This document shows positions 1 to 64,000 of a DNA stretch of 64,000 nucleotides, piece by piece. The stretch spans positions 62,001-126,000 of the forward strand of contig JAKVNF010000001.1 in the NCBI GenBank assembly GCA_022483465.1, in the 5' to 3' direction. This DNA comes from Lachnospiraceae bacterium. Lineage in GTDB: Bacteria; Bacillota; Clostridia; Lachnospirales; Lachnospiraceae. Every line of letters starts with the position of its first letter. The stretch's first letter is position 1. The position numbers were made by a program, and so were the translations under genes. The notes under the pieces were generated by a model. The model worked only from the letters and a program-made list of their open reading frames with translations, was not told the origin of the DNA and made no database searches.

Positions 1-1428
1 GGACTCCAGAGCCGTGTCGATGTCTGCGGTACCCTGCCAGTAGGAATCCAGTGCCTCGATCATCTCCGCCTTCATGCCGCCGTAGTAGTTGGTGGCACGG
101 GGTGCGTACTTGGCATTATTCAGCTCCTCAACCACGTTGTAGCCCTTCATGCTCTTGTACTCATCGGACTGGTTGGCGTTGATGGCTGCGGGGATCTGTC
201 CGGATCCTGCCCAGGTGATGCCGTAATCATTGGAGGCCGAGAACATGAAGTTCACGCAGGACTGGGACTCCTCGTCTGTCCGATCACTGTTCACCGGCAT
301 GATCAGCGTGTGGGAGTCTGCCCAGCACTGGTTGGTGCCGAAGAGGTTTGGATAGCAGGCGTTGTTGAAGTTCAGGCCATCGGTGTTCTCAAAGGTTCCG
401 GTCACCCAGGTGCCTGCAAACAGGAAGGCCGCCTTGCCGCTCTGGAACAGAGCCGACTCATCGTCGATACCGGGAAGAATCAGTCCATCATCGTAGAGGC
501 CCTTGAGCCACTCCATGGACTCCTTTGCCTTGTCGGCATCCATGGTATCCTCGGTCGCATCCTCGTTTACGAAGTCTGCGCCGCCCTTCTGGAAGTAGTT
601 CGCATACCAGATGCGGAAGGGATCATCGCCGCTGCTGTTTAGCGCCAGCGGGCTCACATCCTCCGGAAGGCTGTCCTTGCACTTCTGGAGCAGGGCCTTG
701 AAGTCATCCGCAGAGGAGATGTTCTTCACATCGTCCTCCGAGATGCCGGCCTGTTTCAGGAGATCCAGGTTGTAGTACATGACCTCCGCGTGGGTATCCA
801 GCGGGATCGCGTAGATCTTTCCGTCGATGGTGACCGCATCCACCGATGCCTGCTCGTAGTAGTCGGAGAGCTTGATGCCGGCGGCATTCAGGTAGTCATC
901 CAGCGGCTCGATGGCGCCGGTCTTTGCGAGCTCATAGAGCTTGCTGACATGGGAGACACCGAGGTCCGGGCCATTCCCCGTGGCGACTGCAGTCTGGAGC
1001 TTCGTGTAGTAGTCCGCCCAGACAAGCGTGATGACGGACACCGGGTGATCCGGGTTCTTCTCCTGGTTGTACTGGTCCACGATCTTGCCGAACCACTCTC
1101 CGTCACCGCCGGTGAACAGGGACCAGAAGACCAGGTTGTTGGCATCGACCTTGACAGACTCCGGGTTGTTGACGGTTCCGTCATCATTGACATCGGTCTC
1201 ACTGGTGTACTCGACCCCTTCCTTCACCACACCGGTGGCCTGGGCCCCTGCGCTCTCTGTGGCGGCATCCGTGGATGCTGCGTCCGTGGACGCAGAAGCT
1301 GCCGTCTCCCCTGACGCAGCTGCACTGGTGGATGCAGTGGTTCCGGAGGACCCGGACGATCCGCAGCCTGCCAGGAGCCCCGCTGCAAGCAGTGCCGACA
1401 TCAGACAACAAATGGTTCTCTTTTTCAT
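1..1428 (-). CDS. Sugar ABC transporter substrate-binding lipoprotein (C-terminus outside window)
   Basis: The minus-strand frame is open from an ATG at 1428 to the window edge (476 codons), so the gene is cut by the edge, not broken. The N-terminus is a lipoprotein signal (MKKR, a hydrophobic stretch, then a lipobox LLAGC at about residues 19-23) followed by a Ser/Thr/Ala-rich tether. The mature part has the pattern of extracellular solute-binding family 1: a region like LVFWSLFTGGDGEW, a DLGVSHVSKL segment and a WLKGLYDDGLILPG segment. It should bind an oligosaccharide or glycan fragment outside the membrane and hand it to permeases that must lie beyond the left edge. The ribosome site AGGAGGG is 8 bases before the ATG. 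It is a different protein from the binding protein at 10.1-11.4 kb. The ligand cannot be predicted. Confidence 0.9.
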   Translation of the reverse strand, partial: MKKRTICCLMSALLAAGLLAGCGSSGSSGTTASTSAAASGETAASASTDAASTDAATESAGAQATGVVKEGVEYTSETDVNDDGTVNNPESVKVDANNLVFWSLFTGGDGEWFGKIVDQYNQEKNPDHPVSVITLVWADYYTKLQTAVATGNGPDLGVSHVSKLYELAKTGAIEPLDDYLNAAGIKLSDYYEQASVDAVTIDGKIYAIPLDTHAEVMYYNLDLLKQAGISEDDVKNISSADDFKALLQKCKDSLPEDVSPLALNSSGDDPFRIWYANYFQKGGADFVNEDATEDTMDADKAKESMEWLKGLYDDGLILPGIDDESALFQSGKAAFLFAGTWVTGTFENTDGLNFNNACYPNLFGTNQCWADSHTLIMPVNSDRTDEESQSCVNFMFSASNDYGITWAGSGQIPAAINANQSDEYKSMKGYNVVEELNNAKYAPRATNYYGGMKAEMIEALDSYWQGTADIDTALES

Positions 1429-1466
1429 TGCATTTACCCTCCTTGTGTTCCTGCAACGCTACATAC

Positions 1467-1484
1467 ATCAACTTTTCTGTTGAT
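1467..1484. promoter_or_regulatory. Perfect 6-bp inverted repeat, probable operator
   Basis: ATCAAC - 6 bases - GTTGAT. It lies about 20 bases downstream of the -10 box of the binding-protein promoter and 39 bases before the start codon, a good place for a repressor roadblock. The neighbouring ArsR-type regulator is the obvious candidate to bind it. A related ATCAACAG...CTGTTGA core recurs inside the terminator stem at 1572-1608. Confidence 0.4.
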
Positions 1485-1504
1485 TTGTTGTCCTTACGAT
1501 GAAT

Positions 1505-1532
1505 ATTTTAGTCGATCTGTTGCAGTTTTCAA
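1505..1532 (-). promoter_or_regulatory. Sigma-70 promoter for the binding-protein gene
   Basis: On the minus strand TTGAAA (1532-1527) and TAAAAT (1510-1505) are separated by 16 bases. Transcription would start near 1498 and run into the inverted repeat at 1467-1484 and the AGGAGGG ribosome site. Confidence 0.5.
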
Positions 1533-1565
1533 TCTTGTAAGGCTATATTTCGGGTTAAATGCATA

Positions 1566-1608
1566 GAAAAAAGCGGGTTTCAACAGAATTCCTGTTGATA
1601 AACCCGCT
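1566..1608 (-). terminator. Rho-independent terminator of the ArsR-type gene
   Basis: A long stem (AGCGGGTTT at 1572-1580 pairs with AAACCCGCT at 1600-1608, with inner CAACAG/CTGTTG pairing) is followed on the minus strand by a run of six T. It lies 34 bases past the regulator stop codon and separates it from the binding-protein promoter. Confidence 0.8.
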
Positions 1609-1641
1609 CTGGGATTTTTGACAAAATTATTTTTGTTGTAA

Positions 1642-2580
1642 TTATGCCGGAAGGTAGGTCATCCGGAGCACGATGTCCTGATCATAATCACCAAATGCTC
1701 TGCCAAACAGGTTGAATCCGCCGATGTTGCGGGCATCCTCCTTGTTTCCGATCCGCACGGTAATGCGGCTCCTGGACAAAAGATCCAGGTCATCGATGGT
1801 GGTGGAGGCTGCCCTGCTGTCATTGACAAAGCTTCCCTCGTCCGTGACCGTCCAGGTGGTCAGAAGGCCGTACTGGGTCCTTCCTGCGCTCCAGGAGGGC
1901 GGGTTGTTCTTGCCCCGCCTGCTCCCAAAGTCCCCGGGACTGGTAAAGGTGCCGCAGTCCTTACCGTTGATCCAGAGCGTGATGTCAGACTTCCAGTTGT
2001 CCTGGTAGCCCGCCGCCTCCGAGCAGATCTCCATGCAGATGCCTAGCGAAGTCACCTTCGTCCTGTAGGGGACCGTGCGGAGCTTGTTGGGAAACTGGTA
2101 CTCCACGTACCCTGCAGATGTCCAGAGCATCTGCGCCTTGAGGCGCTCCGGCAGAAAGAAGGTGTCCTCCTCGTCATCCGATCCGATGATGCCATCCACA
2201 TCTGCGATGCCGCAGGTCTCCCGCACCTGGCAGTCCGTGTAGGCGCCGATCGGCATCTCCACGCTCAGGGTATCGCTGACATTCCCGTCCATCTCTGTCA
2301 GTCGGATGTCGATCTTGTCCATTGCCCTTGTGCACAGCTTGACCGATCCCCTTGTCCCCGGCTGCGTCTCAATACGCACCAGGTCCGCCTCCTGCAGGTC
2401 CTTGATGTGGAGCGCGGCGCTGGATGCCGGGATCTGGAGCTTCCTTGCGATATCCGCAATGCTCAGCTTGTCCGTATTGACCAGCTCCAGAATCCGAAGC
2501 CGCACCGGGGAGGACAGCGCATGTGCGGTCTTCACCAGTTCGTCTTCCTTGCCGAGATTCAGATGTACGACTTTGCCCAT
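1642..2580 (-). CDS. ArsR-family winged-helix regulator with long C-terminal domain
   Basis: 312 residues. The first ~80 residues form an ArsR-type winged helix (helix LSSPVRLRILELV, then LSIADIARKLQIPASSAALH as the recognition region). About 230 further residues, predicted beta-rich, follow and make it about three times the size of a simple ArsR metal sensor. I see no CxC metal site in the helix region. Placed between DUF4091/ABC-transporter genes and a second binding-protein gene, it probably senses a carbohydrate signal through the C-terminal domain; that is inference. The start has a G-rich ribosome site (GGGGGG) 7 bases upstream, and a strong terminator follows at 1566-1608. Confidence 0.8.
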   Translation of the reverse strand: MGKVVHLNLGKEDELVKTAHALSSPVRLRILELVNTDKLSIADIARKLQIPASSAALHIKDLQEADLVRIETQPGTRGSVKLCTRAMDKIDIRLTEMDGNVSDTLSVEMPIGAYTDCQVRETCGIADVDGIIGSDDEEDTFFLPERLKAQMLWTSAGYVEYQFPNKLRTVPYRTKVTSLGICMEICSEAAGYQDNWKSDITLWINGKDCGTFTSPGDFGSRRGKNNPPSWSAGRTQYGLLTTWTVTDEGSFVNDSRAASTTIDDLDLLSRSRITVRIGNKEDARNIGGFNLFGRAFGDYDQDIVLRMTYLPA

Positions 2581-2733
2581 AATAAGCCCCCCTGTGGATT
2601 AGGTCCCGTTATCTCACTCCTGTAACTGCCGTCTGCACCTCTGCCAAAGGACAGGGCACGGATTCAGATGCGCAGAGAAACGGTTTAAGGCCGTACCTGC
2701 AGCTATGGCAGCATCAGACACTGCTGCGTGCTC

Positions 2734-4791
2734 TCACAATTTCTCTGCCTTCCGGATGCGCCGGATTGCCTCCTGCCGCACCTCCTGCAGGAACGCTGCA
2801 CTTTGCGGGTAGTGGTCAAAGGTGATCTCCATACCGGCAATGTTCCGAATCATCTCTTCCACCGTCTTTCGATCGGTCTTCCTCTCCATTAGAGTGAGGA
2901 TCCGGACATCATCAAATGCCTCCTGCAGTACCAGAAGACGCAGGCTCTCCACCGGTCTCCCGTCCTCACCCGGGTAGACAAGAAAGGCGTCCCCGGAGGG
3001 AAAGGCATCATCCGCATCCGTGACCTCATAGGGGTTGATATGCCTTTTGGAGTACTGCGAATTGTAGAAATTGTATCCCCAGTGCAGGAATCCCTCGATG
3101 TGGTACAGATACATCTGGATGCCGAGGATCCGCAGCCTGCAGGATGGCATCGCAAAGAACCGATTGCTCACCTTGAGATATTCCCCGCTGCAGTAGTAGA
3201 TCCACGGGTGCTCCATGCCGTACTGCAGAAATTCCCCGATAAATTCCGTAGTGGGTACCGGATGGGACACCAGCCCCTCTGCATAGTACTTCAGCGTGCT
3301 CAGGGCATCCAGGATCGGATATCCCTCCAGATCCTCTGCTACCATTTCCCTGGCGATGCGATAGGTATCGATGTTGTCCTCGTTGGGCTCGTCTGAGATG
3401 TGGAAGTAGGTATGATCCGCAATCCCAAGTTCTCGGAGATGCGCCGAAAGGGCAGGCAAAAAGGCATGCAGGAACTCCCGATAGGCATTCCCGGAAGCCT
3501 GGGTATTCCAGCCGAAGATCTCCTGCTCGGATCCATCCGCCCGGGAGGCAGTGATGCTCGGCGCATAGCGAGCACCCCACTGGCTGAAGAGATGTCCCAT
3601 CTCAAACCAGGAAAATCCCGCCTCCCTTGCAGTGCCAACCCACCGGTCCAGGTGTTCAAAGCCAAAGGCATAGCTCCCATCTCTTTTAACCCTGACCTGC
3701 ACGAGCTGCACCGGGGTCCGATGTCCGCCGATCAGAGTGTCAAGAGGAAGGGAAAACAGCGGCGTCAGGATCATGTTCATGCCGCGCCGTGCCGCTGTCC
3801 TCATAAAGTTCGATACGATCTGCCAGAACGGTTCCGAGAAGACCGTCACATGGTAGTAGTCCGCCAGGCAGTCCGCATAAAACCACTCGGTGTGGAGGAT
3901 CTTCGATTCGGGCAGGGCAAGGGGGAGTATCTGCAGCGAGATGTTCTTCCTGACAAGGGGCCTTCCGGATAGATCCGTGAAGCAAATTTCAATCTCCTTC
4001 TTTCCGGCTCCTCCATGCTCCGGCACCCGGATCTCAATCCACAGGCTCCTCCAGTAATAGGGGATGAGCTGAATCACGCTGTCTGCTCCGAGATCATAGA
4101 GAGGATCCGGAAACAGGCCAGGTTCCGTGGTGAGATACCCACTGTCGCTTTCGCCGTAGGCCGGGAACGCCGAGGGCACAAAGCCCACCCGGCGAACCGA
4201 TATCGAGAGGTTCTCCCCGGAAGGATTCTTTGCCCTCTCGTCCGGAAACGCCGTGACAAAAAAAGGGTCTTTCATTTTTCTTGTGTGATGCACCAGAAGG
4301 AGATAATCCATAGATGATATCTTCTTAAAAGTACTACCACTTCAAGTGGTAGTCTGGACTGGCAGAGACAGCTCCGAGACCGTGGGCCCCTCGGCGATGC
4401 TCCCACGGTCCGGCAAAGATTACAGTAACCCAAAAGGCTTATTGGGCACCAGAGGAGAAGCCGGATCCAGGGCTCTGAGCGGAGGTCAGGAGGGGCTCAT
4501 CCCACAAAAAAAGTGAAAGGGCCCAAAAAAATCCGGATCCCGGGGATCCCGGATTCCGGCCATGACACGAACACTGGGGTTCTTTGTTCCCTGCACCTGC
4601 ATCTGGTAGGAGTGGTACGGCTCCGTATAGCGATACGCCAGCTGAAAGGAGACGCTCTGTCCCGGAAAGGCGGTCAGCGTGTGCACCTCAGGCAGCTGCA
4701 GGGGCTCCCGCTTCATAAAGATCTTCTGCAGGGAATCCACACAGGCACACTCGATGGCCCCGCTTTTGATGGTGCTGAGCTTCTTTTCCAT
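2734..4791 (-). pseudogene. DUF4091 protein gene, disrupted near its N-terminus
   Basis: Two minus-strand pieces match the start and the rest of the intact DUF4091 protein at 4869-6539. Piece 1 (4791 down to about 4555, start MEKKLSTIK, ribosome site AAGGGG) covers the first ~80 residues up to a KNPSVRV strand, then runs out of homology and stops at 4486. Piece 2 (about 4200 down to 2734) resumes at SISVRRVGF and keeps the whole catalytic-like barrel (LHTEWFYADCLADYYH, YFHISDEP, FLHWGYNFYNSQYS). About 350 bases of unrelated sequence lie between, including palindromes typical of IS200/IS605 relics. Piece 2 alone could still be translated from 4311 but would lack the N-terminal beta-sandwich strands. 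The repeated KNPS at both edges could also mean fusion of two paralogues by deletion. Confidence 0.7.
4333..4500. mobile_element. IS200/IS605-like palindromic relic inside the DUF4091 gene
   Basis: Contains a perfect palindrome with a one-base centre (ACTACCACTT c AAGTGGTAGT, 4333-4353) and a second perfect 9-bp stem (GACCGTGGG / CCCACGGTC, 4378-4410). Folded palindromes of this kind mark the ends and the guide-RNA region of IS200/IS605 elements. No transposase remains. The exact boundaries and the autonomous parent are unknown, and it differs from the IS605 element at 14.4 kb. Confidence 0.45.
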
Positions 4792-4813
4792 AGGTTCACC
4801 CCTTGTTTATATT

Positions 4814-4846
4814 CTGGCATGCAGCTCCCACCATGCTGCATGCCAG
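4814..4846. other. 12-bp perfect intergenic hairpin
   Basis: CTGGCATGCAGC / GCTGCATGCCAG with a 9-base loop, in the 77-base gap between the two DUF4091 genes. It has no T run on either strand, so it is more likely an mRNA-stabilising or processing stem than a terminator. Confidence 0.5.
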
Positions 4847-4868
4847 TATGATCATCCGCGCCCTCGGT

Positions 4869-6539
4869 TCACAGCAGTTCCCGGAGTCTCTCATTCACGC
4901 GGTCTCTTGCCGCCTGCAGGCCGCTGCAGGAGCGCGGATACCGGTCAATGGCAAACGCATCATCCGGGTCCAGGACGCGAAGCACCTCTTCCCTCGAGGT
5001 GATCTTCTCCAGGAGCCTTGCCGCGCAGAAATCAGAAAATGCCTCGTCCATAAGCATCAGGCGCAGGGATTCCACCGGCTCTGCATCAGCACCAGGGTAG
5101 ACGATAAACGGATCCCCGGACGGAAAAGCGCCATCGGCATCGGTGCAGGTGAAGGGATCAATGGAGCATAAAGAGTACTCACTGTTGTAGAAGTTGTATC
5201 CCCAGTGCAAAAAGCCGTCGATGTTCTCCTTGTAGAGCTGCATCCCGAGCGCTCTGGTGCGGTACCCCGGCTGCACAATGAAACGATTGGATACCCTGTC
5301 CCACTGCGCCGTGCAGTAATAGCCGAACAGATGCGGCGGACGGTTCTCCAAAAACGGCTTGATGTGATTGGTGGCGCACACCGGTGTCTCGACAAGCCCC
5401 ATCTGATAGAACGAGTAGTCAGAGAGAGCGTCCATGGTATGGCACCCCGCAAGGTCCTTCTCCACGGAGGCTCTCGCCCTCCGGTAGCTCTCCAGCTGAT
5501 CCCCGGAGGGCTCATCCGAAATGTGAAAATATGTCTGATCCAGTACGCCGAGTTTGGATAGCTCCTGCTTCAGGGAGGGCAGGAACTGATGCAGGAAGCT
5601 CTGATATACAGGTCCCGTTGCATCGGTATCCCAGCCGAAGAGTTTCTGTTCCGCTCCGTTGACACAGCCGACAATCTTTGGCGCCGCTACGGCTCCCCAC
5701 TGACTGAAGAGGTGAGAGAGCTCGAAGTACTGAAAGCCAAGCCTTCTGCACATCGAGATCCAGCGCTCCAGCCGGTCATACCCGAATGCATAGGTGCCAT
5801 CGGATCGCACGGCAACCTCGACGAGCTGCACCGTTCTCCGCTCCCCGCCGATCGCGGTATCCAGGGGCGGCGTGAAGATCGGGGTTAGAATCATGTTGCA
5901 ATGATGCGCTGCCGCAGTGCGAAGGAAGTTCTCGATGATCTGCCAGTGGCGCTCCGAAAACACCTCCGTGTGGTAATAATTGGCCAGGCAGTCGCAGTGA
6001 AACCACTCGGTGTGCGGGATGTCCAGTTCCGGTAGTGCCGCATTCAGCACTTCCAGGCAGACCGTGACAGAGCCGATACTGCTGTCCGCCTCGCCGTTCT
6101 CTCCCTTCGAGATTACGTGAATCGTGACGGGATATCTGCCCTTTCCGGCGCTCTCATCCGGCATAAGATCCACCCAGACACTTCTCCACTGTCCGGAGAT
6201 CAGGGAGAACCCATAGTCCGGAATCTCCCGGAGAGGATCCGGATAGAGTCCAGGTTTGTCCGTCAGATAATCCTCATCTCTTCTGCCATTGGTGTGGCAG
6301 GGGTACGCGCAGGGAACATTGTCAACGTATCTGACGCGCACCCGGATTCCCGGCTGATCACAGGACACAGAGACAGCACCGCGCTGCTTTCGCATCCCGT
6401 CCTGCCAGCACGCGATCTGGAAGGACACGGTCTCCCCGCGCAGTGCGGTCAGCGCCCCGGTAAAGCCCTCGCCAGAGGGCTCCCTATCGGCAAATATCTT
6501 TTCCATGCTGGTTACAGCTTTGATCTTGTACATATTCAC
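4869..6539 (-). CDS. DUF4091 domain protein (glycoside-hydrolase-like)
   Basis: 556 residues, no signal peptide, so probably cytoplasmic. The N-terminal ~170 residues are a beta-sandwich (ALTALRGETVSFQIAC) and the rest resembles a TIM-barrel glycosidase with conserved acidic/aromatic motifs (HTEWFHCDCLANYYH, YFELSHLFSQWGA, YFHISDEPSGD, FLHWGYNFYN). The DUF4091 family is uncharacterised but recurs beside sugar ABC transporters, as here, where it follows both permeases on the same strand. A role in processing the imported oligosaccharide is therefore a reasonable inference. Ribosome site GGAGGG lies 6 bases before the ATG, directly after a stem at 6544-6564. A broken paralogue follows at 2734-4791. 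Confidence 0.85.
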   Translation of the reverse strand: MNMYKIKAVTSMEKIFADREPSGEGFTGALTALRGETVSFQIACWQDGMRKQRGAVSVSCDQPGIRVRVRYVDNVPCAYPCHTNGRRDEDYLTDKPGLYPDPLREIPDYGFSLISGQWRSVWVDLMPDESAGKGRYPVTIHVISKGENGEADSSIGSVTVCLEVLNAALPELDIPHTEWFHCDCLANYYHTEVFSERHWQIIENFLRTAAAHHCNMILTPIFTPPLDTAIGGERRTVQLVEVAVRSDGTYAFGYDRLERWISMCRRLGFQYFELSHLFSQWGAVAAPKIVGCVNGAEQKLFGWDTDATGPVYQSFLHQFLPSLKQELSKLGVLDQTYFHISDEPSGDQLESYRRARASVEKDLAGCHTMDALSDYSFYQMGLVETPVCATNHIKPFLENRPPHLFGYYCTAQWDRVSNRFIVQPGYRTRALGMQLYKENIDGFLHWGYNFYNSEYSLCSIDPFTCTDADGAFPSGDPFIVYPGADAEPVESLRLMLMDEAFSDFCAARLLEKITSREEVLRVLDPDDAFAIDRYPRSCSGLQAARDRVNERLRELL

Positions 6540-6543
6540 CCTC

Positions 6544-6564
6544 CTGCCGCGCTCTTTGCGGCAG
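6544..6564. other. Hairpin directly upstream of a ribosome site
   Basis: CTGCCGC / GCGGCAG, 7-bp perfect stem. On the minus strand its last G continues into GGAGGGTGAATATG, so the fold abuts the DUF4091 ribosome site. It could protect or modulate the distal cistron. A second small stem (CTTCCGG aa CCGGAAG) lies in the same 157-base gap. Confidence 0.45.
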
Positions 6565-6696
6565 CTGTGCGGGGAGCCTTATGACTCTCCCGACAATCTC
6601 TCTTCCGGAACCGGAAGTCCGGATACCATGCTCTCTACCGTCTGTCCAGGCAGAGTCGGACTCAGCTCTATTGATAGAGTCTTCTTCAGATCAGGC

Positions 6697-7542
6697 TCAT
6701 CCCTTGATCCCGCTCAGGGCGATGCCCTCAACGAACTGTTTCTGCAGGAATACATACAGGATAAACGGAATCAGGAACGAGACCGTTGCTCCTGCCATCA
6801 GCAGTCCATAATTGGTCGCGTACTGTGTCTTCAGCAGCGACAGGGAGACCGTCAATGTGTACATGGAGGACTTGGACGTGGAGACCAGGGGCCACATGAA
6901 GTCGTTCCAGGAGGTGACGAACGTGAAGATCACCAGGGAGACCAGCACCGGCTTGATCAGGGGAAGTACCACGCGCAGATAGATCTGAAACTCAGGGCAG
7001 CCGTCGACCTGTGCCGCCTCCAGAAGATCATCCGGCACGCCCTTCATGAACTGCCGGATCAGGACCACGCCGAAGGCATTGAGGATCAGGACGATCAGGG
7101 CAAAGTAGGTGTTCAGAAGTCCCAGTTTACGCATGATGATAAACACTGGGATCATCGTGACCTGGCCCGGGATCATCATCGTGGCAAGGTAGACAAGATA
7201 GAGCTTTTCCTTTCCGGGGAAGTTCTTCTTCTCAAAGCCGTACGCCGCCATTGATGCGATCAGGCAGTTGAAGAAGCAGGAACAGCCCGTCACAATGATG
7301 CTGTTGATCAGGGAGCGAAAGAACCCGTTGTTGTGGAACACGTAGCTGTAATTGGAAAAGTCCCCGAAGTTGATCTGATCCAGCCGGATCATCGCGGTCT
7401 GTGACTGTGTGAAGGACATCAGGATCATGTACACAAAGGGTGCTACACAGATGATGGAGAACAGGATGATGAGAATCAGTCCGATGACAGAGACCGGAGT
7501 CCACTTTCTCTTCTTGTGCAGTACTTCTGTCTTCTCGCGCAT
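6697..7542 (-). CDS. Carbohydrate ABC transporter permease (MalG type)
   Basis: 281 residues with six predicted membrane segments (first at about residues 18-38). The EAA loop reads EAAQVDGCPEFQIYLRVVLP at about residues 190-209, the coupling site for the ATPase. The C-terminus GIALSGIKG is the usual end of this family. It forms the transport channel with the protein encoded immediately upstream (3-base gap after its stop). No ATPase gene is present in the window, so, as in many Firmicutes, a shared MsmX/UgpC-type ATPase probably serves it from elsewhere. Confidence 0.95.
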   Translation of the reverse strand: MREKTEVLHKKRKWTPVSVIGLILIILFSIICVAPFVYMILMSFTQSQTAMIRLDQINFGDFSNYSYVFHNNGFFRSLINSIIVTGCSCFFNCLIASMAAYGFEKKNFPGKEKLYLVYLATMMIPGQVTMIPVFIIMRKLGLLNTYFALIVLILNAFGVVLIRQFMKGVPDDLLEAAQVDGCPEFQIYLRVVLPLIKPVLVSLVIFTFVTSWNDFMWPLVSTSKSSMYTLTVSLSLLKTQYATNYGLLMAGATVSFLIPFILYVFLQKQFVEGIALSGIKG

Positions 7543-7545
7543 CGC

Positions 7546-8424
7546 TTATGCTGCCTCCTTCTCTTTGAAAAACAGGTTCTCAACCAGGTTGATGACCAGG
7601 ATCAGCACCAGGAGTAGAATTGCAATCGCGCTGGCATACCCCATCTTGTACTGCTTGAACGCCGAATTGTAGATGCCCATGACGAGCGTCACGGTGGACT
7701 TTCCGGGTCCGCCGCCGGTCATCTGGTAGGATAGGTCAAAGACCTGGAATGACCAGATGATGCCAAGGGTGACGACCAGGTAGGTGATGGGCTTGAGCAG
7801 AGGCAGCGTGATCCTGAAGAACTCCTGCATGGTGCTGGCGCCGTCAATGGTCGCTGCCTCATAGAGGTCCTTCGGGATCGCCATGATGCCGGCATAGTAG
7901 ATCACCATGAAGTAGCCGATATTCTTCCAGATGGCAACGATGCAGATGGAGATCAGCGCAACATCGGAATCGCCGAGCCAGTTCACCTTGGATGCCCCGA
8001 ACAAGCCAAGGAAGGTATTCAGAATGCCGCCATCTGTTGCAAAGATGATTCTCCAGATCGTGGCTGCTGTGATCGCGGAGGCGATGACCGGAATGAACAT
8101 CACGCTGCGCAGGAACTCTCCACCCTTCTTCTGGAGCTTTGCGGCAAAGAAGGCTGCGATCGCAAGGGAGGCGACCGTCTGGATCGGCACCGTGACTGCC
8201 GTGTATACCAGGGTATTTTTGAATGCCGCTGCCATGTAGCTGTCATGAAATACCCGCTGGTAGTTGGACAGGCCCACCAGCTGCGGTGCCCGCATCATGT
8301 TGTAATCCGTAAAGCTGTAGTACACCGTCATGAAGATCGGTATGATCGAAAATGCAGCCAACAGGATGAAACTCGGCAGGATATATAGGATACCTTGTAC
8401 CGCCTGTCTCTTTTTTCTGCTCAA
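7546..8424 (-). CDS. Carbohydrate ABC transporter permease (MalF type)
   Basis: 292 residues, six membrane segments. The EAA loop reads EAATIDGASTMQEFFRITLP at about residues 189-208. The start is a TTG, supported by GGAGG 7 bases upstream; there is no nearby ATG. It partners with the permease encoded next and with the lipoprotein at 10.1-11.4 kb. An ISAzo13 insertion now separates it from that binding-protein gene, so its expression may depend on readthrough from, or a promoter in, the IS. Confidence 0.95.
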   Translation of the reverse strand: MSRKKRQAVQGILYILPSFILLAAFSIIPIFMTVYYSFTDYNMMRAPQLVGLSNYQRVFHDSYMAAAFKNTLVYTAVTVPIQTVASLAIAAFFAAKLQKKGGEFLRSVMFIPVIASAITAATIWRIIFATDGGILNTFLGLFGASKVNWLGDSDVALISICIVAIWKNIGYFMVIYYAGIMAIPKDLYEAATIDGASTMQEFFRITLPLLKPITYLVVTLGIIWSFQVFDLSYQMTGGGPGKSTVTLVMGIYNSAFKQYKMGYASAIAILLLVLILVINLVENLFFKEKEAA

Positions 8425-8456
8425 AATGTGTCCTCCTAACCTCTCGATAGAAATAA

Positions 8457-8487
8457 ATCCGGAAGCCGGGTACGCTGGCTTCCGGAT
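8457..8487. other. 11-bp perfect hairpin between binding-protein and permease genes
   Basis: ATCCGGAAGCC / GGCTTCCGGAT with a 9-base loop and no T run. Stems at this position in sugar-transport operons commonly stabilise the upstream binding-protein message and lower permease output. Here the ISAzo13 insertion has separated it from the binding-protein stop codon. Confidence 0.5.
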
Positions 8488-8525
8488 ACTGATTTGGCAG
8501 CAGCCTGTGCGCCTCGTAGAGGCTT

Positions 8526-10046
8526 AGGGTGTGTCATCCTTTAAATTGATCAATTCACGAGTCCTTTTTCAGCCCATGAATGATGTAGTTCCATTTGTTA
8601 GATGTCCCGATATTGATCCATTCAATATCAACTTTATCGTACTCTTCCTCAGAAGCCTTCAGTCCTGTTTTATAGTCATTGTAATCAGGCTGACAGGTTA
8701 CCTTCAGACCAGTTGTTGTAGTTGTTGATCCGATCAACTGAACTACAGTTTCAACACTGATTAGCGGTTTACCTGCCCAACTTTTTGATATCTCAGAGAA
8801 AAGGCGATGCTCCACCTTGTTCCATTTTGATGTTCCCGGCGGGAAATGAGAGATCTGAATCGGTATCCCGATTTCCTCAACCAGCTTTGCCAGTTCCGTC
8901 TTGAACATTCGCACACGGCTGGAATTGCTTCCGCCTCCATCACACGTGACATAAATCATGGTCGCGTCAGGAAACGTGTTCTTGCCAACGGTGTACCACC
9001 AGGCACGTATACTGGCGACTGCGAACTGGGAGGTGTCATGTGTGGTTCCAAGATTTACAAACCCAGTATTATTGTTGACGACGTAAACACCATATGGTGC
9101 AACCTGACCAAGTTCCTTATCCAGAAAATCGTGGTCAAGCACCGCTCGAGGATCTTTGCTATGTCTGTACTCCTTGCCTTTGTTGGCATAGTCTCCTATG
9201 TTTTCCTTCTTTTTGCAATCGATGGAAATCATGGGATTCCCTGCAGCTAAAACCTCTTTACCCGTTGCATTGATGAATTCAAACTGCACATTTCTGTCTG
9301 GATGTTCCTTACCGACCTGCTTCAGCTTCTTGTTCTGTTGTTTGCTCCAACCGAGTGCCTTCAGCATTCGGTTGACGACATTTCTCCCAACTGAATAGCC
9401 CTTCTCAGCGAGCATAGCTGAGAGCTTGCGATCACTCAGGTTTGTATAAAGCAGCACGGATTCCGGATTACCATAGGTGTAGTCGTCAAGGATCTCCATC
9501 AATGCAGGAATCAGTTCCGGATTTTTCGCAGCTTCACTTTTTCTGCCACCACCCGCGCGGCGCTGTCTGCTTTCAAGTGAAGAAAGGCTGACGGAGCCAT
9601 CATAAAGCCCGACAATCTGCTCTGGAGTTGCTTCCAGCAACATTTCAGAATCCTTATCGGTATCCGTAGTGCCAGAGTCTTCTGCTTCGTCACTTTTGGT
9701 TTCTGTCTCTGTGGAAGTAGAAGTCTCGCCGGCAGCATCAGCGATGATGAGCTTGAACTCTTCGTCGGACTTGCGCACGGTATTACGTGCCACACCGCAT
9801 TTTTCACTGATCGCAGACTTGCCGCCATAACCCAGTGCATCAGAAAGAGCTCCTATAATCAGCCGTCTCTGGCGCTCATTGACATAGGGCAAAATGACGG
9901 AAATATTGGATAAAATATGATCAACGTGGTCGCTATCATATATTGGTGAAGCCATGAATCGACTGCCTCCCATCCGAGATATAAGGCTATTATAGCAGTC
10001 GATTTATTACGTGCCAACTGATTAATTTATTATGTGTCAATTCCTT
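8526..10046 (-). mobile_element. ISAzo13-family insertion sequence, copy 1
   Basis: 1521 bases. The ends AGGGTGTGTCATCC and AAGGAATTGACACA are imperfect inverted repeats, and the 6-base direct repeat AGGCTT flanks the element (8520-8525 and 10047-10052). Apart from one visible base change it matches the copy at 25340-29413 once the nested insertion there is removed. That implies recent movement within this genome. It is inserted between the sugar-binding-protein gene and the permease genes in the same orientation as the operon. Confidence 0.85.
8555..9955 (-). CDS. ISAzo13-family DDE transposase
   Basis: About 466 residues from the ATG at 9955 (MASPIYDSD), preceded by GGGAGG; an in-frame ATG six codons earlier is less well placed. 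The N-terminus carries a helix-turn-helix (SEKCGVARNTVRKS), followed by an acidic Glu/Ser/Thr-rich linker. The catalytic part of the Rhodopirellula-type DDE family includes MISIDCKKKENIG, YVTCDGGGSNSSR and FPPGTSKWNKVEHRLFSEI, which hold the DDE acidic residues. The frame is intact, so the element is probably active. Confidence 0.9.
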   Translation of the reverse strand: MASPIYDSDHVDHILSNISVILPYVNERQRRLIIGALSDALGYGGKSAISEKCGVARNTVRKSDEEFKLIIADAAGETSTSTETETKSDEAEDSGTTDTDKDSEMLLEATPEQIVGLYDGSVSLSSLESRQRRAGGGRKSEAAKNPELIPALMEILDDYTYGNPESVLLYTNLSDRKLSAMLAEKGYSVGRNVVNRMLKALGWSKQQNKKLKQVGKEHPDRNVQFEFINATGKEVLAAGNPMISIDCKKKENIGDYANKGKEYRHSKDPRAVLDHDFLDKELGQVAPYGVYVVNNNTGFVNLGTTHDTSQFAVASIRAWWYTVGKNTFPDATMIYVTCDGGGSNSSRVRMFKTELAKLVEEIGIPIQISHFPPGTSKWNKVEHRLFSEISKSWAGKPLISVETVVQLIGSTTTTTGLKVTCQPDYNDYKTGLKASEEEYDKVDIEWINIGTSNKWNYIIHGLKKDS

Positions 10047-10101
10047 AGGCTTCCATCCTTGAGATTCCTATCGGCTCATGCAGCATCTGCATCCATCCAG
10101 A

Positions 10102-11421
10102 TCATTTCAGGTTCGAGTTGTAGTAATCCGTTGTCTCTGAGAGAACCTCATCTGGCTCCATATCGCCCTGCATCATCGACTGCAGATTCTTGAAGAGGGC
10201 ATCATACATTCCCGCCGCATTGCTGAACACCGGCAGCGTCTCAAAGTTGTCGCTGTAATCGGCGAACAGGCTGTCAAAGGTGGTGTCCTCACCGGTGTAG
10301 TCATCGTCAAGCGTGATAGCCGGCTGCTGGGATACTCTCTTGTGGAAATCCTGCATCACATCCTTGCTGGTGAGATACTTCATCAGCTTTACAGCAAGAT
10401 CCTTGTTCTGGCACTTGTTGAACAGCACCAGGCTGTCTGCAGCAACCATCGTCTTGGACTTGTCCCCGGCAGGGCCTTCCACGATCGGCGCATAGTCCCA
10501 GTTGATGTTGTCAATCTTCAGGGCATTGGAGGTCGCGATGTAGATCATGGCCGCCTCGCCGTTCTGGAACGAGGTAATGGTGTCGTCATTGGAAGTTGCG
10601 GAATCCGGAACAACGCCCTCATCCTTCAGCTTCTTCAGAAACTCTGTTGCCGTCTTTCCCGCATCGGTATCAATTGTGAGGTTCCCGTCCGCATCAACAA
10701 TCTCTCCGCCTGCGCCCCAGAAGTAGGGCCAGTAGATCTCATTGAGAGAGCCATAGTGCGGGTTCCCCCAATCCTGCATGAGTGGAGCCACATCCGGAAC
10801 CTTTTCCTTGATTGCCTTTCCGGTGTTCTCCAGCTCATCCCATGTCGTGGGGACCTTGTCCACACCTGCCTGCTTTAGGATATCCATGTTTGCGATCAGG
10901 ACTCTCGGGTTCCCGACCACGATCGGAAGCGCATACTGACCGCCAAGGATGTTCCCCAGGTCGTAGTACTTGTAGTTCTGCTTCTCCTCATCCGTGAAAT
11001 AGGAATCGATGTCCGCAAGGAGCCCGTTGTTGATGTAGTCGTAGAACATCTCCATGTACATGTATCCGACATCCGGACCGTCATCCGATGAGGTTCCCGT
11101 CAGATACTTCTCTTCGTAGCCGTCCCAGGGCGTAATCTCAATGGAGATGTCGCAGTTGTTCTCCTCTTCAAATGGCTTTACCTTCTCCGTCCAGAAGTCA
11201 ATGTCCGAAATCTGGCCATCGGTTCCTGCAAACGGAGGCATCCACAGCGTCAGGTGCGCGGCATCGCCAGAGGCTGCGCTCTCGCCGCTCTGGGTGCTGC
11301 CGCCTGCGGACAGATTCGCAGAGGACGCATCAGACGAAGAGGAAGAACTGCCGCAGCCTGCCAGGAGTCCGGCCAGCAGCGCCGCTGCCGACATTACCGC
11401 TACCAATCTTTTCTTTTTCAT
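10102..11421 (-). CDS. Sugar ABC transporter substrate-binding lipoprotein
   Basis: 439 residues. Lipoprotein signal with lipobox LLAGC at about residues 19-23, a Ser-rich tether, then an extracellular family 1 binding fold (LTLWMPPFAGTDG, YALPIVVGNPRVLIANMD, FQNGEAAMIYIATS). It should capture a carbohydrate for the permeases at 6.7-8.4 kb. Ribosome site AAGGA is 8 bases before the ATG. A weak promoter (TTCAAA 11496-11491, 18-base gap, TATGAT 11472-11467) lies in the 228-base gap shared with the divergent AraC regulator, which probably controls it. ISAzo13 is inserted 49-55 bases past the stop codon. Confidence 0.93.
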   Translation of the reverse strand: MKKKRLVAVMSAAALLAGLLAGCGSSSSSSDASSANLSAGGSTQSGESAASGDAAHLTLWMPPFAGTDGQISDIDFWTEKVKPFEEENNCDISIEITPWDGYEEKYLTGTSSDDGPDVGYMYMEMFYDYINNGLLADIDSYFTDEEKQNYKYYDLGNILGGQYALPIVVGNPRVLIANMDILKQAGVDKVPTTWDELENTGKAIKEKVPDVAPLMQDWGNPHYGSLNEIYWPYFWGAGGEIVDADGNLTIDTDAGKTATEFLKKLKDEGVVPDSATSNDDTITSFQNGEAAMIYIATSNALKIDNINWDYAPIVEGPAGDKSKTMVAADSLVLFNKCQNKDLAVKLMKYLTSKDVMQDFHKRVSQQPAITLDDDYTGEDTTFDSLFADYSDNFETLPVFSNAAGMYDALFKNLQSMMQGDMEPDEVLSETTDYYNSNLK

Positions 11422-11649
11422 AACATGATCCTTTCCCTTGCTCCTGAAACGTAAAGTTTTGGTGAAATCATACAGGGTAATATTAAAGAATTTGAAGGCG
11501 ATACGCTTGCATTTTTGTTCCGGATATTTATACTATCGTATTATTCGCAGTTGTGTGTCATTTCAATCACTTTTTTCGATGCCGGGACGATCTGCAACAT
11601 GTCTCGTACAGGTGTGCGGCGCTGCCTGCTGTGCACGGAGGAAATATCC
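11422..11649. promoter_or_regulatory. Divergent control region, binding-protein gene / AraC regulator
   Basis: Holds the weak minus-strand promoter at 11467-11496 and, for the plus strand, a GGAGG ribosome site at 11636-11640. The divergent layout and AraC-type regulator fit activation of the transport genes by the regulator. No clear paired AraC half-sites could be picked out by eye. Confidence 0.4.
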
Positions 11650-12567
11650 ATGACCCACATCCATTACATCGGCAAGAAGATTCCCCAACTGTTTCACATC
11701 ACCATGATCTACACGATCCACTACTTCGAATATGCCAGAGACTTCCACTTCGATGGAGAGCGCCACGATTTCTGGGAGTTCATCTATGTGGATTCCGGGA
11801 ATGTCGATATCTCTCAGGGGAGCAGGAAGATCACACTGACCAAGGATGAGATTGCCTTTCACAGACCGATGGAGTTTCATGATGTGCACGCCACAAAAAC
11901 AAGTGCTCCCAACCTCATTGTGATGTCCTTTCAGTGCCGGAGCAGCGCCATGCAGTTCTTCTCCGGGAAGGTCCTGCACCTCAATGCCACGGAGCGGAAA
12001 ATACTGGCGGACATCATCAAGGAAGCCAAAGGTGCCTTCTCCTCTTCTGTTGCAGACCCCTATCTGGCGGAAATTGAGCTCTCCGAGGATGGCCCCGCCG
12101 GTGCGCTGCAGTTGATGTGCAACCAGCTGGAAACCTTCCTCATCCTGCTGTATCGGCGTTGCAGCACATCCGCGAAGGCCGTCGAGGACACATCGGACAT
12201 CTCCAAGATGACCCAGATCAACAATCGCGACATGCAGTATGAGACAATCATCAAGTACATGGCCGACAACGTGGACAAGAAACTATCCATTGCGGATATT
12301 TGCCATCACACTGTGATCTCGAGATCGCAGCTCTACCGGGTATTTCGTAACCATGGTCAGGAAAGCGTCATGGAGACCTTCTCCAGAATGAAGATTGACG
12401 CTGCCAGTCACATGATCCGCGAAACCAGCATGCAGTTTCAGCAGATTTCAGAAGCGCTGAACTACTCCTCACTTCAGTACTTCTCGAGGCAGTTCCATAA
12501 GATCACCGGCAAGGCGCCATCCGAATACGCAACATCTGTGAAGGCAATGTCAGAAAGAGACACTTGA
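11650..12567 (+). CDS. AraC-family transcriptional regulator
   Basis: 305 residues from the ATG at 11650 (MTHIHYIGKK), chosen because GGAGG lies 9 bases upstream. The frame is open further upstream but without a ribosome site. The N-terminal ~110 residues are a cupin-like sugar-sensing domain (FWEFIYVDSGNVDISQG, HRPMEFHDVHA). The last ~95 residues carry the two AraC helix-turn-helix motifs (LSIADICHHTVISRSQLYR and ISEALNYSSLQYFSRQFHK, then TGKAPSEYA). Divergent from the sugar-binding-protein gene, it is the likely activator of that transport operon. A terminator follows 40 bases after the stop. Confidence 0.92.
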   Translation: MTHIHYIGKKIPQLFHITMIYTIHYFEYARDFHFDGERHDFWEFIYVDSGNVDISQGSRKITLTKDEIAFHRPMEFHDVHATKTSAPNLIVMSFQCRSSAMQFFSGKVLHLNATERKILADIIKEAKGAFSSSVADPYLAEIELSEDGPAGALQLMCNQLETFLILLYRRCSTSAKAVEDTSDISKMTQINNRDMQYETIIKYMADNVDKKLSIADICHHTVISRSQLYRVFRNHGQESVMETFSRMKIDAASHMIRETSMQFQQISEALNYSSLQYFSRQFHKITGKAPSEYATSVKAMSERDT

Positions 12568-12607
12568 CGGATTCGTTTCGCTATATCTTTCATATCTCGC
12601 TCATAAA

Positions 12608-12641
12608 AACAGGATGATGCCTTCTTGGCACCATCCTGTTT
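12608..12641. terminator. Bidirectional terminator between AraC and Wzz-like genes
   Basis: AACAGGATG-A-TGCC pairs with GGCA-C-CATCCTGTT around a TTCTT loop. It is followed by TTTTT on the minus strand (for the Wzz-like gene) and a short TTT on the plus strand (for the AraC gene). Confidence 0.85.
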
Positions 12642-12699
12642 CCTGTCACTATATGAATTTCTGATACTCTGCCGCTAGGATCCAACTCTGCAGCTGTTC

Positions 12700-14250
12700 T
12701 CAGGTCTCTGCCGTAATCACTGCCCCGAGAATCGGAACACCGCTCTCCCGGCAGATCCGGAGAGAGTTCTCCAGATGGGCTTTCCGGGAATTGTTGAGGG
12801 AGCAGACGATCACGGTGCCATTGCTCTGAGACATCTGTTCCAGTTCTTTCACATCCTTAGAAACGTCTCCGCACTGCGCCTTGATTCCCTTGGCCTGAAG
12901 CGCTTCTTCCAGTTTCTGCGTGACCTCTGCACTGAAGCCGTCGTCACAGTCCTGGACGAGATACAGGCTGGGCTCTCCTTTTTCATCCAGAGACTGGTAG
13001 ATGTTCTGGATCCTTGTTGCTGTGATGGCTGCGGCAGCGGACTCCTCCATGCCGTAGCCGGGGGTGTTGGCAAATTCTATTCGATCGGCCGTGTGCTGAA
13101 TGGCTCTGTTGAGTCCCCTGTATTTTTTGCTGCGATGAAAGAAGCCGATGGCCTCCGGGGTATGCCCGAGCTTCCTGCTCGAATACGGCAGCATCAGATT
13201 CAGCATGTCATCGATGGTCCGCACTCTTCCGCCGGACAGGTAGGAAACGATGGCCGCGACCAGGGCAATCAGGAAACCTGCCGCAGCGCCGATTGCAAAG
13301 TACTTGGCGGCGCTGATACCTGTCGTCTTCTGATCATCCCGGTTCTGCAGGAAGGTAAACAGGTTCTTCTGATCCTCCGACAGAGAGGACACATTGTCAG
13401 TCACAAAGGTGTTGTAGGAACTGACCAGGTCGCTGTTTGCAGCAATCTTGGCCTGCTGCTGGTCGGCAAGTTCCTGATAGACACCCTCCCGGTACACTTC
13501 ACTGATCTTGGTGATCGTCAGGGTTACTCCGCTCTCCTTCAGCTTCTCGGCATAGGCAAGGATCGCATCCTGCACCAGGGAAGAAACCTGTTCGCAGCTG
13601 TCCTTGGAGGGTCCGATCACAGATACGTTCATGAGCTTACTGTACCCCTTGGTGATCGTACCGCCATCGAAGATGGTATCTCCGTTCGCCGTGACAATGC
13701 TGATCTGGCTTGAATCAATCTTTGATTCGGTGTCATAATCCGGTGTGCTGATGCTCACAACCTCGGAGATGAAATCCGAATCCACATCGCTTCCATAGAC
13801 AGCAGCGATCTTGTCGTACTCCTCCTGGCCCAGCGCATAGGTCGAAAAGAAGTCCGCAATCCCCGACTGATTCGAGGTTACCAGAAAGCCGATGTTCTCA
13901 CGGGTCACGTTGTTTGAATCCATCGTCATGAGCAGTGACTTGTTCATGTAGGTCTGGCTGTCATTGATCTCGCTCTGATAGGCCTTGTATCTGCTGTACA
14001 GCGTATCAACGTTCTGGACCTCACTGGCAGTGAGGTTTCCCTCCAGTGCTGCCAGGTTTTCATCACTGTACTGGTTTTTGATCTTCGCGTATTGGGTCAC
14101 ATAGGCACAGACACCAACGACCAGTGCAAGCACTATGGTCGAGGCAAGGATCTGCCTCGTCTTCCGGAATACCGACGCAAACATCTTGCCGAGGTCAATC
14201 TCAACCTCATCGTCATCAGCTGTATTGTAATTTTCGTAATCCTGATTCAT
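12700..14250 (-). CDS. Wzz/YveK-like polysaccharide chain-length protein
   Basis: About 516 residues from the ATG at 14250 (MNQDYENYN). The frame also opens at a TTG 7 codons earlier, which lacks a ribosome site. There are two membrane segments, at about residues 38-56 and 325-345, flanking a ~270-residue outer domain, which is the co-polymerase layout. The cytoplasmic C-terminal part looks like the Rossmann core of a bacterial tyrosine kinase but has no Walker A motif (GTVIVCSLNNSRKAHLENS, GVPILGAVI), so it is probably a partner or scaffold, not a kinase. It has its own promoter and terminator and stands alone, cut off from the polysaccharide locus by the IS island. It is paralogous to the giant protein at 43303-46329. 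Confidence 0.8.
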   Translation of the reverse strand: MNQDYENYNTADDDEVEIDLGKMFASVFRKTRQILASTIVLALVVGVCAYVTQYAKIKNQYSDENLAALEGNLTASEVQNVDTLYSRYKAYQSEINDSQTYMNKSLLMTMDSNNVTRENIGFLVTSNQSGIADFFSTYALGQEEYDKIAAVYGSDVDSDFISEVVSISTPDYDTESKIDSSQISIVTANGDTIFDGGTITKGYSKLMNVSVIGPSKDSCEQVSSLVQDAILAYAEKLKESGVTLTITKISEVYREGVYQELADQQQAKIAANSDLVSSYNTFVTDNVSSLSEDQKNLFTFLQNRDDQKTTGISAAKYFAIGAAAGFLIALVAAIVSYLSGGRVRTIDDMLNLMLPYSSRKLGHTPEAIGFFHRSKKYRGLNRAIQHTADRIEFANTPGYGMEESAAAAITATRIQNIYQSLDEKGEPSLYLVQDCDDGFSAEVTQKLEEALQAKGIKAQCGDVSKDVKELEQMSQSNGTVIVCSLNNSRKAHLENSLRICRESGVPILGAVITAET

Positions 14251-14333
14251 ACCCTGCTTGTAGCCCACCAAGGAGTTTGGTCGCTAGCTGTTCCTTTCCG
14301 TTCTGGTTGTTGTCTTGGTACACAGTTCATGAG

Positions 14334-14363
14334 ATTATACCACAGGATCGACCAAAGTCGATC
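14334..14363 (-). promoter_or_regulatory. Extended -10 promoter with adjacent inverted repeat (Wzz-like gene)
   Basis: Minus strand TGG-TATAAT (TATAAT at 14339-14334), an extended -10. Immediately upstream is a perfect inverted repeat GATCGAC-4-GTCGATC (14346-14363) sitting where a -35 box would be, which suggests control by a DNA-binding protein. The start codon is about 85 bases downstream. Confidence 0.5.
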
Positions 14364-14465
14364 AGTTGATAGCGTATCGGCGATGGGTATTTTCATATCT
14401 TGGTGTCCTCACGCGGCACTTGTGTGCTCAATGTCATGACACCATCTATCAAAAACGGCAGAGTA

Positions 14466-14493
14466 CCACGTCCATTTGCCAAAATGGGCGTGG
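14466..14493. repeat. IS605 left-end hairpin
   Basis: CCACGTCCATTT pairs with AAATGGGCGTGG across a 4-base loop (one G-T pair). It is the kind of folded single-strand site a Y1 transposase recognises. It resembles the right-end hairpin at 30793-30822 (both have a CCATT/AATGG core). Confidence 0.7.
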
Positions 14494-14503
14494 GTGAATG
14501 CCG

Positions 14504-14920
14504 TCACTGATTCTGAATATACGTTTTGATATTAGTCAGACTGTTTTCACTGACCGAAGTAACAAAATAGCTGTCGCTCCAAAACAACGGCTTCCAATAG
14601 TACGGTTTCAAAAGTGTTTCGCCATACTGTTTACGGGCAAATCTGCTTGTCTTGGTTTTGATGACATTTACCAGTTCACCAACACAGGTAAAGGGATCTG
14701 CTTCAAATAAAATATGGACATGATCCGCCTCGCCATTCATTTCCAGAATGACAAGGCCCTTTTCATCACAAATCGTTTGAATGGTTTGATACACCAAATC
14801 TTTTATAGGTCCAAAAAGGACGGGCTTCCTGTATTTTGTCACCAGAACCAAATGGTATTGCAGCAAAAAGCAGCTGTGTCTGTTGGTGTAATATGGCTGA
14901 TTTTTCTTGCGCTTGTACAT
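14504..14920 (-). CDS. tnpA: IS200/IS605 TnpA, Y1 transposase
   Basis: 138 residues, full family length. The HUH motif is HVH at residues 67-69 (GEADHVHILFE) and the catalytic tyrosine is Tyr134 in the C-terminal YIQNQ. It cuts and rejoins single-stranded DNA at hairpin-marked ends. It is transcribed away from tnpB. The frame is intact, so it could act on its own ends, although the body of the element is now about 16 kb. Confidence 0.93.
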   Translation of the reverse strand: MYKRKKNQPYYTNRHSCFLLQYHLVLVTKYRKPVLFGPIKDLVYQTIQTICDEKGLVILEMNGEADHVHILFEADPFTCVGELVNVIKTKTSRFARKQYGETLLKPYYWKPLFWSDSYFVTSVSENSLTNIKTYIQNQ

Positions 14921-15793
14921 AATATCTCTCTCAAAAGCTGTACATCCATTTGAACATCTGCTATAATAGTACTGGCAAACAACGTGCTTGTAAAGGGGAC
15001 ATCCATTATGCTGAACGCATGGAATGTACTGGTCAGCCAGTCAAATTATCCGGACCTGTATCAAATTGATGATAAGGATTCCATGCTCGCAAAGAACCTG
15101 TATAATGCTGCCATGTTTCGGATTCGTCAGACATTCACAGGATGGGATAAAACCAACCGCACTGATCACGAAAACGAAGTTTTCGAAGAAATCCGCATAA
15201 CAAAGCAGAAACACCCGGATCTGAAAATCAAACGAGTCCTTAGCTATAAGGCATTGGACAAGATACTGCGTGCTACCAAGAATCCGGATTATTTTGCAGG
15301 ACTCCCCATGCAGACAGCGGAAGCAGTCGTTCATCAGGCTGTCAACGATTTCAGCAGCTGGCTGAAGGCGCTCCGCGATTATAAAAAGAATCCCACTAAA
15401 TACACAGGTAAGCCCAGAATGCCGAAGTATCGCAAAGGCAATCGGGCGACATTTGTGTTTACCAATCAGGATGCGGTCTTATACCATGAAGACGACAAGC
15501 GGCAGGACTCCGCCATCCTGAAGATTCCCGGTGTCCCAAAGTCCAAAAAACTGACATTGTTTGGCATACCGACAGTCGGTATTCTCAAACAAATTACTGT
15601 CACACCTATGTACGGCAGATTCATGATGTCCTTTATCATGGAAGACTGTGCTCCACCCGTCTACCCTGATCTCCCCAATTTGGCAGGTCTTGATTTTGGA
15701 ACAGACAACATCGCAGCTTTAGCGTGCACAGACGGTTCGTCCGTTGTATGCAAGGGCGGTGCTGTCCTTTCTGAAAACAGGCTGTTTTCCAAA

Positions 15794-17007
15794 GGCGTTA
15801 GTAAGAAAACGGGTTGATAAGCTCCAAAGCATTTTAGCAGAAGTATAAAATATGCCGTTTTGTACATTCTGCTGTACAACGGCCTTCTCTAACTTGAACT
15901 ACAATAGTCTTGCCAGGAGGGCAAGACTATGAGCTGCATTGAGCGCATACTGACCGAAGCCAGAGATCTTTCCAGGGACGACCTGATTCTTCTTGTTAAC
16001 AAGCTCATGGAGGGCTTCTCCCATGAGAGTGCAACCTCTTCTCCGAAGAAGATGATTGCTCCCCGTTTGGATTGTCCGATCTGCCATTCCAATGCTCATG
16101 TTGTTAGGAATGGACACAAACATGGAAAACAGGCATACATCTGCAGGCAATGTGGAACGTCATTTGTTACAACGAGCAACACTTTGCTCTCAGGCTCACA
16201 CTTTGGTACTGAGATCTGGACCAAGGTTCTGGAAGAGACGCTCAGGGGGACCTCTCTGGATAAGACGGTCAAGTCACTTGCCAGCCATGGATGCAAGATC
16301 AGCCATAGCAGTCTGTTCTTCATGCGGCATAAGATCATGCTTGCTCTCGAGGACATGCAGGTGGAGCAGCCAGCCACGGTGGAAGATGTCGTGGAAGCGG
16401 ATGAAACCTACGTTCCGGAGTCCAAAAAAGGTACGAAATTTGGCCCTGATGCCAGTCGAAAGCCCCGCAAGCGTGGCACTCCCGCATCCAAACGCGGCCT
16501 TTCAGACGAGCAGATCTGTATCTGCACCGCAGTACAGCGCAAGACTGGCGATCTGATCGTGAAATCCGAGAACCGGGCAAGGCCTTCCAGTGCAAATGTT
16601 GTTGATATCTATACTGGTCATGTCCAGAAGGGCACACTTTTCCTGACGGACGGCATGAATGTGTATCCGAGGCTGGGCAAGATCCTGGGAATCACGGTCA
16701 TGAATGTGAAGAAGGAGTCGGCAGGTTTCTTCAATCTGAACACTGTGAACAACCTTCACTCTTTTATCAAGCGCCGATATACCGAATATCGCGGTGTCGC
16801 CACCAAGTATTTGAACCGTTACAACCTCGTATTCAGGGCAGCGTACAGGCAGAGGACAACGATTGGGGAACTTGCGGAAACTCTCTTTGCATCCAGGAAT
16901 CCCAAGAAGGTACACCATTATGGAGATGTTAAGGAGCTCAATCTGCTTGCAATTTGATGACTACAAGATGCACTTATTGCTTATCAACCCGTTTTCTTAC
17001 TAACGCC
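15794..17007 (+). mobile_element. IS1595-family insertion sequence, copy A
   Basis: 1214 bases. Perfect terminal inverted repeats begin GGCGTTAGTAAGAAAACGGG (29 bases at each end). The 8-base target duplication TTTCCAAA is at 15786-15793 and 17008-17015. It is inserted in tnpB. Near-identical copy B is at 21059-22272. Confidence 0.97.
15929..16957 (+). CDS. IS1595-family transposase (copy A)
   Basis: 342 residues. N-terminal zinc ribbon (CPIC at about 51-54, CRQC at about 73-76), then the DDE-type ISXO2-like domain: VVEADETYVPES, TLFLTDGMNVY and NNLHSFIKRRYTEYRG. Frame intact and ends in place, so probably active. It is the likely source of the activity that moved the short elements at 20175-20482 and 57336-57643, whose ends it shares. 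Confidence 0.95.
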   Translation: MSCIERILTEARDLSRDDLILLVNKLMEGFSHESATSSPKKMIAPRLDCPICHSNAHVVRNGHKHGKQAYICRQCGTSFVTTSNTLLSGSHFGTEIWTKVLEETLRGTSLDKTVKSLASHGCKISHSSLFFMRHKIMLALEDMQVEQPATVEDVVEADETYVPESKKGTKFGPDASRKPRKRGTPASKRGLSDEQICICTAVQRKTGDLIVKSENRARPSSANVVDIYTGHVQKGTLFLTDGMNVYPRLGKILGITVMNVKKESAGFFNLNTVNNLHSFIKRRYTEYRGVATKYLNRYNLVFRAAYRQRTTIGELAETLFASRNPKKVHHYGDVKELNLLAI

Positions 17008-19173
17008 TTTCCAAAAACAAAGCAGACTCCGTTTCTCTGCTGACACAGGGTAAAGTGCATGCACACGCTGAATCAAAGCATCTGACCCGTCTGTCTTTGC
17101 AGCATTATTGCAGGCAGCACGATATGATGCACAAAATCAGCTGCCGAATCATCGAATGGTGCATTGAGCACCGCGTTGGTGTTCTGGTGATCGGGACAAA
17201 CAAGTCCTGGAAGCAGAACGCTGATATGGGGAAACGGAATAATCAGAACTTTGTGAGTATTCCGCATGCCACTCTTCGGCAGATGATTGCTTACAAAGCC
17301 ATGATCGCCGGTATTACCGTCATTGAGCAGGAGGAGAGCTATACGTCCAAATCTGATGTCACAGCAAACGATCCTATCCCGGTTTATGGACATGGTGAAG
17401 GAAAACCATCGTTTTCTGGCAGGCGAATCAGCAGAGGGCGATATCAGACTCATAGCGGACTGATCATCAATGCTGACTGTAACTCAAACTTCCCACTTGA
17501 AAAATGCTGTAACAGCCGATGGTTTCTTGCTCAACAGGTGATTTTTTGAAACTTGACAGCATTATGCAACTTTATCGCTTGTTAGAAACAAATTTAGGAA
17601 GTCGCGGAACAGGTTCTGTATAAACTCAGGCTGTGTCGAAAACCAGTTCGTCAGGTCGCTACGCATCTTTTCGGAGATCTGAATGGAGACATCACCTGTT
17701 CTGACCCCCTCGATCAGCATTGCAGCAAGACGGTCAATCGACTGCTTCAGGGAAATATCCTGAATGTCATCACAGCAGACGAAGAACAGCTCACAGATGG
17801 TCTTGGGATCATTCTTCTTGCGACGGATATACTCGAGAATGAGAAATCGTGTGAGCACGAGTGCAGTTGTGCTGTCGGTTACGTCGTAGCTGAGTCCTTG
17901 AAACTCCTTGCCAAGCTTGAGAAGGGACTTACATGCCCTGAAGCATACCTCGATGCCCCACCTGTAGCCATAGATTCTGACTACCTCACTGTCGGGCAGA
18001 GTCACCGCAGTGGTCAGAAGGATGATGTACTCATCCTTCTTGTTGCGATTGCGGACAAAGACCAGCTTGACAGGAAGCTGCTGATACTTCGTTTTGACAA
18101 CAATGGACCCGAACAGGTTCCCCTGCGGGCAATGACGGATGGCAGTCTTCGCAAGGCCTTTCAGGTTATACAGCCTGCCTTTGTACCAATACTGCTGCTT
18201 GGTATCTTTGAGCATGCCGATCACCTCAAGGCCGAGGTTCTTGATGTTGCAGATGAACGGTTCTGTCGTGAACCAGGTATCCATGAGCACGTATTCGGCT
18301 TTGATATCAGCGTCAATGGCGAAGCGAAGCAACTGAAGTGCAATCACGGGCTTTTGCGTAATTGCATCCACCCGTCTCTTGTACGCGTTGGTGTTATGAC
18401 GCAGGTGCTTGTCGTATACGTCGCAGATGCGGCTCTTAGCCTTGGCCGAAGCAAGCATGATGTACTGGACCGGAAGGAAGCTGTATCCATCGGTCCACCC
18501 AAGAAGAAGGAGATTAAATCCCCTCTCGGTTCTGTGGATCACGTGATTGTAGACATTGGAGAGCAGCTCCACCTTTTTGGAACGGTTACGGGCGATGACA
18601 GAGTCATCGAGCACGAAGCATCGTGCCCTGTTCTCGCGGGTAAGAGTAGTGAAATAGGCGGCAATCCTGGCGGAGAGGATCAGGATGAACTTTCTCCAGT
18701 TGTAGCGTCCTTCATTCAGGAAGCGGTAGTAGGTGTTATCGTCATAGGCAGTATCCTTCTTCTTGGAGTTGAGGAAGTGATACAGGTTGCACTTCTGGAA
18801 CACGAGGATTACAAGAAACTGAAAGAGCTCATATGCAGAGGCACCCTTCGCCTTGGTGATATTGGAGGCCTTCAGGAGAGCGCTTACGCCAAGCTCTTTC
18901 ATGGCGTGGTCGATTGAAATCCGATGTTCCAGTTTGAAGAGGTAACTTCCGCTTTTTCCTGATTTGCAGCCGGAACCTCAGATTTTTGCTGCCTGCCCCT
19001 GTACAGCAAACCTGAAAACGGCTATAACTGGGGCATAGAAACGACCGTTTCTAAAAAAATGCGTATCTTCCAAAGAGGTCGAACCTGAAATCCGAAATTC
19101 GGAACTTTTAAGTTCCACCCCTGCTTCTGGTGCATGGAGTGGTCTTTCAGGCTGATGCTCCGACCGATACGTA

Positions 19174-20791
19174 TTACTTCAACAGCTCAGGGCTCAGGTT
19201 GATTTCATCAGAAGGAATCTGCCTGAGCCCGAGTTTGTTCAGTACATCTTTCCCATACATGAATTCAAAGACTTCGTAGGGACTTTTGTTCCCCAAAGTC
19301 AGTCTCTTGTAAGAATTGATGTGTGACATCATCATCGAGATCTGTTCCTGCGTATAAGGAGTTATATCGACTCCCTTATGGATAACGCGGCGGATCATTT
19401 CGTGACGCACCTCACAGCTTCCTTTCTGATAGGGTGCAGAAGCATTACAGTAAAACATATGCGTGCGCTGGTTCCCGTTGGCATCAAACTCGATATGATG
19501 AGGGTCCGAGAACTCGCTTCCGTTATCTGCCAGCAGTATGGGAAACAGTTTCATAAAGGTCTCCGGCAGCAGCTCGAGATAGAGCTTGTCGAAGATATCG
19601 TCTACTGATTGGGCATCGTTGTGGTCACGGCGAATGGCCAGCTGAAGGCCGCATGCTGTGAAGGTAATGGTGAGCAGCACAGCTCCGCCTTTAACGCCTT
19701 CTACAGAATCAAGCTGGACCACAGGAGTATCCGGGTGTTCTGCCAGGTACCGCTTGTAATCCTCCAGAGTGCGTCCCTGACGGCATTTCGGATCGACCTT
19801 GATGGTATCCGGACGTTTACGGCGGGGCCTCATCCTCACTTTACGGGGCATATCAATGTTTCTGGCAGAGAAGATCCCGGCATCCATGTATGTGTAGAGC
19901 GTCCTTTCACTGACCATGAGCTCTGCCTTGTGATTCAGGCAGATATGGTGGAGTGACTGTCCCTGCCTCAGCAGCGGCGAAATGATGTCATCCAGCCGCT
20001 TCTTCTCATCGTCAGAAAGAGCAATACCCTGGCGGGCTTCCTGCAGAACACTGGTGTATTCTGTCTGGGCTGCGGCAGCGTCGTAAAGGCGCTTTTCCAG
20101 TGTACAGGTACGCTTGTCCTTACAGCCGTTGCAGACGTAAGGCGGTTTGGAAAGCCTGGGGCATGTTTCTTTTTGGCGTTAGTAAAGAACCGGGTTGATG
20201 GGTTCCATACCACAACCTCCATGGTGAACTCTCGACGCGATAATGTCCGATGAAGATATAGAATCCCCATTTGGAGCTCTTTTCTTCTCCGCATAATGCC
20301 TATCTTGTTATTTATAGTCACATACTCGGCAAGTGAGTGTATGTGTTTAGGCAATCTAGGTGATGCTTTGTTACATGATGCAACACAGCACGGATAGGAG
20401 TGTACCCAGCTCGAGCTCAAAGTGAGGTATTAGTGGTCTCATGCTAGGCGATCGCTTATCAACCCGTTTCTTAACTAACGCCTTCTTTTTCGTACATGAT
20501 GCAGTGATCAACACATCTGCTGCAGACCGAGCAGAAACGGAAGCGCTGTCTGGTCTGCGGGCAGCTGTCACACACCGCGGACAACTGACAGCTCCTGCGT
20601 TTGGCACAGTCATTGAAGGGGCGCCCGTAAGCACCGGTCTTTTTATATACCAGGTGAGAGCGTACCTCTTTGGAGATAGTGGTGCAGTCCTTGCCAAGAG
20701 CTTCACCGATCTCTTTGAATTTCTGCCCGTTGTTAAGCCCGGCCTCTATGCTGAACCGGTCTTCACTGCTCATATGCTTATACTTGTCCAT
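19174..20791 (-). pseudogene. IS30-family transposase, interrupted by a MITE
   Basis: Start ATG at 20791 (MDKYKHMSSED) with GGAGG 5 bases upstream. The N-terminal segment has the IS30 helix-turn-helix (FKEIGEALGKDCTTISKEV) and a Cys-rich knuckle. The reading frame is cut at 20482 by a 308-base MITE and resumes at 20174 without loss (Tyr-Glu-Lys-Glu / Thr-Cys-Pro). The C-terminal part carries the DDE triad: VVQLDSVEG, LLADNGSEF and APYQKGSCEVRHEMIRR. Apart from the MITE the gene looks recent. The terminal repeats of this IS30 could not be fixed by eye; they lie near 18950 and 20930. Confidence 0.85.
20175..20482. mobile_element. 308-bp MITE with IS1595-like ends, copy 1
   Basis: Ends GGCGTTAGTAAAGAACCGGG and, inverted, GGCGTTAGTTAAGAAACGGG closely match the IS1595 ends in this window. 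It is flanked by the 8-base duplication TTCTTTTT (20167-20174 and 20483-20490), the IS1595 duplication length. No transposase is encoded. It is nearly identical to copy 2 at 57336-57643. An open frame of about 80 codons crosses it and leaves through its left end on the minus strand in both copies. Confidence 0.93.
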
Positions 20792-21058
20792 ATGGTCCTC
20801 CTGTTCTGGTCGGAGCAACAGGTGGAGACCAACGTGGGCTATTATAGACTTTTCGGAAGGATTAAGTTCCAGCCATCCTTCAGAAGGATTAACTTCCGGT
20901 TTTAAAATTTGCTGGCGGAACTTCGTTTAGCAATTCACATCTTTCATGGCGTTTCCAAACGCACATTCGTCCTCGAAATTAGCAGTTGCAATTGGCTTGT
21001 TTTGATGTATACTCATTGTGAGCACCTGTACTTTCTTTTGATTGTGGATGATCTTATT

Positions 21059-22272
21059 GGCGTTAGTAAGAAAACGGGTTGATAAGCTCCAAAGCATTTT
21101 AGCAGAAGTATAAAATATGCCGTTTTGTACATTCTGCTGTACAACGGCCTTCTCTAACTTGAACTACAATAGTCTTGCCAGGAGGGCAAGACTATGAGCT
21201 GCATTGAGCGCATACTGACCGAAGCCAGAGATCTTTCCAGGGACGACCTGATTCTTCTTGTTAACAAGCTCATGGAGGGCTTCTCCCATGAGAGTGCAAC
21301 CTCTTCTCCGAAGAAGATGATTGCTCCCCGTTTGGATTGTCCGATCTGCCATTCCAATGCTCATGTTGTTAGGAATGGACACAAACATGGAAAACAGGCA
21401 TACATCTGCAGGCAATGTGGAACGTCATTTGTTACAACGAGCAACACTTTGCTCTCAGGCTCACACTTTGGTACTGAGATCTGGACCAAGGTTCTGGAAG
21501 AGACGCTCAGGGGGACCTCTCTGGATAAGACGGTCAAGTCACTTGCCAGCCATGGATGCAAGATCAGCCATAGCAGTCTGTTCTTCATGCGGCATAAGAT
21601 CATGCTTGCTCTCGAGGACATGCAGGTGGAGCAGCCAGCCACGGTGGAAGATGTCGTGGAAGCGGATGAAACCTACGTTCCGGAGTCCAAAAAAGGTACG
21701 AAATTTGGCCCTGATGCCAGTCGAAAGCCCCGCAAGCGTGGCACTCCCGCATCCAAACGCGGCCTTTCAGACGAGCAGATCTGTATCTGCACCGCAGTAC
21801 AGCGCAAGACTGGCGATCTGATCGTGAAATCCGAGAACCGGGCAAGGCCTTCCAGTGCGGATGTTGTTGATATCTATACTGGTCATGTCCAGAAGGGAAC
21901 ACTTTTCCTGACGGACGGCATGAATGTGTATCCAAGACTGGGCAAGATCCTGGGAATCACGGTCATGAATGTGAAGAAGGAGTCGGCAAGTTTCTTCAAT
22001 CTGAACACTGTGAACAACCTTCACTCCTTTATCAAGCACCGCTATATCGAATATCGCGGCGTGGCTACCAAGTATTTGAACCGTTACAACCTCGTATTCC
22101 GGGCAGCGTACAGGCAGAGGACCACGATTGGGGAACTTGCGGACGCTCTCTTTGCATCCAGGAATCCCAAGAAGGTACACCATTATGGAGATGTTAAGGA
22201 GCTCAATCTGCTTGCAATTTGATGACTACAAGATGCACTTATTGCTTATCAACCCGTTTTCTTACTAACGCC
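21059..22272 (+). mobile_element. IS1595-family insertion sequence, copy B
   Basis: 1214 bases, same ends as copy A. The 8-base duplication ATCTTATT is at 21051-21058 and 22273-22280. It is inserted between the right terminus and the transposase start of the IS4 element. Confidence 0.97.
21194..22222 (+). CDS. IS1595-family transposase (copy B)
   Basis: 342 residues, differing from copy A at about seven positions, mostly in the C-terminal third (for example KHRYIEYRG in place of KRRYTEYRG, and GELADALF in place of GELAETLF). All zinc-ribbon and catalytic motifs are kept. The clustering of differences suggests gene conversion or a separate lineage, not simple recent duplication of A. Confidence 0.95.
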   Translation: MSCIERILTEARDLSRDDLILLVNKLMEGFSHESATSSPKKMIAPRLDCPICHSNAHVVRNGHKHGKQAYICRQCGTSFVTTSNTLLSGSHFGTEIWTKVLEETLRGTSLDKTVKSLASHGCKISHSSLFFMRHKIMLALEDMQVEQPATVEDVVEADETYVPESKKGTKFGPDASRKPRKRGTPASKRGLSDEQICICTAVQRKTGDLIVKSENRARPSSADVVDIYTGHVQKGTLFLTDGMNVYPRLGKILGITVMNVKKESASFFNLNTVNNLHSFIKHRYIEYRGVATKYLNRYNLVFRAAYRQRTTIGELADALFASRNPKKVHHYGDVKELNLLAI

Positions 22273-23531
22273 ATCTTATTATAGAAGGCACAGAGTGCTT
22301 TTTCAATTGTCAAGAAGCCGAAAAACTCATAGTAAAAAGCTCAATTTTGGGCGTATTTTCAACGTTTTTCGAGGGTCGGACCAAGTGGGAAGTTTGAGAC
22401 TGTAATCCCTAAATCGCAAGTTTTTATACTAGCAGCTTGATCTCAGTTGCCTGGTTGATTGCCTCGTCCTCTGTGAGGCCAACCTTGGAGACCAGTTCCT
22501 TCTGAATCCTGCTCATCGCATAGGACGGATACCAACTGCCATCAGACTGCAGTTCCACCTTATACTTGTTTAGCTCCATCATCTCGAAGGCGATGGTTGC
22601 ACTGGTCTTATCGTGAAGCACTTCCCTCAAATCCCATGTCAGCGTGGCAAAGAGAATGCTTGCGATAAAGGCCGTGAACATCTTCCCCCGATATGTCTCG
22701 ATGGAGTGGGTGTATGTGACCGACAGATCAAAGTGCCGCTTGATGGATTCGAAGACGTGCTCCACAACATCACGTCGCCGGATAATCCGGATTGCCTCGG
22801 ATGCCGTCATTTCAGTATCACTGACGAGAACAAAGAATCCGGCACGATCGACCATCGTCTGGATCATTTCAGTGTCCTCCAGGATGGTGAAGTTCTTCCC
22901 TGTTTCTGGATCGGCCTTTTTAACGACAATGATCCCTTTTGGAGCGTAGTCCTGCGCCATCTTTTCCGTGTAGCGTTTTCTCTTGGATGCCTCATTGAAG
23001 TAATAGGAAATAGTGCTCCTTATGGACTGTTCCTCATCAAATTCCCGGGAGTGATCAAAGAAGAGGTAGGCAAAGCAAGCCTTTCCAGCCACTGTTACCG
23101 GGTACCGCTTTCCAAATACGTTGGGCTCCGTCGTCAGGTATTTCTGCTTTCCGCGGATCTCCGCTCCATGATCTTTGATGAGCGCATCTACCCAGTTGAC
23201 ATTGTCTGGACAGAGGACACCATATTCCAGATCCTTTACTTTCCGGAGGGCTTTGATGATGTCCTCTGAAAAGTATCCTCGATCGAACATTGCGAACAGC
23301 TTTTGATACCTCAACTTACTGCAATAATATAGGCTCTCCCCTCTGGTAAACCGCAGAATAGGGTGAGCAAGCAGCAGTTGCCAAACTAAATCAGATTCCT
23401 CGGAAATGCCGTAAATAGGGCATTCCTGAGGTTTTGGTGATAACTGAATATGCGGCATTCTGACCAGATGAAAATGTCAGGTTGACATCCTCAATACGAG
23501 CCCATAATATAGGCTCTAAGGAGGAACCTCT

Positions 23532-25319
23532 ATGGCCAGGATTAAGAAGGTACCAGGTAACCTGTTTCCGCTGCCCACAGGTGCGTACATTGTCGGCAAA
23601 GGGTATGTTTACGTGAACACCAGCTCGAAGTACATCAGTGCTTCAGAGCGAAAATCCGACGGTAAAGGTTACACCACTCACACCGGCGAGTGTATTGGCG
23701 TCCTGGAAAAACCAGAGGACAAAAAATGCCGCATGTTCTATGCAAACGATAAGTATCGTTCCAATCATCAGCTTGAAGAACTTCCTGATCCTCCGGATAT
23801 CGCCGACAGTATTGCTGTTGGGCTGCTTGCTGTTGTCCGCGAATTCAGTGAAAGTTCCGGACTCGCCGAGGATCTCACAACAGCTTTCGGCTCAACAGAT
23901 GCTGCTCTTGTGCTCGATCTTGCTGCTTATATGGTCTCAAGGGAATCCGCCGTCATGCAGCATTTCCCCGCATGGGCACGTGAACATGCCCACTTTTCGG
24001 GGGACATACGCAGTGACAGCTATATCGGTACGTTCCTGAAAGAGCATCTGACAATTCCGAAGATCAAAATGTTCCGCAGACTATGGCTTTCCAGGAACAT
24101 CGGCACCGGATATGTCTACCTCTGCTATGACTCTACGAATGTCAACTCGCAGGCCGAGGGTGTTGCCATCGTACAGCGGGGACATGCCAAGGATGACCCT
24201 ACACTGGGTCAGGTAAACACCGATTATGTCATCCGGCAGGAAGATGGACTGCCACTGACATATCTCCATTCTCCGGGATCGGTAACCGACATCGTACAGG
24301 CCGGGGAGATGATCCGGTTCATTGATGATACAAAGAAGCTCACCCAGATTGATGTGACGCTGTGTCTCATCTGCGACCGGGGCTACATTTCCGTCGCCAA
24401 TCTGAAGAAGATGGATCAGGCAGGCATCAGCTATCTGATGATGCTTAGGTCGGATCTGCGCCTTTTTCAGGATCTTGCCGATTCGTACATTGACACAATC
24501 CGTTCCTATAAGAACGTCATTGTAACGGCTGACGATGATGAGCGGTACGGTATCACGGTGCCGCGCCAGATGTACGAGGATGGTCCTCTGTGCTATGCCC
24601 ACTTATACTGGAGTGCCAGTTACTATAGCAAAAAGCGCAAGGCAGCGATGGCAGCGATTGAATGCAAACGTGCTGAACTGGAGCAATTCATCCAGTCTCA
24701 GGGCACCGGAACAGATCCGAAGGAACTCGAGAACAGGTTTCCTGCTTACTTCAGGCTGAAGACAGCTCCCGGTAAGCCCAGGGTTGTTATACAGAAAAAG
24801 CGCGGCCGCGGTGAAGGAACCAAGGAGGTTGAGAAACCAACCGTCCTAATCACCGGATATGAAGATGACGAAGCCGCAATCAACCGTGAGATCATGAAGG
24901 CTGGCATCATCGTGATGCTGTCGCGTGATGAGATGACTGCACAGGAAGCTGAGATACGGTACCACAAACGCGACTGCGTAGAGAAAGCGTTCGAGGCTCT
25001 GAAGAGTCATCTCGGGATGGACAAGATCAGCGTCACAACTGAAGAGGCGATTCATGGCAAGGGGCTGGTCTGGTTCACTGCGTCCATCATGCACGCGCTG
25101 TTGTTCAACCTCACAGATAAGCTTCGTGCAACAGACAGAAAGAGCTACACAACAGAGTCCATGGTAGACCAACTGGAGGCAATCAAGGCTGACCGGGAAC
25201 TGCCAGGCCATACATACAAACGACGGTACAAGCTCACCCGAAAGCAAAACAGCATTTTGGGATGCTTTGGGCTGAGCGAAACAGACATCGATGAGCAATG
25301 CAAGCAACTTTCACAGTAA
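23532..25319 (+). CDS. IS1634-like transposase (layer 2)
   Basis: 595 residues, intact. DDE core: YLCYDSTNVNSQ (Asp at about residue 200), LICDRGYIS (Asp) and HKRDCVEKAFEALKSHLGMD (Glu, near residue 480). A basic stretch (IQKKRGRGEG) precedes the last catalytic motif. Ribosome site AAGGAGG is 9 bases before the ATG. The coding sequence escaped the ISAzo13 insertion, which starts 20 bases after its stop codon. Confidence 0.9.
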   Translation: MARIKKVPGNLFPLPTGAYIVGKGYVYVNTSSKYISASERKSDGKGYTTHTGECIGVLEKPEDKKCRMFYANDKYRSNHQLEELPDPPDIADSIAVGLLAVVREFSESSGLAEDLTTAFGSTDAALVLDLAAYMVSRESAVMQHFPAWAREHAHFSGDIRSDSYIGTFLKEHLTIPKIKMFRRLWLSRNIGTGYVYLCYDSTNVNSQAEGVAIVQRGHAKDDPTLGQVNTDYVIRQEDGLPLTYLHSPGSVTDIVQAGEMIRFIDDTKKLTQIDVTLCLICDRGYISVANLKKMDQAGISYLMMLRSDLRLFQDLADSYIDTIRSYKNVIVTADDDERYGITVPRQMYEDGPLCYAHLYWSASYYSKKRKAAMAAIECKRAELEQFIQSQGTGTDPKELENRFPAYFRLKTAPGKPRVVIQKKRGRGEGTKEVEKPTVLITGYEDDEAAINREIMKAGIIVMLSRDEMTAQEAEIRYHKRDCVEKAFEALKSHLGMDKISVTTEEAIHGKGLVWFTASIMHALLFNLTDKLRATDRKSYTTESMVDQLEAIKADRELPGHTYKRRYKLTRKQNSILGCFGLSETDIDEQCKQLSQ

Positions 25320-25451
25320 CTGTGCTCAGCATTGGAAGTAAGGAATTGACACATAATAAATTAATCAGTTGGCACGTAATAAATCGACTGCTATAATAGC
25401 CTTATATCTCGGATGGGAGGCAGTCGATTCATGGCTTCACCAATATATGAT

Positions 25452-27999
25452 CTCTAATTCCCGGGTATGTTGATAACTTTACACTTTTCAACTTTCCATC
25501 AACCGCGGGCTTTTTGGAACTTCGCCCGCGGAAAATAATGGGCTAAATATTACGGATCCATGGTAATCGGCTCCTGTTTTTGGAACTCAATGATAACTTC
25601 GCTTGTTGCTCAGGCCCCGTCTCGCTTTGTCCCGGAAAGATCTGCTTCCCTGGCCTCACGCTCAAGTGTCTTCTTGTTCTTGGATCCCGGTGGCCTGCCT
25701 GGCTTTCTCTTGACGTGTACGATACCTGCAGCTGCCTCGGCTGCCTCTCGCTCGAGGGTCTTCTTGTTCTTGGATCCAGGCGGTCTGCCCCGGCCTCTCT
25801 TTTTCGTTATTCCGTCTGAAGAGTCGGCTGTCCGCGGTACAGAAGTTGCATCCTGCTTTCCTTTGTCCGGAGCAGGTATTGCACCATTGCCATCTGTGAT
25901 GACATCTGTTGGCTTTTCACCTGAGACGCCGGCTTCTGGTACTGTCAACGGATCGCTGCTATTCGTGTCGAAAGAAGCAACGGATTTTCCACTGGCATCA
26001 TCCTCAGCAATCCTGAGCCCTGCCTTTTCCGCCGCTTTTCTCACGCGAATCAGCTCGTTTGCCTTGCGCTTTTTCTCGATTTCATCATCCGAGAGATAAG
26101 CTTTGCGTGCAAATGCGTACTTCCTTGTGAGTTTGTTTTTCTCACCCTCTTTGAAGACATAGGTGAGCGCATTGTCCTTCCGATTGATCTTGAAAGGGCT
26201 GGCAATCCGGAAGGCATCGTAGAAATCTCTGGCCTGTCGGATCGGAATCTCGGGGAGAATGACCTCATCAAAAACCTCCGCCTTCTGACCACGCAGTTCC
26301 AGAAACAGGCTGGAGGGAGATTCCCTGAAAACCTGCCCAACTGGGATCTGTTCAAGGAAGCTCTTCCCGCTCTTGTCGGTCATGGCATCCTCGGAAGGTT
26401 CATCCAGAGCTTTGGCAAGTGCCGGGGATACCTCCACATACCTGCTGTCCACCATACCGAGACGATTCTTGATGACGATAACAAGAAACGTGGCAATGAA
26501 CGCAATCAGCATGTGTCCTTTCAGGGTCTCCATGTTGTGCTGCCGTACCGGAAGGAACTTTGCATAGTTCTTGCCAAAGTCAAAGTACTGCTCGATATCC
26601 TGGCGGACATAGTATTCCGGAAGGACCTCCTCTACAGGAAGGTCTCTTGTAGTGACGATGGCAAAAACACCAAGCTGCTCAGAAATCTCGAGGATCTGGT
26701 CACAGGTCATCTTCCTGGCAGACTTCGTCTTCATCAGCCGTGTGTACTTGAAGGAGCTGCTGTCGCGGTCTCTGCAGAGATAAACAAACCCTGTGACGTC
26801 CTTCCCGGTTTCCTGATCGACGGCGATCTTCGTCTCGACCTTGACGATATAGAGAATGCGGTCCCTGTACCGAATCGCATTTGTGTCATCTTTAAGCTCC
26901 GCGGCATGCTCATCCAGGATCTGCTTGTACAGATCATAGGTGGGATTCAGTCGGGTCATGAAGTCAATGCCAGAGAGAACAAGTTTCTCCATGGTAGAGG
27001 GACAGCAGTATCCTGCATCACCAATGGCATAAGAAACATCGCAGTGATACTGTTTCGCCAGCTCAATGATGCGCTGTGTCGTGGAAACATCCACGATGTT
27101 GCCCGGGATGATCTCATAGAAGATCGGCAGTCCGGTAGACCGCTGAACAAGGGCAATCATCCGGAACTCGATATTGATATCGCCCTCATGGTTGCTGACA
27201 CGGGTGACCGGGAGATCACACTTGTTTGGCATTCCGGTGCTGTCGATCAGGATAGAAACCTCCTGATCCGTTGAATTCAGCAGATACTTGATATGCGCAA
27301 GAAGGAAGTCCCTGCGCTGGCTGTCGTCGCCGAGCTTTGCCAGCATATCACTGATCCGCTGGCTGTAAATGTTGGCCTTCGGGAACAGGTACGATGCATA
27401 GTTCTGTCGATACCACCTGTCGGCATTCACGTTCGCCTTTCCCTCAAGGATGTAATAGAAAAGGAGGGCGTACAGAGTGTCCCGATTCACATATTTGAGA
27501 GAGTCAAGGACTTCGTTATAGCCGATCGAATCGATCAGTGTTTTCAGGAAGTAGGAGTCGCCGAAGTCCACAAGCACATGCCGCTCTTTTCGCGCTCCGT
27601 CAGGGTTCTGTTCCGCGTTCGGGACATCCTTTGCCTCAAGTGCAGTGATGCTCTGATCATCCGGATTGAAATGGAAGTAACCTTCATCCCGTTTCCAGAA
27701 GATAAGGCGGTCCTTGTCGATCACCTTTCCGAGGTACTTCTGCCCCTGCTTCCTGGGGCCCTGATCCGTCTGAATCGTAGAGCCTGGCCATACAGCAACA
27801 AGTGTGCCGGATGAGTTATTGCGATAAGAAATGCTAGGCATTTATTCGTCCTCAAGTTATTGTTTGTGATAACTTATTGTACGATATTTTGCCCGGCTTC
27901 GCAATAGTAGTAGCCAAGAAACACCGTGCTTTAGGCACTTTTTTGAAAATATTGTGCAGAAATATTCCCGAGAGTTATCAAGTTACCCGGGAAATAGAG
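25452..27999 (-). mobile_element. IS1634-like element (layer 4, innermost)
   Basis: 2548 bases. Ends CTCTAATTCCCGGGTATGTT and, inverted, CTCTATTTCCCGGGTAACTT, both followed by GATAACT. The 5-base duplication ATGAT is at 25447-25451 and 28000-28004. It is inserted in codon 7-8 of the ISAzo13 transposase. Confidence 0.95.
25610..27841 (-). CDS. IS1634-like transposase with tandem AT-hook-like C-terminal repeats
   Basis: 743 residues, intact. DDE core: VSILIDSTGMPNKCD (Asp at about 212), YAIGDAGYCCPST (Asp) and VRQDIEQYFDFGKNYAKF (Glu at about 425). The last ~65 residues carry two copies of GRPPGSKNKKTLERE preceded by basic residues (KKRGR and KRKP), separated by an Ala/Glu/Val linker. The core Gly-Arg-Pro flanked by basic residues is the AT-hook minor-groove motif. 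The tail is absent from the two related transposases in this window. Confidence 0.92.
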   Translation of the reverse strand: MPSISYRNNSSGTLVAVWPGSTIQTDQGPRKQGQKYLGKVIDKDRLIFWKRDEGYFHFNPDDQSITALEAKDVPNAEQNPDGARKERHVLVDFGDSYFLKTLIDSIGYNEVLDSLKYVNRDTLYALLFYYILEGKANVNADRWYRQNYASYLFPKANIYSQRISDMLAKLGDDSQRRDFLLAHIKYLLNSTDQEVSILIDSTGMPNKCDLPVTRVSNHEGDINIEFRMIALVQRSTGLPIFYEIIPGNIVDVSTTQRIIELAKQYHCDVSYAIGDAGYCCPSTMEKLVLSGIDFMTRLNPTYDLYKQILDEHAAELKDDTNAIRYRDRILYIVKVETKIAVDQETGKDVTGFVYLCRDRDSSSFKYTRLMKTKSARKMTCDQILEISEQLGVFAIVTTRDLPVEEVLPEYYVRQDIEQYFDFGKNYAKFLPVRQHNMETLKGHMLIAFIATFLVIVIKNRLGMVDSRYVEVSPALAKALDEPSEDAMTDKSGKSFLEQIPVGQVFRESPSSLFLELRGQKAEVFDEVILPEIPIRQARDFYDAFRIASPFKINRKDNALTYVFKEGEKNKLTRKYAFARKAYLSDDEIEKKRKANELIRVRKAAEKAGLRIAEDDASGKSVASFDTNSSDPLTVPEAGVSGEKPTDVITDGNGAIPAPDKGKQDATSVPRTADSSDGITKKRGRGRPPGSKNKKTLEREAAEAAAGIVHVKRKPGRPPGSKNKKTLEREAREADLSGTKRDGA

Positions 28000-30579
28000 A
28001 TGATAGCGACCACGTTGATCATATTTTATCCAATATTTCCGTCATTTTGCCCTATGTCAATGAGCGCCAGAGACGGCTGATTATAGGAGCTCTTTCTGAT
28101 GCACTGGGTTATGGCGGCAAGTCTGCGATCAGTGAAAAATGCGGTGTGGCACGTAATACCGTGCGCAAGTCCGACGAAGAGTTCAAGCTCATCATCGCTG
28201 ATGCTGCCGGCGAGACTTCTACTTCCACAGAGACAGAAACCAAAAGTGACGAAGCAGAAGACTCTGGCACTACGGATACCGATAAGGATTCTGAAATGTT
28301 GCTGGAAGCAACTCCAGAGCAGATTGTCGGGCTTTATGATGGCTCCGTCAGCCTTTCTTCACTTGAAAGCAGACAGCGCCGCGCGGGTGGTGGCAGAAAA
28401 AGTGAAGCTGCGAAAAATCCGGAACTGATTCCTGCATTGATGGAGATCCTTGACGACTACACCTATGGTAATCCGGAATCCGTGCTGCTTTATACAAACC
28501 TGAGTGATCGCAAGCTCTCAGCTATGCTCGCTGAGAAGGGCTATTCAGTTGGGAGAAATGTCGTCAACCGAATGCTGAAGGCACTCGGTTGGAGCAAACA
28601 ACAGAACAAGAAGCTGAAGCAGGTCGGTAAGGAACATCCAGACAGAAATGTGCAGTTTGAATTCATCAATGCAACGGGTAAAGAGGTTTTAGCTGCAGGG
28701 AATCCCATGATTTCCATCGATTGCAAAAAGAAGGAAAACATAGGAGACTATGCCAACAAAGGCAAGGAGTACAGACATAGCAAAGATCCTCGAGCGGTGC
28801 TTGACCACGATTTTCTGGATAAGGAACTTGGTCAGGTTGCACCATATGGTGTTTACGTCGTCAACAATAATACTGGGTTTGTAAATCTTGGAACCACACA
28901 TGACACCTCCCAGTTCGCAGTCGCCAGTATACGTGCCTGGTGGTACACCGTTGGCAAGAACACGTTTCCTGACGCGACCATGATTTATGTCACGTGTGAT
29001 GGAGGCGGAAGCAATTCCAGCCGTGTGCGAATGTTCAAGACGGAACTGGCAAAGCTGGTTGAGGAAATCGGGATACCGATTCAGATCTCTCATTTCCCGC
29101 CGGGAACATCAAAATGGAACAAGGTGGAGCATCGCCTTTTCTCTGAGATATCAAAAAGTTGGGCAGGTAAACCGCTAATCAGTGTTGAAACTGTAGTTCA
29201 GTTGATCGGATCAACAACTACAACAACTGGTCTGAAGGTAACCTGTCAGCCTGATTACAATGACTATAAAACAGGTCTGAAGGCTTCTGAGGAAGAGTAC
29301 GATAAAGTTGATATTGAATGGATCAATATCGGGACATCTAACAAATGGAACTACATCATTCATGGGCTGAAAAAGGACTCGTGAATTGATCAATTTAAAG
29401 GATGACACACCCTAAGCCGAGAGGCCTACGAGCCTATATTTTTTCAAGAAGTTAGGGTTGATATCCTGCATCCACGATCTTTTTCAATGAGAAGGACGTC
29501 TGCACCTTATCCAGGAGAGAACCGTCGTAGTGCTCATACCACATAGGAATGCCGGTCTCTTCATCCACAAACATAGCCGTGTTAATGATCTTCAGGCCAA
29601 AATCGGTCTTGGATTTTCCGAACTCTGCAAGATCTTCATTCTCGGACTGGGTGTTTTGATTGGTGGAGTCAAAGGCAATGACCCGATTGCTGTCCTTTCG
29701 GGGAAATCGTTTCTCGTATTCTTCCCGGAAAATCCGGAAGAACACATTGATATTTCCCTCATCTGACCCGATCAGACGGTATAGGCCGCTGACTTCACTG
29801 TCGTCGATGACACGATCCAGACCGCAGTAGTGATCAAAACACCAACCGGGAAACAGCTGGGCAGTTGAACTTTCCGCAACAATGGAGTAGACGGCCAATG
29901 CAATGATTTTCCGCTCATATTCAGGGTAGACCCGTGTCAGAGCGGTATAGCATCCGGATTGCTCTGCGGCCGCCTTTAGAACCAGGTACGGTCCAAAGGA
30001 GAGCTTCGAATCCGTTTTGCCGGCAGCTTTACGGGCCTTTGTGCCGAAGGTGTCCTTCAGTCGGTTCACCTCAGCATCGATGGGACCGAAGAACTGCTCA
30101 TAGTTCTTGTTTGGATGCATATGAGAGCGATCGCCATCGACAATTTTTCCGATTGAGATCCGTTTGTCGACAGGACGCCGCTTCTCAGAGTCCCAATGAT
30201 ACTCTGTGGCGAGCAAGACATAACCCGTGGTGAGGATATGGATAGTTCCCTTGTCGCTTGATTTCGGAGTTTTAACGAGTACATCTGTATTGCTGTACAT
30301 GGCCGCCCTCTAAATTGCTAGTAAAATATCTATCAGTTATTATACTAGCATTTTACAGAGGTTACAATGTCGTTTTATGCCCTATTTCCAACGTCTATTG
30401 ACATTTTAATGGAGTCATCCCGGGACGCCTAGTAAAAAACTTTGCGATTTTGGGGTAATGGTGCCGCAAATATTCTGCGCAAAGCGGTTCCCAATGCGTG
30501 GAAAGGCAAAACCGATTTCCGATTTCTTGCTGCACCATACAGCATTACGTATCAGCGGCTGCAGAAGGGCCTTGCCTGA

Positions 30580-30840
30580 ATTTCGTTTGCGTCATCCGGA
30601 CGCGCCCTGTAAAAGGTAACGGGATGTTATCCCAAAGATCCGGACCAAAGTATTCCAGAGGTTTCATTAGCCAATGGATAGGAGGCTACTGTGAGCGGTC
30701 TTGTATTGGTACAGACAGATTGTCGTGTCACATTTGCATGGCAACTGCACTGGCCGTCAAACCTGAACGGAGCAACCGCAACAGGAAGGATACCCCTTCC
30801 ATTGCGATTGCAATGGGAGGGGAGCTTCATTGTTCCATTA
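30580..30840 (+). other. IS605 right end with hairpin; probable guide-RNA region
   Basis: 260 bases between the reconstructed tnpB stop and the next IS. The hairpin CCCCTTCCATTGC / GCAATGGGAGGGG (30793-30822, one mismatch) marks the right end. In TnpB systems the guide RNA overlaps the 3-prime end of tnpB and reaches the right end, so its scaffold would be encoded about 30480-30820. No protein gene is seen here. Confidence 0.5.
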
Positions 30841-31440
30841 GGCGTTGGTAAAGATCCAGGTTAATAAGCAATGTAATAATTTGTAGGAATATATTTATAC
30901 AGCAAACATATTCAGTTCCTTGACATCATCATAGTGATGCACTCTCTTCGAATCACGCACCAGGAAGAGCTTCTCTGCAAGTTCATCCACCGACATCCTC
31001 ATCCGGTATGCTGCACGGAATACCATGTTGTAGCGGTTCAGGTACTTGGTAGCCACACCGCGGTAGTCGTAGTAGCGGTTCTTGATGAAGCTGTGCAGAT
31101 TGTTAACCGTGTTCAGGTTGAAGAAGCCGCCTGTCTCTTTCTTCACATTCATAACGCTGAGTCCCAGTACCTTGCCCAGCCTCGGATATACGTTCATTCC
31201 GTCTATGAGATAGAGGGTACCCTTCTTGATATGACCTGTGTAGATGTCGACGACATCCTCTGTGGAAGGTCTTGCACGGTTCTCCGACTTTATAACCAGA
31301 TCGCCGCTTTTGCGCTGAACTGCAGTGCAGATGCAGATCTGCTCGTCAGAAAGGCCGCACTTGGATGCCGGAGTACCGCGTTTACGTGGCTTTCTCTTGG
31401 CGTCGGGCCAGAATTTTGTCCCCTTCTCCATTTTAAGTGC
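30841..31440 (-). mobile_element. IS1595-family element C, right part deleted
   Basis: The left terminus GGCGTTGGTAAAGATCCAGG at 30841 is a diverged form of the IS1595 ends seen in copies A and B. The opposite end and the N-terminal half of its transposase are missing; homology ends at about 31440, where glycosyltransferase sequence begins a few tens of bases later. Confidence 0.8.
30895..31440 (-). pseudogene. IS1595-family transposase fragment (C-terminal half)
   Basis: From KGTKFWPDAKRKPRKRG to the C-terminus (stop at 30895), about 75 percent identical by eye to copies A and B. It contains TLYLIDGMNVY and NNLHSFIKNRYYDYRG. The zinc ribbon and first catalytic acidic residue are gone, so it is inactive. 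It is a separate, older lineage of IS1595. Confidence 0.88.
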
Positions 31441-31480
31441 CTGTGGTAAGCGGATGTCTACTGCAAGGAAGATACCTCTC

Positions 31481-33653
31481 TTAAAGTGAAGGAGCGCCGG
31501 CATCAATTCGCAGGATCCGTTGATGCAACGAAATCACAGAGGTGTTATTGCCTCCTACAAAGCGTCGTTCGTGCCTCCCACAAATCGTCGCGCCACATTG
31601 TGAATCACGACGAAACAAAAGTTTCTCTGATCCAACCATCTCTGGAATTCCGCCATTTTCCGCCCCGCAGACCAGGCAATTACATGCAATTGCCTCCAAT
31701 CCCACGTTGGGATAGTTCTCAAAAGCGATGGATGGGATGATCACGGCATAGGCCTCACGAAGCCTCCGGATCAGCTCTTCTCTATTAACTTCCCCTTCGT
31801 AAATTGCCCCACTCTCCTTCAGCAGCCGGTAGAACCTCTCTGTTTGGTATTCTTTTTTCTTCTGGCTATCTGTGGCTTCGTTCCGCCACATCGACTTTCC
31901 TGCTCTGTCCTCATCATCCAGCTCGAGCGGTCCCACCAGATGCAGTTCCAGGTTCTGATAGTCCTGCTGCCGGTAGTTTTCCAGCAACCAAAAGACTCCC
32001 TTGCCACTGCGGATCGCTCCGCAGTAGTAAAGGAGTCTTTTCTTGCCCGGTGGGAAAGACCTAGTGCCATTTCCATTCAGCGCATTGCAAGCTCTTCGGC
32101 TATTCCAATCCTCTTCCACCTCTGCTCTCATCGCTCTGATCAACTCCCCCGCCGGACCTTCCATCGGTTCTTCCCACTCTTCCCGTTCCGCCAATAGGTT
32201 CTTCGCTATTCCAGAAGGTGGTAATACCTCCAGGTCAGTGTACCCGGTATCCAACTCTGACAATGCCTCTGACAATCCTGACCAGACCTTTTTTTCATTC
32301 GGATCCGCAATCCCGTTTCCAGATGGCTCAGGCTTTGTCTCTGCGAAGGAATCCCAATGATCTAATAGCTGCACGGCATTGGTCTCTACGGTACTGCTCT
32401 TTCCTGTCATCCCACCAGATGTCAAAGCATCGTCATCCATATCAATGTCCACCATGTTCGGGATGTGGAATACATGGGCATAGCCATGCTTTCTTGTCAG
32501 GTCCGTCAGACAGGCAGATGGAACCACCAGGAAATCGGTTGTCCTCTTTCTTGCCCGCTCCTGCCGCAGGCGGATGCGCAGTCGATAGCGCCAGTACCAA
32601 TACAGCTGAACATTATGAAATTTCTTTGCGCAGTTTAACTTTTTTCTCGGTTTATTCAATCTCTGGATTCTCCATTTTATCGTCTGATTTGCGTTTTTCT
32701 CCACTTTATATTGAAATTGTCTCTTTTCTCGGCCTTTCTATCCACTTTCCTTTATGCAGTTCACTCCTCTAACCTTTCTCCCTTTCAACTCTTCCAGTGC
32801 TCCTTCCAACCCTCGTTCATACTCTAAACATGTCCCCCATCCTCTATTTTCCTTCCTCTCTTCCTCCTCATGATTCCTTCCCATCTTCTTTTTCTCACGG
32901 CCGCTTCATGCAGTTCTCATAGCAGTGTGCAAAGCTGTTCTCATTGCAGAAGGATCCATCCGGCAGAAGGCGGGTTCCTTTGTCGCAGATGATCCGGCAG
33001 TCGTGGATGGTCTCAAAGGTCACACAGGGAATGGAAACCTGCTTTTTGACTCTCCCCAATGCTTTGCAGATGGAGGTATATCCGAAGGTGATGTTGTGGA
33101 TGTGTAAGATCAGAACCGGTGCCGCAGTTTTGGGTGCCTCTTGCTTCTCTCTGTCCGGATTTTCCTGGGAACAGTCTCCTTCCATGCTCCTTTCTCTGCT
33201 TTTCCCGCCATTTTCTCTTCTAAGGACTCCCTGATTCTGCAGGATTTTGATAATCTCCTGCTCTGTGTCGCAAATCAGTCTGGGCGAATCGACGTTCTCC
33301 AGGAGGCGCTTCTGCCGATTGGTCCAGGGCTCCATGAGGTTCACATGGTTTTCTTCCCTGGACTCCCCTTTCTGAAGCTTCGGATCAAAGGTCAGTAGAT
33401 AAGCGGTCTCCCCCTTTCGTCTTCGTCTTCGCAGTTCCATCTGTGCCTGGACCTCGGCCCCGCCTCCCTCGTACAGGGTGCTCAGAAGGATCCAGATCCG
33501 CTCTGGTGCCTCTACAGGCGAGGTAGGTACCTTTGCTGCATCTGCCAATGAGGATACTGCTGTCTTGACCCCGTCAGCACTTTCTTTCTGCTCCTGCTGG
33601 TCTTCCTCTCGATCCGGTTTGTTCTTCCCATGCAGGACTTCTTCTCCTTTCAT
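31481..33653 (-). pseudogene. GT-B glycosyltransferase, frameshifted and 3-prime truncated
   Basis: The N-terminal domain is 33653 to 32895 (WILLSTLYEGGGAEVQAQ, LILHIHNITFGYTSICKAL, TIHDCRIICD). The C-terminal domain is about 32704 to 31500 (FLVVPSACLTDL, HIPNMVDIDMDD, LLYYCGAIRSGKGVFWL, IPSIAFENYPNVGLEAIA). Between them the frame is lost and an amber TAG remains near 32725. The C-terminal frame continues upstream of that TAG (ERGLEGALEELKGRKVRG). The end of the second domain is missing next to the truncated IS1595-C. Long hydrophilic inserts (for example RRENGGKSRERSMEGD) are present in both halves. It would have added one sugar of the repeat unit. Confidence 0.7.
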
Positions 33654-33733
33654 CCGCTCCTCCATCTTTTTTCGTCAATTGCGCTGTCCCTTCCCGTTGC
33701 CGTTTCGTTTCTTCTTCGCGCTTCTTTGACTTT

Positions 33734-35767
33734 TCATTGCGTTTTCTCTTTCGACCATTCTTTTGGTAAGCATTCTTCGCATGTTCTCTGGATCCATATT
33801 GTGATACCCAGCGCCAGCAGAATGCCTCCCATCTCCACTCCAAAGTCCCTGGTCCGGTAGACCCACATGAACCAGTCCCCTTCCGCCTGCAGGGCATAGG
33901 GAAGGATAAGGAGCAGGGCGATGGTGCCGGGATCCGACAGATTCATCCCTTTCGTTCCTCCTGCCGAATCTCTCAGTACCCTTCGCAGCCCGCTCTCCAG
34001 TGCCGCTCCCATCACGTCAAGCAAGAGCAGCATTACCGCAAACACCAGGAAGATCCCGGGATAACCAAAGATCTGAGCCCCCATGGAGAACGGGGTGTCA
34101 TTGTAGTCATCCTGCTCCGGGCAAAGACCCAGGCGGGAGAGCTGATCCGGATAGGCGGTCAGCTCTTCCTGCTTTTCTCTTTTTCCGGACAGCACCGATG
34201 GTACCGACATCTCCAGTGCCTCCCGGACGACAGCAATTCCTTCCTGCAGAGCGTGTTCTGGCGGGACAGATAACATTTCCAGGATCCTGCTGCCCATCTG
34301 GTTCCGGTCATTCCTATTCTCCTCCCAACTTATTCTCTCCTCCCTCCAGATCTGCCGCTCTGCGATGGTCACGGCAAGATCCGACAGGTCATAGCGGAAG
34401 GCGTGATACTCCATCACAAAGCGGTCTGGATAGCCGGAAAGTCTCCCACTCGTCTTTTCACTGACCCCGGTGAGAAGGCACAGGACCAGCGGGGAGATGA
34501 TGAGGAGCCCTGTCAGCTCCCGCACCCGGATCCGCCCGGTCACCAGAAGCGCCAGCAGGCCGTACAGGGCAAAGCCCGCCAATGCCTGCTTGCTCCCGGT
34601 ACGCAGGGTGGTCAGGCCCTGCACCAGCCCCACGATGATAAAGGGCAGGACCGGAAGGACCGATCGGCGCAGCCGCCTGGCCTGCTCTGACTTCCGTTCC
34701 GGCTGCTGCAGGCTTTCCGGATTCCCACAGGGGCAAATCCCTTTTCCGCTCTGCTTCCCTCGTTCAGACCTTTCTCCCCTTCCCCAGGAGAGGACCAGGG
34801 ACAGGTACACCAGATCCGTCAGGCCCTCCCACACCGTGCGCATGGTCCTGCCGGTCACCATAGAGATCGGTCTTCCGGTCAGGGCGAGCGATCCCAGTCG
34901 GATCGCGGCAAAGCTGCCTGCTGCCGCAAGGCCCAGGAGAATTCTTTTCTTTTCCTCCTCCATCCCTGCGGCAGCTGCCATCCTGCCTTTGGTTTCTGCA
35001 TTTCTCGCTGCGGCAGACCCTGCTGCCTCCGCCATGTTGTCTCCCAAGATGCCGCACTCCCCCGGTAAGCGTCCTTTCCCCAGTGATGGTATCTTCGTAA
35101 GTCGGCACCCGCTTCCTGGCGCCAGCGTTTCCTCGGTCACGGATGTTATCTCTCTCCAGTGCGCTTTCCCTGCCCAGTCCGCCACATGCTGATTTTTTGC
35201 CCTCGTCCAGCGATACAGGACGCCGATTCCCAGCAGGATGGCCCCGTCCACCAAAAAGCCTCCCAGGAGCCGCTCCCGGTCATCCCGGAGGAACCCGTCA
35301 AAGAGCTGATCCACCGAGAACTTCAGTACGCTGTTCTGGTGATAGAGAAGGACCGTGTAGGCAAAGAACAGGGCCGGGGTGTGCCGGAGTGTCCAGATCC
35401 TCTCGAGAAGTGCCATCGAGAATACTGCAGTGAGGCTCTTTCCGGCGGCGTCCAAAACGAAAACCTCAAACCGCGCCCAGGGCAGATCATTCTGCTCCCA
35501 GTACCAGAAGGCAGCCAGGAGCTGGATCAGAAGAGCCAGCAGGAACTGGCTGGACCTTTTGGGGATCGGCACCTTTTTGCGTCCTCCGACTTCTCCTTCG
35601 CCGAAACCGTCAGGTCTTTGCGGTTCCGGTTTCGTATCAAGGGCCCAGCACGCCTTACATGACCGCCTTCCTTCGCGGCTTGGTTTTCTCTGTCCCCTGT
35701 CTGCCGGATCCGGTTCCCGGGCTCTTCTTCTCAGTCTCTTCACCTGTCTCGTTCTCCCTCTTCCCAC
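33734..35767 (-). CDS. Multi-pass membrane protein, probable polysaccharide polymerase (Wzy-like)
   Basis: Up to 677 residues. About 11 hydrophobic segments can be counted, beginning near residue 74 (FLLALLIQLLAAFWYW), with a large loop near residues 440-560 (SGYPDRFVMEYHAFRYDLSDL). This is the general layout of an O-antigen/capsule polymerase, but there is no diagnostic motif I can name, so the assignment rests on topology and context. The first ~70 residues are Arg/Lys/Glu/Gly-rich and may be untranslated spacer; the GTG start at 35767 is only the furthest open one. Loops between membrane segments are lengthened by purine-encoded hydrophilic tracts (ERGKQSGKGICPCGNPESLQ region). Confidence 0.6.
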   Translation of the reverse strand: MGRGRTRQVKRLRRRAREPDPADRGQRKPSREGRRSCKACWALDTKPEPQRPDGFGEGEVGGRKKVPIPKRSSQFLLALLIQLLAAFWYWEQNDLPWARFEVFVLDAAGKSLTAVFSMALLERIWTLRHTPALFFAYTVLLYHQNSVLKFSVDQLFDGFLRDDRERLLGGFLVDGAILLGIGVLYRWTRAKNQHVADWAGKAHWREITSVTEETLAPGSGCRLTKIPSLGKGRLPGECGILGDNMAEAAGSAAARNAETKGRMAAAAGMEEEKKRILLGLAAAGSFAAIRLGSLALTGRPISMVTGRTMRTVWEGLTDLVYLSLVLSWGRGERSERGKQSGKGICPCGNPESLQQPERKSEQARRLRRSVLPVLPFIIVGLVQGLTTLRTGSKQALAGFALYGLLALLVTGRIRVRELTGLLIISPLVLCLLTGVSEKTSGRLSGYPDRFVMEYHAFRYDLSDLAVTIAERQIWREERISWEENRNDRNQMGSRILEMLSVPPEHALQEGIAVVREALEMSVPSVLSGKREKQEELTAYPDQLSRLGLCPEQDDYNDTPFSMGAQIFGYPGIFLVFAVMLLLLDVMGAALESGLRRVLRDSAGGTKGMNLSDPGTIALLLILPYALQAEGDWFMWVYRTRDFGVEMGGILLALGITIWIQRTCEECLPKEWSKEKTQ

Positions 35768-35833
35768 CTTTGCTTCCTCTCACCTCCGGCGTCTGTATGC
35801 CCTCCACGTGTATCCGATGCCGACATCTGACGT

Positions 35834-36811
35834 TCACTCCTCGCCGACTTCCCGATAGATGTTCGCATAGTCTCTGGCAGCAGTCTCGGAGGAGTACCGT
35901 CTTGCATTGAGAAGCCCCCGGATCTGCAATCTCCGGTACAGGCAGGGATCAGAGAGGAGGCGCTTGATCGCCTCCCGAATCTCCCAGGTATCCGTGGGAT
36001 CCACCAACATGGCGCCTGCCCCCGCCACCTCCTGCATGGGATCCCGCCTGCTGGTGATCACCGGGATGCCCATGCTCTGGGCCTCCAGGATCGGCCGCCC
36101 AAAACCCTCGTACAGGGAGGGAAACAACAGGATCCCGCCGGAACCTGCCACCATCTGGTACAGCAGGGCCACCTCGTCCTCCCGAAGGCCCGTGCAGCAC
36201 TTGTACCCCGGCGTCAGGCAGGATAAGAGGAGCCGATCCGCATCATCCGGTCTTCCCAGCACCAGGAGCCGGCAGGGAAGGCCCTCCAGAGCCTCCGCGA
36301 TCCGGGTCAGGTTCTTGTTGGGGGCGGTGCCCACCGCCAGCACGTACCTGGGCCAGGTGGTTTTCTTCTGGCTGTCCACAGAAGGGGCAAACGGATCTCC
36401 GCCCTCTTGGTGTCTTGCCGGCTGGCTGCCGTCTAAGCCTCCCTGCGGCATTTTTCCAAAGTCCGTATGGATCCTCTGTCCGCAAGGCTGCATTGCGATC
36501 AGGTCATCCCAATCCGTGCGGATGGGAGAAGAGAGAAGCGCCGGTGCAGGCTGTTCTCTTCTCCCTGCCCTGCGCATCCTCCGTCCCTTCCGGTTGCCAG
36601 CTGTCCGGCAGACGCTCCGCTTGTCGGACCATGAACCGGTACCTGTTCCTGCTCCCTCCGCAGGGACATCGAATGCCGCCGCCCTGCTTTGGGCGATGGT
36701 CGTTTGGATCCCACGTCGCACGGTCCGGATCCCCGGATTCCATGGGATCTCCTGATCCCATGACATCCTCTGTCCTGCCTGCATCGCTCCCATCATGACG
36801 CTCCCTCTCAT
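35834..36811 (-). CDS. Glycosyltransferase, C-terminal GT-B domain only
   Basis: 325 residues. The last ~180 form the donor-binding domain of a GT4-type enzyme: YVLAVGTAPNKNLTRIAEAL, CRLLVLGRPDDADR, ILLFPSLYEGFGRPILEAQS (the Glu-x7-Glu signature) and GIPVITSRRDPMQEVAG. The first ~145 residues are low-complexity and charged. No acceptor domain is present; a matching N-terminal domain is encoded just upstream at 37080-38177. Start ATG 36811 has GGAAAAG 5 bases upstream, so independent translation is plausible. The two may form a split two-subunit enzyme or be a broken single gene. Confidence 0.7.
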   Translation of the reverse strand: MRGSVMMGAMQAGQRMSWDQEIPWNPGIRTVRRGIQTTIAQSRAAAFDVPAEGAGTGTGSWSDKRSVCRTAGNRKGRRMRRAGRREQPAPALLSSPIRTDWDDLIAMQPCGQRIHTDFGKMPQGGLDGSQPARHQEGGDPFAPSVDSQKKTTWPRYVLAVGTAPNKNLTRIAEALEGLPCRLLVLGRPDDADRLLLSCLTPGYKCCTGLREDEVALLYQMVAGSGGILLFPSLYEGFGRPILEAQSMGIPVITSRRDPMQEVAGAGAMLVDPTDTWEIREAIKRLLSDPCLYRRLQIRGLLNARRYSSETAARDYANIYREVGEE

Positions 36812-37079
36812 TGCTCTTTTCCTTTCCTTTCTCTGTTGTTTTTATGTTGTGCCGGCTTCCCCGCTGCCGGTCTTGTCAGGTTGATTTGCGTTTTCCCTGT
36901 CTTTCTTCGCAGCGCCTCGCTGCGGTCTTCTGTCCCGGACCATCGTGTCTGGCTTTCCTCACCTTGCCTCCCTCATCAGGTCATCACCTTCTTTCCTCCC
37001 TGCGCGTTTGCAGTCCCTGCCGGAATGCTGCCAACACAAGGCAGCGCTTCCCTGGGCTTCTCACCCCAGGGTTTCTGGT
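36812..37079 (-). other. Purine-rich spacer between the two halves of a glycosyltransferase
   Basis: 268 bases, strongly G/A-rich on the minus strand with several stop codons in the upstream gene frame (a TAG, then TGATGA) and a TAA in the downstream frame. No promoter or terminator was seen. The composition matches the low-complexity inserts inside neighbouring genes. Confidence 0.6.
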
Positions 37080-38177
37080 CTAGCTTTGTTTCTTCCGCTT
37101 CCCGAACGGATCTCCCCAGAAGCCGGCATACATCTTCGGGATCCAGGAGAGCGCATCGAGCTTCTCCTCCCGCATGGCCTCATAGGCTGCCCCGACGGTG
37201 TTGGGGATCACACAGGTCTTCTTCCGGGGAAGCTCCGGAAACCGGTCCCAGAGCTCCCACTCCACCGTGTCGGAGACGCAGATGATCTTCCGGCACCTGG
37301 CAAAGGGGATCCGGTGCCAGAACCAGTAGCTCAGAAGGTACCGGGCCTGCCTCCCAGGATCGGGCAGGTGTCTTCTTCCCCGGAATTTCCGGCCGGCACC
37401 TGGTCGTTCTCCCTGCGCGCTTTCCTGATCTTGGCCCTGCTTCGGATCCACCCAAAAGGTCTCCAACAGGGGATCACCTCCCACGACTTCTCCCCGCTCC
37501 CGGAACCGGTCCAGGTAGACGAAGTCGTGCAGGGTCAGGATCGTGCGGTCCCTGGGCAGGAAGCAGGCAAGAAAGTACACCTCCCCCGTGATGTGGATCA
37601 CCTCCGCCGGGTGCTGTCGAAGCTCTGCCCGGACAAAGCGCACATTCCTCCACAGGGCGCGCGGGCTCCGGTAATCGGCCTCCGGGAGGCAGACCTTCCG
37701 GATCTCGATTTCGGATGGCGGCTTTGTCTGGCTGTCCGCCTCCCCTGCTGCAGTCAAATCTTGGATGCATTCGGCCGGCTCCCCCGGATTTCCCTGCAGC
37801 CAGGGGTCCAGGGCCGCAAAGAGCTCCTCGATGCTGTGCTCACACCGCTTTGCTGACCGATAGATCTGGAGCACATGGATCACATGGCCTGTGTCTTTGT
37901 GGTCTTTCTCCTTTCTCACCTTCCCCTCGCAGGGCGGCTCTCCGCACGCTGCTGCTGTCGCTGTCCTGCTGCCTTCGGGCGCCTCTTCCCGCTGCGTCCC
38001 CCGGCCTGTCTCCTGCGCTTTCAATCTCCCCGGCAGGGCCTCTTGGGAAAGCGCGCTTTGCTTTGTCTCCTTCCTCCCCCGCTTCTTTTTGATCATCTTC
38101 CTCCCCTGTTCCTCTCCTTGGTCCTGATCTTCGGTTCTCGTGTGCTGTCCCTCCTGTTTATCCTTCCTCCGTGTCAT
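37080..38177 (-). CDS. Glycosyltransferase, N-terminal GT-B domain only
   Basis: 365 residues from the ATG at 38177 (MTRRKDKQEG), chosen because it follows the previous stop by 20 bases and has AGAGG 8 bases upstream. The frame is open further, into the preceding gene. After ~110 charged residues the acceptor domain reads VIHVLQIYRSAKRCEHSIEE, EVIHITGEVYFLACFLPRDR, TILTLHDFVYLDRFRERGE and KIICVSDTVEWELWDRFPEL, ending at TCVIPNTVGAAYEA. That last motif is normally the bridge to the second GT-B domain, which is instead encoded by the next gene (35834-36811). A ~45-residue charged insert (WVDPKQGQDQESAQGERPG) sits between two core strands. Confidence 0.7.
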   Translation of the reverse strand: MTRRKDKQEGQHTRTEDQDQGEEQGRKMIKKKRGRKETKQSALSQEALPGRLKAQETGRGTQREEAPEGSRTATAAACGEPPCEGKVRKEKDHKDTGHVIHVLQIYRSAKRCEHSIEELFAALDPWLQGNPGEPAECIQDLTAAGEADSQTKPPSEIEIRKVCLPEADYRSPRALWRNVRFVRAELRQHPAEVIHITGEVYFLACFLPRDRTILTLHDFVYLDRFRERGEVVGGDPLLETFWVDPKQGQDQESAQGERPGAGRKFRGRRHLPDPGRQARYLLSYWFWHRIPFARCRKIICVSDTVEWELWDRFPELPRKKTCVIPNTVGAAYEAMREEKLDALSWIPKMYAGFWGDPFGKRKKQS

Positions 38178-38196
38178 GCGGATGCCTCTTCCCTCT

Positions 38197-40383
38197 TCAT
38201 CCGCTCCTCCTGCTGCGGTGCTCTGTCTTGGATTCTTCCGTCTCCCTTCCACCTCCTGTCTTAGGGTCTGCGTCTTGTCTTTGCTGCCCCTGCCGGGCAG
38301 GGATCTCCTCCCCGCCGGCACAGGCTCTCATGCAGTCCAGGTACTGCCTGGCAATGCGGCACCGGTCAAAGGGGTGATCCCGAGGCAGTTCCTGCTGTCC
38401 CCTGCACGCTCTGTCCGCTCCCTGCTGGTTCTCTGGTTTTTCTCCCTCCTCCCTACTGCCTCGATCAGGCGGTGCCGTCTCCTGCCCTTTTCTCACCTGC
38501 GCTTTTTTTCTCTGCTCCCGCTCTGCCATGGCAAAGAGCCATGCGCCCGGATCTTTGGGATCTTGGACATAGATGGCCTGATCCCCTGCTGCCTCGGGGA
38601 TGGCTGCGGCGGGGGAGGCGATGACGTCTGCCCCGAGGAGCGAAGCCTCCGCGCAGGGCATCCCAAAGCCCTCATAGAGACTGGGAAAGAGAAAGGCCCT
38701 GCAGGATCGAATCAGGTCATTGCGCTCCGCCTCCGGGATTCTCCCGGTCAGGGTGATGCAGGATGTCAGGTGCCTCTCTCGGATCTTCTCCTCCAGCGCC
38801 CTCTGACAGCGCCCCGTGGGATCCTGGGGGATCCCGGCGATGACAAGGCGGCAGGGAAGGTTTCGAAGGGTTTCTTCCCGCTTTCCTTCCTCTGACCCTT
38901 CTCCCTTCCCCTGTCCCGTTCCGGTTTCCGGCTCCCTGGCCTGCTCCCAGTCATGGAGGCGGGCAAAGACCGCCAGGAGGGTGTCCAGGTTTTTGTGGGG
39001 CAGGAGCGAGGAGACGGTGAGGTAATAGCCTCCAGGCGCCAGGTGGTACTTCCGCAAGGGATCGGAACCGGGATCGGTGCGCGCAGCGCCTTCCGGTGCT
39101 TCTCCCCGCATGGGACGTTGGTTTTCCCCTTGACCGGCGGGTTTCTTTATCCCTACCGGTACCCACGGCGGTTCCGCAGCCTCCTTCCCTGCATCCTCCC
39201 CATGCAGCACGATCGGGTTGTAGATCCGGACCAGGCGGTCCCTGGTCCCTGGGGCGAAGCAGAGGATCCGGTCCCTGGTAAAGTCCGAGACCGCGACGAT
39301 CCGGTCCGCGCGGCGGAAGGTGTTTCGAAGAAGGATCCGCTTTCCGAGTCGAGCCCTCCTCGAGAAGTTCTCCGGCAGATCCAGCGGCTGCAGGTCATGG
39401 ATCACGACGACAGACCGAATCCCGGGGCAGGGGCCAAAAAAGGCGTGGTAGCCACAGGGCTCCAGGAGGACCACCGGGGATACGGCGCGCTTTTCCCGCT
39501 TGGACGGCACGCAGCTTGTTTTCTCCCCTCCTTTCGGGTGCGCTTCCGGCTCTGCCCTGGCTGCGCCCTGCGCCGCAAAGGCTGCAAGCTCCCTACCAAT
39601 CCAGCGTCGCGTTCTCTGCAGGGTCCGGAGACGCTCGCCGGCCGAGGCAAAGCGCCCGGGGACGGTGCGCAGAAAGAACCTGCGATCTTCCTCCCCGAAA
39701 TGCCGGAAGGAGTCCCGGTTGTCCCGGGTCACCAGGAGGAGACACCGAAAGTCTTCCGGGGAAGTTTCCTTCTTCTTGATTTCTCCCGAGGCGCTGCCCG
39801 GTTCCTGTCCTCCCTCCTCTGCCGCCTGTCCCTGCGGTGCCGGCAGCGCCTGTATTCCCTCCAGGAGGTTGCGGACACAGGCCTCGATGCCGCCGATCTC
39901 GCCCGGCCGGCACCAGGTCAGGTCCACCGCGAAGGAAAATGCCTCCTCTGCCGCATCCATTTCGTTTTCGTTTTTCTCCGTTCCCGCCAGCGCCTGTTCT
40001 AGTCCGGCAGTCCGCTCCGCAGAGTCCGCTTTTGCCCCTCCCTGCGGCATCCGCCTCTCCCCTTTCCGGCTTCCGGGATTTCTCCCCCGGTGCCGGAGGA
40101 TCTCCATGACGTGTCGGTTCTGTTCTGACCGATGTGCCCTGATCTCGTTCCTCCCTTCTTTTGTCTTCCTGGCGCTATCCCGCTGCATGCGTCTTCTCCC
40201 CCTGCTGCCCGCCCGGTGTGATCGGCTGCCCTTCTCTCCTGCCAGGCAGGATTCCGTTCTGGCCGCTTTGGCTGTCCGATTCCGACACGCTGCGTTCTCC
40301 CTGCTCCCTGCCGGATTTCCTCCTGCCTCCGGTGATTCCGGGCTGCAAGTGCCCCCTGCCTGAATTCGCGCGCAGAAGGTCAT
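38197..40383 (-). CDS. GT4-family glycosyltransferase with charged inserts
   Basis: Up to 728 residues; the folded part starts near residue 165 (AFSFAVDLTWCRPGEIGGIE). GT-B landmarks: GIEACVRNLLEG, VVVIHDLQPLDLPENF, ADRIVAVSDFTRDRIL, LTVSSLLPHKNLDTLL, RAFLFPSLYEGFGMPCAEAS and ADVIASPAAAIPEAAG. A typical member has about 370 residues. The excess is low-complexity sequence: N-terminal ~160, the domain linker (GEDAGKEAAEPPWVPVG through GAARTDPGSD), a loop at EPETGTGQGKGEGSEEGKRE, and ~100 at the C-terminus. The true start is unclear because purine-rich DNA stays open in this frame. Both domains are complete, unlike in the two neighbouring split enzymes. Confidence 0.8.
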   Translation of the reverse strand: MTFCARIQAGGTCSPESPEAGGNPAGSRENAACRNRTAKAARTESCLAGEKGSRSHRAGSRGRRRMQRDSARKTKEGRNEIRAHRSEQNRHVMEILRHRGRNPGSRKGERRMPQGGAKADSAERTAGLEQALAGTEKNENEMDAAEEAFSFAVDLTWCRPGEIGGIEACVRNLLEGIQALPAPQGQAAEEGGQEPGSASGEIKKKETSPEDFRCLLLVTRDNRDSFRHFGEEDRRFFLRTVPGRFASAGERLRTLQRTRRWIGRELAAFAAQGAARAEPEAHPKGGEKTSCVPSKREKRAVSPVVLLEPCGYHAFFGPCPGIRSVVVIHDLQPLDLPENFSRRARLGKRILLRNTFRRADRIVAVSDFTRDRILCFAPGTRDRLVRIYNPIVLHGEDAGKEAAEPPWVPVGIKKPAGQGENQRPMRGEAPEGAARTDPGSDPLRKYHLAPGGYYLTVSSLLPHKNLDTLLAVFARLHDWEQAREPETGTGQGKGEGSEEGKREETLRNLPCRLVIAGIPQDPTGRCQRALEEKIRERHLTSCITLTGRIPEAERNDLIRSCRAFLFPSLYEGFGMPCAEASLLGADVIASPAAAIPEAAGDQAIYVQDPKDPGAWLFAMAEREQRKKAQVRKGQETAPPDRGSREEGEKPENQQGADRACRGQQELPRDHPFDRCRIARQYLDCMRACAGGEEIPARQGQQRQDADPKTGGGRETEESKTEHRSRRSG

Positions 40384-40488
40384 TTTCCGCAGGTTTTGTC
40401 CTGTGGGGTCATTTCCTATCCGTTTCTGCGCTCTGCGGCAAATCTGCGTAGGATCTGGCTCCCCGTGATCTTCTCGTCTCCTCCTTCC

Positions 40489-41946
40489 TCACGCGCTGCC
40501 CCTTCCTGCGTACGTGTTGGGATCCGGTGCGCTTCCCTCCGGCATCGGCTCCTTGGCCGCTTCCGTCTCCCCGAGGACGACGGCGAGCCAGTGGGACAGG
40601 CTGTACCGCACGCAAAGAGACTCCGGCAGGGGCACCATCGGGGTCTGCACAAAGCGAAGTACCTGCTCTGCCAACTCCTTTTCGTTCCCGGCTTCCCCCG
40701 GTTCCAGGACCAGGATGTTCTCCGGGCGGTAGAAGTCACAGGATCGGATCGCGGGATTGGTGGTGATGAGCTTTCTCCCGGAAAAGACCGCCTCCAGGCA
40801 GCGCATGGTAAGGCCCGTCTGGTGATCCTGGGGGCTGTCCAGGATCACCCGGGATCTTCGAAAGAGGTCGATCCGCTCCTGTTTGCTGCATTTTTTGTAG
40901 CGAAAGTCGGAGGGCTTTGTCCCCCGAAAGCACCCGGTCACCACCTGCCGGTACCAGTAGAGGAGGCGGGATGGCAGGTAGTGCCAGCGCGCCTGCCTCG
41001 GACAGACGGGAAGGAGTGCATCGGCCAGCGCCTCCACCCGCTCATACCTTCCCGGGTGGGCGGTGCCAAGGTAGGCAAGGTCCAGCGCTCCGGCGTCCTT
41101 ATCCCCGGAACCGCCGGGATCTTCCTTTGCCCCGTCCACCGGTTCCCGCCCAAGGGCGAGAAACTCCGGGATGCTAAAGAGCGGCAGGTACAAGACGCCA
41201 AGGCAGCGATCGGCGTCCCCGGGATCAAAGGTAAAAATCCTGTCAAACCAGGGGTAGAGCCCCCGGATCTTCGGGAAGTTTGCCAGGCTGTCCCACTGGT
41301 AGAGGACAAAGTCCGCCTTGGGATTCAAAAAACGGATCCGGTCCAGCATCCGCCCGTCAAAGCAGAGGGACTGGCCGGAGATCAGAAGGACCTTGTCGTA
41401 GGTCTTTCCACAGATCCTCCGGATCACCCGCTCGCAGTATCCGGCAACCCGCGGGGCAAGGAGCTTTGGGCAAAGCCGTAGGAGCGCCTTTTCGGGTACC
41501 GACTGGGAGGGCCGGTCGTCCACAAAGTCCGTCTCGTAGCCGAGCGCCTCCGCCGCCCTTTGGATCTCTGCCTCGTAGCCGTGGAACCTTGGCATCACCA
41601 AAAGGAGCCTTCGCGGTTCTCTCCTGCCGTCCGTGCTGGCTTCCCCTGCCTCCTTGTTTCTGGTAAGGCACGCACGGTCCGGCCCATCCGCCCTGGAACC
41701 TCCGGCTCCGGGCGCCCGGATGGGTTTCCCGCTGCCGGCGGCATTCTCCCGGTTTTCTTTGCCGGGGCCTCTCTTTCTCTTCTCACATTCTTTGTTTCTC
41801 CCCTGTTTCATCTCTCTTTCTTTGTCCCCCTCCTGTCCCCGGCCCCGCCGGGGGCCTCCCTTTGCTCTGTTCCGACATCGCCTTCTTTGCTCCCTCCCGC
41901 CCTCCCGCTCGTCTGTTTCTTTCCTGGTCTGCCCCTTTTCTCTCAC
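40489..41946 (-). CDS. Glycosyltransferase-like protein (RfaS/CgeB-like)
   Basis: 485 residues from a GTG whose first four bases (GTGA) overlap the stop of the preceding epimerase gene, so the two are probably translationally coupled. The conserved part begins near residue 112: RRLLLVMPRFHGYEAEIQRA, KVLLISGQSLCFDGRMLDRI, FVLYQWDSLANFPKIRG and IFTFDPGDADR, then a C-terminal HQTGLTMRCLEAVFSGRKLI segment. This pattern is seen in LPS/capsule transferases of the RfaS and CgeB type. The first ~110 residues are almost only Arg, Lys, Glu, Gly and Asn. The acceptor and donor are unknown. Confidence 0.7.
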   Translation of the reverse strand: MREKGQTRKETDEREGGREQRRRCRNRAKGGPRRGRGQEGDKEREMKQGRNKECEKRKRGPGKENRENAAGSGKPIRAPGAGGSRADGPDRACLTRNKEAGEASTDGRREPRRLLLVMPRFHGYEAEIQRAAEALGYETDFVDDRPSQSVPEKALLRLCPKLLAPRVAGYCERVIRRICGKTYDKVLLISGQSLCFDGRMLDRIRFLNPKADFVLYQWDSLANFPKIRGLYPWFDRIFTFDPGDADRCLGVLYLPLFSIPEFLALGREPVDGAKEDPGGSGDKDAGALDLAYLGTAHPGRYERVEALADALLPVCPRQARWHYLPSRLLYWYRQVVTGCFRGTKPSDFRYKKCSKQERIDLFRRSRVILDSPQDHQTGLTMRCLEAVFSGRKLITTNPAIRSCDFYRPENILVLEPGEAGNEKELAEQVLRFVQTPMVPLPESLCVRYSLSHWLAVVLGETEAAKEPMPEGSAPDPNTYAGRGSA

Positions 41947-43220
41947 CGGACGGCCACCGGGTCATCCAGAGCGGCTGCCGCGGGACTGCGTTTCGCCTTC
42001 CGCGCTGCCAGGATCCGCTGGATCTTTTCGGGATCCCCATAGCTGCAGCGGGCCTCTCCCGGGCGGCCCGGATAGGCGCCCGCCTTCACCTCCAGGGGAT
42101 AGCGCTTTGCCAGGATGTAGGCCCTCGCCGCATCGGTGATCCGCACAGGTCTCCCGCCGGCAAGGTCGATGATCCCGGTGACCTCCCGCTGGGTGATGGC
42201 CGCGGCCGCCATTTCGCAGAAGCGCTCGTAGTCCACAAAGTCCGCGTACCGGTCTTCCCCGCAGAGGTTTACGGTCTTCTCACCCCGCGCCGCGGCCGCG
42301 TCGATCGCGGCAAAGATGCCGCCCGTGGGGTGCAGGATCGGCCGTCTCCCGGCCCGGGATAAGGATCCCGCCATCCAGTCCTCCTGCCAAAGAGCGGCTC
42401 TCCCAGCGCTGCCCCGGATGCGGGCGCCCCGCTCGGGCCCCGGGATCACCCGGCAGCGGATCCTCGCGGTGCGCCGCGCTGCGCCCGCTCCCGGGGGTGT
42501 TTCCTTTGCTTCCCGGAACGGTGCCTCGGCTGGTCCGGGGGCCGGAAGGCCATTGTCCTCCTCTTGGCGGGCAAAGGCTCCTGCGCCGCCTGCCCCCGGC
42601 CCAGCTGTCTCCTCTGGCCTTGTCGGGAAGCCCGCGATTGCCCGCACCGGGACAGTCTCGGGGACGGGACAGTCTCCCTCGAGGAGGAAAAGCCCCGCGA
42701 GGGCCTCCCAGAAGGTCTCCCGCTCCGCCCCCTGCACCGGGACCACGTAGTAGGCGCGAAGCCACTGGAAGATCCGATCCTCGGCCTTGGCCTGACTTTT
42801 CGTCAGCCGGCAGAGGGCCTCCTTGGCGATCCCGTAGGGATGGCAGGGCTGCATCGGGGTGTCCGGTCTCACCTGTCCCTCCCACGGCCCCACCTCGTGG
42901 ACAGAGCCCATGACGGCGAGCTGGGGCAGGCCGCCCTCTAAGAGGTTCTGGATACACTGCCAGTGCTTTGGCAGGTTTTCGATGTGGCTCCTCGACTGGT
43001 GGAAGCCGTCCTGCCCCGCCAGGTACAGGCAGACGTCCGGGGAGCGGTAGTACTGGTAGGGGTTTGCCACCGTGAAGAGATCCCCCGGGGCGTAGACCAC
43101 CCCCTCGGGAAGACCGCGGCTTCTAAGATCCGCCGCGATCACCCGGTGTCCCTCCTCCAGAAGGGCCCGGCAGATCCCCCGCCCCAGGTATCCGTTTGCC
43201 CCGGTCACCAGGATGTTCAT
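41943..43220 (-). CDS. NAD(P)-dependent sugar epimerase/dehydratase (SDR) with internal insert
   Basis: 425 residues. Strong ribosome site AGGAGGTG before the ATG. N-terminal Rossmann signature TGANGYLG (residues 6-13), catalytic Tyr and Lys in HPYGIAKEA, and a C-terminal substrate part (KTVNLCGEDRYADFVDYERF, GIIDLAGGRPVRITD). Normal members have about 300-320 residues. The extra ~105, at about residues 205-310, are rich in Ala, Gly, Pro, Arg and Glu (PEETAGPGAGGAGAFARQ). They lie between the substrate-loop region and the ILHPTGGIFAAIDAAAARG helix. It should modify a nucleotide-sugar for the repeat unit; the exact sugar is not predictable. Confidence 0.82.
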   Translation of the reverse strand: MNILVTGANGYLGRGICRALLEEGHRVIAADLRSRGLPEGVVYAPGDLFTVANPYQYYRSPDVCLYLAGQDGFHQSRSHIENLPKHWQCIQNLLEGGLPQLAVMGSVHEVGPWEGQVRPDTPMQPCHPYGIAKEALCRLTKSQAKAEDRIFQWLRAYYVVPVQGAERETFWEALAGLFLLEGDCPVPETVPVRAIAGFPTRPEETAGPGAGGAGAFARQEEDNGLPAPGPAEAPFREAKETPPGAGAARRTARIRCRVIPGPERGARIRGSAGRAALWQEDWMAGSLSRAGRRPILHPTGGIFAAIDAAAARGEKTVNLCGEDRYADFVDYERFCEMAAAAITQREVTGIIDLAGGRPVRITDAARAYILAKRYPLEVKAGAYPGRPGEARCSYGDPEKIQRILAARKAKRSPAAAALDDPVAVR

Positions 43221-43302
43221 CGCGCACCTCCTCTCTGATCCCTGACTTGTGCGTTTTCTCTTCTTCGTTCTACAGCCTTGCTTTTCATCGTTGCCTCCTC
43301 CT

Positions 43303-46300
43303 TCACTTCATGTCCCCTGTGGCTTTTGTCTTGGTGCGCTCCGGGGCACTTTCCGTCCCGGCGCCGTCCCCCGCCGGTTCGAGCGCCTCTGCTGTCACCG
43401 ACGCTTCTTTGCTCTTTCCTTTCGCCTCCTCTTGCGGCGCGGTCCTGGACGCCTTTTTCCGCTCCCGCTTTCGCTGCAGGTAGGCCCGGTGTTTTCGCTT
43501 TTGTTCGCTTCGGATCTTCTGCCGGAGCCTTCGCTCCTCCCTTCTTTTTTGTCTTCCCGGCATTGGGGGCACGGACAAAAGGAGGATCCCCAGGATCTCC
43601 TTTCCCTGGGATCTTGCCGCCGCGATCTTCTCCCGAAGATCCCCGTACCCGGAGATGCCCTCCCGGCAGGACAAAAGGACCACCGGGCTGGTCTCCGTCC
43701 CCGCATCGCCTTCTTTTGCCGCAGGCCCCGGCAGGGCGCCCGGGTGCGCCTCTCCCTTCCGGAAGGAGGCAAGGTCCTGCCAGGCAAGATGGATGCCGCT
43801 CTTTTCCAGGCGGTTCTGCAAAAGCTTCAGCAGTGCCTCCTCCCGCTTGGCGGGTGCCGCCTTTCCCAGGAGGATCTCCCGGTCATCCTCCCCAAGAAGC
43901 AGGGTCAGGCGCTTCGCGTTCCGGGTTCCTGCCATGCGGGCAAGGTTCCCTGCGGTCTCCTCCAGATCCCTCCGGAGCTGCCCCTGGGGGACATCCGCCG
44001 AGAGCCTTCCTGCCACCGGAAGATCGGTAAAGCTTCGGATCTCCTCCCTGCACCAGAAGGCCTCCCGGTTCTCCACAGAAAGCGCCAGCAGAACCAGCGC
44101 GGTCAGCACAAAGATGAGACACCCGCCCAGCATCCAAAACAGGCACGCCGGGGTGAAGATCGCCATGCGTTTCTCCAAGACGCCCTGCCAGAAGGCGGGG
44201 ATGGCAGCAAGGAGGGCTTTCACAAAGGACAGGGGGCTGGAGAGGATGCGGGCATAGACTGCCGCATCCTTCGCTGCTGCCGTGACTTCTGCCGCTGTCC
44301 CGGTTCCCGCAGCTTCCTGCTCCTGCGCGTCCTGCGTCTTCGCCAAATCGGAAGCCGCCGCGGCAGGATGGCGCATCGTCTCCACTGCCCCGGCGCTGCT
44401 GCTGGCGGCTCCCTGCAAGCTTCCTGCCGTGCAGGGGGCCAGGCGGATGGGTTTCTCCCCTGCGGCGTCCTGTGCGCTGCCGGCGCCTGCCGGGAGGGCA
44501 GCTGCGGCGGGGTCAGGGATGGTGAACCTGCCGGCTTCCTCCTTTGCCGTGCTGCCTGGCTGATCCGCCGCGCCTTTGTTGTCCGCCGCGGCGCCGGAAT
44601 CTGGCATCTCTCCCTCCACGGCTCCCTTCTTTGGCGAGCGCGCCGTGCCGCGGTCCTGCTGCAGCTGCGGGTCCTCGGCGCAGAGCGCAAGGAAGAGCTT
44701 CTGCTCCTTCCTGGAAAGGAGGGAGACCTTCTGGTCCTCGCAGTCGGTCCGGGCCTTTTTGGCCTCCTGCCACTTCTCCACCCTTAAGCTCTGAAGGAGC
44801 GCCAGGGTGGAATCCGCGGAGGTGGTGGTCTTCACCGCCTCCAGCTCGGTGTCGATGTCATCCCCGGCGACGAAGAGGTCTGCCGTGTGGGACAGGATGG
44901 CCCGCTCCACCACTTCTGCCATCGCCTGGCACTGGTCCAGGGAAAAGGCCCGCACCTCCACAAACATCCGGGTGCGGTAGCGGTTCTCGATTTTGGTCGC
45001 GGTGCCGGCTTCTTCTGTCCCGTAGGGTTTGGTACTGCCCCAGCCGTCGGTGTCCTCCGCCCCGTCCTCGCCGAAGATCTCCGCGTACCAGCGGTTGGCG
45101 GCGGGGACGGTGCTCCCGCAGGCAAGTGGCGTGATGCCGCTCTCCAAAGAACCCGCTGCGGCCGTGGTGCGCGCCAGCGGGGCGGACGATTCCGGGTCCC
45201 AGCAGGTAACGGCCCCGGTGCCGGGGTCCGTCTTGAGGCCTGCGGCCCCATCCGCTCCCGGAACGGCGGCATCCGGATCCTGGCTGGATTCCCCCGTGTC
45301 CGAGAGGTCCCCCCAGGCGGCGCTGTACGGGGTATCTTCCGCCCCCGCCGCATCGCAGCCAAAGACACCGTCCTCTCCGGCAGCGGTTCCCGCCATCCCG
45401 CCGTAGGGGTCCCAGGCATCCGCGGCTTTCGTGTCCCCAGACCAGGCGGGTTCGCTTTCCTCCCAGCTTCCGCAGGTGGGCGCACTTTCGCCCGCGGGGA
45501 CCGGGGTCACAAGGCACCCGCTCTTTGCCTCGCTCCCGCTGAAGGTGACAAGCTCATAGACGTAGCGGAGCAAGGCAGAATCGGAAGCATTGCCTTCGGT
45601 GTCCCAGGGGGCAGCCGTACTGCCTTCTTCGTCCGCGTCCCCGCTCTCCTCCCGGAACATGCCCGGGTCCAGGTCCTGCCAGACGTCGGTGGAAAGGGCT
45701 CCCTCGCTGCCGGATGGGTCCTCCCCGGCTGCCGGGGCGGTCAGCAGGATCCCGCCTGCGCGTTCCTTCGCATCTGCGCCCTGGAGGACTCTCGTCCGCC
45801 AGGCGCTTTCCTCCGTGGAAAGGCGGGTTCTGGTCTCTTCCGATCTCGACTTTGTCCCGCTGCCCGATGCCGAGAGCGCCGCGGCATCCGTGTCGGGGGC
45901 AAGGAGGGATGCCAGCTCCCGGTACTCGTCGGCCCCGAGGCTCCCCGCGGCAAAGCTCGAGAGCATCTGGGCCCGGTCGGAGTCGATGCGAAACTCCAGG
46001 AGGATCCGGGAGCACCCCCTGGGATCCAGTGCCATCAGGGGCGAGGAGAGGGCATCCCTTGCCGCCGCCTCCTGGGCAAGGCACTGGGCATAGCCGAGGT
46101 AGGCATCCCTTGCGCTTCGCACCTCCTCTTCGGTCATGTGGAGCTTTTCCGGAAGCTCCTCTGCCGTGACCTGCGCCTTCTTTTGGTCTTTCGCCTGGAG
46201 CCCGGTAAAGACCGCGCCCCCTGTCAGGGCCCCCGCCAGGGCAAGGGCCGTCAGGGCGCCGGCATGGCCCTGCCACGTCCTTCGAATCTCTCTTTTTTTG

Positions 46301-46329
46301 AACCAAATCGCGCGAGCGCGATGCTCCAT
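43303..46329 (-). CDS. Giant Wzz-like chain-length protein with expanded outer domain
   Basis: About 1008 residues (ATG 46329; a TTG directly before it is also possible). Two membrane segments, near residues 26-44 and 752-774, bracket an outer domain of about 700 residues, against about 270 in the paralogue at 12.7 kb. Homology to that paralogue is visible in patches: SSPLMALDPRGCSRILLEFR, then YRTRMFVEVRAFSLDQCQAM, and in the cytoplasm VVLLSCREGISGYGDLREK...GILLLSVPP. Between the patches are long acidic Asp/Glu/Ala/Gly/Ser/Thr tracts. The last ~80 residues are Arg/Lys-rich. There is no Walker motif. It is the first gene of its transcription unit and probably sets polymer length. Confidence 0.75.
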   Translation of the reverse strand: MEHRARAIWFKKREIRRTWQGHAGALTALALAGALTGGAVFTGLQAKDQKKAQVTAEELPEKLHMTEEEVRSARDAYLGYAQCLAQEAAARDALSSPLMALDPRGCSRILLEFRIDSDRAQMLSSFAAGSLGADEYRELASLLAPDTDAAALSASGSGTKSRSEETRTRLSTEESAWRTRVLQGADAKERAGGILLTAPAAGEDPSGSEGALSTDVWQDLDPGMFREESGDADEEGSTAAPWDTEGNASDSALLRYVYELVTFSGSEAKSGCLVTPVPAGESAPTCGSWEESEPAWSGDTKAADAWDPYGGMAGTAAGEDGVFGCDAAGAEDTPYSAAWGDLSDTGESSQDPDAAVPGADGAAGLKTDPGTGAVTCWDPESSAPLARTTAAAGSLESGITPLACGSTVPAANRWYAEIFGEDGAEDTDGWGSTKPYGTEEAGTATKIENRYRTRMFVEVRAFSLDQCQAMAEVVERAILSHTADLFVAGDDIDTELEAVKTTTSADSTLALLQSLRVEKWQEAKKARTDCEDQKVSLLSRKEQKLFLALCAEDPQLQQDRGTARSPKKGAVEGEMPDSGAAADNKGAADQPGSTAKEEAGRFTIPDPAAAALPAGAGSAQDAAGEKPIRLAPCTAGSLQGAASSSAGAVETMRHPAAAASDLAKTQDAQEQEAAGTGTAAEVTAAAKDAAVYARILSSPLSFVKALLAAIPAFWQGVLEKRMAIFTPACLFWMLGGCLIFVLTALVLLALSVENREAFWCREEIRSFTDLPVAGRLSADVPQGQLRRDLEETAGNLARMAGTRNAKRLTLLLGEDDREILLGKAAPAKREEALLKLLQNRLEKSGIHLAWQDLASFRKGEAHPGALPGPAAKEGDAGTETSPVVLLSCREGISGYGDLREKIAAARSQGKEILGILLLSVPPMPGRQKRREERRLRQKIRSEQKRKHRAYLQRKRERKKASRTAPQEEAKGKSKEASVTAEALEPAGDGAGTESAPERTKTKATGDMK

Positions 46330-46394
46330 CAAAGTTATCCCTAAAGCTCACAGCTTTCTCTGTTGGGGATACCATGACAAACTTCAGCATAGAC

Positions 46395-46433
46395 AAAAGA
46401 GGAAGAAATGATCTTGTCATCTCTTCCTCTTTT
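46395..46433. terminator. 12-bp terminator-like hairpin upstream of the giant Wzz gene
   Basis: AAAAGAGGAAGA / TCTTCCTCTTTT, perfect, 15-base loop, symmetric so it could act on either strand. It lies 66 bases upstream of the Wzz-like start codon and next to the IS91-type unit. It may be a terminator for readthrough out of that unit, or the original terminator of the upstream polysaccharide genes. No clear promoter for the Wzz-like gene was found in 46333-46610. Confidence 0.6.
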
Positions 46434-46610
46434 CTGTATTCTACAAAAAAAATAACCCACAGATGACCTTGATTGGCGTCGAGCGTTCATCCATGGGGCT
46501 CTCATAAGCAAGGTGAGTTTATCAAGTCCCTTGCAAATCTGCAAGCCCCATCTTTGTCGGCCGGCCAATCATGAGTTTCATCCCCATACCATCATTGCCG
46601 GAACGATTTC

Positions 46611-47531
46611 ATGAGATACCTTGATTCCCCGAAATTCAAAACCGAACTGTCCAGGCTGGAAGTATTTCTGTCCCTGATCGACTACCGCGAGTCTACCATT
46701 CAGGGCTATCTGCAGACCGTCTTCGAGTGCTGTGAATGGCTTGAGAGAACCTATCATGTTTCCCTCGATGATGCTGATCTTGAACAGCTTCAGAGTTTTC
46801 TCGTTTATCTCCATAAGCCCATAAGCAAAGGCGGGAGAGAGCTCAAGCCCAGATCTGTCAACGTCTACAACGTCAGCATCCGGCGTTATCGTGCTTCCGT
46901 TGCGCATGCTCCCATCCCTCTGGAAAACCTTCCGCTGATGAAGGTGGATCATACCCTCCCGAAGGTACCGACGCGTCAGGAAGTGCAGAAGCTGATTATG
47001 GGGACGAAAGATCCGAGAAACCGCCTGATTCTCGCCCTCGGCTTTGGCTGTGCGCTCCGTCTGAATGAAGTCCTGTCTCTGCGCTTCGGTGATATCTCCA
47101 TCAAAAGAATGCAGATCACAATTCGTGCGGAAGTCAGCAAGAACCGAAATGAAGGGAAGGTCGAACTTCCAAAAGATCTCGCGCGGATGCTCTACTTCTA
47201 CTTCAAAAGATTCCGTCGGGATGCCGGAGAGGGGGACTACCTTTTTCCCGGCAGAGATGCCGCACATCATCTGTCTGACGGAGCAGTGCAGCGCTTCTTT
47301 CAGAAGCGCCTGAAAGAACTCGGATGGGAAAACCGCGGATATCATTTCCATTCCCTCCGACACGCCCATGCGCTTTTCTACTATCAGGGCGGCGCTGATC
47401 TCTTTCAGGTACAGGTCAGACTTCGGCACCGCTCCATTGCTTCCACGATGATCTACGTACAGCTGGATGGTCAGCTTCAGGAGAGAAAAAACGTTGCAAA
47501 CCCCTTCGACGGAAACGGCTTCGCGCTCTGA
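46611..47531 (+). CDS. Tyrosine recombinase/integrase of an IS91-type unit
   Basis: 306 residues. The SAM-like N-terminal DNA-binding domain covers about residues 8-105. The catalytic domain holds the Arg in GCALRLNEVLSLRFGD, the HxxR box in HFHSLRHAHALF, and a C-terminal RHRSIASTMIYVQ with the nucleophilic Tyr. It is paired with the HUH transposase gene that begins around its stop codon, a known arrangement in Firmicutes IS91-like elements. No obvious ribosome site precedes the ATG at 46611. Confidence 0.88.
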   Translation: MRYLDSPKFKTELSRLEVFLSLIDYRESTIQGYLQTVFECCEWLERTYHVSLDDADLEQLQSFLVYLHKPISKGGRELKPRSVNVYNVSIRRYRASVAHAPIPLENLPLMKVDHTLPKVPTRQEVQKLIMGTKDPRNRLILALGFGCALRLNEVLSLRFGDISIKRMQITIRAEVSKNRNEGKVELPKDLARMLYFYFKRFRRDAGEGDYLFPGRDAAHHLSDGAVQRFFQKRLKELGWENRGYHFHSLRHAHALFYYQGGADLFQVQVRLRHRSIASTMIYVQLDGQLQERKNVANPFDGNGFAL

Positions 47532-47544
47532 AAAAACAAAAAAG

Positions 47545-48951
47545 ATGGTACCCTCGAGCCGGCCAGGCAGAACCTTCCGCCTTCCTGACAGTCAGACTGC
47601 GATCAGAGTCCGCAGATGCATTACCGGCTTCAGACAGGAAAAAGAGCCTTCAAGATATCGAATCCGCCAGATCTTCCGGAGATTTCTCCCAGACTATCTG
47701 GCAAAGCACGGAAAGGAAATGCCGCCCGAAAAGGTGAAGATTCTCCGTCTCATGGCACAATGCGGCACGGGAGATCTGGGTTATATTGTCTCCATCTGCC
47801 CTGACTGCGGAGAAATTTCGTTTACACCGAGATCCTGCGGCAACTCGAACTGCCCCTGCTGTGGCTTTTTTCGCCGTGAAAAGTGGATCGCTGAGCGCAG
47901 GTCCGAAGTCATTCACGGGATGTCCTACCATCATCTTGTGTTCACGGTTCCCCACGATCTGAATGAGTTGATCTACAACAATCAGAAGGCTCTGCTGGAT
48001 CTTCTGTTTCATTCCGCGCAGGATGCCCTTCTGGAGCTCTGCCTTGAAAGGCACAACATTAAGCCCGGAATCATCATGGTGCTCCACACTTTTGGGAGCA
48101 GTATGACGCTCCACTACCACCTGCACGTGCTGATCTCCGCAGGCGGACTGACACCGGATGACGCCTCCTTTAAGAAGATCAGGGGCTTCTTCCTCCCTGT
48201 CCAGAAGATATCCGGACGATACCGGAAGCACTTCATGAGAGGACTCAAGCGGCTCTACAGAAAGGGAAAACTATCCTTCAATGGCTCTGCCGCACCTTAT
48301 GAGAGTGAGGAGTCATTCCAGAATTTATGCGACGAGTGCTACAAGTGCCTTTGGAATGTCAACCTCAAGAGGTATGGCTCTTATTCTGAAGAAGACAGAG
48401 AACGGGATCCGTCACTTCCGGATGTGGAGGATGTCATAGGTTATTTTGGGCGGTACGCCGACAGAACGGCAATCACATCCTCCCGGATCAGGGACGTCTC
48501 GGACAGCGGTATCACGTTTGAGTACAAGGACTATCATACCGATGGCTCGTATGACAAGAAGGACATGGTACTCACGCCGGAAGAATTCATCCGACGGTTT
48601 TCACTTCACATCCTTCCGAAGGGAGTACGCAAGATCCGGATGGCAGGGTATCTTGCCGGGAATGTCCGTAAAAAGAAGCTTGCAAGGATCCACGAAATTC
48701 TGGGTGATGAATATGTACCGAGTCTGATTCGCGGAATGAAAAGCTGTGAGGTCATGAAGGCCCTTTTTGATAAGGATCCGGCCCGCTGCCCCAACTGTGG
48801 GGCACAGATGCATGCCTTCCTCTTCAGCATGGATAAGACAGCGATCTATCTCAGGGCAATGGGGAAGGTTGAAGGAAGCAGCTATATCGAAATACCCCGG
48901 TATTGCCGGGGACCGGATGGAATGTTGGATGTCTCCCATCCGCGCTTTTAA
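47545..48951 (+). CDS. IS91-family HUH transposase
   Basis: About 468 residues if started at ATG 47545; an earlier start at 47467 overlapping the recombinase gene is possible. N-terminal zinc-binding domain (CPDCG, CGNSNCPCC), the HUH histidines in LHYHLHVLISAGG, then tyrosines in the region VIGYFGRYADRTAITSSRI. A second zinc finger (CPNCG) is near the C-terminus. It moves by rolling-circle replication. The frame is intact. Confidence 0.92.
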   Translation: MVPSSRPGRTFRLPDSQTAIRVRRCITGFRQEKEPSRYRIRQIFRRFLPDYLAKHGKEMPPEKVKILRLMAQCGTGDLGYIVSICPDCGEISFTPRSCGNSNCPCCGFFRREKWIAERRSEVIHGMSYHHLVFTVPHDLNELIYNNQKALLDLLFHSAQDALLELCLERHNIKPGIIMVLHTFGSSMTLHYHLHVLISAGGLTPDDASFKKIRGFFLPVQKISGRYRKHFMRGLKRLYRKGKLSFNGSAAPYESEESFQNLCDECYKCLWNVNLKRYGSYSEEDRERDPSLPDVEDVIGYFGRYADRTAITSSRIRDVSDSGITFEYKDYHTDGSYDKKDMVLTPEEFIRRFSLHILPKGVRKIRMAGYLAGNVRKKKLARIHEILGDEYVPSLIRGMKSCEVMKALFDKDPARCPNCGAQMHAFLFSMDKTAIYLRAMGKVEGSSYIEIPRYCRGPDGMLDVSHPRF

Positions 48952-49140
48952 TAAAGATTCTTTTCAGGTCATCTGCCCGGATGGCCTATTTCTCATGTCA
49001 CAACGTCTGTAAATCCCACCCGGTCAACGGTTCAGAAGAAGAAAGATGGGTTTCTGAGCCAGGGTATTCAAGCCAAGTCGGATGCTAAAAATTCCTAACT
49101 ATTCCCATAGTCTACGCTGAGAGCGATTCGGTTCAAAACA

Positions 49141-49183
49141 AAGGATAGTTGCCGGCCCCCTACGGGAACCGGCAACTATCCTT
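49141..49183 (-). terminator. Strong terminator of the upstream polysaccharide unit
   Basis: AAGGATAGTTGCCGG pairs perfectly with CCGGCAACTATCCTT (15 bp) and is followed by TTTGTTTT on the minus strand. The reading frame of the GT2 gene runs into the stem and ends inside its loop. Confidence 0.85.
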
Positions 49184-51049
49184 CACAATTTGTTCTTTCC
49201 TCCCTCCCGCTGTTCTCTCCTGCTGCGCCTGCTGGCGCTGTTCCATCCGTTCAAATCCCCTGTTCTCCTCTTCTCCGGCTGCTGTTTTCCTCTCGTCTCC
49301 TGTTTCTGTCCCCGGCGCCGGCCCGGGCTGTCTCCTTCCTTCCTGTTGTGCGGCTTTTGCATCGCTGTCACCAGTTTCTCCCGCCGCCCCGCCCTTCCTC
49401 CCTTCCCTTCCGGGGCGGCTCCTTTTTTGGTCCCTTTTGCTTGCCGTACTTTTTCCTGCTTCTTCCCCTGAAGTGCACCTTACGTCCGGTCCGGCGGGTC
49501 CGCTGTGTCCTTCGGACCCGCTGATGACGGTTTCTTTGTGTGTTCGTCTGTATCGGAATGCATGTCGTTTGGTTGGTTGTCTTTTTGTTTTGGTGTCATC
49601 CTTCCGGCCCCCGACGGGGTGCACGCTTCCCGCCCTGCCGCGCGGGGTGCTTCCCATCCCTCCCTTCGTAGCCCCGGCACGGCCTCCTCTTTCCGCCAGT
49701 TTGATGTGTCTTCGTCTTTTCTGTCTGCCTCCTTTCCCCGCCCGCCCGCCAAACATCTCTTGTGACTGCCTTCTCCTCCTGGCCTCCCGGAATTCCAGGA
49801 GCCTCGGGAAGGCGAGAAGGAGTGCGGTGGCGGCAAGGAGCCGAACGTCCCGGCACCGGTCACGAACATGCTCTCTGCCCTTCCTCGTTCCGCCCGGCAG
49901 ATCCCGCAGGGCACCTCCTGTCAGCTGCCGGGTCTCCTGCCAAATGGCCTGCTTCCGGATCTTTTGCTGTGCGCGCTCCCTGTGATTGGGATCCTCCCGG
50001 TTTTGCCCTGCCGGGCCCTGCCAGTTCCCGCACCGGTACCGGACGGTTTCCCGACGCTCTTTTGTATCCCGGGCGAGGATTGCCAGCAGAGCTGCCCGCC
50101 TTCTCTTTGCCGGAAGGCGCTCCGTTTCATACCGAAGGAAGGGGCGGTGGATCTCTGCCGCTTCCCGGGAGAGGTCTTCCAGGTAGCGTTTGGTTTCCTG
50201 TTCGTTTTCCATCTCCCTTGCGGGGCCGCCCCAGCGGTCTGCCATGCTCTTCCTGCTGTGGATCCGGTAGAGGGTCGTCTCCTCGTTTCCCATCCAGAGG
50301 GAGCCCCGGAGGGAGAGGAAGGTGACAAGGACCCAGTCCCCGAACCAGTGGTGCTGGAGGCGCTCCGGGATGTCCCGCAGGTCTTTTGTCCGCACGAGGA
50401 AGCTGGAGAGCTGGGTTCCCAGCGCCTCCCAGGTCTCCAGGACCTCCCGCTGGGAGAGCCTTCGATACCGGATCCCGAAGCTTGCCTGGCTGTGCAGCGG
50501 GGCCCTTTGGGAGATCCCAAAGGATTCCTCCCTGCCCCCGCGGCCTTTCGGGATACTGGGTTTTTCGGCACGCTCCTGCCCCGCCTGCAGGACGCGGACC
50601 CGGCTGCAGACAAGGACCGCGTCCCCATGCGCTGCCATCCACCCAACCTGCTGCCGGAGCTTATCCTTCCGGATCCATGCGTCATCCCCCTCGCAAAATG
50701 CCACCCATGGACTTCGCACCAGGGGAAGGAGGATCTTCGTGGTGATCTTCCTCCCGGCCTCGTACTGGTTGTCCCGCTCCCGGATCAGGACGATGCGTCC
50801 TGGATACCTCCTCTGCAGTTTTTCACAGAGGTCCCCGGTGCGGTCCGTGGAGGCATCGTCGTGGAGGAGGATCGCAGCGGGAAAGGGTGCATCCTGCGAA
50901 AGGATCCCCTCCACCGCTTCCTCGATGGTGTCCTCCTGGTTGTGGGCGGTCACAAGGACCGTGACCAGGGCCCTTCGAAGGATGGGCTCCGGGTCCTCTG
51001 GCAGGATCACCGCGCCCGCGGGGAGGGAACTTCTCCCGGCGCCCTCCAT
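49160..51049 (-). CDS. GT2-family glycosyltransferase with long charged tail
   Basis: Up to 629 residues. GT2 (GT-A fold) core in the first ~330: VTVLVTAHNQEDTIEEAVEG, AILLHDDASTDRTGD (nucleotide-binding Asp), WVAFCEGDDAWIRKDKL (metal-binding Asp pair) and HWFGDWVLVTFLSL. The remaining ~300 residues are Arg/Gly/Glu/Lys-rich, with one short hydrophobic patch (LLAATALLLAF), and end inside the terminator stem. The tail is probably the translated form of a purine-rich spacer. The ATG overlaps the stop of the preceding small gene (TGATG), which implies coupling. It adds one sugar to the lipid-linked repeat unit. Confidence 0.8.
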   Translation of the reverse strand: MEGAGRSSLPAGAVILPEDPEPILRRALVTVLVTAHNQEDTIEEAVEGILSQDAPFPAAILLHDDASTDRTGDLCEKLQRRYPGRIVLIRERDNQYEAGRKITTKILLPLVRSPWVAFCEGDDAWIRKDKLRQQVGWMAAHGDAVLVCSRVRVLQAGQERAEKPSIPKGRGGREESFGISQRAPLHSQASFGIRYRRLSQREVLETWEALGTQLSSFLVRTKDLRDIPERLQHHWFGDWVLVTFLSLRGSLWMGNEETTLYRIHSRKSMADRWGGPAREMENEQETKRYLEDLSREAAEIHRPFLRYETERLPAKRRRAALLAILARDTKERRETVRYRCGNWQGPAGQNREDPNHRERAQQKIRKQAIWQETRQLTGGALRDLPGGTRKGREHVRDRCRDVRLLAATALLLAFPRLLEFREARRRRQSQEMFGGRAGKGGRQKRRRHIKLAERGGRAGATKGGMGSTPRGRAGSVHPVGGRKDDTKTKRQPTKRHAFRYRRTHKETVISGSEGHSGPAGPDVRCTSGEEAGKSTASKRDQKRSRPGREGRKGGAAGETGDSDAKAAQQEGRRQPGPAPGTETGDERKTAAGEEENRGFERMEQRQQAQQERTAGGRKEQIVKDSCRFP

Positions 51050-51420
51050 CAGAGCGCCCTCACAAAGAGGAGCCGGTCTTCCGCGGGGTCTGCCGCATCG
51101 GATGCTGCCGCGGCAGGCGGGATCCCCCGCATTTTTTTCTCTGCCGTGGTGACGGTGCCGGGGATGTGTTCCCTGTGTTCTCTTCGCGGCCAGCAGCTCT
51201 CTCCCGGCGCGATGAAAAGACTTCCTTCCGGTGCCCCGCTAAGGCCCGGCGCCTCCCAGGCAAGGACGAGGCCCTCCTCCTGCTCTTTTTGTCTCTCCCT
51301 GGTCTGCCTGCAGGGGACAGCGCCTGGCCGGTCCCGGAGCCCCAAAAGGCGCGGATACGGCCTTCCCTCCCAGCGGCGCATGCGCCTTCCCCTGATCTTA
51401 CTGGTTCTCTCTGGTTCCAT
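51049..51420 (-). CDS. Small hypothetical protein, coupled to the GT2 gene
   Basis: 123 residues. The start is well supported (AAGGAGG 7 bases before ATG 51420) and the stop overlaps the next start as TGATG, so it is probably a real gene. Structured-looking parts are RWEGRPYPRLLGLRDRPG and GLVLAWEAPGLSGAPEGSLF, then a short DRLLFVRAL end, separated by charged segments. I do not recognise the family. Its place between the ATP-grasp/GNAT gene and the GT2 gene suggests a role in sugar modification or transfer, but nothing in the sequence proves it. Confidence 0.45.
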   Translation of the reverse strand: MEPERTSKIRGRRMRRWEGRPYPRLLGLRDRPGAVPCRQTRERQKEQEEGLVLAWEAPGLSGAPEGSLFIAPGESCWPRREHREHIPGTVTTAEKKMRGIPPAAAASDAADPAEDRLLFVRAL

Positions 51421-51465
51421 CCTGCTTCCTCCTTCTGTTTTCCCTTTCTGATTTTCCCCGGCTGC

Positions 51466-53391
51466 TCACCCCGCGGCGCCCCGCAAAAACCGAAGCGTCT
51501 CCTCCCTGCCGGCGATCCCATAGCCGAGGCGCAGGTAGAGGCGAAGCGCCTGGGAATTGGTTCTCGATGCGGTAAAGCACATCCTCTCCAGGCCCTGCTT
51601 CCTTGCCAGGTCCTCGCAGATCCGGATCATCCGCTCCCCGATGTGGCAGTTCCGGTACGCGGGGAGGACCGCAAGGAAGCTGATCACCGCACTCTTTCCA
51701 TCCGCTCCGCCGTTGACATAGCCCCAGGCGAAGGAAACCGGGGTTCCCCCGGTGGGGAACTTCCCAGCGGGAAGTTTTTCTGCCGTCTGCCCTGCCTCCC
51801 CGGCCACGCAGGCCAGGGCAAAGCCCTGGGCGGCGATCTTGTCCGCAAGGTGCCGGAGCGATATGGACCTTTCCGAGAGGGGCGGTGTCACGAGCTCCCC
51901 GAAGCTGCCAAGGAGCCTCTCGATCTTGCCCGGATCATGGACAAAGCGGAAGGTAAGACTCCCCGCGGGGAGGGTGCGGACCACGGTGACGACCTTCCGG
52001 CAGGCGATGCCGGGGCGCAGGGCAAGGCGGGGATCTGTGGGACCCTCTCCCCCTGCCGGCAGCGCATCGCCTGCGTCCGACGATGGTGCCGCCTCCTGCA
52101 GGTGGAAGGACGGCGTCCGCTCCTTCGTCACCTCGGTGCGCACTGGTGGCGCAATGCACGTGCGTGCTCCCGGAGCGCTTTCTTCGCTCTTCTTCCTTCC
52201 CGCCCGCCAGTCCAGGACCCACTCCAGGAGCGCCGCGGGGAGGTCGCACCCCGCAGCGAAGCTGAAGGGAAAGCCGCCCCCGAAGCGGGGGTTGACATCG
52301 AGGACGCAGGGCGTTCTCCCATCTGTCCCCACGATGACGTCCACATCCAGGAGGACCCTTGGGTGAAACAGGGCGGCGAGCTTCTCCCCAAGATCCAGGA
52401 GGGGCGGGGCGTCTCTCCCGTCCAGGGTCACCGCCTCCATGGTCTCCCCGCCCGCCATGCGGACCTTTCTTCGGATCAGGGTGGTCTGGTACGTTCCCTC
52501 CAGGTCACAGATGACATCCAGGCCGTACTCCCCGGAAAGAAGCGCACCGGGGGCCGGCGTCCTGTCTCCCGCCCCTTTGGTCTCGATCTTCTGCTGGATG
52601 AGAAGCTTTGGATCCCCGTCTCCGGTCCAGATCTTGGCTTCGTCTGCTGCCTCCCGCTGGGCCCTTGCAATCAGGACCGGGAGTTCCTCCCCCGCTGTCA
52701 CCTCATAGGCTGCCAGGGACCCGTTGCCGTGGGCGGGCTTGATGATGAGGGGAAAGGTGAGGGTCCCCTCCGAAAGGAGCCGCTCCGCCTCCTCGAGGCT
52801 CCCCGCCGTCACCGGCACTGGGATCCCGTGGTCACGAAGGTAGGCCATGCAGGCCGCCTTGTCCTCGCAGCGGTCCGCGCTTTCCTGGTCCGGGGCAAGG
52901 AGGCAGGTCCCCTGCGCGGCAAAGAGGTCCCGGTACCGGGAGAGGACCCACACGTCCAGGTCGATGAGGGGGATCAGAAGGTCAATCCGGTGCGCCCTGC
53001 AGAAGGCAAGGAGAAAGGAGACATACCGCCCCTCCGGGACGCGCTCCCGATTCTCCCCTCCCCCGGTGCGCTCCGGCCGTGTCACCTGTTCCGCAGGGCC
53101 CAGGATGGGCGGGAGCGCGACCGGGACGATGGCAGCCTCCCCGGCCCCGATCCTGCCGGTGCAGTCCCCGGCGTAGATCACGCCGGAAAGGTTCTCCTTT
53201 GACATTGCCCGGGCAAAGTAGTCCGCCAGGTAGGCGCGCTTTCCGAAGGAGGTGAACAGGAGGTTCACGGTGCGGTCTTTTCTTCCCGGTGCGCTTCTGC
53301 CTTCGCTCTTCTTTGCCCCGGGCAGGGCGCCCCGCGTGTTCTCCCGACATGCCCCGGCGCCCTGTTGATAACCATCATTGGTATCGATCAT
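51466..53391 (-). CDS. ATP-grasp ligase fused to GNAT acetyltransferase
   Basis: 641 residues from ATG 53391 (MIDTNDGYQQ) with AAAGGGG upstream; the frame is open 52 codons further. After a charged leader the ATP-grasp part begins at VNLLFTSFGKRAYLADYF and contains TFPLIIKPAHGNGS (ATP loop), AKIWTGDGDPKLLIQQ and CVLDVNPRFGGGFP (metal-binding Asn/Asp), like PylC- or carbamoyl-phosphate-synthase-type ligases. A GNAT domain fills the last ~170 residues (KSAVISFLAVLPAYRNCHIG acetyl-CoA site, NSQALRLYLRLGYG). The join (residues ~380-460) is low-complexity. The fusion probably joins an amino-acid or amine to a sugar or carboxylate and acetylates it, decorating the polymer; that is inference. Confidence 0.8.
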   Translation of the reverse strand: MIDTNDGYQQGAGACRENTRGALPGAKKSEGRSAPGRKDRTVNLLFTSFGKRAYLADYFARAMSKENLSGVIYAGDCTGRIGAGEAAIVPVALPPILGPAEQVTRPERTGGGENRERVPEGRYVSFLLAFCRAHRIDLLIPLIDLDVWVLSRYRDLFAAQGTCLLAPDQESADRCEDKAACMAYLRDHGIPVPVTAGSLEEAERLLSEGTLTFPLIIKPAHGNGSLAAYEVTAGEELPVLIARAQREAADEAKIWTGDGDPKLLIQQKIETKGAGDRTPAPGALLSGEYGLDVICDLEGTYQTTLIRRKVRMAGGETMEAVTLDGRDAPPLLDLGEKLAALFHPRVLLDVDVIVGTDGRTPCVLDVNPRFGGGFPFSFAAGCDLPAALLEWVLDWRAGRKKSEESAPGARTCIAPPVRTEVTKERTPSFHLQEAAPSSDAGDALPAGGEGPTDPRLALRPGIACRKVVTVVRTLPAGSLTFRFVHDPGKIERLLGSFGELVTPPLSERSISLRHLADKIAAQGFALACVAGEAGQTAEKLPAGKFPTGGTPVSFAWGYVNGGADGKSAVISFLAVLPAYRNCHIGERMIRICEDLARKQGLERMCFTASRTNSQALRLYLRLGYGIAGREETLRFLRGAAG

Positions 53392-53565
53392 CTGTATTTC
53401 CCCTTTCCCCTGTTGGATGGTGCATTGCTTTTGTCTGTCCGCCGATGTCCCGGCGCTTTGTTTTCCCGCATCCGGCATTTCACCGGCGTATGGTTTCTTG
53501 TGTGGTTTTTGGTCCCTGTCTGGCCCCCGCTCCTTTCTGTGCGGCACGCGCCCCCCAGCATTCCC

Positions 53566-55152
53566 TCAGATCCTGCCCCGCAGAAAAAAGTACAGGGGAA
53601 GGCCCACGATGGCTGCTGTGGAGAGGGCCGGCAGGAGGGCTTTGCACTCCTCCCAGGGCCGTACCCCCAGCGCCCGCCGCAGGGGGTGGAGATTGATGGG
53701 GAGGGCAAGGAGGGAGGATAGCAGGTCCGTCCCCGCAAGGACCAGGGCAGGACTTGCGCCCCCAAAGAGCGCGGGGTGCCGCCCCTGCAGAAAGGCGGGA
53801 AGAAGGAGCAGGAGGGACAGGAGCTTCTTTCTTCCCTCGAGCCGGACCAGGGCTCCGCTCCTGCCGCACCCCCGAAGGGCTGCGACGTGCAGGGCGTGGA
53901 CGGGATAGAGGGCGCAGGCAAGGCACTCCAGCGCGCAGATCCCAGAAAGGCCCTGCCAGGCCTGCCCCAGAAGAAGGGGGAGGAGCTTCCCCGCACTGGC
54001 GGCCAGAAGCCCCGCCGCGGGAAAGACCGCAAGGCCGGTCCTTTGGAGGGCCGCAAGAAAGGCCTCCCTTTGGGCTTCCGCACCCTTGTCAGGCTCCTCC
54101 AGGGGGAGCCGGGCGCTCTCTCTGCCGCGCCCCCGCCCCGCAAAGAGGGGCAGGAGCACAAAGCCGAGGGACGCGGCGAGGTCCTCCGCCAATACCTGCG
54201 GAATCTGCCGCCCCCTGGTGTAGAAGGCAAGGTCTGTCCCGGTGCCGAGAAGACCGAGAAGGAGCGTGCGCAGGTTCCCGGCGGCAAGGTCCAACAGGGC
54301 CGCCGCAAGAAGGTTCCTCCCGTCCCGGGCAAGAGCCCGCAGGGCGCCGGGGCGAAAGCGCCGCCTCCTGCAGGTCGAAAGGGGCCGCCAGCCCGTAAAG
54401 AGGGGACCGGAAATGGCATCCAGGAAGTTTCGAAGCAGGGTCAGGAGAAGAAGTACCGCAAGCCCTTCACGGCCTGCAGGCCGGCAGAGGACTGCCGCCA
54501 GGAGAGCCGCCCCCGGTGCCAGCAGGGCCCCGGGGAGGGCGGACCACAGGTACCTCCGGTACAGGGCGTCCGGGTCCGGGAAGGTTTCTCCCCGCCAGGA
54601 TTCCGGTCTGGTATCCCGCCTGCCCCCTGCGCTGCCCGCTTTGGCTCCCTCGCCACGCTTCTCCGCTGCTTCTGCGTTCCCCACTGTTTCCGCCCCTGCC
54701 CCGGCGCGGAGGGCAAGCTGCACGTGGACTGCAGTGCTCTTCGTCCAGGGGGTGGCAAGGAGGGACAGACAGAGGAGGCGCAGGAAGGTCGCCTCCCCCG
54801 GGCGGCCGAAAATTTGTGCGAGGACCGGGGCAAGAACAAACAGACCGCCAAAGAGGACCAGGGAGGTGAAAAGGCTCACCCGGAACACGGCGCGCTCCAG
54901 GTCCTCGCAGGGCGAAGCGGTCTTTTCGGGAGGGCCCGGCGCCGTTTCCCTTCCTTTCGGTCTTGGCCCCTCCTGCCAGCCCGCCAGGGCATCAAAAAGG
55001 CCCAGCGTCCCCGCAAGATCCGGGAGGGCAAGGAGGGCCATCCAGAAGGCGAGCTCCCCAAAGGCCGCGGGCGCCAGAAGCCGCCCAAGGAGGAGGTTTG
55101 CCGCGGCGCTCCCGCCACGTGCCGCAAGGCGAAGGGCCAGGAGGGCGCGCAC
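53566..55152 (-). CDS. Polysaccharide flippase (Wzx/MATE-like membrane protein)
   Basis: About 528 residues from a GTG at 55152, which gives the usual distance to the first helix. The frame is open upstream through the whole preceding gene, which is misleading. About 12 hydrophobic segments: NLLLGRLLAPAAFGELAFWM, SLFTSLVLFGGLFVLAPVL, LLWSALPGA-type stretches and a C-terminal FFLRGRI. Leu/Ala/Gly-rich helices alternate with short basic loops, and there is a charged insert (EAAEKRGEGAKAGSAGGRR). It should flip lipid-linked repeat units across the membrane for polymerisation. It lies 69 bases after the aminotransferase stop and 175 bases before the ATP-grasp start. Confidence 0.75.
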   Translation of the reverse strand: MRALLALRLAARGGSAAANLLLGRLLAPAAFGELAFWMALLALPDLAGTLGLFDALAGWQEGPRPKGRETAPGPPEKTASPCEDLERAVFRVSLFTSLVLFGGLFVLAPVLAQIFGRPGEATFLRLLCLSLLATPWTKSTAVHVQLALRAGAGAETVGNAEAAEKRGEGAKAGSAGGRRDTRPESWRGETFPDPDALYRRYLWSALPGALLAPGAALLAAVLCRPAGREGLAVLLLLTLLRNFLDAISGPLFTGWRPLSTCRRRRFRPGALRALARDGRNLLAAALLDLAAGNLRTLLLGLLGTGTDLAFYTRGRQIPQVLAEDLAASLGFVLLPLFAGRGRGRESARLPLEEPDKGAEAQREAFLAALQRTGLAVFPAAGLLAASAGKLLPLLLGQAWQGLSGICALECLACALYPVHALHVAALRGCGRSGALVRLEGRKKLLSLLLLLPAFLQGRHPALFGGASPALVLAGTDLLSSLLALPINLHPLRRALGVRPWEECKALLPALSTAAIVGLPLYFFLRGRI

Positions 55153-55220
55153 CCGCCCCGCCGGTGCGCAGGGTTTTCGCGTCGCTCCCCCTGCGGCGTC
55201 CCGGCTTATGCTCCGCGGGA

Positions 55221-56597
55221 TCAGGCTCCCGCCTTTCCGGCCAGCGCCTGCCGGATCGCCCGGCAGATCCGGTCCACCTCCTCGGGGCGAAGATCGTTGA
55301 AAAAGGGAAGGCAGAGGACCTCCCGGGACGCGGCAAGGGCGACAGGGGTCTCGGCAAGAAGCTGCGCCTTGCGCGCATCTTTCTCTTCGGAGAGCGGCGG
55401 GTACCCGGCAAGTTCCCGGATCACGCTGCTCTCGCTGACAAGGGGATAGAAATACCGCCTCGTTCGAATCCCCTCTGCCCGGAGGGCCTCCCGGAGTTCG
55501 TCCCGGGTGATGGGAGACTTCTCTGTCACAAACACCGGGAAGTAGGCGAAGCTGCTCTCCACGTCCTCCTGCAGGGCCCGGCACCGGATCCCCGGAAGGC
55601 CCGCAAGATTTCGTCGATACCTCGCGTCCAGGGCCCTTCGCTTTTTCCTTCCCGCCTCGAAGTGATCCAGGTTGACAAGGCCGACGGCGGCCTCGAACTC
55701 GTTCATCTTGGCGTTGCAGCCAAGGACCTCCACCGGGGCGCCCTCTTTCTTCGAAAGGCCGAAGTTTGCCATCTGCCGCAGGACTTCCATCCTGCCCCCG
55801 TCCCCGGAAAAGAGGCACCCACCTTCCACCGTGTGGAAGGTCTTGGTGGCGTGGGTGGAGATCGCACAGATGTCCCCAAAGGAGAGGACGCTCCTGCCCC
55901 CTCTCCGCTCCCCAAAGGCGTGGGCCGCGTCGTAGAGGACAAAGAGGTTTCGCTCCCCTGCGATCTTCCCGATTGCCTCCGTGTCGCAGACCGTCCCGTA
56001 GACGTGCACCGGGAGGATCCCGGCGGTATTCGGAGTGCACTTTTCCCGGATGGACGCAGGGGAGAGGGTACATGTCACAGGGTCGATGTCCGCAAAGACC
56101 GGGCGAAACCCGGCCCGCAGGATCGCCTCCACCGTGGAGGGGAAGGTAAAGGGGGTGGTGATCACCTCCCTCCGCGCACTCTCCCAGGGGACCCGGCTTT
56201 CCGCCCCGGTGCCTGCTCCCAAACGAAAAAAGCTGAGGGCCAGGTACAAGGCCATGTCCCCGCTCGATACGGGAAGGACCTGCGGGATGCCCGTGAAGGC
56301 CCGCAGACGCCCCGCAAGGCGCTCCTCCATGGGGCCAAAGTTCGAGTACTGCCCGGAGGCGATCACCGAGATGAGGGGCGCAAGGTACGCCTCCCGGTAG
56401 GAGGCATCCGGGGCAAAGACCGGGATCCCTGCCCTTGCGCCTCCCACCTCTCTGGGAAAGGCCTCTCTCGCCGTCCTCCTCCCGCGGCGGGGCCGTTCCC
56501 CCGAACGCTTTTCCCGGACCCCTGTCCGCGCGCTTTTTCTCCTTCTTTCCGCCTGCTCCCCGGTCTCCTCCCCCGTTTTGTTCCATTCCTTGGTCAT
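55221..56597 (-). CDS. DegT/DnrJ/EryC1-family sugar aminotransferase
   Basis: 458 residues, well-supported ATG (GGGGAG 7 bases upstream). The first ~55 residues are charged; the enzyme starts at IPVFAPDASYREAYLAPLIS. Landmarks: QVLPVSSGDMALYLALS, ITTPFTFPSTVEAILRAGF, ILPVHVYGTVCD, VLYDAAHAFGERRGG (PLP-binding Asp) and ISTHATKTFHTVEGG with the Schiff-base Lys. It transfers an amino group to a nucleotide-linked keto-sugar, so an amino sugar is expected in the repeat unit. An insert of about 8 residues (GAGTGAESRVPWESARRE) follows the first core helix. Confidence 0.92.
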   Translation of the reverse strand: MTKEWNKTGEETGEQAERRRKSARTGVREKRSGERPRRGRRTAREAFPREVGGARAGIPVFAPDASYREAYLAPLISVIASGQYSNFGPMEERLAGRLRAFTGIPQVLPVSSGDMALYLALSFFRLGAGTGAESRVPWESARREVITTPFTFPSTVEAILRAGFRPVFADIDPVTCTLSPASIREKCTPNTAGILPVHVYGTVCDTEAIGKIAGERNLFVLYDAAHAFGERRGGRSVLSFGDICAISTHATKTFHTVEGGCLFSGDGGRMEVLRQMANFGLSKKEGAPVEVLGCNAKMNEFEAAVGLVNLDHFEAGRKKRRALDARYRRNLAGLPGIRCRALQEDVESSFAYFPVFVTEKSPITRDELREALRAEGIRTRRYFYPLVSESSVIRELAGYPPLSEEKDARKAQLLAETPVALAASREVLCLPFFNDLRPEEVDRICRAIRQALAGKAGA

Positions 56598-56735
56598 CTG
56601 GTTCTCCCCTTTCCCTTTGATTTTGTGTTGTCTTCCCGCCCGAGACCTTTGGGTCTGTCCCGGGCTCTTGCCGCAAGCCTTTTCCTTCGCAACAGGGTCT
56701 CCTCTCTGATCAGAATCCCGTCACCGCACCCGGAC

Positions 56736-57311
56736 TCAAAAATCCAGGTGGTCTGCCTCAAAGGCCTCCACCTTGGCCTGGAGTTTCTCCAGCTCCCAGA
56801 GACACTTGGTCATTTCCGCGGCGTGGTTTGCGAGCTCTTTCTCGATCTCCCGGATCTGCCGCAGGTTGCGGCGGTGCGTCTCGAGCGCGCGGAGGGCCTT
56901 CCGAAACTGCAGGGGAAGATCCTCCAGGGCCTGGCGGCTGTCCGTGAAGTAGTAGGGCTCCACGTGAAAGACATTCGCCAGGGCATCCAGGTGGATGGTC
57001 CGCTCGGAGAGGACGTTGTTCTTTTCCTCCTCCCAGCGCTGCACCGTGCGAAGATCCACACCGAGCCGGTCTGCCAGGCGGCACCTGGTGTAGCCGACCT
57101 TTTTGCGCAGGTACTCCACGCGGTTTTCGCGAAGCTCTTTGCCGATCATCTGCACCTGTCTGCTGCGGGCGGGGCGCGCTTTGGCAACAGGGCACCTCTC
57201 CTCTTCCCCGCCCTGTGCCGGGCTCCCATCCTGCGCCGGGATCTCGCTCTGCAGCGGGGTGCTGCTCTGCTCCGGGGTCTCGTTCAGCTTCTCGTCAATA
57301 CTCTTTTTCAT
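56736..57311 (-). CDS. XRE-type HTH regulator with coiled-coil tail, first gene of the polysaccharide unit
   Basis: 191 residues from ATG 57311 (MKKSIDEKLN), supported by GGGAGAG 6 bases upstream. An upstream in-frame ATG at 57332 lies too close to the inserted MITE to be the original. Residues ~55-125 form the helix-turn-helix (TRCRLADRLGVDLRTVQRWE) and residues ~130-185 a Leu/Glu/Lys coiled coil (LREIEKELANHAAEM-like). Residues 1-45 are Pro/Gln/Ser/Glu-rich. It heads the aminotransferase-flippase-GT2 unit and is a candidate to control it, binding the inverted repeat at 57887-57925. A MITE now separates it from that promoter. Confidence 0.8.
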   Translation of the reverse strand: MKKSIDEKLNETPEQSSTPLQSEIPAQDGSPAQGGEEERCPVAKARPARSRQVQMIGKELRENRVEYLRKKVGYTRCRLADRLGVDLRTVQRWEEEKNNVLSERTIHLDALANVFHVEPYYFTDSRQALEDLPLQFRKALRALETHRRNLRQIREIEKELANHAAEMTKCLWELEKLQAKVEAFEADHLDF

Positions 57312-57335
57312 CACAAACTCTCCCTTTTTCATTTT

Positions 57336-57643
57336 GGCGTTAGTAAAGAACCGGGTTGACGGGTTCCATACCACAACCTCCATGGTGAACTCTCGACGCG
57401 ATAATGTCTGATGAAGATATAGAATCCCCATTTGGAGCTCTTTTCTTCTCTGCATAATGCCTATCTTGTTATTTATAGTCACATGCTCGGCAAGTGGGTG
57501 TATGCTTTTAGGCAATCTAGGTGATGCTTTGTTACATGATGCAACACAGCACGGATAGGAGTGTACCCAGCTCGAGCTCAAAGTGAGGGATTAGTGGTCT
57601 CATGCTAGGCGATCGCTTATCAACCCGTTTCTTAACTAACGCC
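57336..57643. mobile_element. 308-bp MITE with IS1595-like ends, copy 2
   Basis: Same length and ends as copy 1 (20175-20482), with only scattered base changes. The 8-base duplication TTCATTTT is at 57328-57335 and 57644-57651. It lies 17-24 bases upstream of the HTH gene start codon, between its ribosome site and its promoter. Confidence 0.95.
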
Positions 57644-57886
57644 TTCATTTTTCGGTCTGTACTCCGAGCGGATCGGCCCCGCCTGTCGCCAGTATGGCAT
57701 CCGGACCGAACCCGTTGAATACTTGATGTCGTATCTTTTTGTTTTCTCTGAATATCCGGCGACATGTGCCGGGAACTGGCGGGCCGCGGCTGTGCCCCGT
57801 GACTTTGGGTGCCTGCATCTTTCCTCCTCTCGTGGGACAGGGGAACGACAGCGTGACGCTTTTGTCTGTCCACCTGCGGCGTTCGA

Positions 57887-57943
57887 GTTTATATAAAGTC
57901 CATCTATACAGGATATTATATAAACGCTTATAGGTTGTGATAA
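57887..57943 (-). promoter_or_regulatory. Promoter and overlapping inverted repeat for the polysaccharide unit
   Basis: Minus strand TTATCA (57943-57938), 17 bases, TATAAT (57920-57915). A perfect 10-bp inverted repeat, GTTTATATAA (57887-57896) and TTATATAAAC (57916-57925), overlaps the -10 box and the start region, which is where a repressor would bind. The leader from here to the HTH gene is about 600 bases, of which 316 are the MITE and its duplication. Confidence 0.5.
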
Positions 57944-58641
57944 CAGCGACAAGTTGTCATGTTACTGTATGGATGAGGTTTCGTCAATATGCAAATATAT
58001 TTCTTTTTTAAATTTGTGTTTTTGTGCAGACTGCCGAAGGCGCAGAATCCCCCTATGGTGCCTGCTTGCTGGACTTTCTAACGGAAGGGACCTGGATTTT
58101 GGCGCTGTTTCATCGCGCGCGCAGCATCCGGGGGCACTGCCGCCTGCTTTGGGGTGATCGATATGGACTTGTTGTGGGAAGTCCCGCCTTTGGATCCGCA
58201 GGGGATCTGCGGGGGCGGAGACGATGACAAAAGAAGGGTTATGTGACGGGACACCTGGTCCATCCAGAACGCGCCGGGGCACATCCCCCGACTGCCTGAT
58301 TACGCCTTCTGCGGCCGAGTGCAATGCGGCCATGATTCTTCTGGATGTGATACATCTTCCAAGTTCCTCTTTTTAGATTACTTGCTGCCCGGCTGCCGGA
58401 AATTGTCTTCGGTATGCCCCACCCGAAGGTTTTGGACGTAGCGGGGTATTTATGAAGATTACATCGTCTGACAAACAGGGTAACAGGAAAAGGATAGCAT
58501 ACTTACGTAATAACTCAAGGAAATGTTTTATATTTTAGATGGTTTTTTTTGCCATTTTTTTCCATTCCCCGGTCCGGCCGGAACGGGATTGCCGCCTTTT
58601 CCCATCTCCCAGCCGGTTTTCTCCCCTTTTCCCGGTCTTGC
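57944..58641. other. 700-base gap with no convincing gene
   Basis: Several short frames exist on both strands but none has a ribosome site or recognisable protein. The left part (57944-58400) has mixed composition and may hold decayed coding sequence. The part near 58490-58560 is A/T-rich. Confidence 0.5.
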
Positions 58642-58977
58642 TCACTCCTCTTTCCCTGCGGCGGCACGAAAAAAGAGTCGGCAGATGCCGGCTCCCTGAG
58701 GTGTTACTCCGTGAATGAAAACGGATTGGTTTCGGTTCGGTATTGATTTCGCTTCGGAGTGCTGTCCGAGTGCCTCGATTTTCTGCATGATCATCAGAAG
58801 CACGGATCGCCCGGGATATGTCAGTGAGAGGTCGGGATCAAGCATCACTTGATGTACCTTCAACCAGTTTTTGTCATAAACAACAGCCAATATTTCCTTT
58901 CCATGTGAACGTGAGATTTTTAGTTCTCCGATCTTTTCCTCGACCGGGAGCCATCCCGCACAGATATCTACGACCAT
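58642..58977 (-). pseudogene. HipA N-terminal remnant
   Basis: About 60 residues match the HipA N-terminal subdomain pattern (KIGELKISRSHGKEILAVVY, then a DLSLTYPGRSVLL segment). The kinase body (normally ~340 more residues) is missing, and the frame then runs through a terminator-like stem to a stop. It overlaps the end of the hipB-like gene by 10 bases, the usual hipBA layout. It cannot be an active kinase toxin. Confidence 0.6.
58669..58694 (-). terminator. Terminator at the end of the hipBA remnant
   Basis: GAGCCGGCA / TGCCGACTC on the minus strand (one mismatch) is followed by six T. It lies inside the frame of the HipA remnant, which supports that frame being a deletion product. Confidence 0.7.
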
Positions 58978-59294
58978 CTGTCCTCAACCTCTTCTTTCCC
59001 ATATTTATCGTCCTGTTCATCCTGCAAAAGTCTGCCAAGCGGATCATCGGCACACACTTTCAACAAGTCTTTATCGAACCCGACAGCATGCAGAACTTTG
59101 ACGTATGTTCCCATAACAACAGACGGAGATCCTTTTTCCACAGCCCACACAGACTGTCTGCTGACACCTGCCCGTTCCGCAACGAGATTTACTGTCAGTC
59201 GTCTTCTCTGCCGCACCATCCGTATCTGATATCCCATCTGTTTCAAAATATCTTTCTGTTTCGGCAACAGCACCGGTGCCCTGTGATTTCCCAT
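58968..59294 (-). CDS. HipB-like XRE antitoxin/regulator
   Basis: 108 residues from ATG 59294 (MGNHRAPVLL) with AAGGAGA 9 bases upstream. An ATG two codons earlier is too close to that site. Helix-turn-helix at about residues 35-65 (LTVNLVAERAGVSRQSVWAVE), as in HipB-like repressors. The C-terminal ~35 residues are acidic. With hipA reduced to a stub it may persist as a lone regulator. It has its own promoter. Confidence 0.82.
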   Translation of the reverse strand: MGNHRAPVLLPKQKDILKQMGYQIRMVRQRRRLTVNLVAERAGVSRQSVWAVEKGSPSVVMGTYVKVLHAVGFDKDLLKVCADDPLGRLLQDEQDDKYGKEEVEDRWS

Positions 59295-59329
59295 GACCAT
59301 CTCTCCTTGGTGTGTTCGTTTATGCAAAC

Positions 59330-59358
59330 ATAATATGGGATATGTTAAAATAAAGCAA
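59330..59358 (-). promoter_or_regulatory. Promoter of the hipB-like gene
   Basis: Minus strand TTGCTT (59358-59353), 17 bases, TATTAT (59335-59330), followed by GTTTGCATAAAC, whose outer GTTT/AAAC arms could be a HipB operator half-site pair. Confidence 0.45.
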
Positions 59359-59518
59359 CATTGTGCGCGCAAAAAGCACCCCGCGCAGGTTGTCCCGTCC
59401 CGGCTTCCCATCCAGGCTCCACTAAGTTCCGCTCCCAAATGCAGTCAGTACGAAGCCCCATTTTCATGCGCATCTCATGTCGGCTTCTCCTTCCTTCCTG
59501 CCCCATACCAGTTGTCTC

Positions 59519-61396
59519 GTCGAGTAGACAGTCTCGACACTCCTTTCTCAATTATCGTGGAAGGCTTGCCTACTGCCCCTCACAGAACCGTACGTGCGGT
59601 TCTCCCGCATACGGCTCTTCAAACCAACGTCGGTTTCCAACCCCAGATATCCTTCGTCAGGTGCGGCTCCTTGACGTAGAAGCTCCACACACGGAGAAAT
59701 TTGTCATACTTGAATTTCCCCTTCTGGTCCCTTCGATTCAGCATCCTGTAGGTTGCATATTTCACGTACTTCCAGAAGTTCTGAATTGAGTGAAAGTTCC
59801 CGTTGACTCCGTAATAGCTGTAGTGTCCCGCCAACGATTTGTCGATGAGCTTCATTGTTTCTGCCACCGGCTTCGTTAGCCTGGTCGCAAGCCACGCCTT
59901 GACTGTCTGTTTCTTCTGGCTGAGCTTCTTCTTACTGGTTTTAACTCCGATCCGATACTTGCCGCCTCGGGTCTTCGTGTTGTAGAACGTGAATCCCAGA
60001 AAAGTGAAGTCTTCCCTTGTCCCCTTGTACCGCCCGAACGGAAGTATTCTCGTCTTGTCCGGAGCTAGCTCCAGACCATAGCGGCTCAACCGGTTTCTCA
60101 ATCCCTGCATGACCATGCGGGCTTCATTCTCGTACTGAAACAGGAAAAGGAAGTCATCTGCATATCTGACATAATACACTTCTCCCTTGAGCTTGGGCTT
60201 CAGACCAATCTCATACCACAAATCAAGTACGTAATGCAGATACACGTTTGCGAGTATTGGTGAGATCAGGCCTCCCTGCGGAGTGCCCCGGTCGCAGTCC
60301 TGCAGCTCTGTCCCTTCCATGACTCCCGCTTTCAGAAACCTTCCGACGTACCGCAGAAAGTTCTTGTCAGCGATGTCATGCTCGAGAAACTTCATCAGCC
60401 ACTTCTGGTCGAGATTGTCGAAGAAACCTTTGATGTCGGCGTCGAGGATGTAGTTCACTTTGCCCTTCATTACCGTCTGGTTGATGAACCTCACGACGTC
60501 ATGAGCACTGCGCTTCGGGCGAAATCCATACGAGCAGTCTGCAAACCTCGGCTCATAGACTTCGTTCAGAATGTCGGCCATTACGCATTGAACCAGCTTG
60601 TCCTCGTACGCAGGTATTCCGAGCGGTCTCAGCTTGCCGTTTGCCTTGGGTATGTACGTTCTTCTTACCGGCTGGGGGATGTACTTGAACGACTTCATTC
60701 TCGTTACGAGATTCTTGATGTTCTCATCGAGGTTCTCTTCGTACATCTCCTTGGTCACGCCGTCTACCCCGGCCGCCTTGCCCGTCTTCTGCCTCCGATG
60801 TGCCTCCTTCAGGCTCTCTTCGTTGATTCGGTTGATAAGAGTCGTCAGTCTCGGGTATGTCTCCGACTGATACCTTATCCCCTTCAGTTCCTGTGCCATG
60901 TGTTATTGGGCCTCCTGTGCCCCACATGCTTCGCCTCCGGCGATTGTTGATTCGTCAGCCCCTTGACTCCACCGTCTTTCGACGGTTTCAACGCTACTAT
61001 GGGCTGATCCGACTTCTGTGTATTCGTTAGCCGCGCTCCGTTTACAAGACTTTGCTTGGCCTTACTGCTGTCCGCAGAAATGCACAGACCTCCCAGGTAC
61101 GCTTGATCTACATTTGTGCGCTCACCACGCTCTGGGACCCCGACGGAATCTCCGCGGTCTTGCATAGCGACCGTTTCTTGCTGTCTGCGGTGAAGGAGAA
61201 CACCTCGACTTCCGCTCGATATTACTTACGGGGCTGAATCGCTTCACGCTTTCGCATTGCGGTTCTCGCACTCCACTGCCTACGCTTAAACCTCACCTCA
61301 CGGCTTTGGCTCCAAGGCTGTGTACCGGCTGCCTGCTGAGGCTTTACCGGGGCAGGCCTTTCACCCGCCTATATATCAAGCGCCGAACTGGCGCAC
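59519..61396 (-). ncRNA. Group II intron ribozyme (with maturase)
   Basis: About 1.88 kb. The 5-prime end is GTGCGCC at 61396, the classic group II start. Domain V lies at about 59577-59618 (minus strand GAGCCGTATGCGGGAGAACC, then the CGCACGTACGGTTCTG arm), followed by the domain VI region and an end CTACTCGAC at 59519. The reverse transcriptase is encoded in the domain IV position. All parts look intact, so the intron is probably mobile. It is inserted 225 bases downstream of rpoD. Confidence 0.88.
59619..60899 (-). CDS. ltrA: Group II intron reverse transcriptase/maturase
   Basis: 426 residues. RT blocks: RRTYIPKANGKLRPLGIPA, CSYGFRPKRSAHDVV, ILDADIKGFFDNLDQ, RGTPQGGLISPILANVYLHY and VYYVRYADDFLFLF (catalytic YADD), then FTFLGFTFYN. 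The maturase X domain follows (HYSYYGVNGNFHSIQNFW). There is no HNH endonuclease domain. It splices its host RNA and copies it into DNA targets. The stop codon is immediately before domain V. Confidence 0.97.
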   Translation of the reverse strand: MAQELKGIRYQSETYPRLTTLINRINEESLKEAHRRQKTGKAAGVDGVTKEMYEENLDENIKNLVTRMKSFKYIPQPVRRTYIPKANGKLRPLGIPAYEDKLVQCVMADILNEVYEPRFADCSYGFRPKRSAHDVVRFINQTVMKGKVNYILDADIKGFFDNLDQKWLMKFLEHDIADKNFLRYVGRFLKAGVMEGTELQDCDRGTPQGGLISPILANVYLHYVLDLWYEIGLKPKLKGEVYYVRYADDFLFLFQYENEARMVMQGLRNRLSRYGLELAPDKTRILPFGRYKGTREDFTFLGFTFYNTKTRGGKYRIGVKTSKKKLSQKKQTVKAWLATRLTKPVAETMKLIDKSLAGHYSYYGVNGNFHSIQNFWKYVKYATYRMLNRRDQKGKFKYDKFLRVWSFYVKEPHLTKDIWGWKPTLV

Positions 61397-61620
61397 CTCC
61401 CAATCCCGAACATAGCGCTTTCCCTGGCTGCGTGCACGGATGAAAATCCGGATGTGCGCAGGAAAGATCAGGAAGATCTCCACCTGCCGCTGCAGACGGG
61501 GACCGGATTCTTGCAATCCCGCCTGTTTCAGCGCACGAAAAAGCGGAGCGCACCACGCGCCCCGCCTGTCTTTGCGATATTCCATTGGGAATGCCGGATC
61601 GGTCCGCCTTCGGCGGTTTG

Positions 61621-63072
61621 TTACTCCACGTCGATGAAGTCCCGGAGCTTCTTGCCGCGGGAAGGGTGGCGGAGCTTTCTGAGGGCCTTTGCCTCGATCT
61701 GCCGGATCCGCTCTCTCGTCACGCCGAAGACCTCGCCCACTTCCTCCAGGGTGTGGGCCTCGCCCCCGTTCAGGCCGAAGCGCATCCGCAGAACCTGCTG
61801 TTCCCGCTCGGTGAGGGTCCCCAGGACCTCCTCAATGCGCTGCTGCATCATCATGTAGGTGGCAGCCTCCGAGGGGGACATGGAGCTCGTGTCGGCGACA
61901 AAGTCGCCCACGCTGGAGTCGTCCTCCTCGCCGATGGGGGTATCCAGAGAGGTGGCCTCCATGGTCTCGTTGATGATCTCGTGGAGCCGTGCCAGCGGCA
62001 TGTCCATGGCCTTTGCCAACTCCTCGTCGGAGGGGTCTCTGCCAAGATCCACAGTCAGCTGTCTGCGGATCCGGTTCAGCCGGTTCACGGTCTCCACCAT
62101 GTGCACCGGGACGCGGATGGTCCGCGCCTGGTCCGCGATGGCTCTCGTGATCGCCTGGCGGATCCACCAGGTCGCATAGGTGGAAAACTTGAAGCCCTTG
62201 CGGAACTCAAACTTGTCCACAGCCTTGATCAGGCCCATGTTGCCCTCCTGGATGAGGTCCAGGAAGGACATGCCGTGGTTGACGTACTTCTTGGCGACAG
62301 ACACCACAAGGCGCAGGTTTGCCTCCGTCAGGGAGTTTCTCGCATCGTTCCCGTCGTCTACGATGTAGCCCAGCTGCTTCTTGTTCTTGCCGGCGACCAG
62401 GGAGATCTTCTCCTGGTACTCCTCCTCCCGCTTGTCCTCGGCGCCCTCCTCGGGGGCAGGGAGCGTGAACACGCTACGCACCATCTCCTCGGTGGAGACG
62501 AGCTGGCCTGCATCCTCACCCTGGAAATACCGCTCCAGGATGTCCGCTGCGATGGCACCGGTCTCCATGCGCTTTGCCAGGGAGATCTCCTGGTCGGGTT
62601 TCAACAGGGAGATCCGGCCGATCTCCTTCAGATACATGCGGACCGGGTCCTCGGTGGACACGGCGTCCGGGACGATCTCCGGGTCCGGGTTCTCCTCCTC
62701 CTGGCGCTCGATCTCCTCCAGGTCTTCCTCGGAGGCGTCGTCGGTGTTCTTGGCCTGGTGGTCGATAGAGCTGTTGATGGAGCCGAGCTCCTCATCGGAG
62801 ATCTGCTCCTCTTCCTCCTCGCCGATGACCTCCTCGTCGTCCTCGACGATGTCGATGCCCTTGGACTCCAGGTACTGGCTGATCTTGTCCTGGATGTCAT
62901 CGTCGAGCTCCATGCCGGCAAAGGCTGTATCGATCTGCTTCTGGCGGATCGTCTTCTCATTCTTCTCTGCGGTCTGCACCAGGGTGTTCAGGCGGGAGGC
63001 AAATTCCTGGGGAGTGAGGGCCTTGGCGATGTCCTCCTGCCGGTTTTTCTTCTCTTCGGTTTCTCTGTTCAA
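61621..63072 (-). CDS. rpoD: RNA polymerase primary sigma factor
   Basis: 483 residues from a TTG at 63072, chosen because GGAGG lies 6 bases upstream; the frame is open 34 codons further without a ribosome site. Region 1.1 is followed by a long acidic stretch ([14 protein letters not shown]). Region 1.2 starts at [14 protein letters not shown], region 2 contains [16 protein letters not shown] (-10 contact), and region 4 ends [20 protein letters not shown] / [10 protein letters not shown] (-35 contact). It is essential for housekeeping transcription. dnaG, often the neighbour in Clostridia, is not upstream; a decayed HEPN gene is. It marks this edge of the window as core chromosome. Confidence 0.97.
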
Positions 63073-63351
63073 TGCATTCCTCCATCGGGCGCGGATCCGT
63101 CCGCCGGATCTTCTCTTCTTCTTTCCTGCGCCCGCTTCCAAATCGTCTCGATCTGATTCTCGATAGCTGCACAAGAATATATTCGATGCGGAACGCGGAT
63201 TTCCTTTTTCCTTTTTTCAGATTTTCACGATTTTGTTCCCGGCACCCAGGCACTGCACCCCGGCAGCTTTCCTCTGACTGCGCCAGCTGCAGGAATTGAC
63301 TCTTCCTCATATCTTGTCTTCTACTGTCTTTTTCAGTCGTCTCCCACATTT
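63073..63351. other. rpoD leader region
   Basis: 279 bases without a gene of their own. It contains the GGAGG site for the rpoD start and mixed purine/pyrimidine tracts. No clear sigma-70 promoter could be chosen by eye. Confidence 0.4.
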
Positions 63352-63389
63352 GAGCAAAAAACAGACCGTCTGCGATCAGACAGACGGCC
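63352..63389 (-). terminator. Terminator of the HEPN gene
   Basis: CCGTCTG / CAGACGG stem (63366-63372, 63381-63387) followed on the minus strand by TCTGTTTTTT. It isolates rpoD from upstream transcription. Confidence 0.75.
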
Positions 63390-63412
63390 GTTGAAGAATG
63401 CATTCCACTCTC

Positions 63413-64000
63413 TTATTTTTCAGCAGCAATATCATAGATTGCTTCAACAATATCCATGATCTGCCTCTCATACTTGTTCACAAGTTCCAGTGTGATTTCC
63501 GATCTCTCTGCAGAAGCGTGGTCTCTGTCGTTCTGGTGGACGATCTTGTTTCTTCGATCGAACATCTCCTTCACAACCTGTCGCCCATAGCGTGCAGATT
63601 CATTGGCATTCTCTTTCGGAAATGTCTTCTCCATCACAGCGTTGAATGGAATGCCGATCAGATTAAGTTGGTCGTTCATGCTTTCGGCAGACAGAAATAC
63701 CTGCTTACTCATATTCCCGTTCAAAAATGTAAAAACCATTCCTTTGTAGTCAGGTCTGCATATGCATTCTCTACTTCTCCCATCGGCACTTTGATTCCAG
63801 AATATTTATCACTCTTTTCCTATTTTCCAAGAAACATCTGGAAGAGTGCATATTTGCTGATTTCATGCAGAAAAAATCCAGAATGCCTTCAAGAAACACA
63901 ACCTGTGAACGCCAGATATCCTGATATTCTTCTTCCTGTCCGCTTTTCAGGAACTTCGCCGCTGTTTTCCCCCTGCTTTTTGATTCCGTTCAGGCTTTCA
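63413..64000 (-). pseudogene. HEPN-domain protein (RiboL-PSP/MAE_28990-like), decayed
   Basis: The intact-looking C-terminal part (63739-63413) has the HEPN Rx4H motif, RNKIVH in MFDRRNKIVHQNDR, and SAESMNDQLNLIGIPFN. Upstream, the matching N-terminal sequence is found in other frames: EYQDIWRSQVVFLEGILDFF, then LHEISKYALFQMFLGK, then an in-frame TAG, then KYSGIKVPMGEVENAYADLT, then a frame change in TTTTTACATTTTTGA near 63725. So at least two frameshifts and one stop codon separate the pieces. The start lies beyond the window. HEPN proteins are often RNases in toxin-antitoxin or phage-defence loci, so this looks like a lost defence gene. Confidence 0.7.

Follow-up and report, generated by a model that had tools for sequence, protein, structure and literature searches.

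T-poor added DNA in the enzyme loops and gene junctions of a predicted surface-polysaccharide operon of a Lachnospiraceae bacterium

Why are the enzymes encoded by one polysaccharide locus mostly longer than their direct homologues, and what kind of DNA makes up the difference? The locus lies at 31.5-57 kb of the window, by which we mean the whole 64,000 nt stretch analysed here (G000:C1:62001-126000, from a 4.3 Mb genome in four contigs). The ORF list and Pfam matches assign to its minus strand, on which all genes, inserts and junctions described below are located, a sugar-polymer gene set consisting of three GT4 glycosyltransferases (two of them split), an SDR, a GT2 glycosyltransferase, a flippase, a DegT aminotransferase, an ATP-grasp/GNAT protein, a membrane protein, and a Wzz-like and a glycosyltransferase-like protein, the latter two without Pfam match. 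From these genes the locus is predicted to be a Wzx/Wzz-type surface-polysaccharide operon. Its Wzx-type flippase (Polysacc_synt_3; 53566..55300, upper border approximate; PF13440, 2.8e-19) was mechanically called as an ORF of 1036 aa extending to 56676, part of which overlaps DegT out of frame. The 677-aa membrane protein (33734..35767), which has no Pfam match either, is by its position a possible Wzy-type polymerase. An IS91-type insertion of normal composition occupies 46.3-49.2 kb, with the IS91-type element at 47.5-49 kb.

The SDR (NAD-dependent epimerase family; 41943..43220; PF01370, 1.8e-13) comprises 425 aa compared to 278, 289 and 305 aa in three homologues, and this comparison locates roughly 108 inserted aa at 42321-42644. 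The ATP-grasp/GNAT protein (51466..53547), assigned by Pfam, has 693 aa compared to 488 and 489 aa in the two fused homologues and carries inserts at 53029-53100 and 52030-52191 plus an N-terminal extension. The DegT/DnrJ/EryC1 aminotransferase (55221..56597; PF01041, 3e-82), whose ORF starts at an ATG with an SD-like sequence and whose three named relatives are Lachnospiraceae and Butyrivibrio MAGs, has 458 aa compared to 367-393 aa in 11 of 13 homologues, the exceptions of 426 and 562 aa belonging to the congeners G443 and G451. Two of its segments are present in the query only, an N-terminal extension of about 57 aa (56427-56597) and an insert of 13 aa (56172-56210). For the 629-aa GT2 ORF (49160..51049; PF00535, 2e-16), with a core that reaches about aa 330 and a small insert at 50465-50578, 12 of 15 homologues have 291-348 aa and the remaining three 395, 461 and 479 aa.

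The 728-aa GT4 ORF (38197..40383; PF13439/PF00534), which has a charged tail and five internal inserts (39742-39837, 39475-39558, 39055-39198, 38854-38937 and 38377-38517), is to be compared with 377-380 aa in three homologues; a fourth homologue of 273 aa is probably clipped at its locus edge. GT4 matches elsewhere in the same genome are in open frames of 375-514 aa in 14 of 15 cases and of 799 aa in one, and across the genus at least 8 matches are longer than 550 aa. The 485-aa glycosyltransferase-like protein (40489..41946; core about aa 112-458), which is possibly CgeB/DUF3880-like, has an insert at 41083-41148. Among its counterparts in 14 other genomes, 12 occupy open frames of 310-357 aa and two occupy frames of 584 and 625 aa, and in both long homologues the insert site is compact, the extra length being located elsewhere. 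The Wzz-like protein (43303..46332), with a charged C-terminal tail and inserts at 44989-45894 and 44242-44670, weakly matches a 523-aa ORF at 12700-14271 (22% over 121 aa, E 4.6e-6). The lengths quoted in the first-pass annotation for the SDR, GT4, GT2 and Wzz-like proteins, the last of 1009 aa when counted from a TTG, are right, and its description of the enzymes as oversized is valid in so far as most homologues are shorter, but the GT4 and GT2 ORF lengths are partly run-on.

The added sequence differs from the cores in composition. The cores (7386 nt) contain A 0.17, C 0.32, G 0.33 and T 0.18 with third-position A at 0.07. For the 5460 nt of inserts and termini, counting those of Wzz, the values are A 0.26, C 0.27, G 0.38 and T 0.09, and third-position A rises to 0.23. 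The excess is G/A-rich on the coding strand, as claimed beforehand (purine fraction R 0.64 pooled vs 0.50 in the cores), and its sharper signature is a sense strand depleted of T, with A and G up. The spacers share this composition, also as claimed: in seven locus spacers T is 0.02-0.12 and R 0.68-0.84, compared to a mean T of 0.236 and R of 0.519 over 67 control spacers, taken from 20 stretches of the same genome; one of these control spacers goes down to T 0.06. This locus set leaves out 46333-46577 and 48952-49159 (IS edges, T 0.28) and 53548-53700 (within the flippase ORF). T-free runs of at least 40 nt number 32 in the 25.8-kb locus vs 127 in 795 kb from 40 stretches elsewhere, including ten picked for genes of glycosyltransferases or DegT relatives or for polysaccharide kinase-type genes; this amounts to 24.8 per 20 kb vs a mean of 3.2 and a maximum of 11 elsewhere, an about 8-fold difference. 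The control stretch with 11 T-free tracts carries low-complexity surface-type proteins.

A genome-wide purine skew, the outcome that the first-pass annotation had named as contradicting it, was not found, since 486 ORFs of the genome, chosen by codon-position filters, and the 67 control spacers both have a mean R of 0.52. Nor are purines enriched at third positions of the cores (R3 0.46), which are close to those of other GT loci of the genome. Codon use differs between the cores and these loci (G-test p 3e-6) despite equal third-position make-up, and on account of this equal make-up a foreign origin of the cores is not supported.

Two classes of sequence are mixed in the excess: hydrophilic inserts that appear to be read in frame in six enzymes, and long junctions and termini that the ORF caller counted as protein. 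The internal inserts (n = 11) are situated between conserved core segments within one ORF and are hydrophobic-poor; core/insert borders were drawn by eye on conserved motifs and lengths are therefore approximate. They contain no stop in frame vs 6 and 3 stops in the other frames, which is partly built in by picking segments inside ORFs, and show a net charge of -0.01 in frame vs +0.25 and +0.14 in the other frames, a result free of that choice. With codon-position structure also detected (p 3.6e-5), the previous description of charged linkers is supported for these inserts. Their choice among synonymous codons is relaxed (GAA 0.47 vs 0.17, ACA 0.30 vs 0.07), and third-position T (0.09) is slightly above rather than under the expected 0.056, implying that their T-poverty stems mostly from amino-acid choice. 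Both Wzz inserts are ordinary coding sequence (codon-position structure p 1e-23) with NCPR values of -0.13 and -0.03, and at R 0.56-0.58 they are only mildly purine-rich. A single-sequence AlphaFold2 model of the SDR had a mean pLDDT of 35, too low to be informative on disorder.

The junctions tell a different part of the story. Measured from core to core, and thus counting in any translated N- and C-terminal tails, eight of nine span 303-841 nt with T 0.05-0.13, and the one separating DegT from the flippase spans 86 nt. The T-poor junctions include one of 633 nt at 39940..40572 (T 0.08) and those at 53275-53580, 50975-51474, 43221-43563, 41614-42020, 37887-38328, 36353-37193 and 35552-35854. 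Codon-position structure was not significant in codons 1-140 of the GT4 ORF (chi-square p 0.93), codons 1-110 of the 485-aa ORF (p 0.36) and the last ~300-350 codons of GT2 (p 0.07), where the T-poor, still open tail takes up 49160-50059 (~300 codons). These three pieces are therefore better read as junction DNA, and they look like spacer kept open by the rarity of T. T-poverty is thus mainly a matter of amino-acid choice within genes and more of a nucleotide-level property in the junctions. Over the nine junctions, the frame of the downstream gene has 12 stops and the two other frames have 25 and 19, so that part of the junction DNA may be translated. Extra ribosome-binding sites in the junctions were considered and rejected: SD+ATG combinations are in excess in G000 (24 vs 9.5), but so is the control SD+GAT (31 vs 9.1), and the SD+ATG excess is absent from the junctions of the sister species G457.

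Among relatives, the SDR was matched at E up to 1e-15 in three of 62 genomes of the genus, G000 included. In G457, a 3.5-kb contig carries the Wzz end, SDR and glycosyltransferase-like gene arranged as in G000, with inserts at the same sites (T 0.03-0.08, R 0.68-0.78) and two spacers of T 0.03-0.06, inserts and spacers together having R 0.68-0.82. This contig contains 6 T-free tracts vs 29 in 158.8 kb elsewhere in G457 (some of which reads N). Three G457 inserts have no stop in frame vs 5 and 1 in the other frames, and a net charge of +0.04 vs +0.21 and +0.13. Nevertheless, none of four insert or spacer pairs from the two species gave an alignment score above the best of 100 shuffles, whereas the cores are 47-75% identical. 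Four-fold sites of the cores differ at 0.42-0.56, hence neutral change alone could wipe out insert similarity. In the 485-aa gene one insert measures 22 vs 60 aa in the two species and another about 0 vs 44 aa, which fits ongoing gain and loss. Judged from these alignments, composition and position seem to be kept between the two species while sequence and length turn over. Inserts of constant length and sequence in a sister species, the other outcome named beforehand as contradictory, are not the case in G457.

Compact versions are found further away. G468 has a compact SDR. Among the other 396 genomes of the family, the 485-aa protein was matched (E up to 1e-10) in 14, and in seven of these, from other genera, both halves were matched with the insert site spanning 0-11 residues. 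In G080 (L206) 5 nt separate a 278-aa SDR from the counterpart of the 485-aa protein, a homologue of 331 aa. Homologues outside the genus thus appear to be devoid of inserts, pointing to an ancestrally compact locus. Within the genus, loops of DegT, an acyltransferase, a GT4 and a different type of SDR appear by eye to carry inserts in G451 and G443, with T 0.10-0.25 and without strong T-depletion. The confinement to one operon that had been proposed is upheld in the sampled 18% of the genome; on these comparisons, loop insertion in such enzymes appears wider spread than its T-poor form.

The T-poor sense strand is of interest with regard to Rho. The rho gene is present, TIGR00767 exceeding its cut-off in all 5 genomes searched, G000 among them. 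In the accessible part of a report on B. subtilis, Rho is described as targeting RNA that is high in T and in which C is high relative to G, and purine-rich sense strands as evading it (PMC13323073). Using sense-strand 150-nt windows with C-G over 0.05, a measure that differs from the score of PMC13323073, the locus showed C-excess in 5.4% of windows in one part and 14.2% in the other, compared to 19.3% for the 486 own ORFs; elsewhere in the analysed 64 kb the values were 6.6% (1.6-6.5 kb) and 4.5% (rpoD), so that a low C-excess is not peculiar to the locus. Joint C-excess and T over 0.2 accounted for 2.0% and 6.7% of locus windows vs 6.5% in own ORFs. The codon-choice bias expected under Rho avoidance was not seen in the third positions of the cores (R 0.46). 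Overall, the composition agrees in part with Rho avoidance, and the evidence is mixed.

Our tentative reading, to which we assign a probability of roughly 0.38, is that the operon is swollen by Rho- or RNase-tolerant filler that has also passed a filter for hydrophilic loops. The operon would have been compact in the ancestors and would have expanded slowly in a single lineage of the genus, DNA gathering in two places, namely in frame in enzyme loops and linkers, and in gene junctions. Inside genes, the filter would admit hydrophilic, about charge-neutral sequence without in-frame stops; in junctions, it would favour a sense strand that is U-poor and low in C relative to G. Most likely, such U-poor junction RNA would be tolerated untranslated without triggering Rho-dependent termination or endonuclease cleavage, and we infer selection against Rho or RNases as the reason for the T-poverty. 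Make-up and position would be retained while sequence and length turn over. Avoidance of RNases is expected to give largely the same pattern as avoidance of Rho. As other GT operons of the genome are unswollen at R about 0.52, Rho avoidance leaves the choice of this operon unexplained.

Protein-level selection, under which polyampholyte disordered loops would be useful, e.g. for tethering enzymes at the membrane, and the nucleotide make-up would be a by-product, is a serious though unlikely competitor. It agrees with internal inserts that appear to be read in frame, near charge-neutral and hydrophobic-poor at sites common to G457, with the T-poverty of the genes following amino-acid choice, and with Wzz inserts that are coding sequence throughout. 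However, insert codon choice is relaxed, not tuned, and the spacers and the stop-containing GT4 stretch described below have a similar composition, which speaks against a purely protein-level cause as entertained in the first-pass annotation.

We likewise doubt that a decaying operon is the full explanation, i.e. one in which selection is relaxed, insertions drift and the survivors are those without stops or sticky segments. The gene content at the 3' end suggests that part of the operon is likely decaying there. The second GT4 (35834..38321) is split between its domains, PF13439 and PF00534 being on separate ORFs (N domain 37080-38321, C domain 35834-36811), by an 841-nt T-poor stretch with stops in all frames (36353-37193). 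The third GT4 (31481..33665) is apparently interrupted inside its N domain, leaving pieces at 32895-33665 (identified by eye, no Pfam match) and 31481-32704 (PF00534), is edged at its 3' border by a transposase-like ORF (30895-31506; PF12762, 26.6 bits, just below cut-off), and is probably dead. The long run-on tail of GT2, the relaxed codon bias of the inserts and the SDR reading frame of G457, which is broken close to the N-terminus, fit decay as well. Yet the cores retain their native third-position make-up, their differences from G457 are more frequent at third positions (0.40-0.53) than at first and second positions (0.16-0.41), and T-poor junctions are not predicted by decay, given the mean T of 0.24 in the 67 other spacers. 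Should the locus be decaying, it would still caution that protein length is overestimated when it is taken from long ORFs in T-poor DNA. Filler, protein benefit and decay may act together.

A more specific proposal, which we hold to be rather improbable, is that T-free filler was selected between genes and in loops as RNA-level insulation of the operon against termination and cleavage: without T there are neither start nor stop codons, the enzymes would tolerate or use the charged loops, and the make-up of the filler, rather than its sequence, would be the inherited trait.

Recent active expansion, by repeat slippage or by insertion of mobile or templated elements, is very unlikely even though insert lengths differ between G000 and G457. 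Tandem Repeats Finder returned 5 tiny arrays over the 64 kb, of which the locus contains three, and direct repeats within 400 nt, the range also used to check for mobile elements, were limited to six two-copy families of 18-25 nt. On these counts tandem or local direct repeats were rejected as the source, the locus showing no expansion of repeat units, and the active expansion first suggested is not supported in a simple repeat or slippage form. Rfam at gathering thresholds listed just a group II intron in the window, outside the locus. A generating k-mer motif was also rejected: the hexamers over-represented in G000 (TGCCGG z 9.2 vs a shuffle maximum of 6.4; TGCCGG and CCGGCA are mutual reverse complements) mostly show weak or absent excess in G457 and were provisionally judged ordinary genome words. 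Least credible is replication-linked purine asymmetry, reportedly a feature of PolC-type Firmicutes (PMC4070872), by which unconstrained leading-strand DNA would drift to A and G: the plus strand of the contig has mostly negative GC and AT skew and genes are mostly on the minus strand, so that the locus is probably on the leading strand, but core third positions and the 67 other spacers lack the asymmetry (both being imperfect neutral controls owing to codon selection and regulatory sites) and other sampled contig stretches are more weakly skewed, although a few come close in AT skew, which together disfavours leading-strand mutation as sole cause.

Altogether, the swelling is real and local, its make-up is kept in two species, it reflects neither repeat expansion nor genome-wide skew, and it is unusual. 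A literature search of openly accessible main articles turned up no earlier description of such a locus among the papers listed. If the composition is selected, the locus would be a natural experiment separating RNA-level from protein-level constraint, offering translated loops and junctions of similar make-up with compact homologues as controls; purine bias would extend from codon choice to the gain of DNA, and this would help to account for oversized bacterial enzymes.

Lineage-specific disordered insertions in enzymes are a general, known phenomenon. The locus resembles them in its hydrophilic in-frame loops at tolerant positions, where sequence changes fast and position slowly, and differs in that the additions affect the majority of the enzymes of a single operon and its junctions as well. 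Wzx/Wzz polysaccharide operons of the Lachnospiraceae type contain the same enzyme families, with SDR-GT and DegT/ATP-grasp/GT2 sets recurring, but in relatives outside the genus they do so without the inserts of this locus, and the SDR-GT pair of G080 is closely spaced. With PolC-linked asymmetry it shares purines on the probable leading strand, but here the bias exceeds that of the other sampled parts of the contig and is missing from core third positions. The purine bias associated with Rho avoidance has in common with the locus an A/G-rich, low-T sense strand in the presence of rho; as presented in the accessible part of its description, that bias is genome-wide over genes and shapes codon usage (PMC13323073), whereas here it is local, extreme and found in the added DNA of junctions and loops.

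The surface-polysaccharide operon is interrupted by an insertion of normal base composition (46578-48951), in which an IS91-type Y2 transposase gene on the plus strand (47467-48951) is accompanied by a 283-aa ORF without Pfam match. Two pairs of ORFs, one encoding almost identical protein sequences (8555-9973 and 27954-29384) and the other consisting of ORFs of the same length (15929-16957 and 21194-22222), point to repeated insertion elements flanking the operon. Immediately upstream of the operon, and adjoining rpoD, lies a group II intron (59519-61361) with matches to the Rfam families RF02005 (61128-61361) and RF00029 (59519-59619), the region of which includes a reverse transcriptase ORF (59619-60899).

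Among the 67 control spacers of the same genome, the lowest T content was found in an 81-nt spacer situated approximately 2 kb to the left of the window (L018 18004-18084; T 0.06, purine fraction 0.73). A surface-type protein of 1369 aa carrying a very long Ser-Glu-Ser-Ala repeat is encoded at 15396-19505 of L032, a DNA stretch outside the window.

In two other species of the genus, SDR, DegT and GT4 enzymes appear to carry loop inserts (L170 6576-7892 and 14744-16432; L172 2128-3525 and 9914-11194; coordinates local to each stretch), and the T content of these apparent inserts is ordinary to low. Rho of five species of the genus (L180-L184) includes a low-complexity hydrophilic stretch N-terminal to the RNA-binding part. 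The length of this stretch varies among the five species, whose Rho open frames comprise 583-699 aa compared to the 415 positions of the Rho model TIGR00767.
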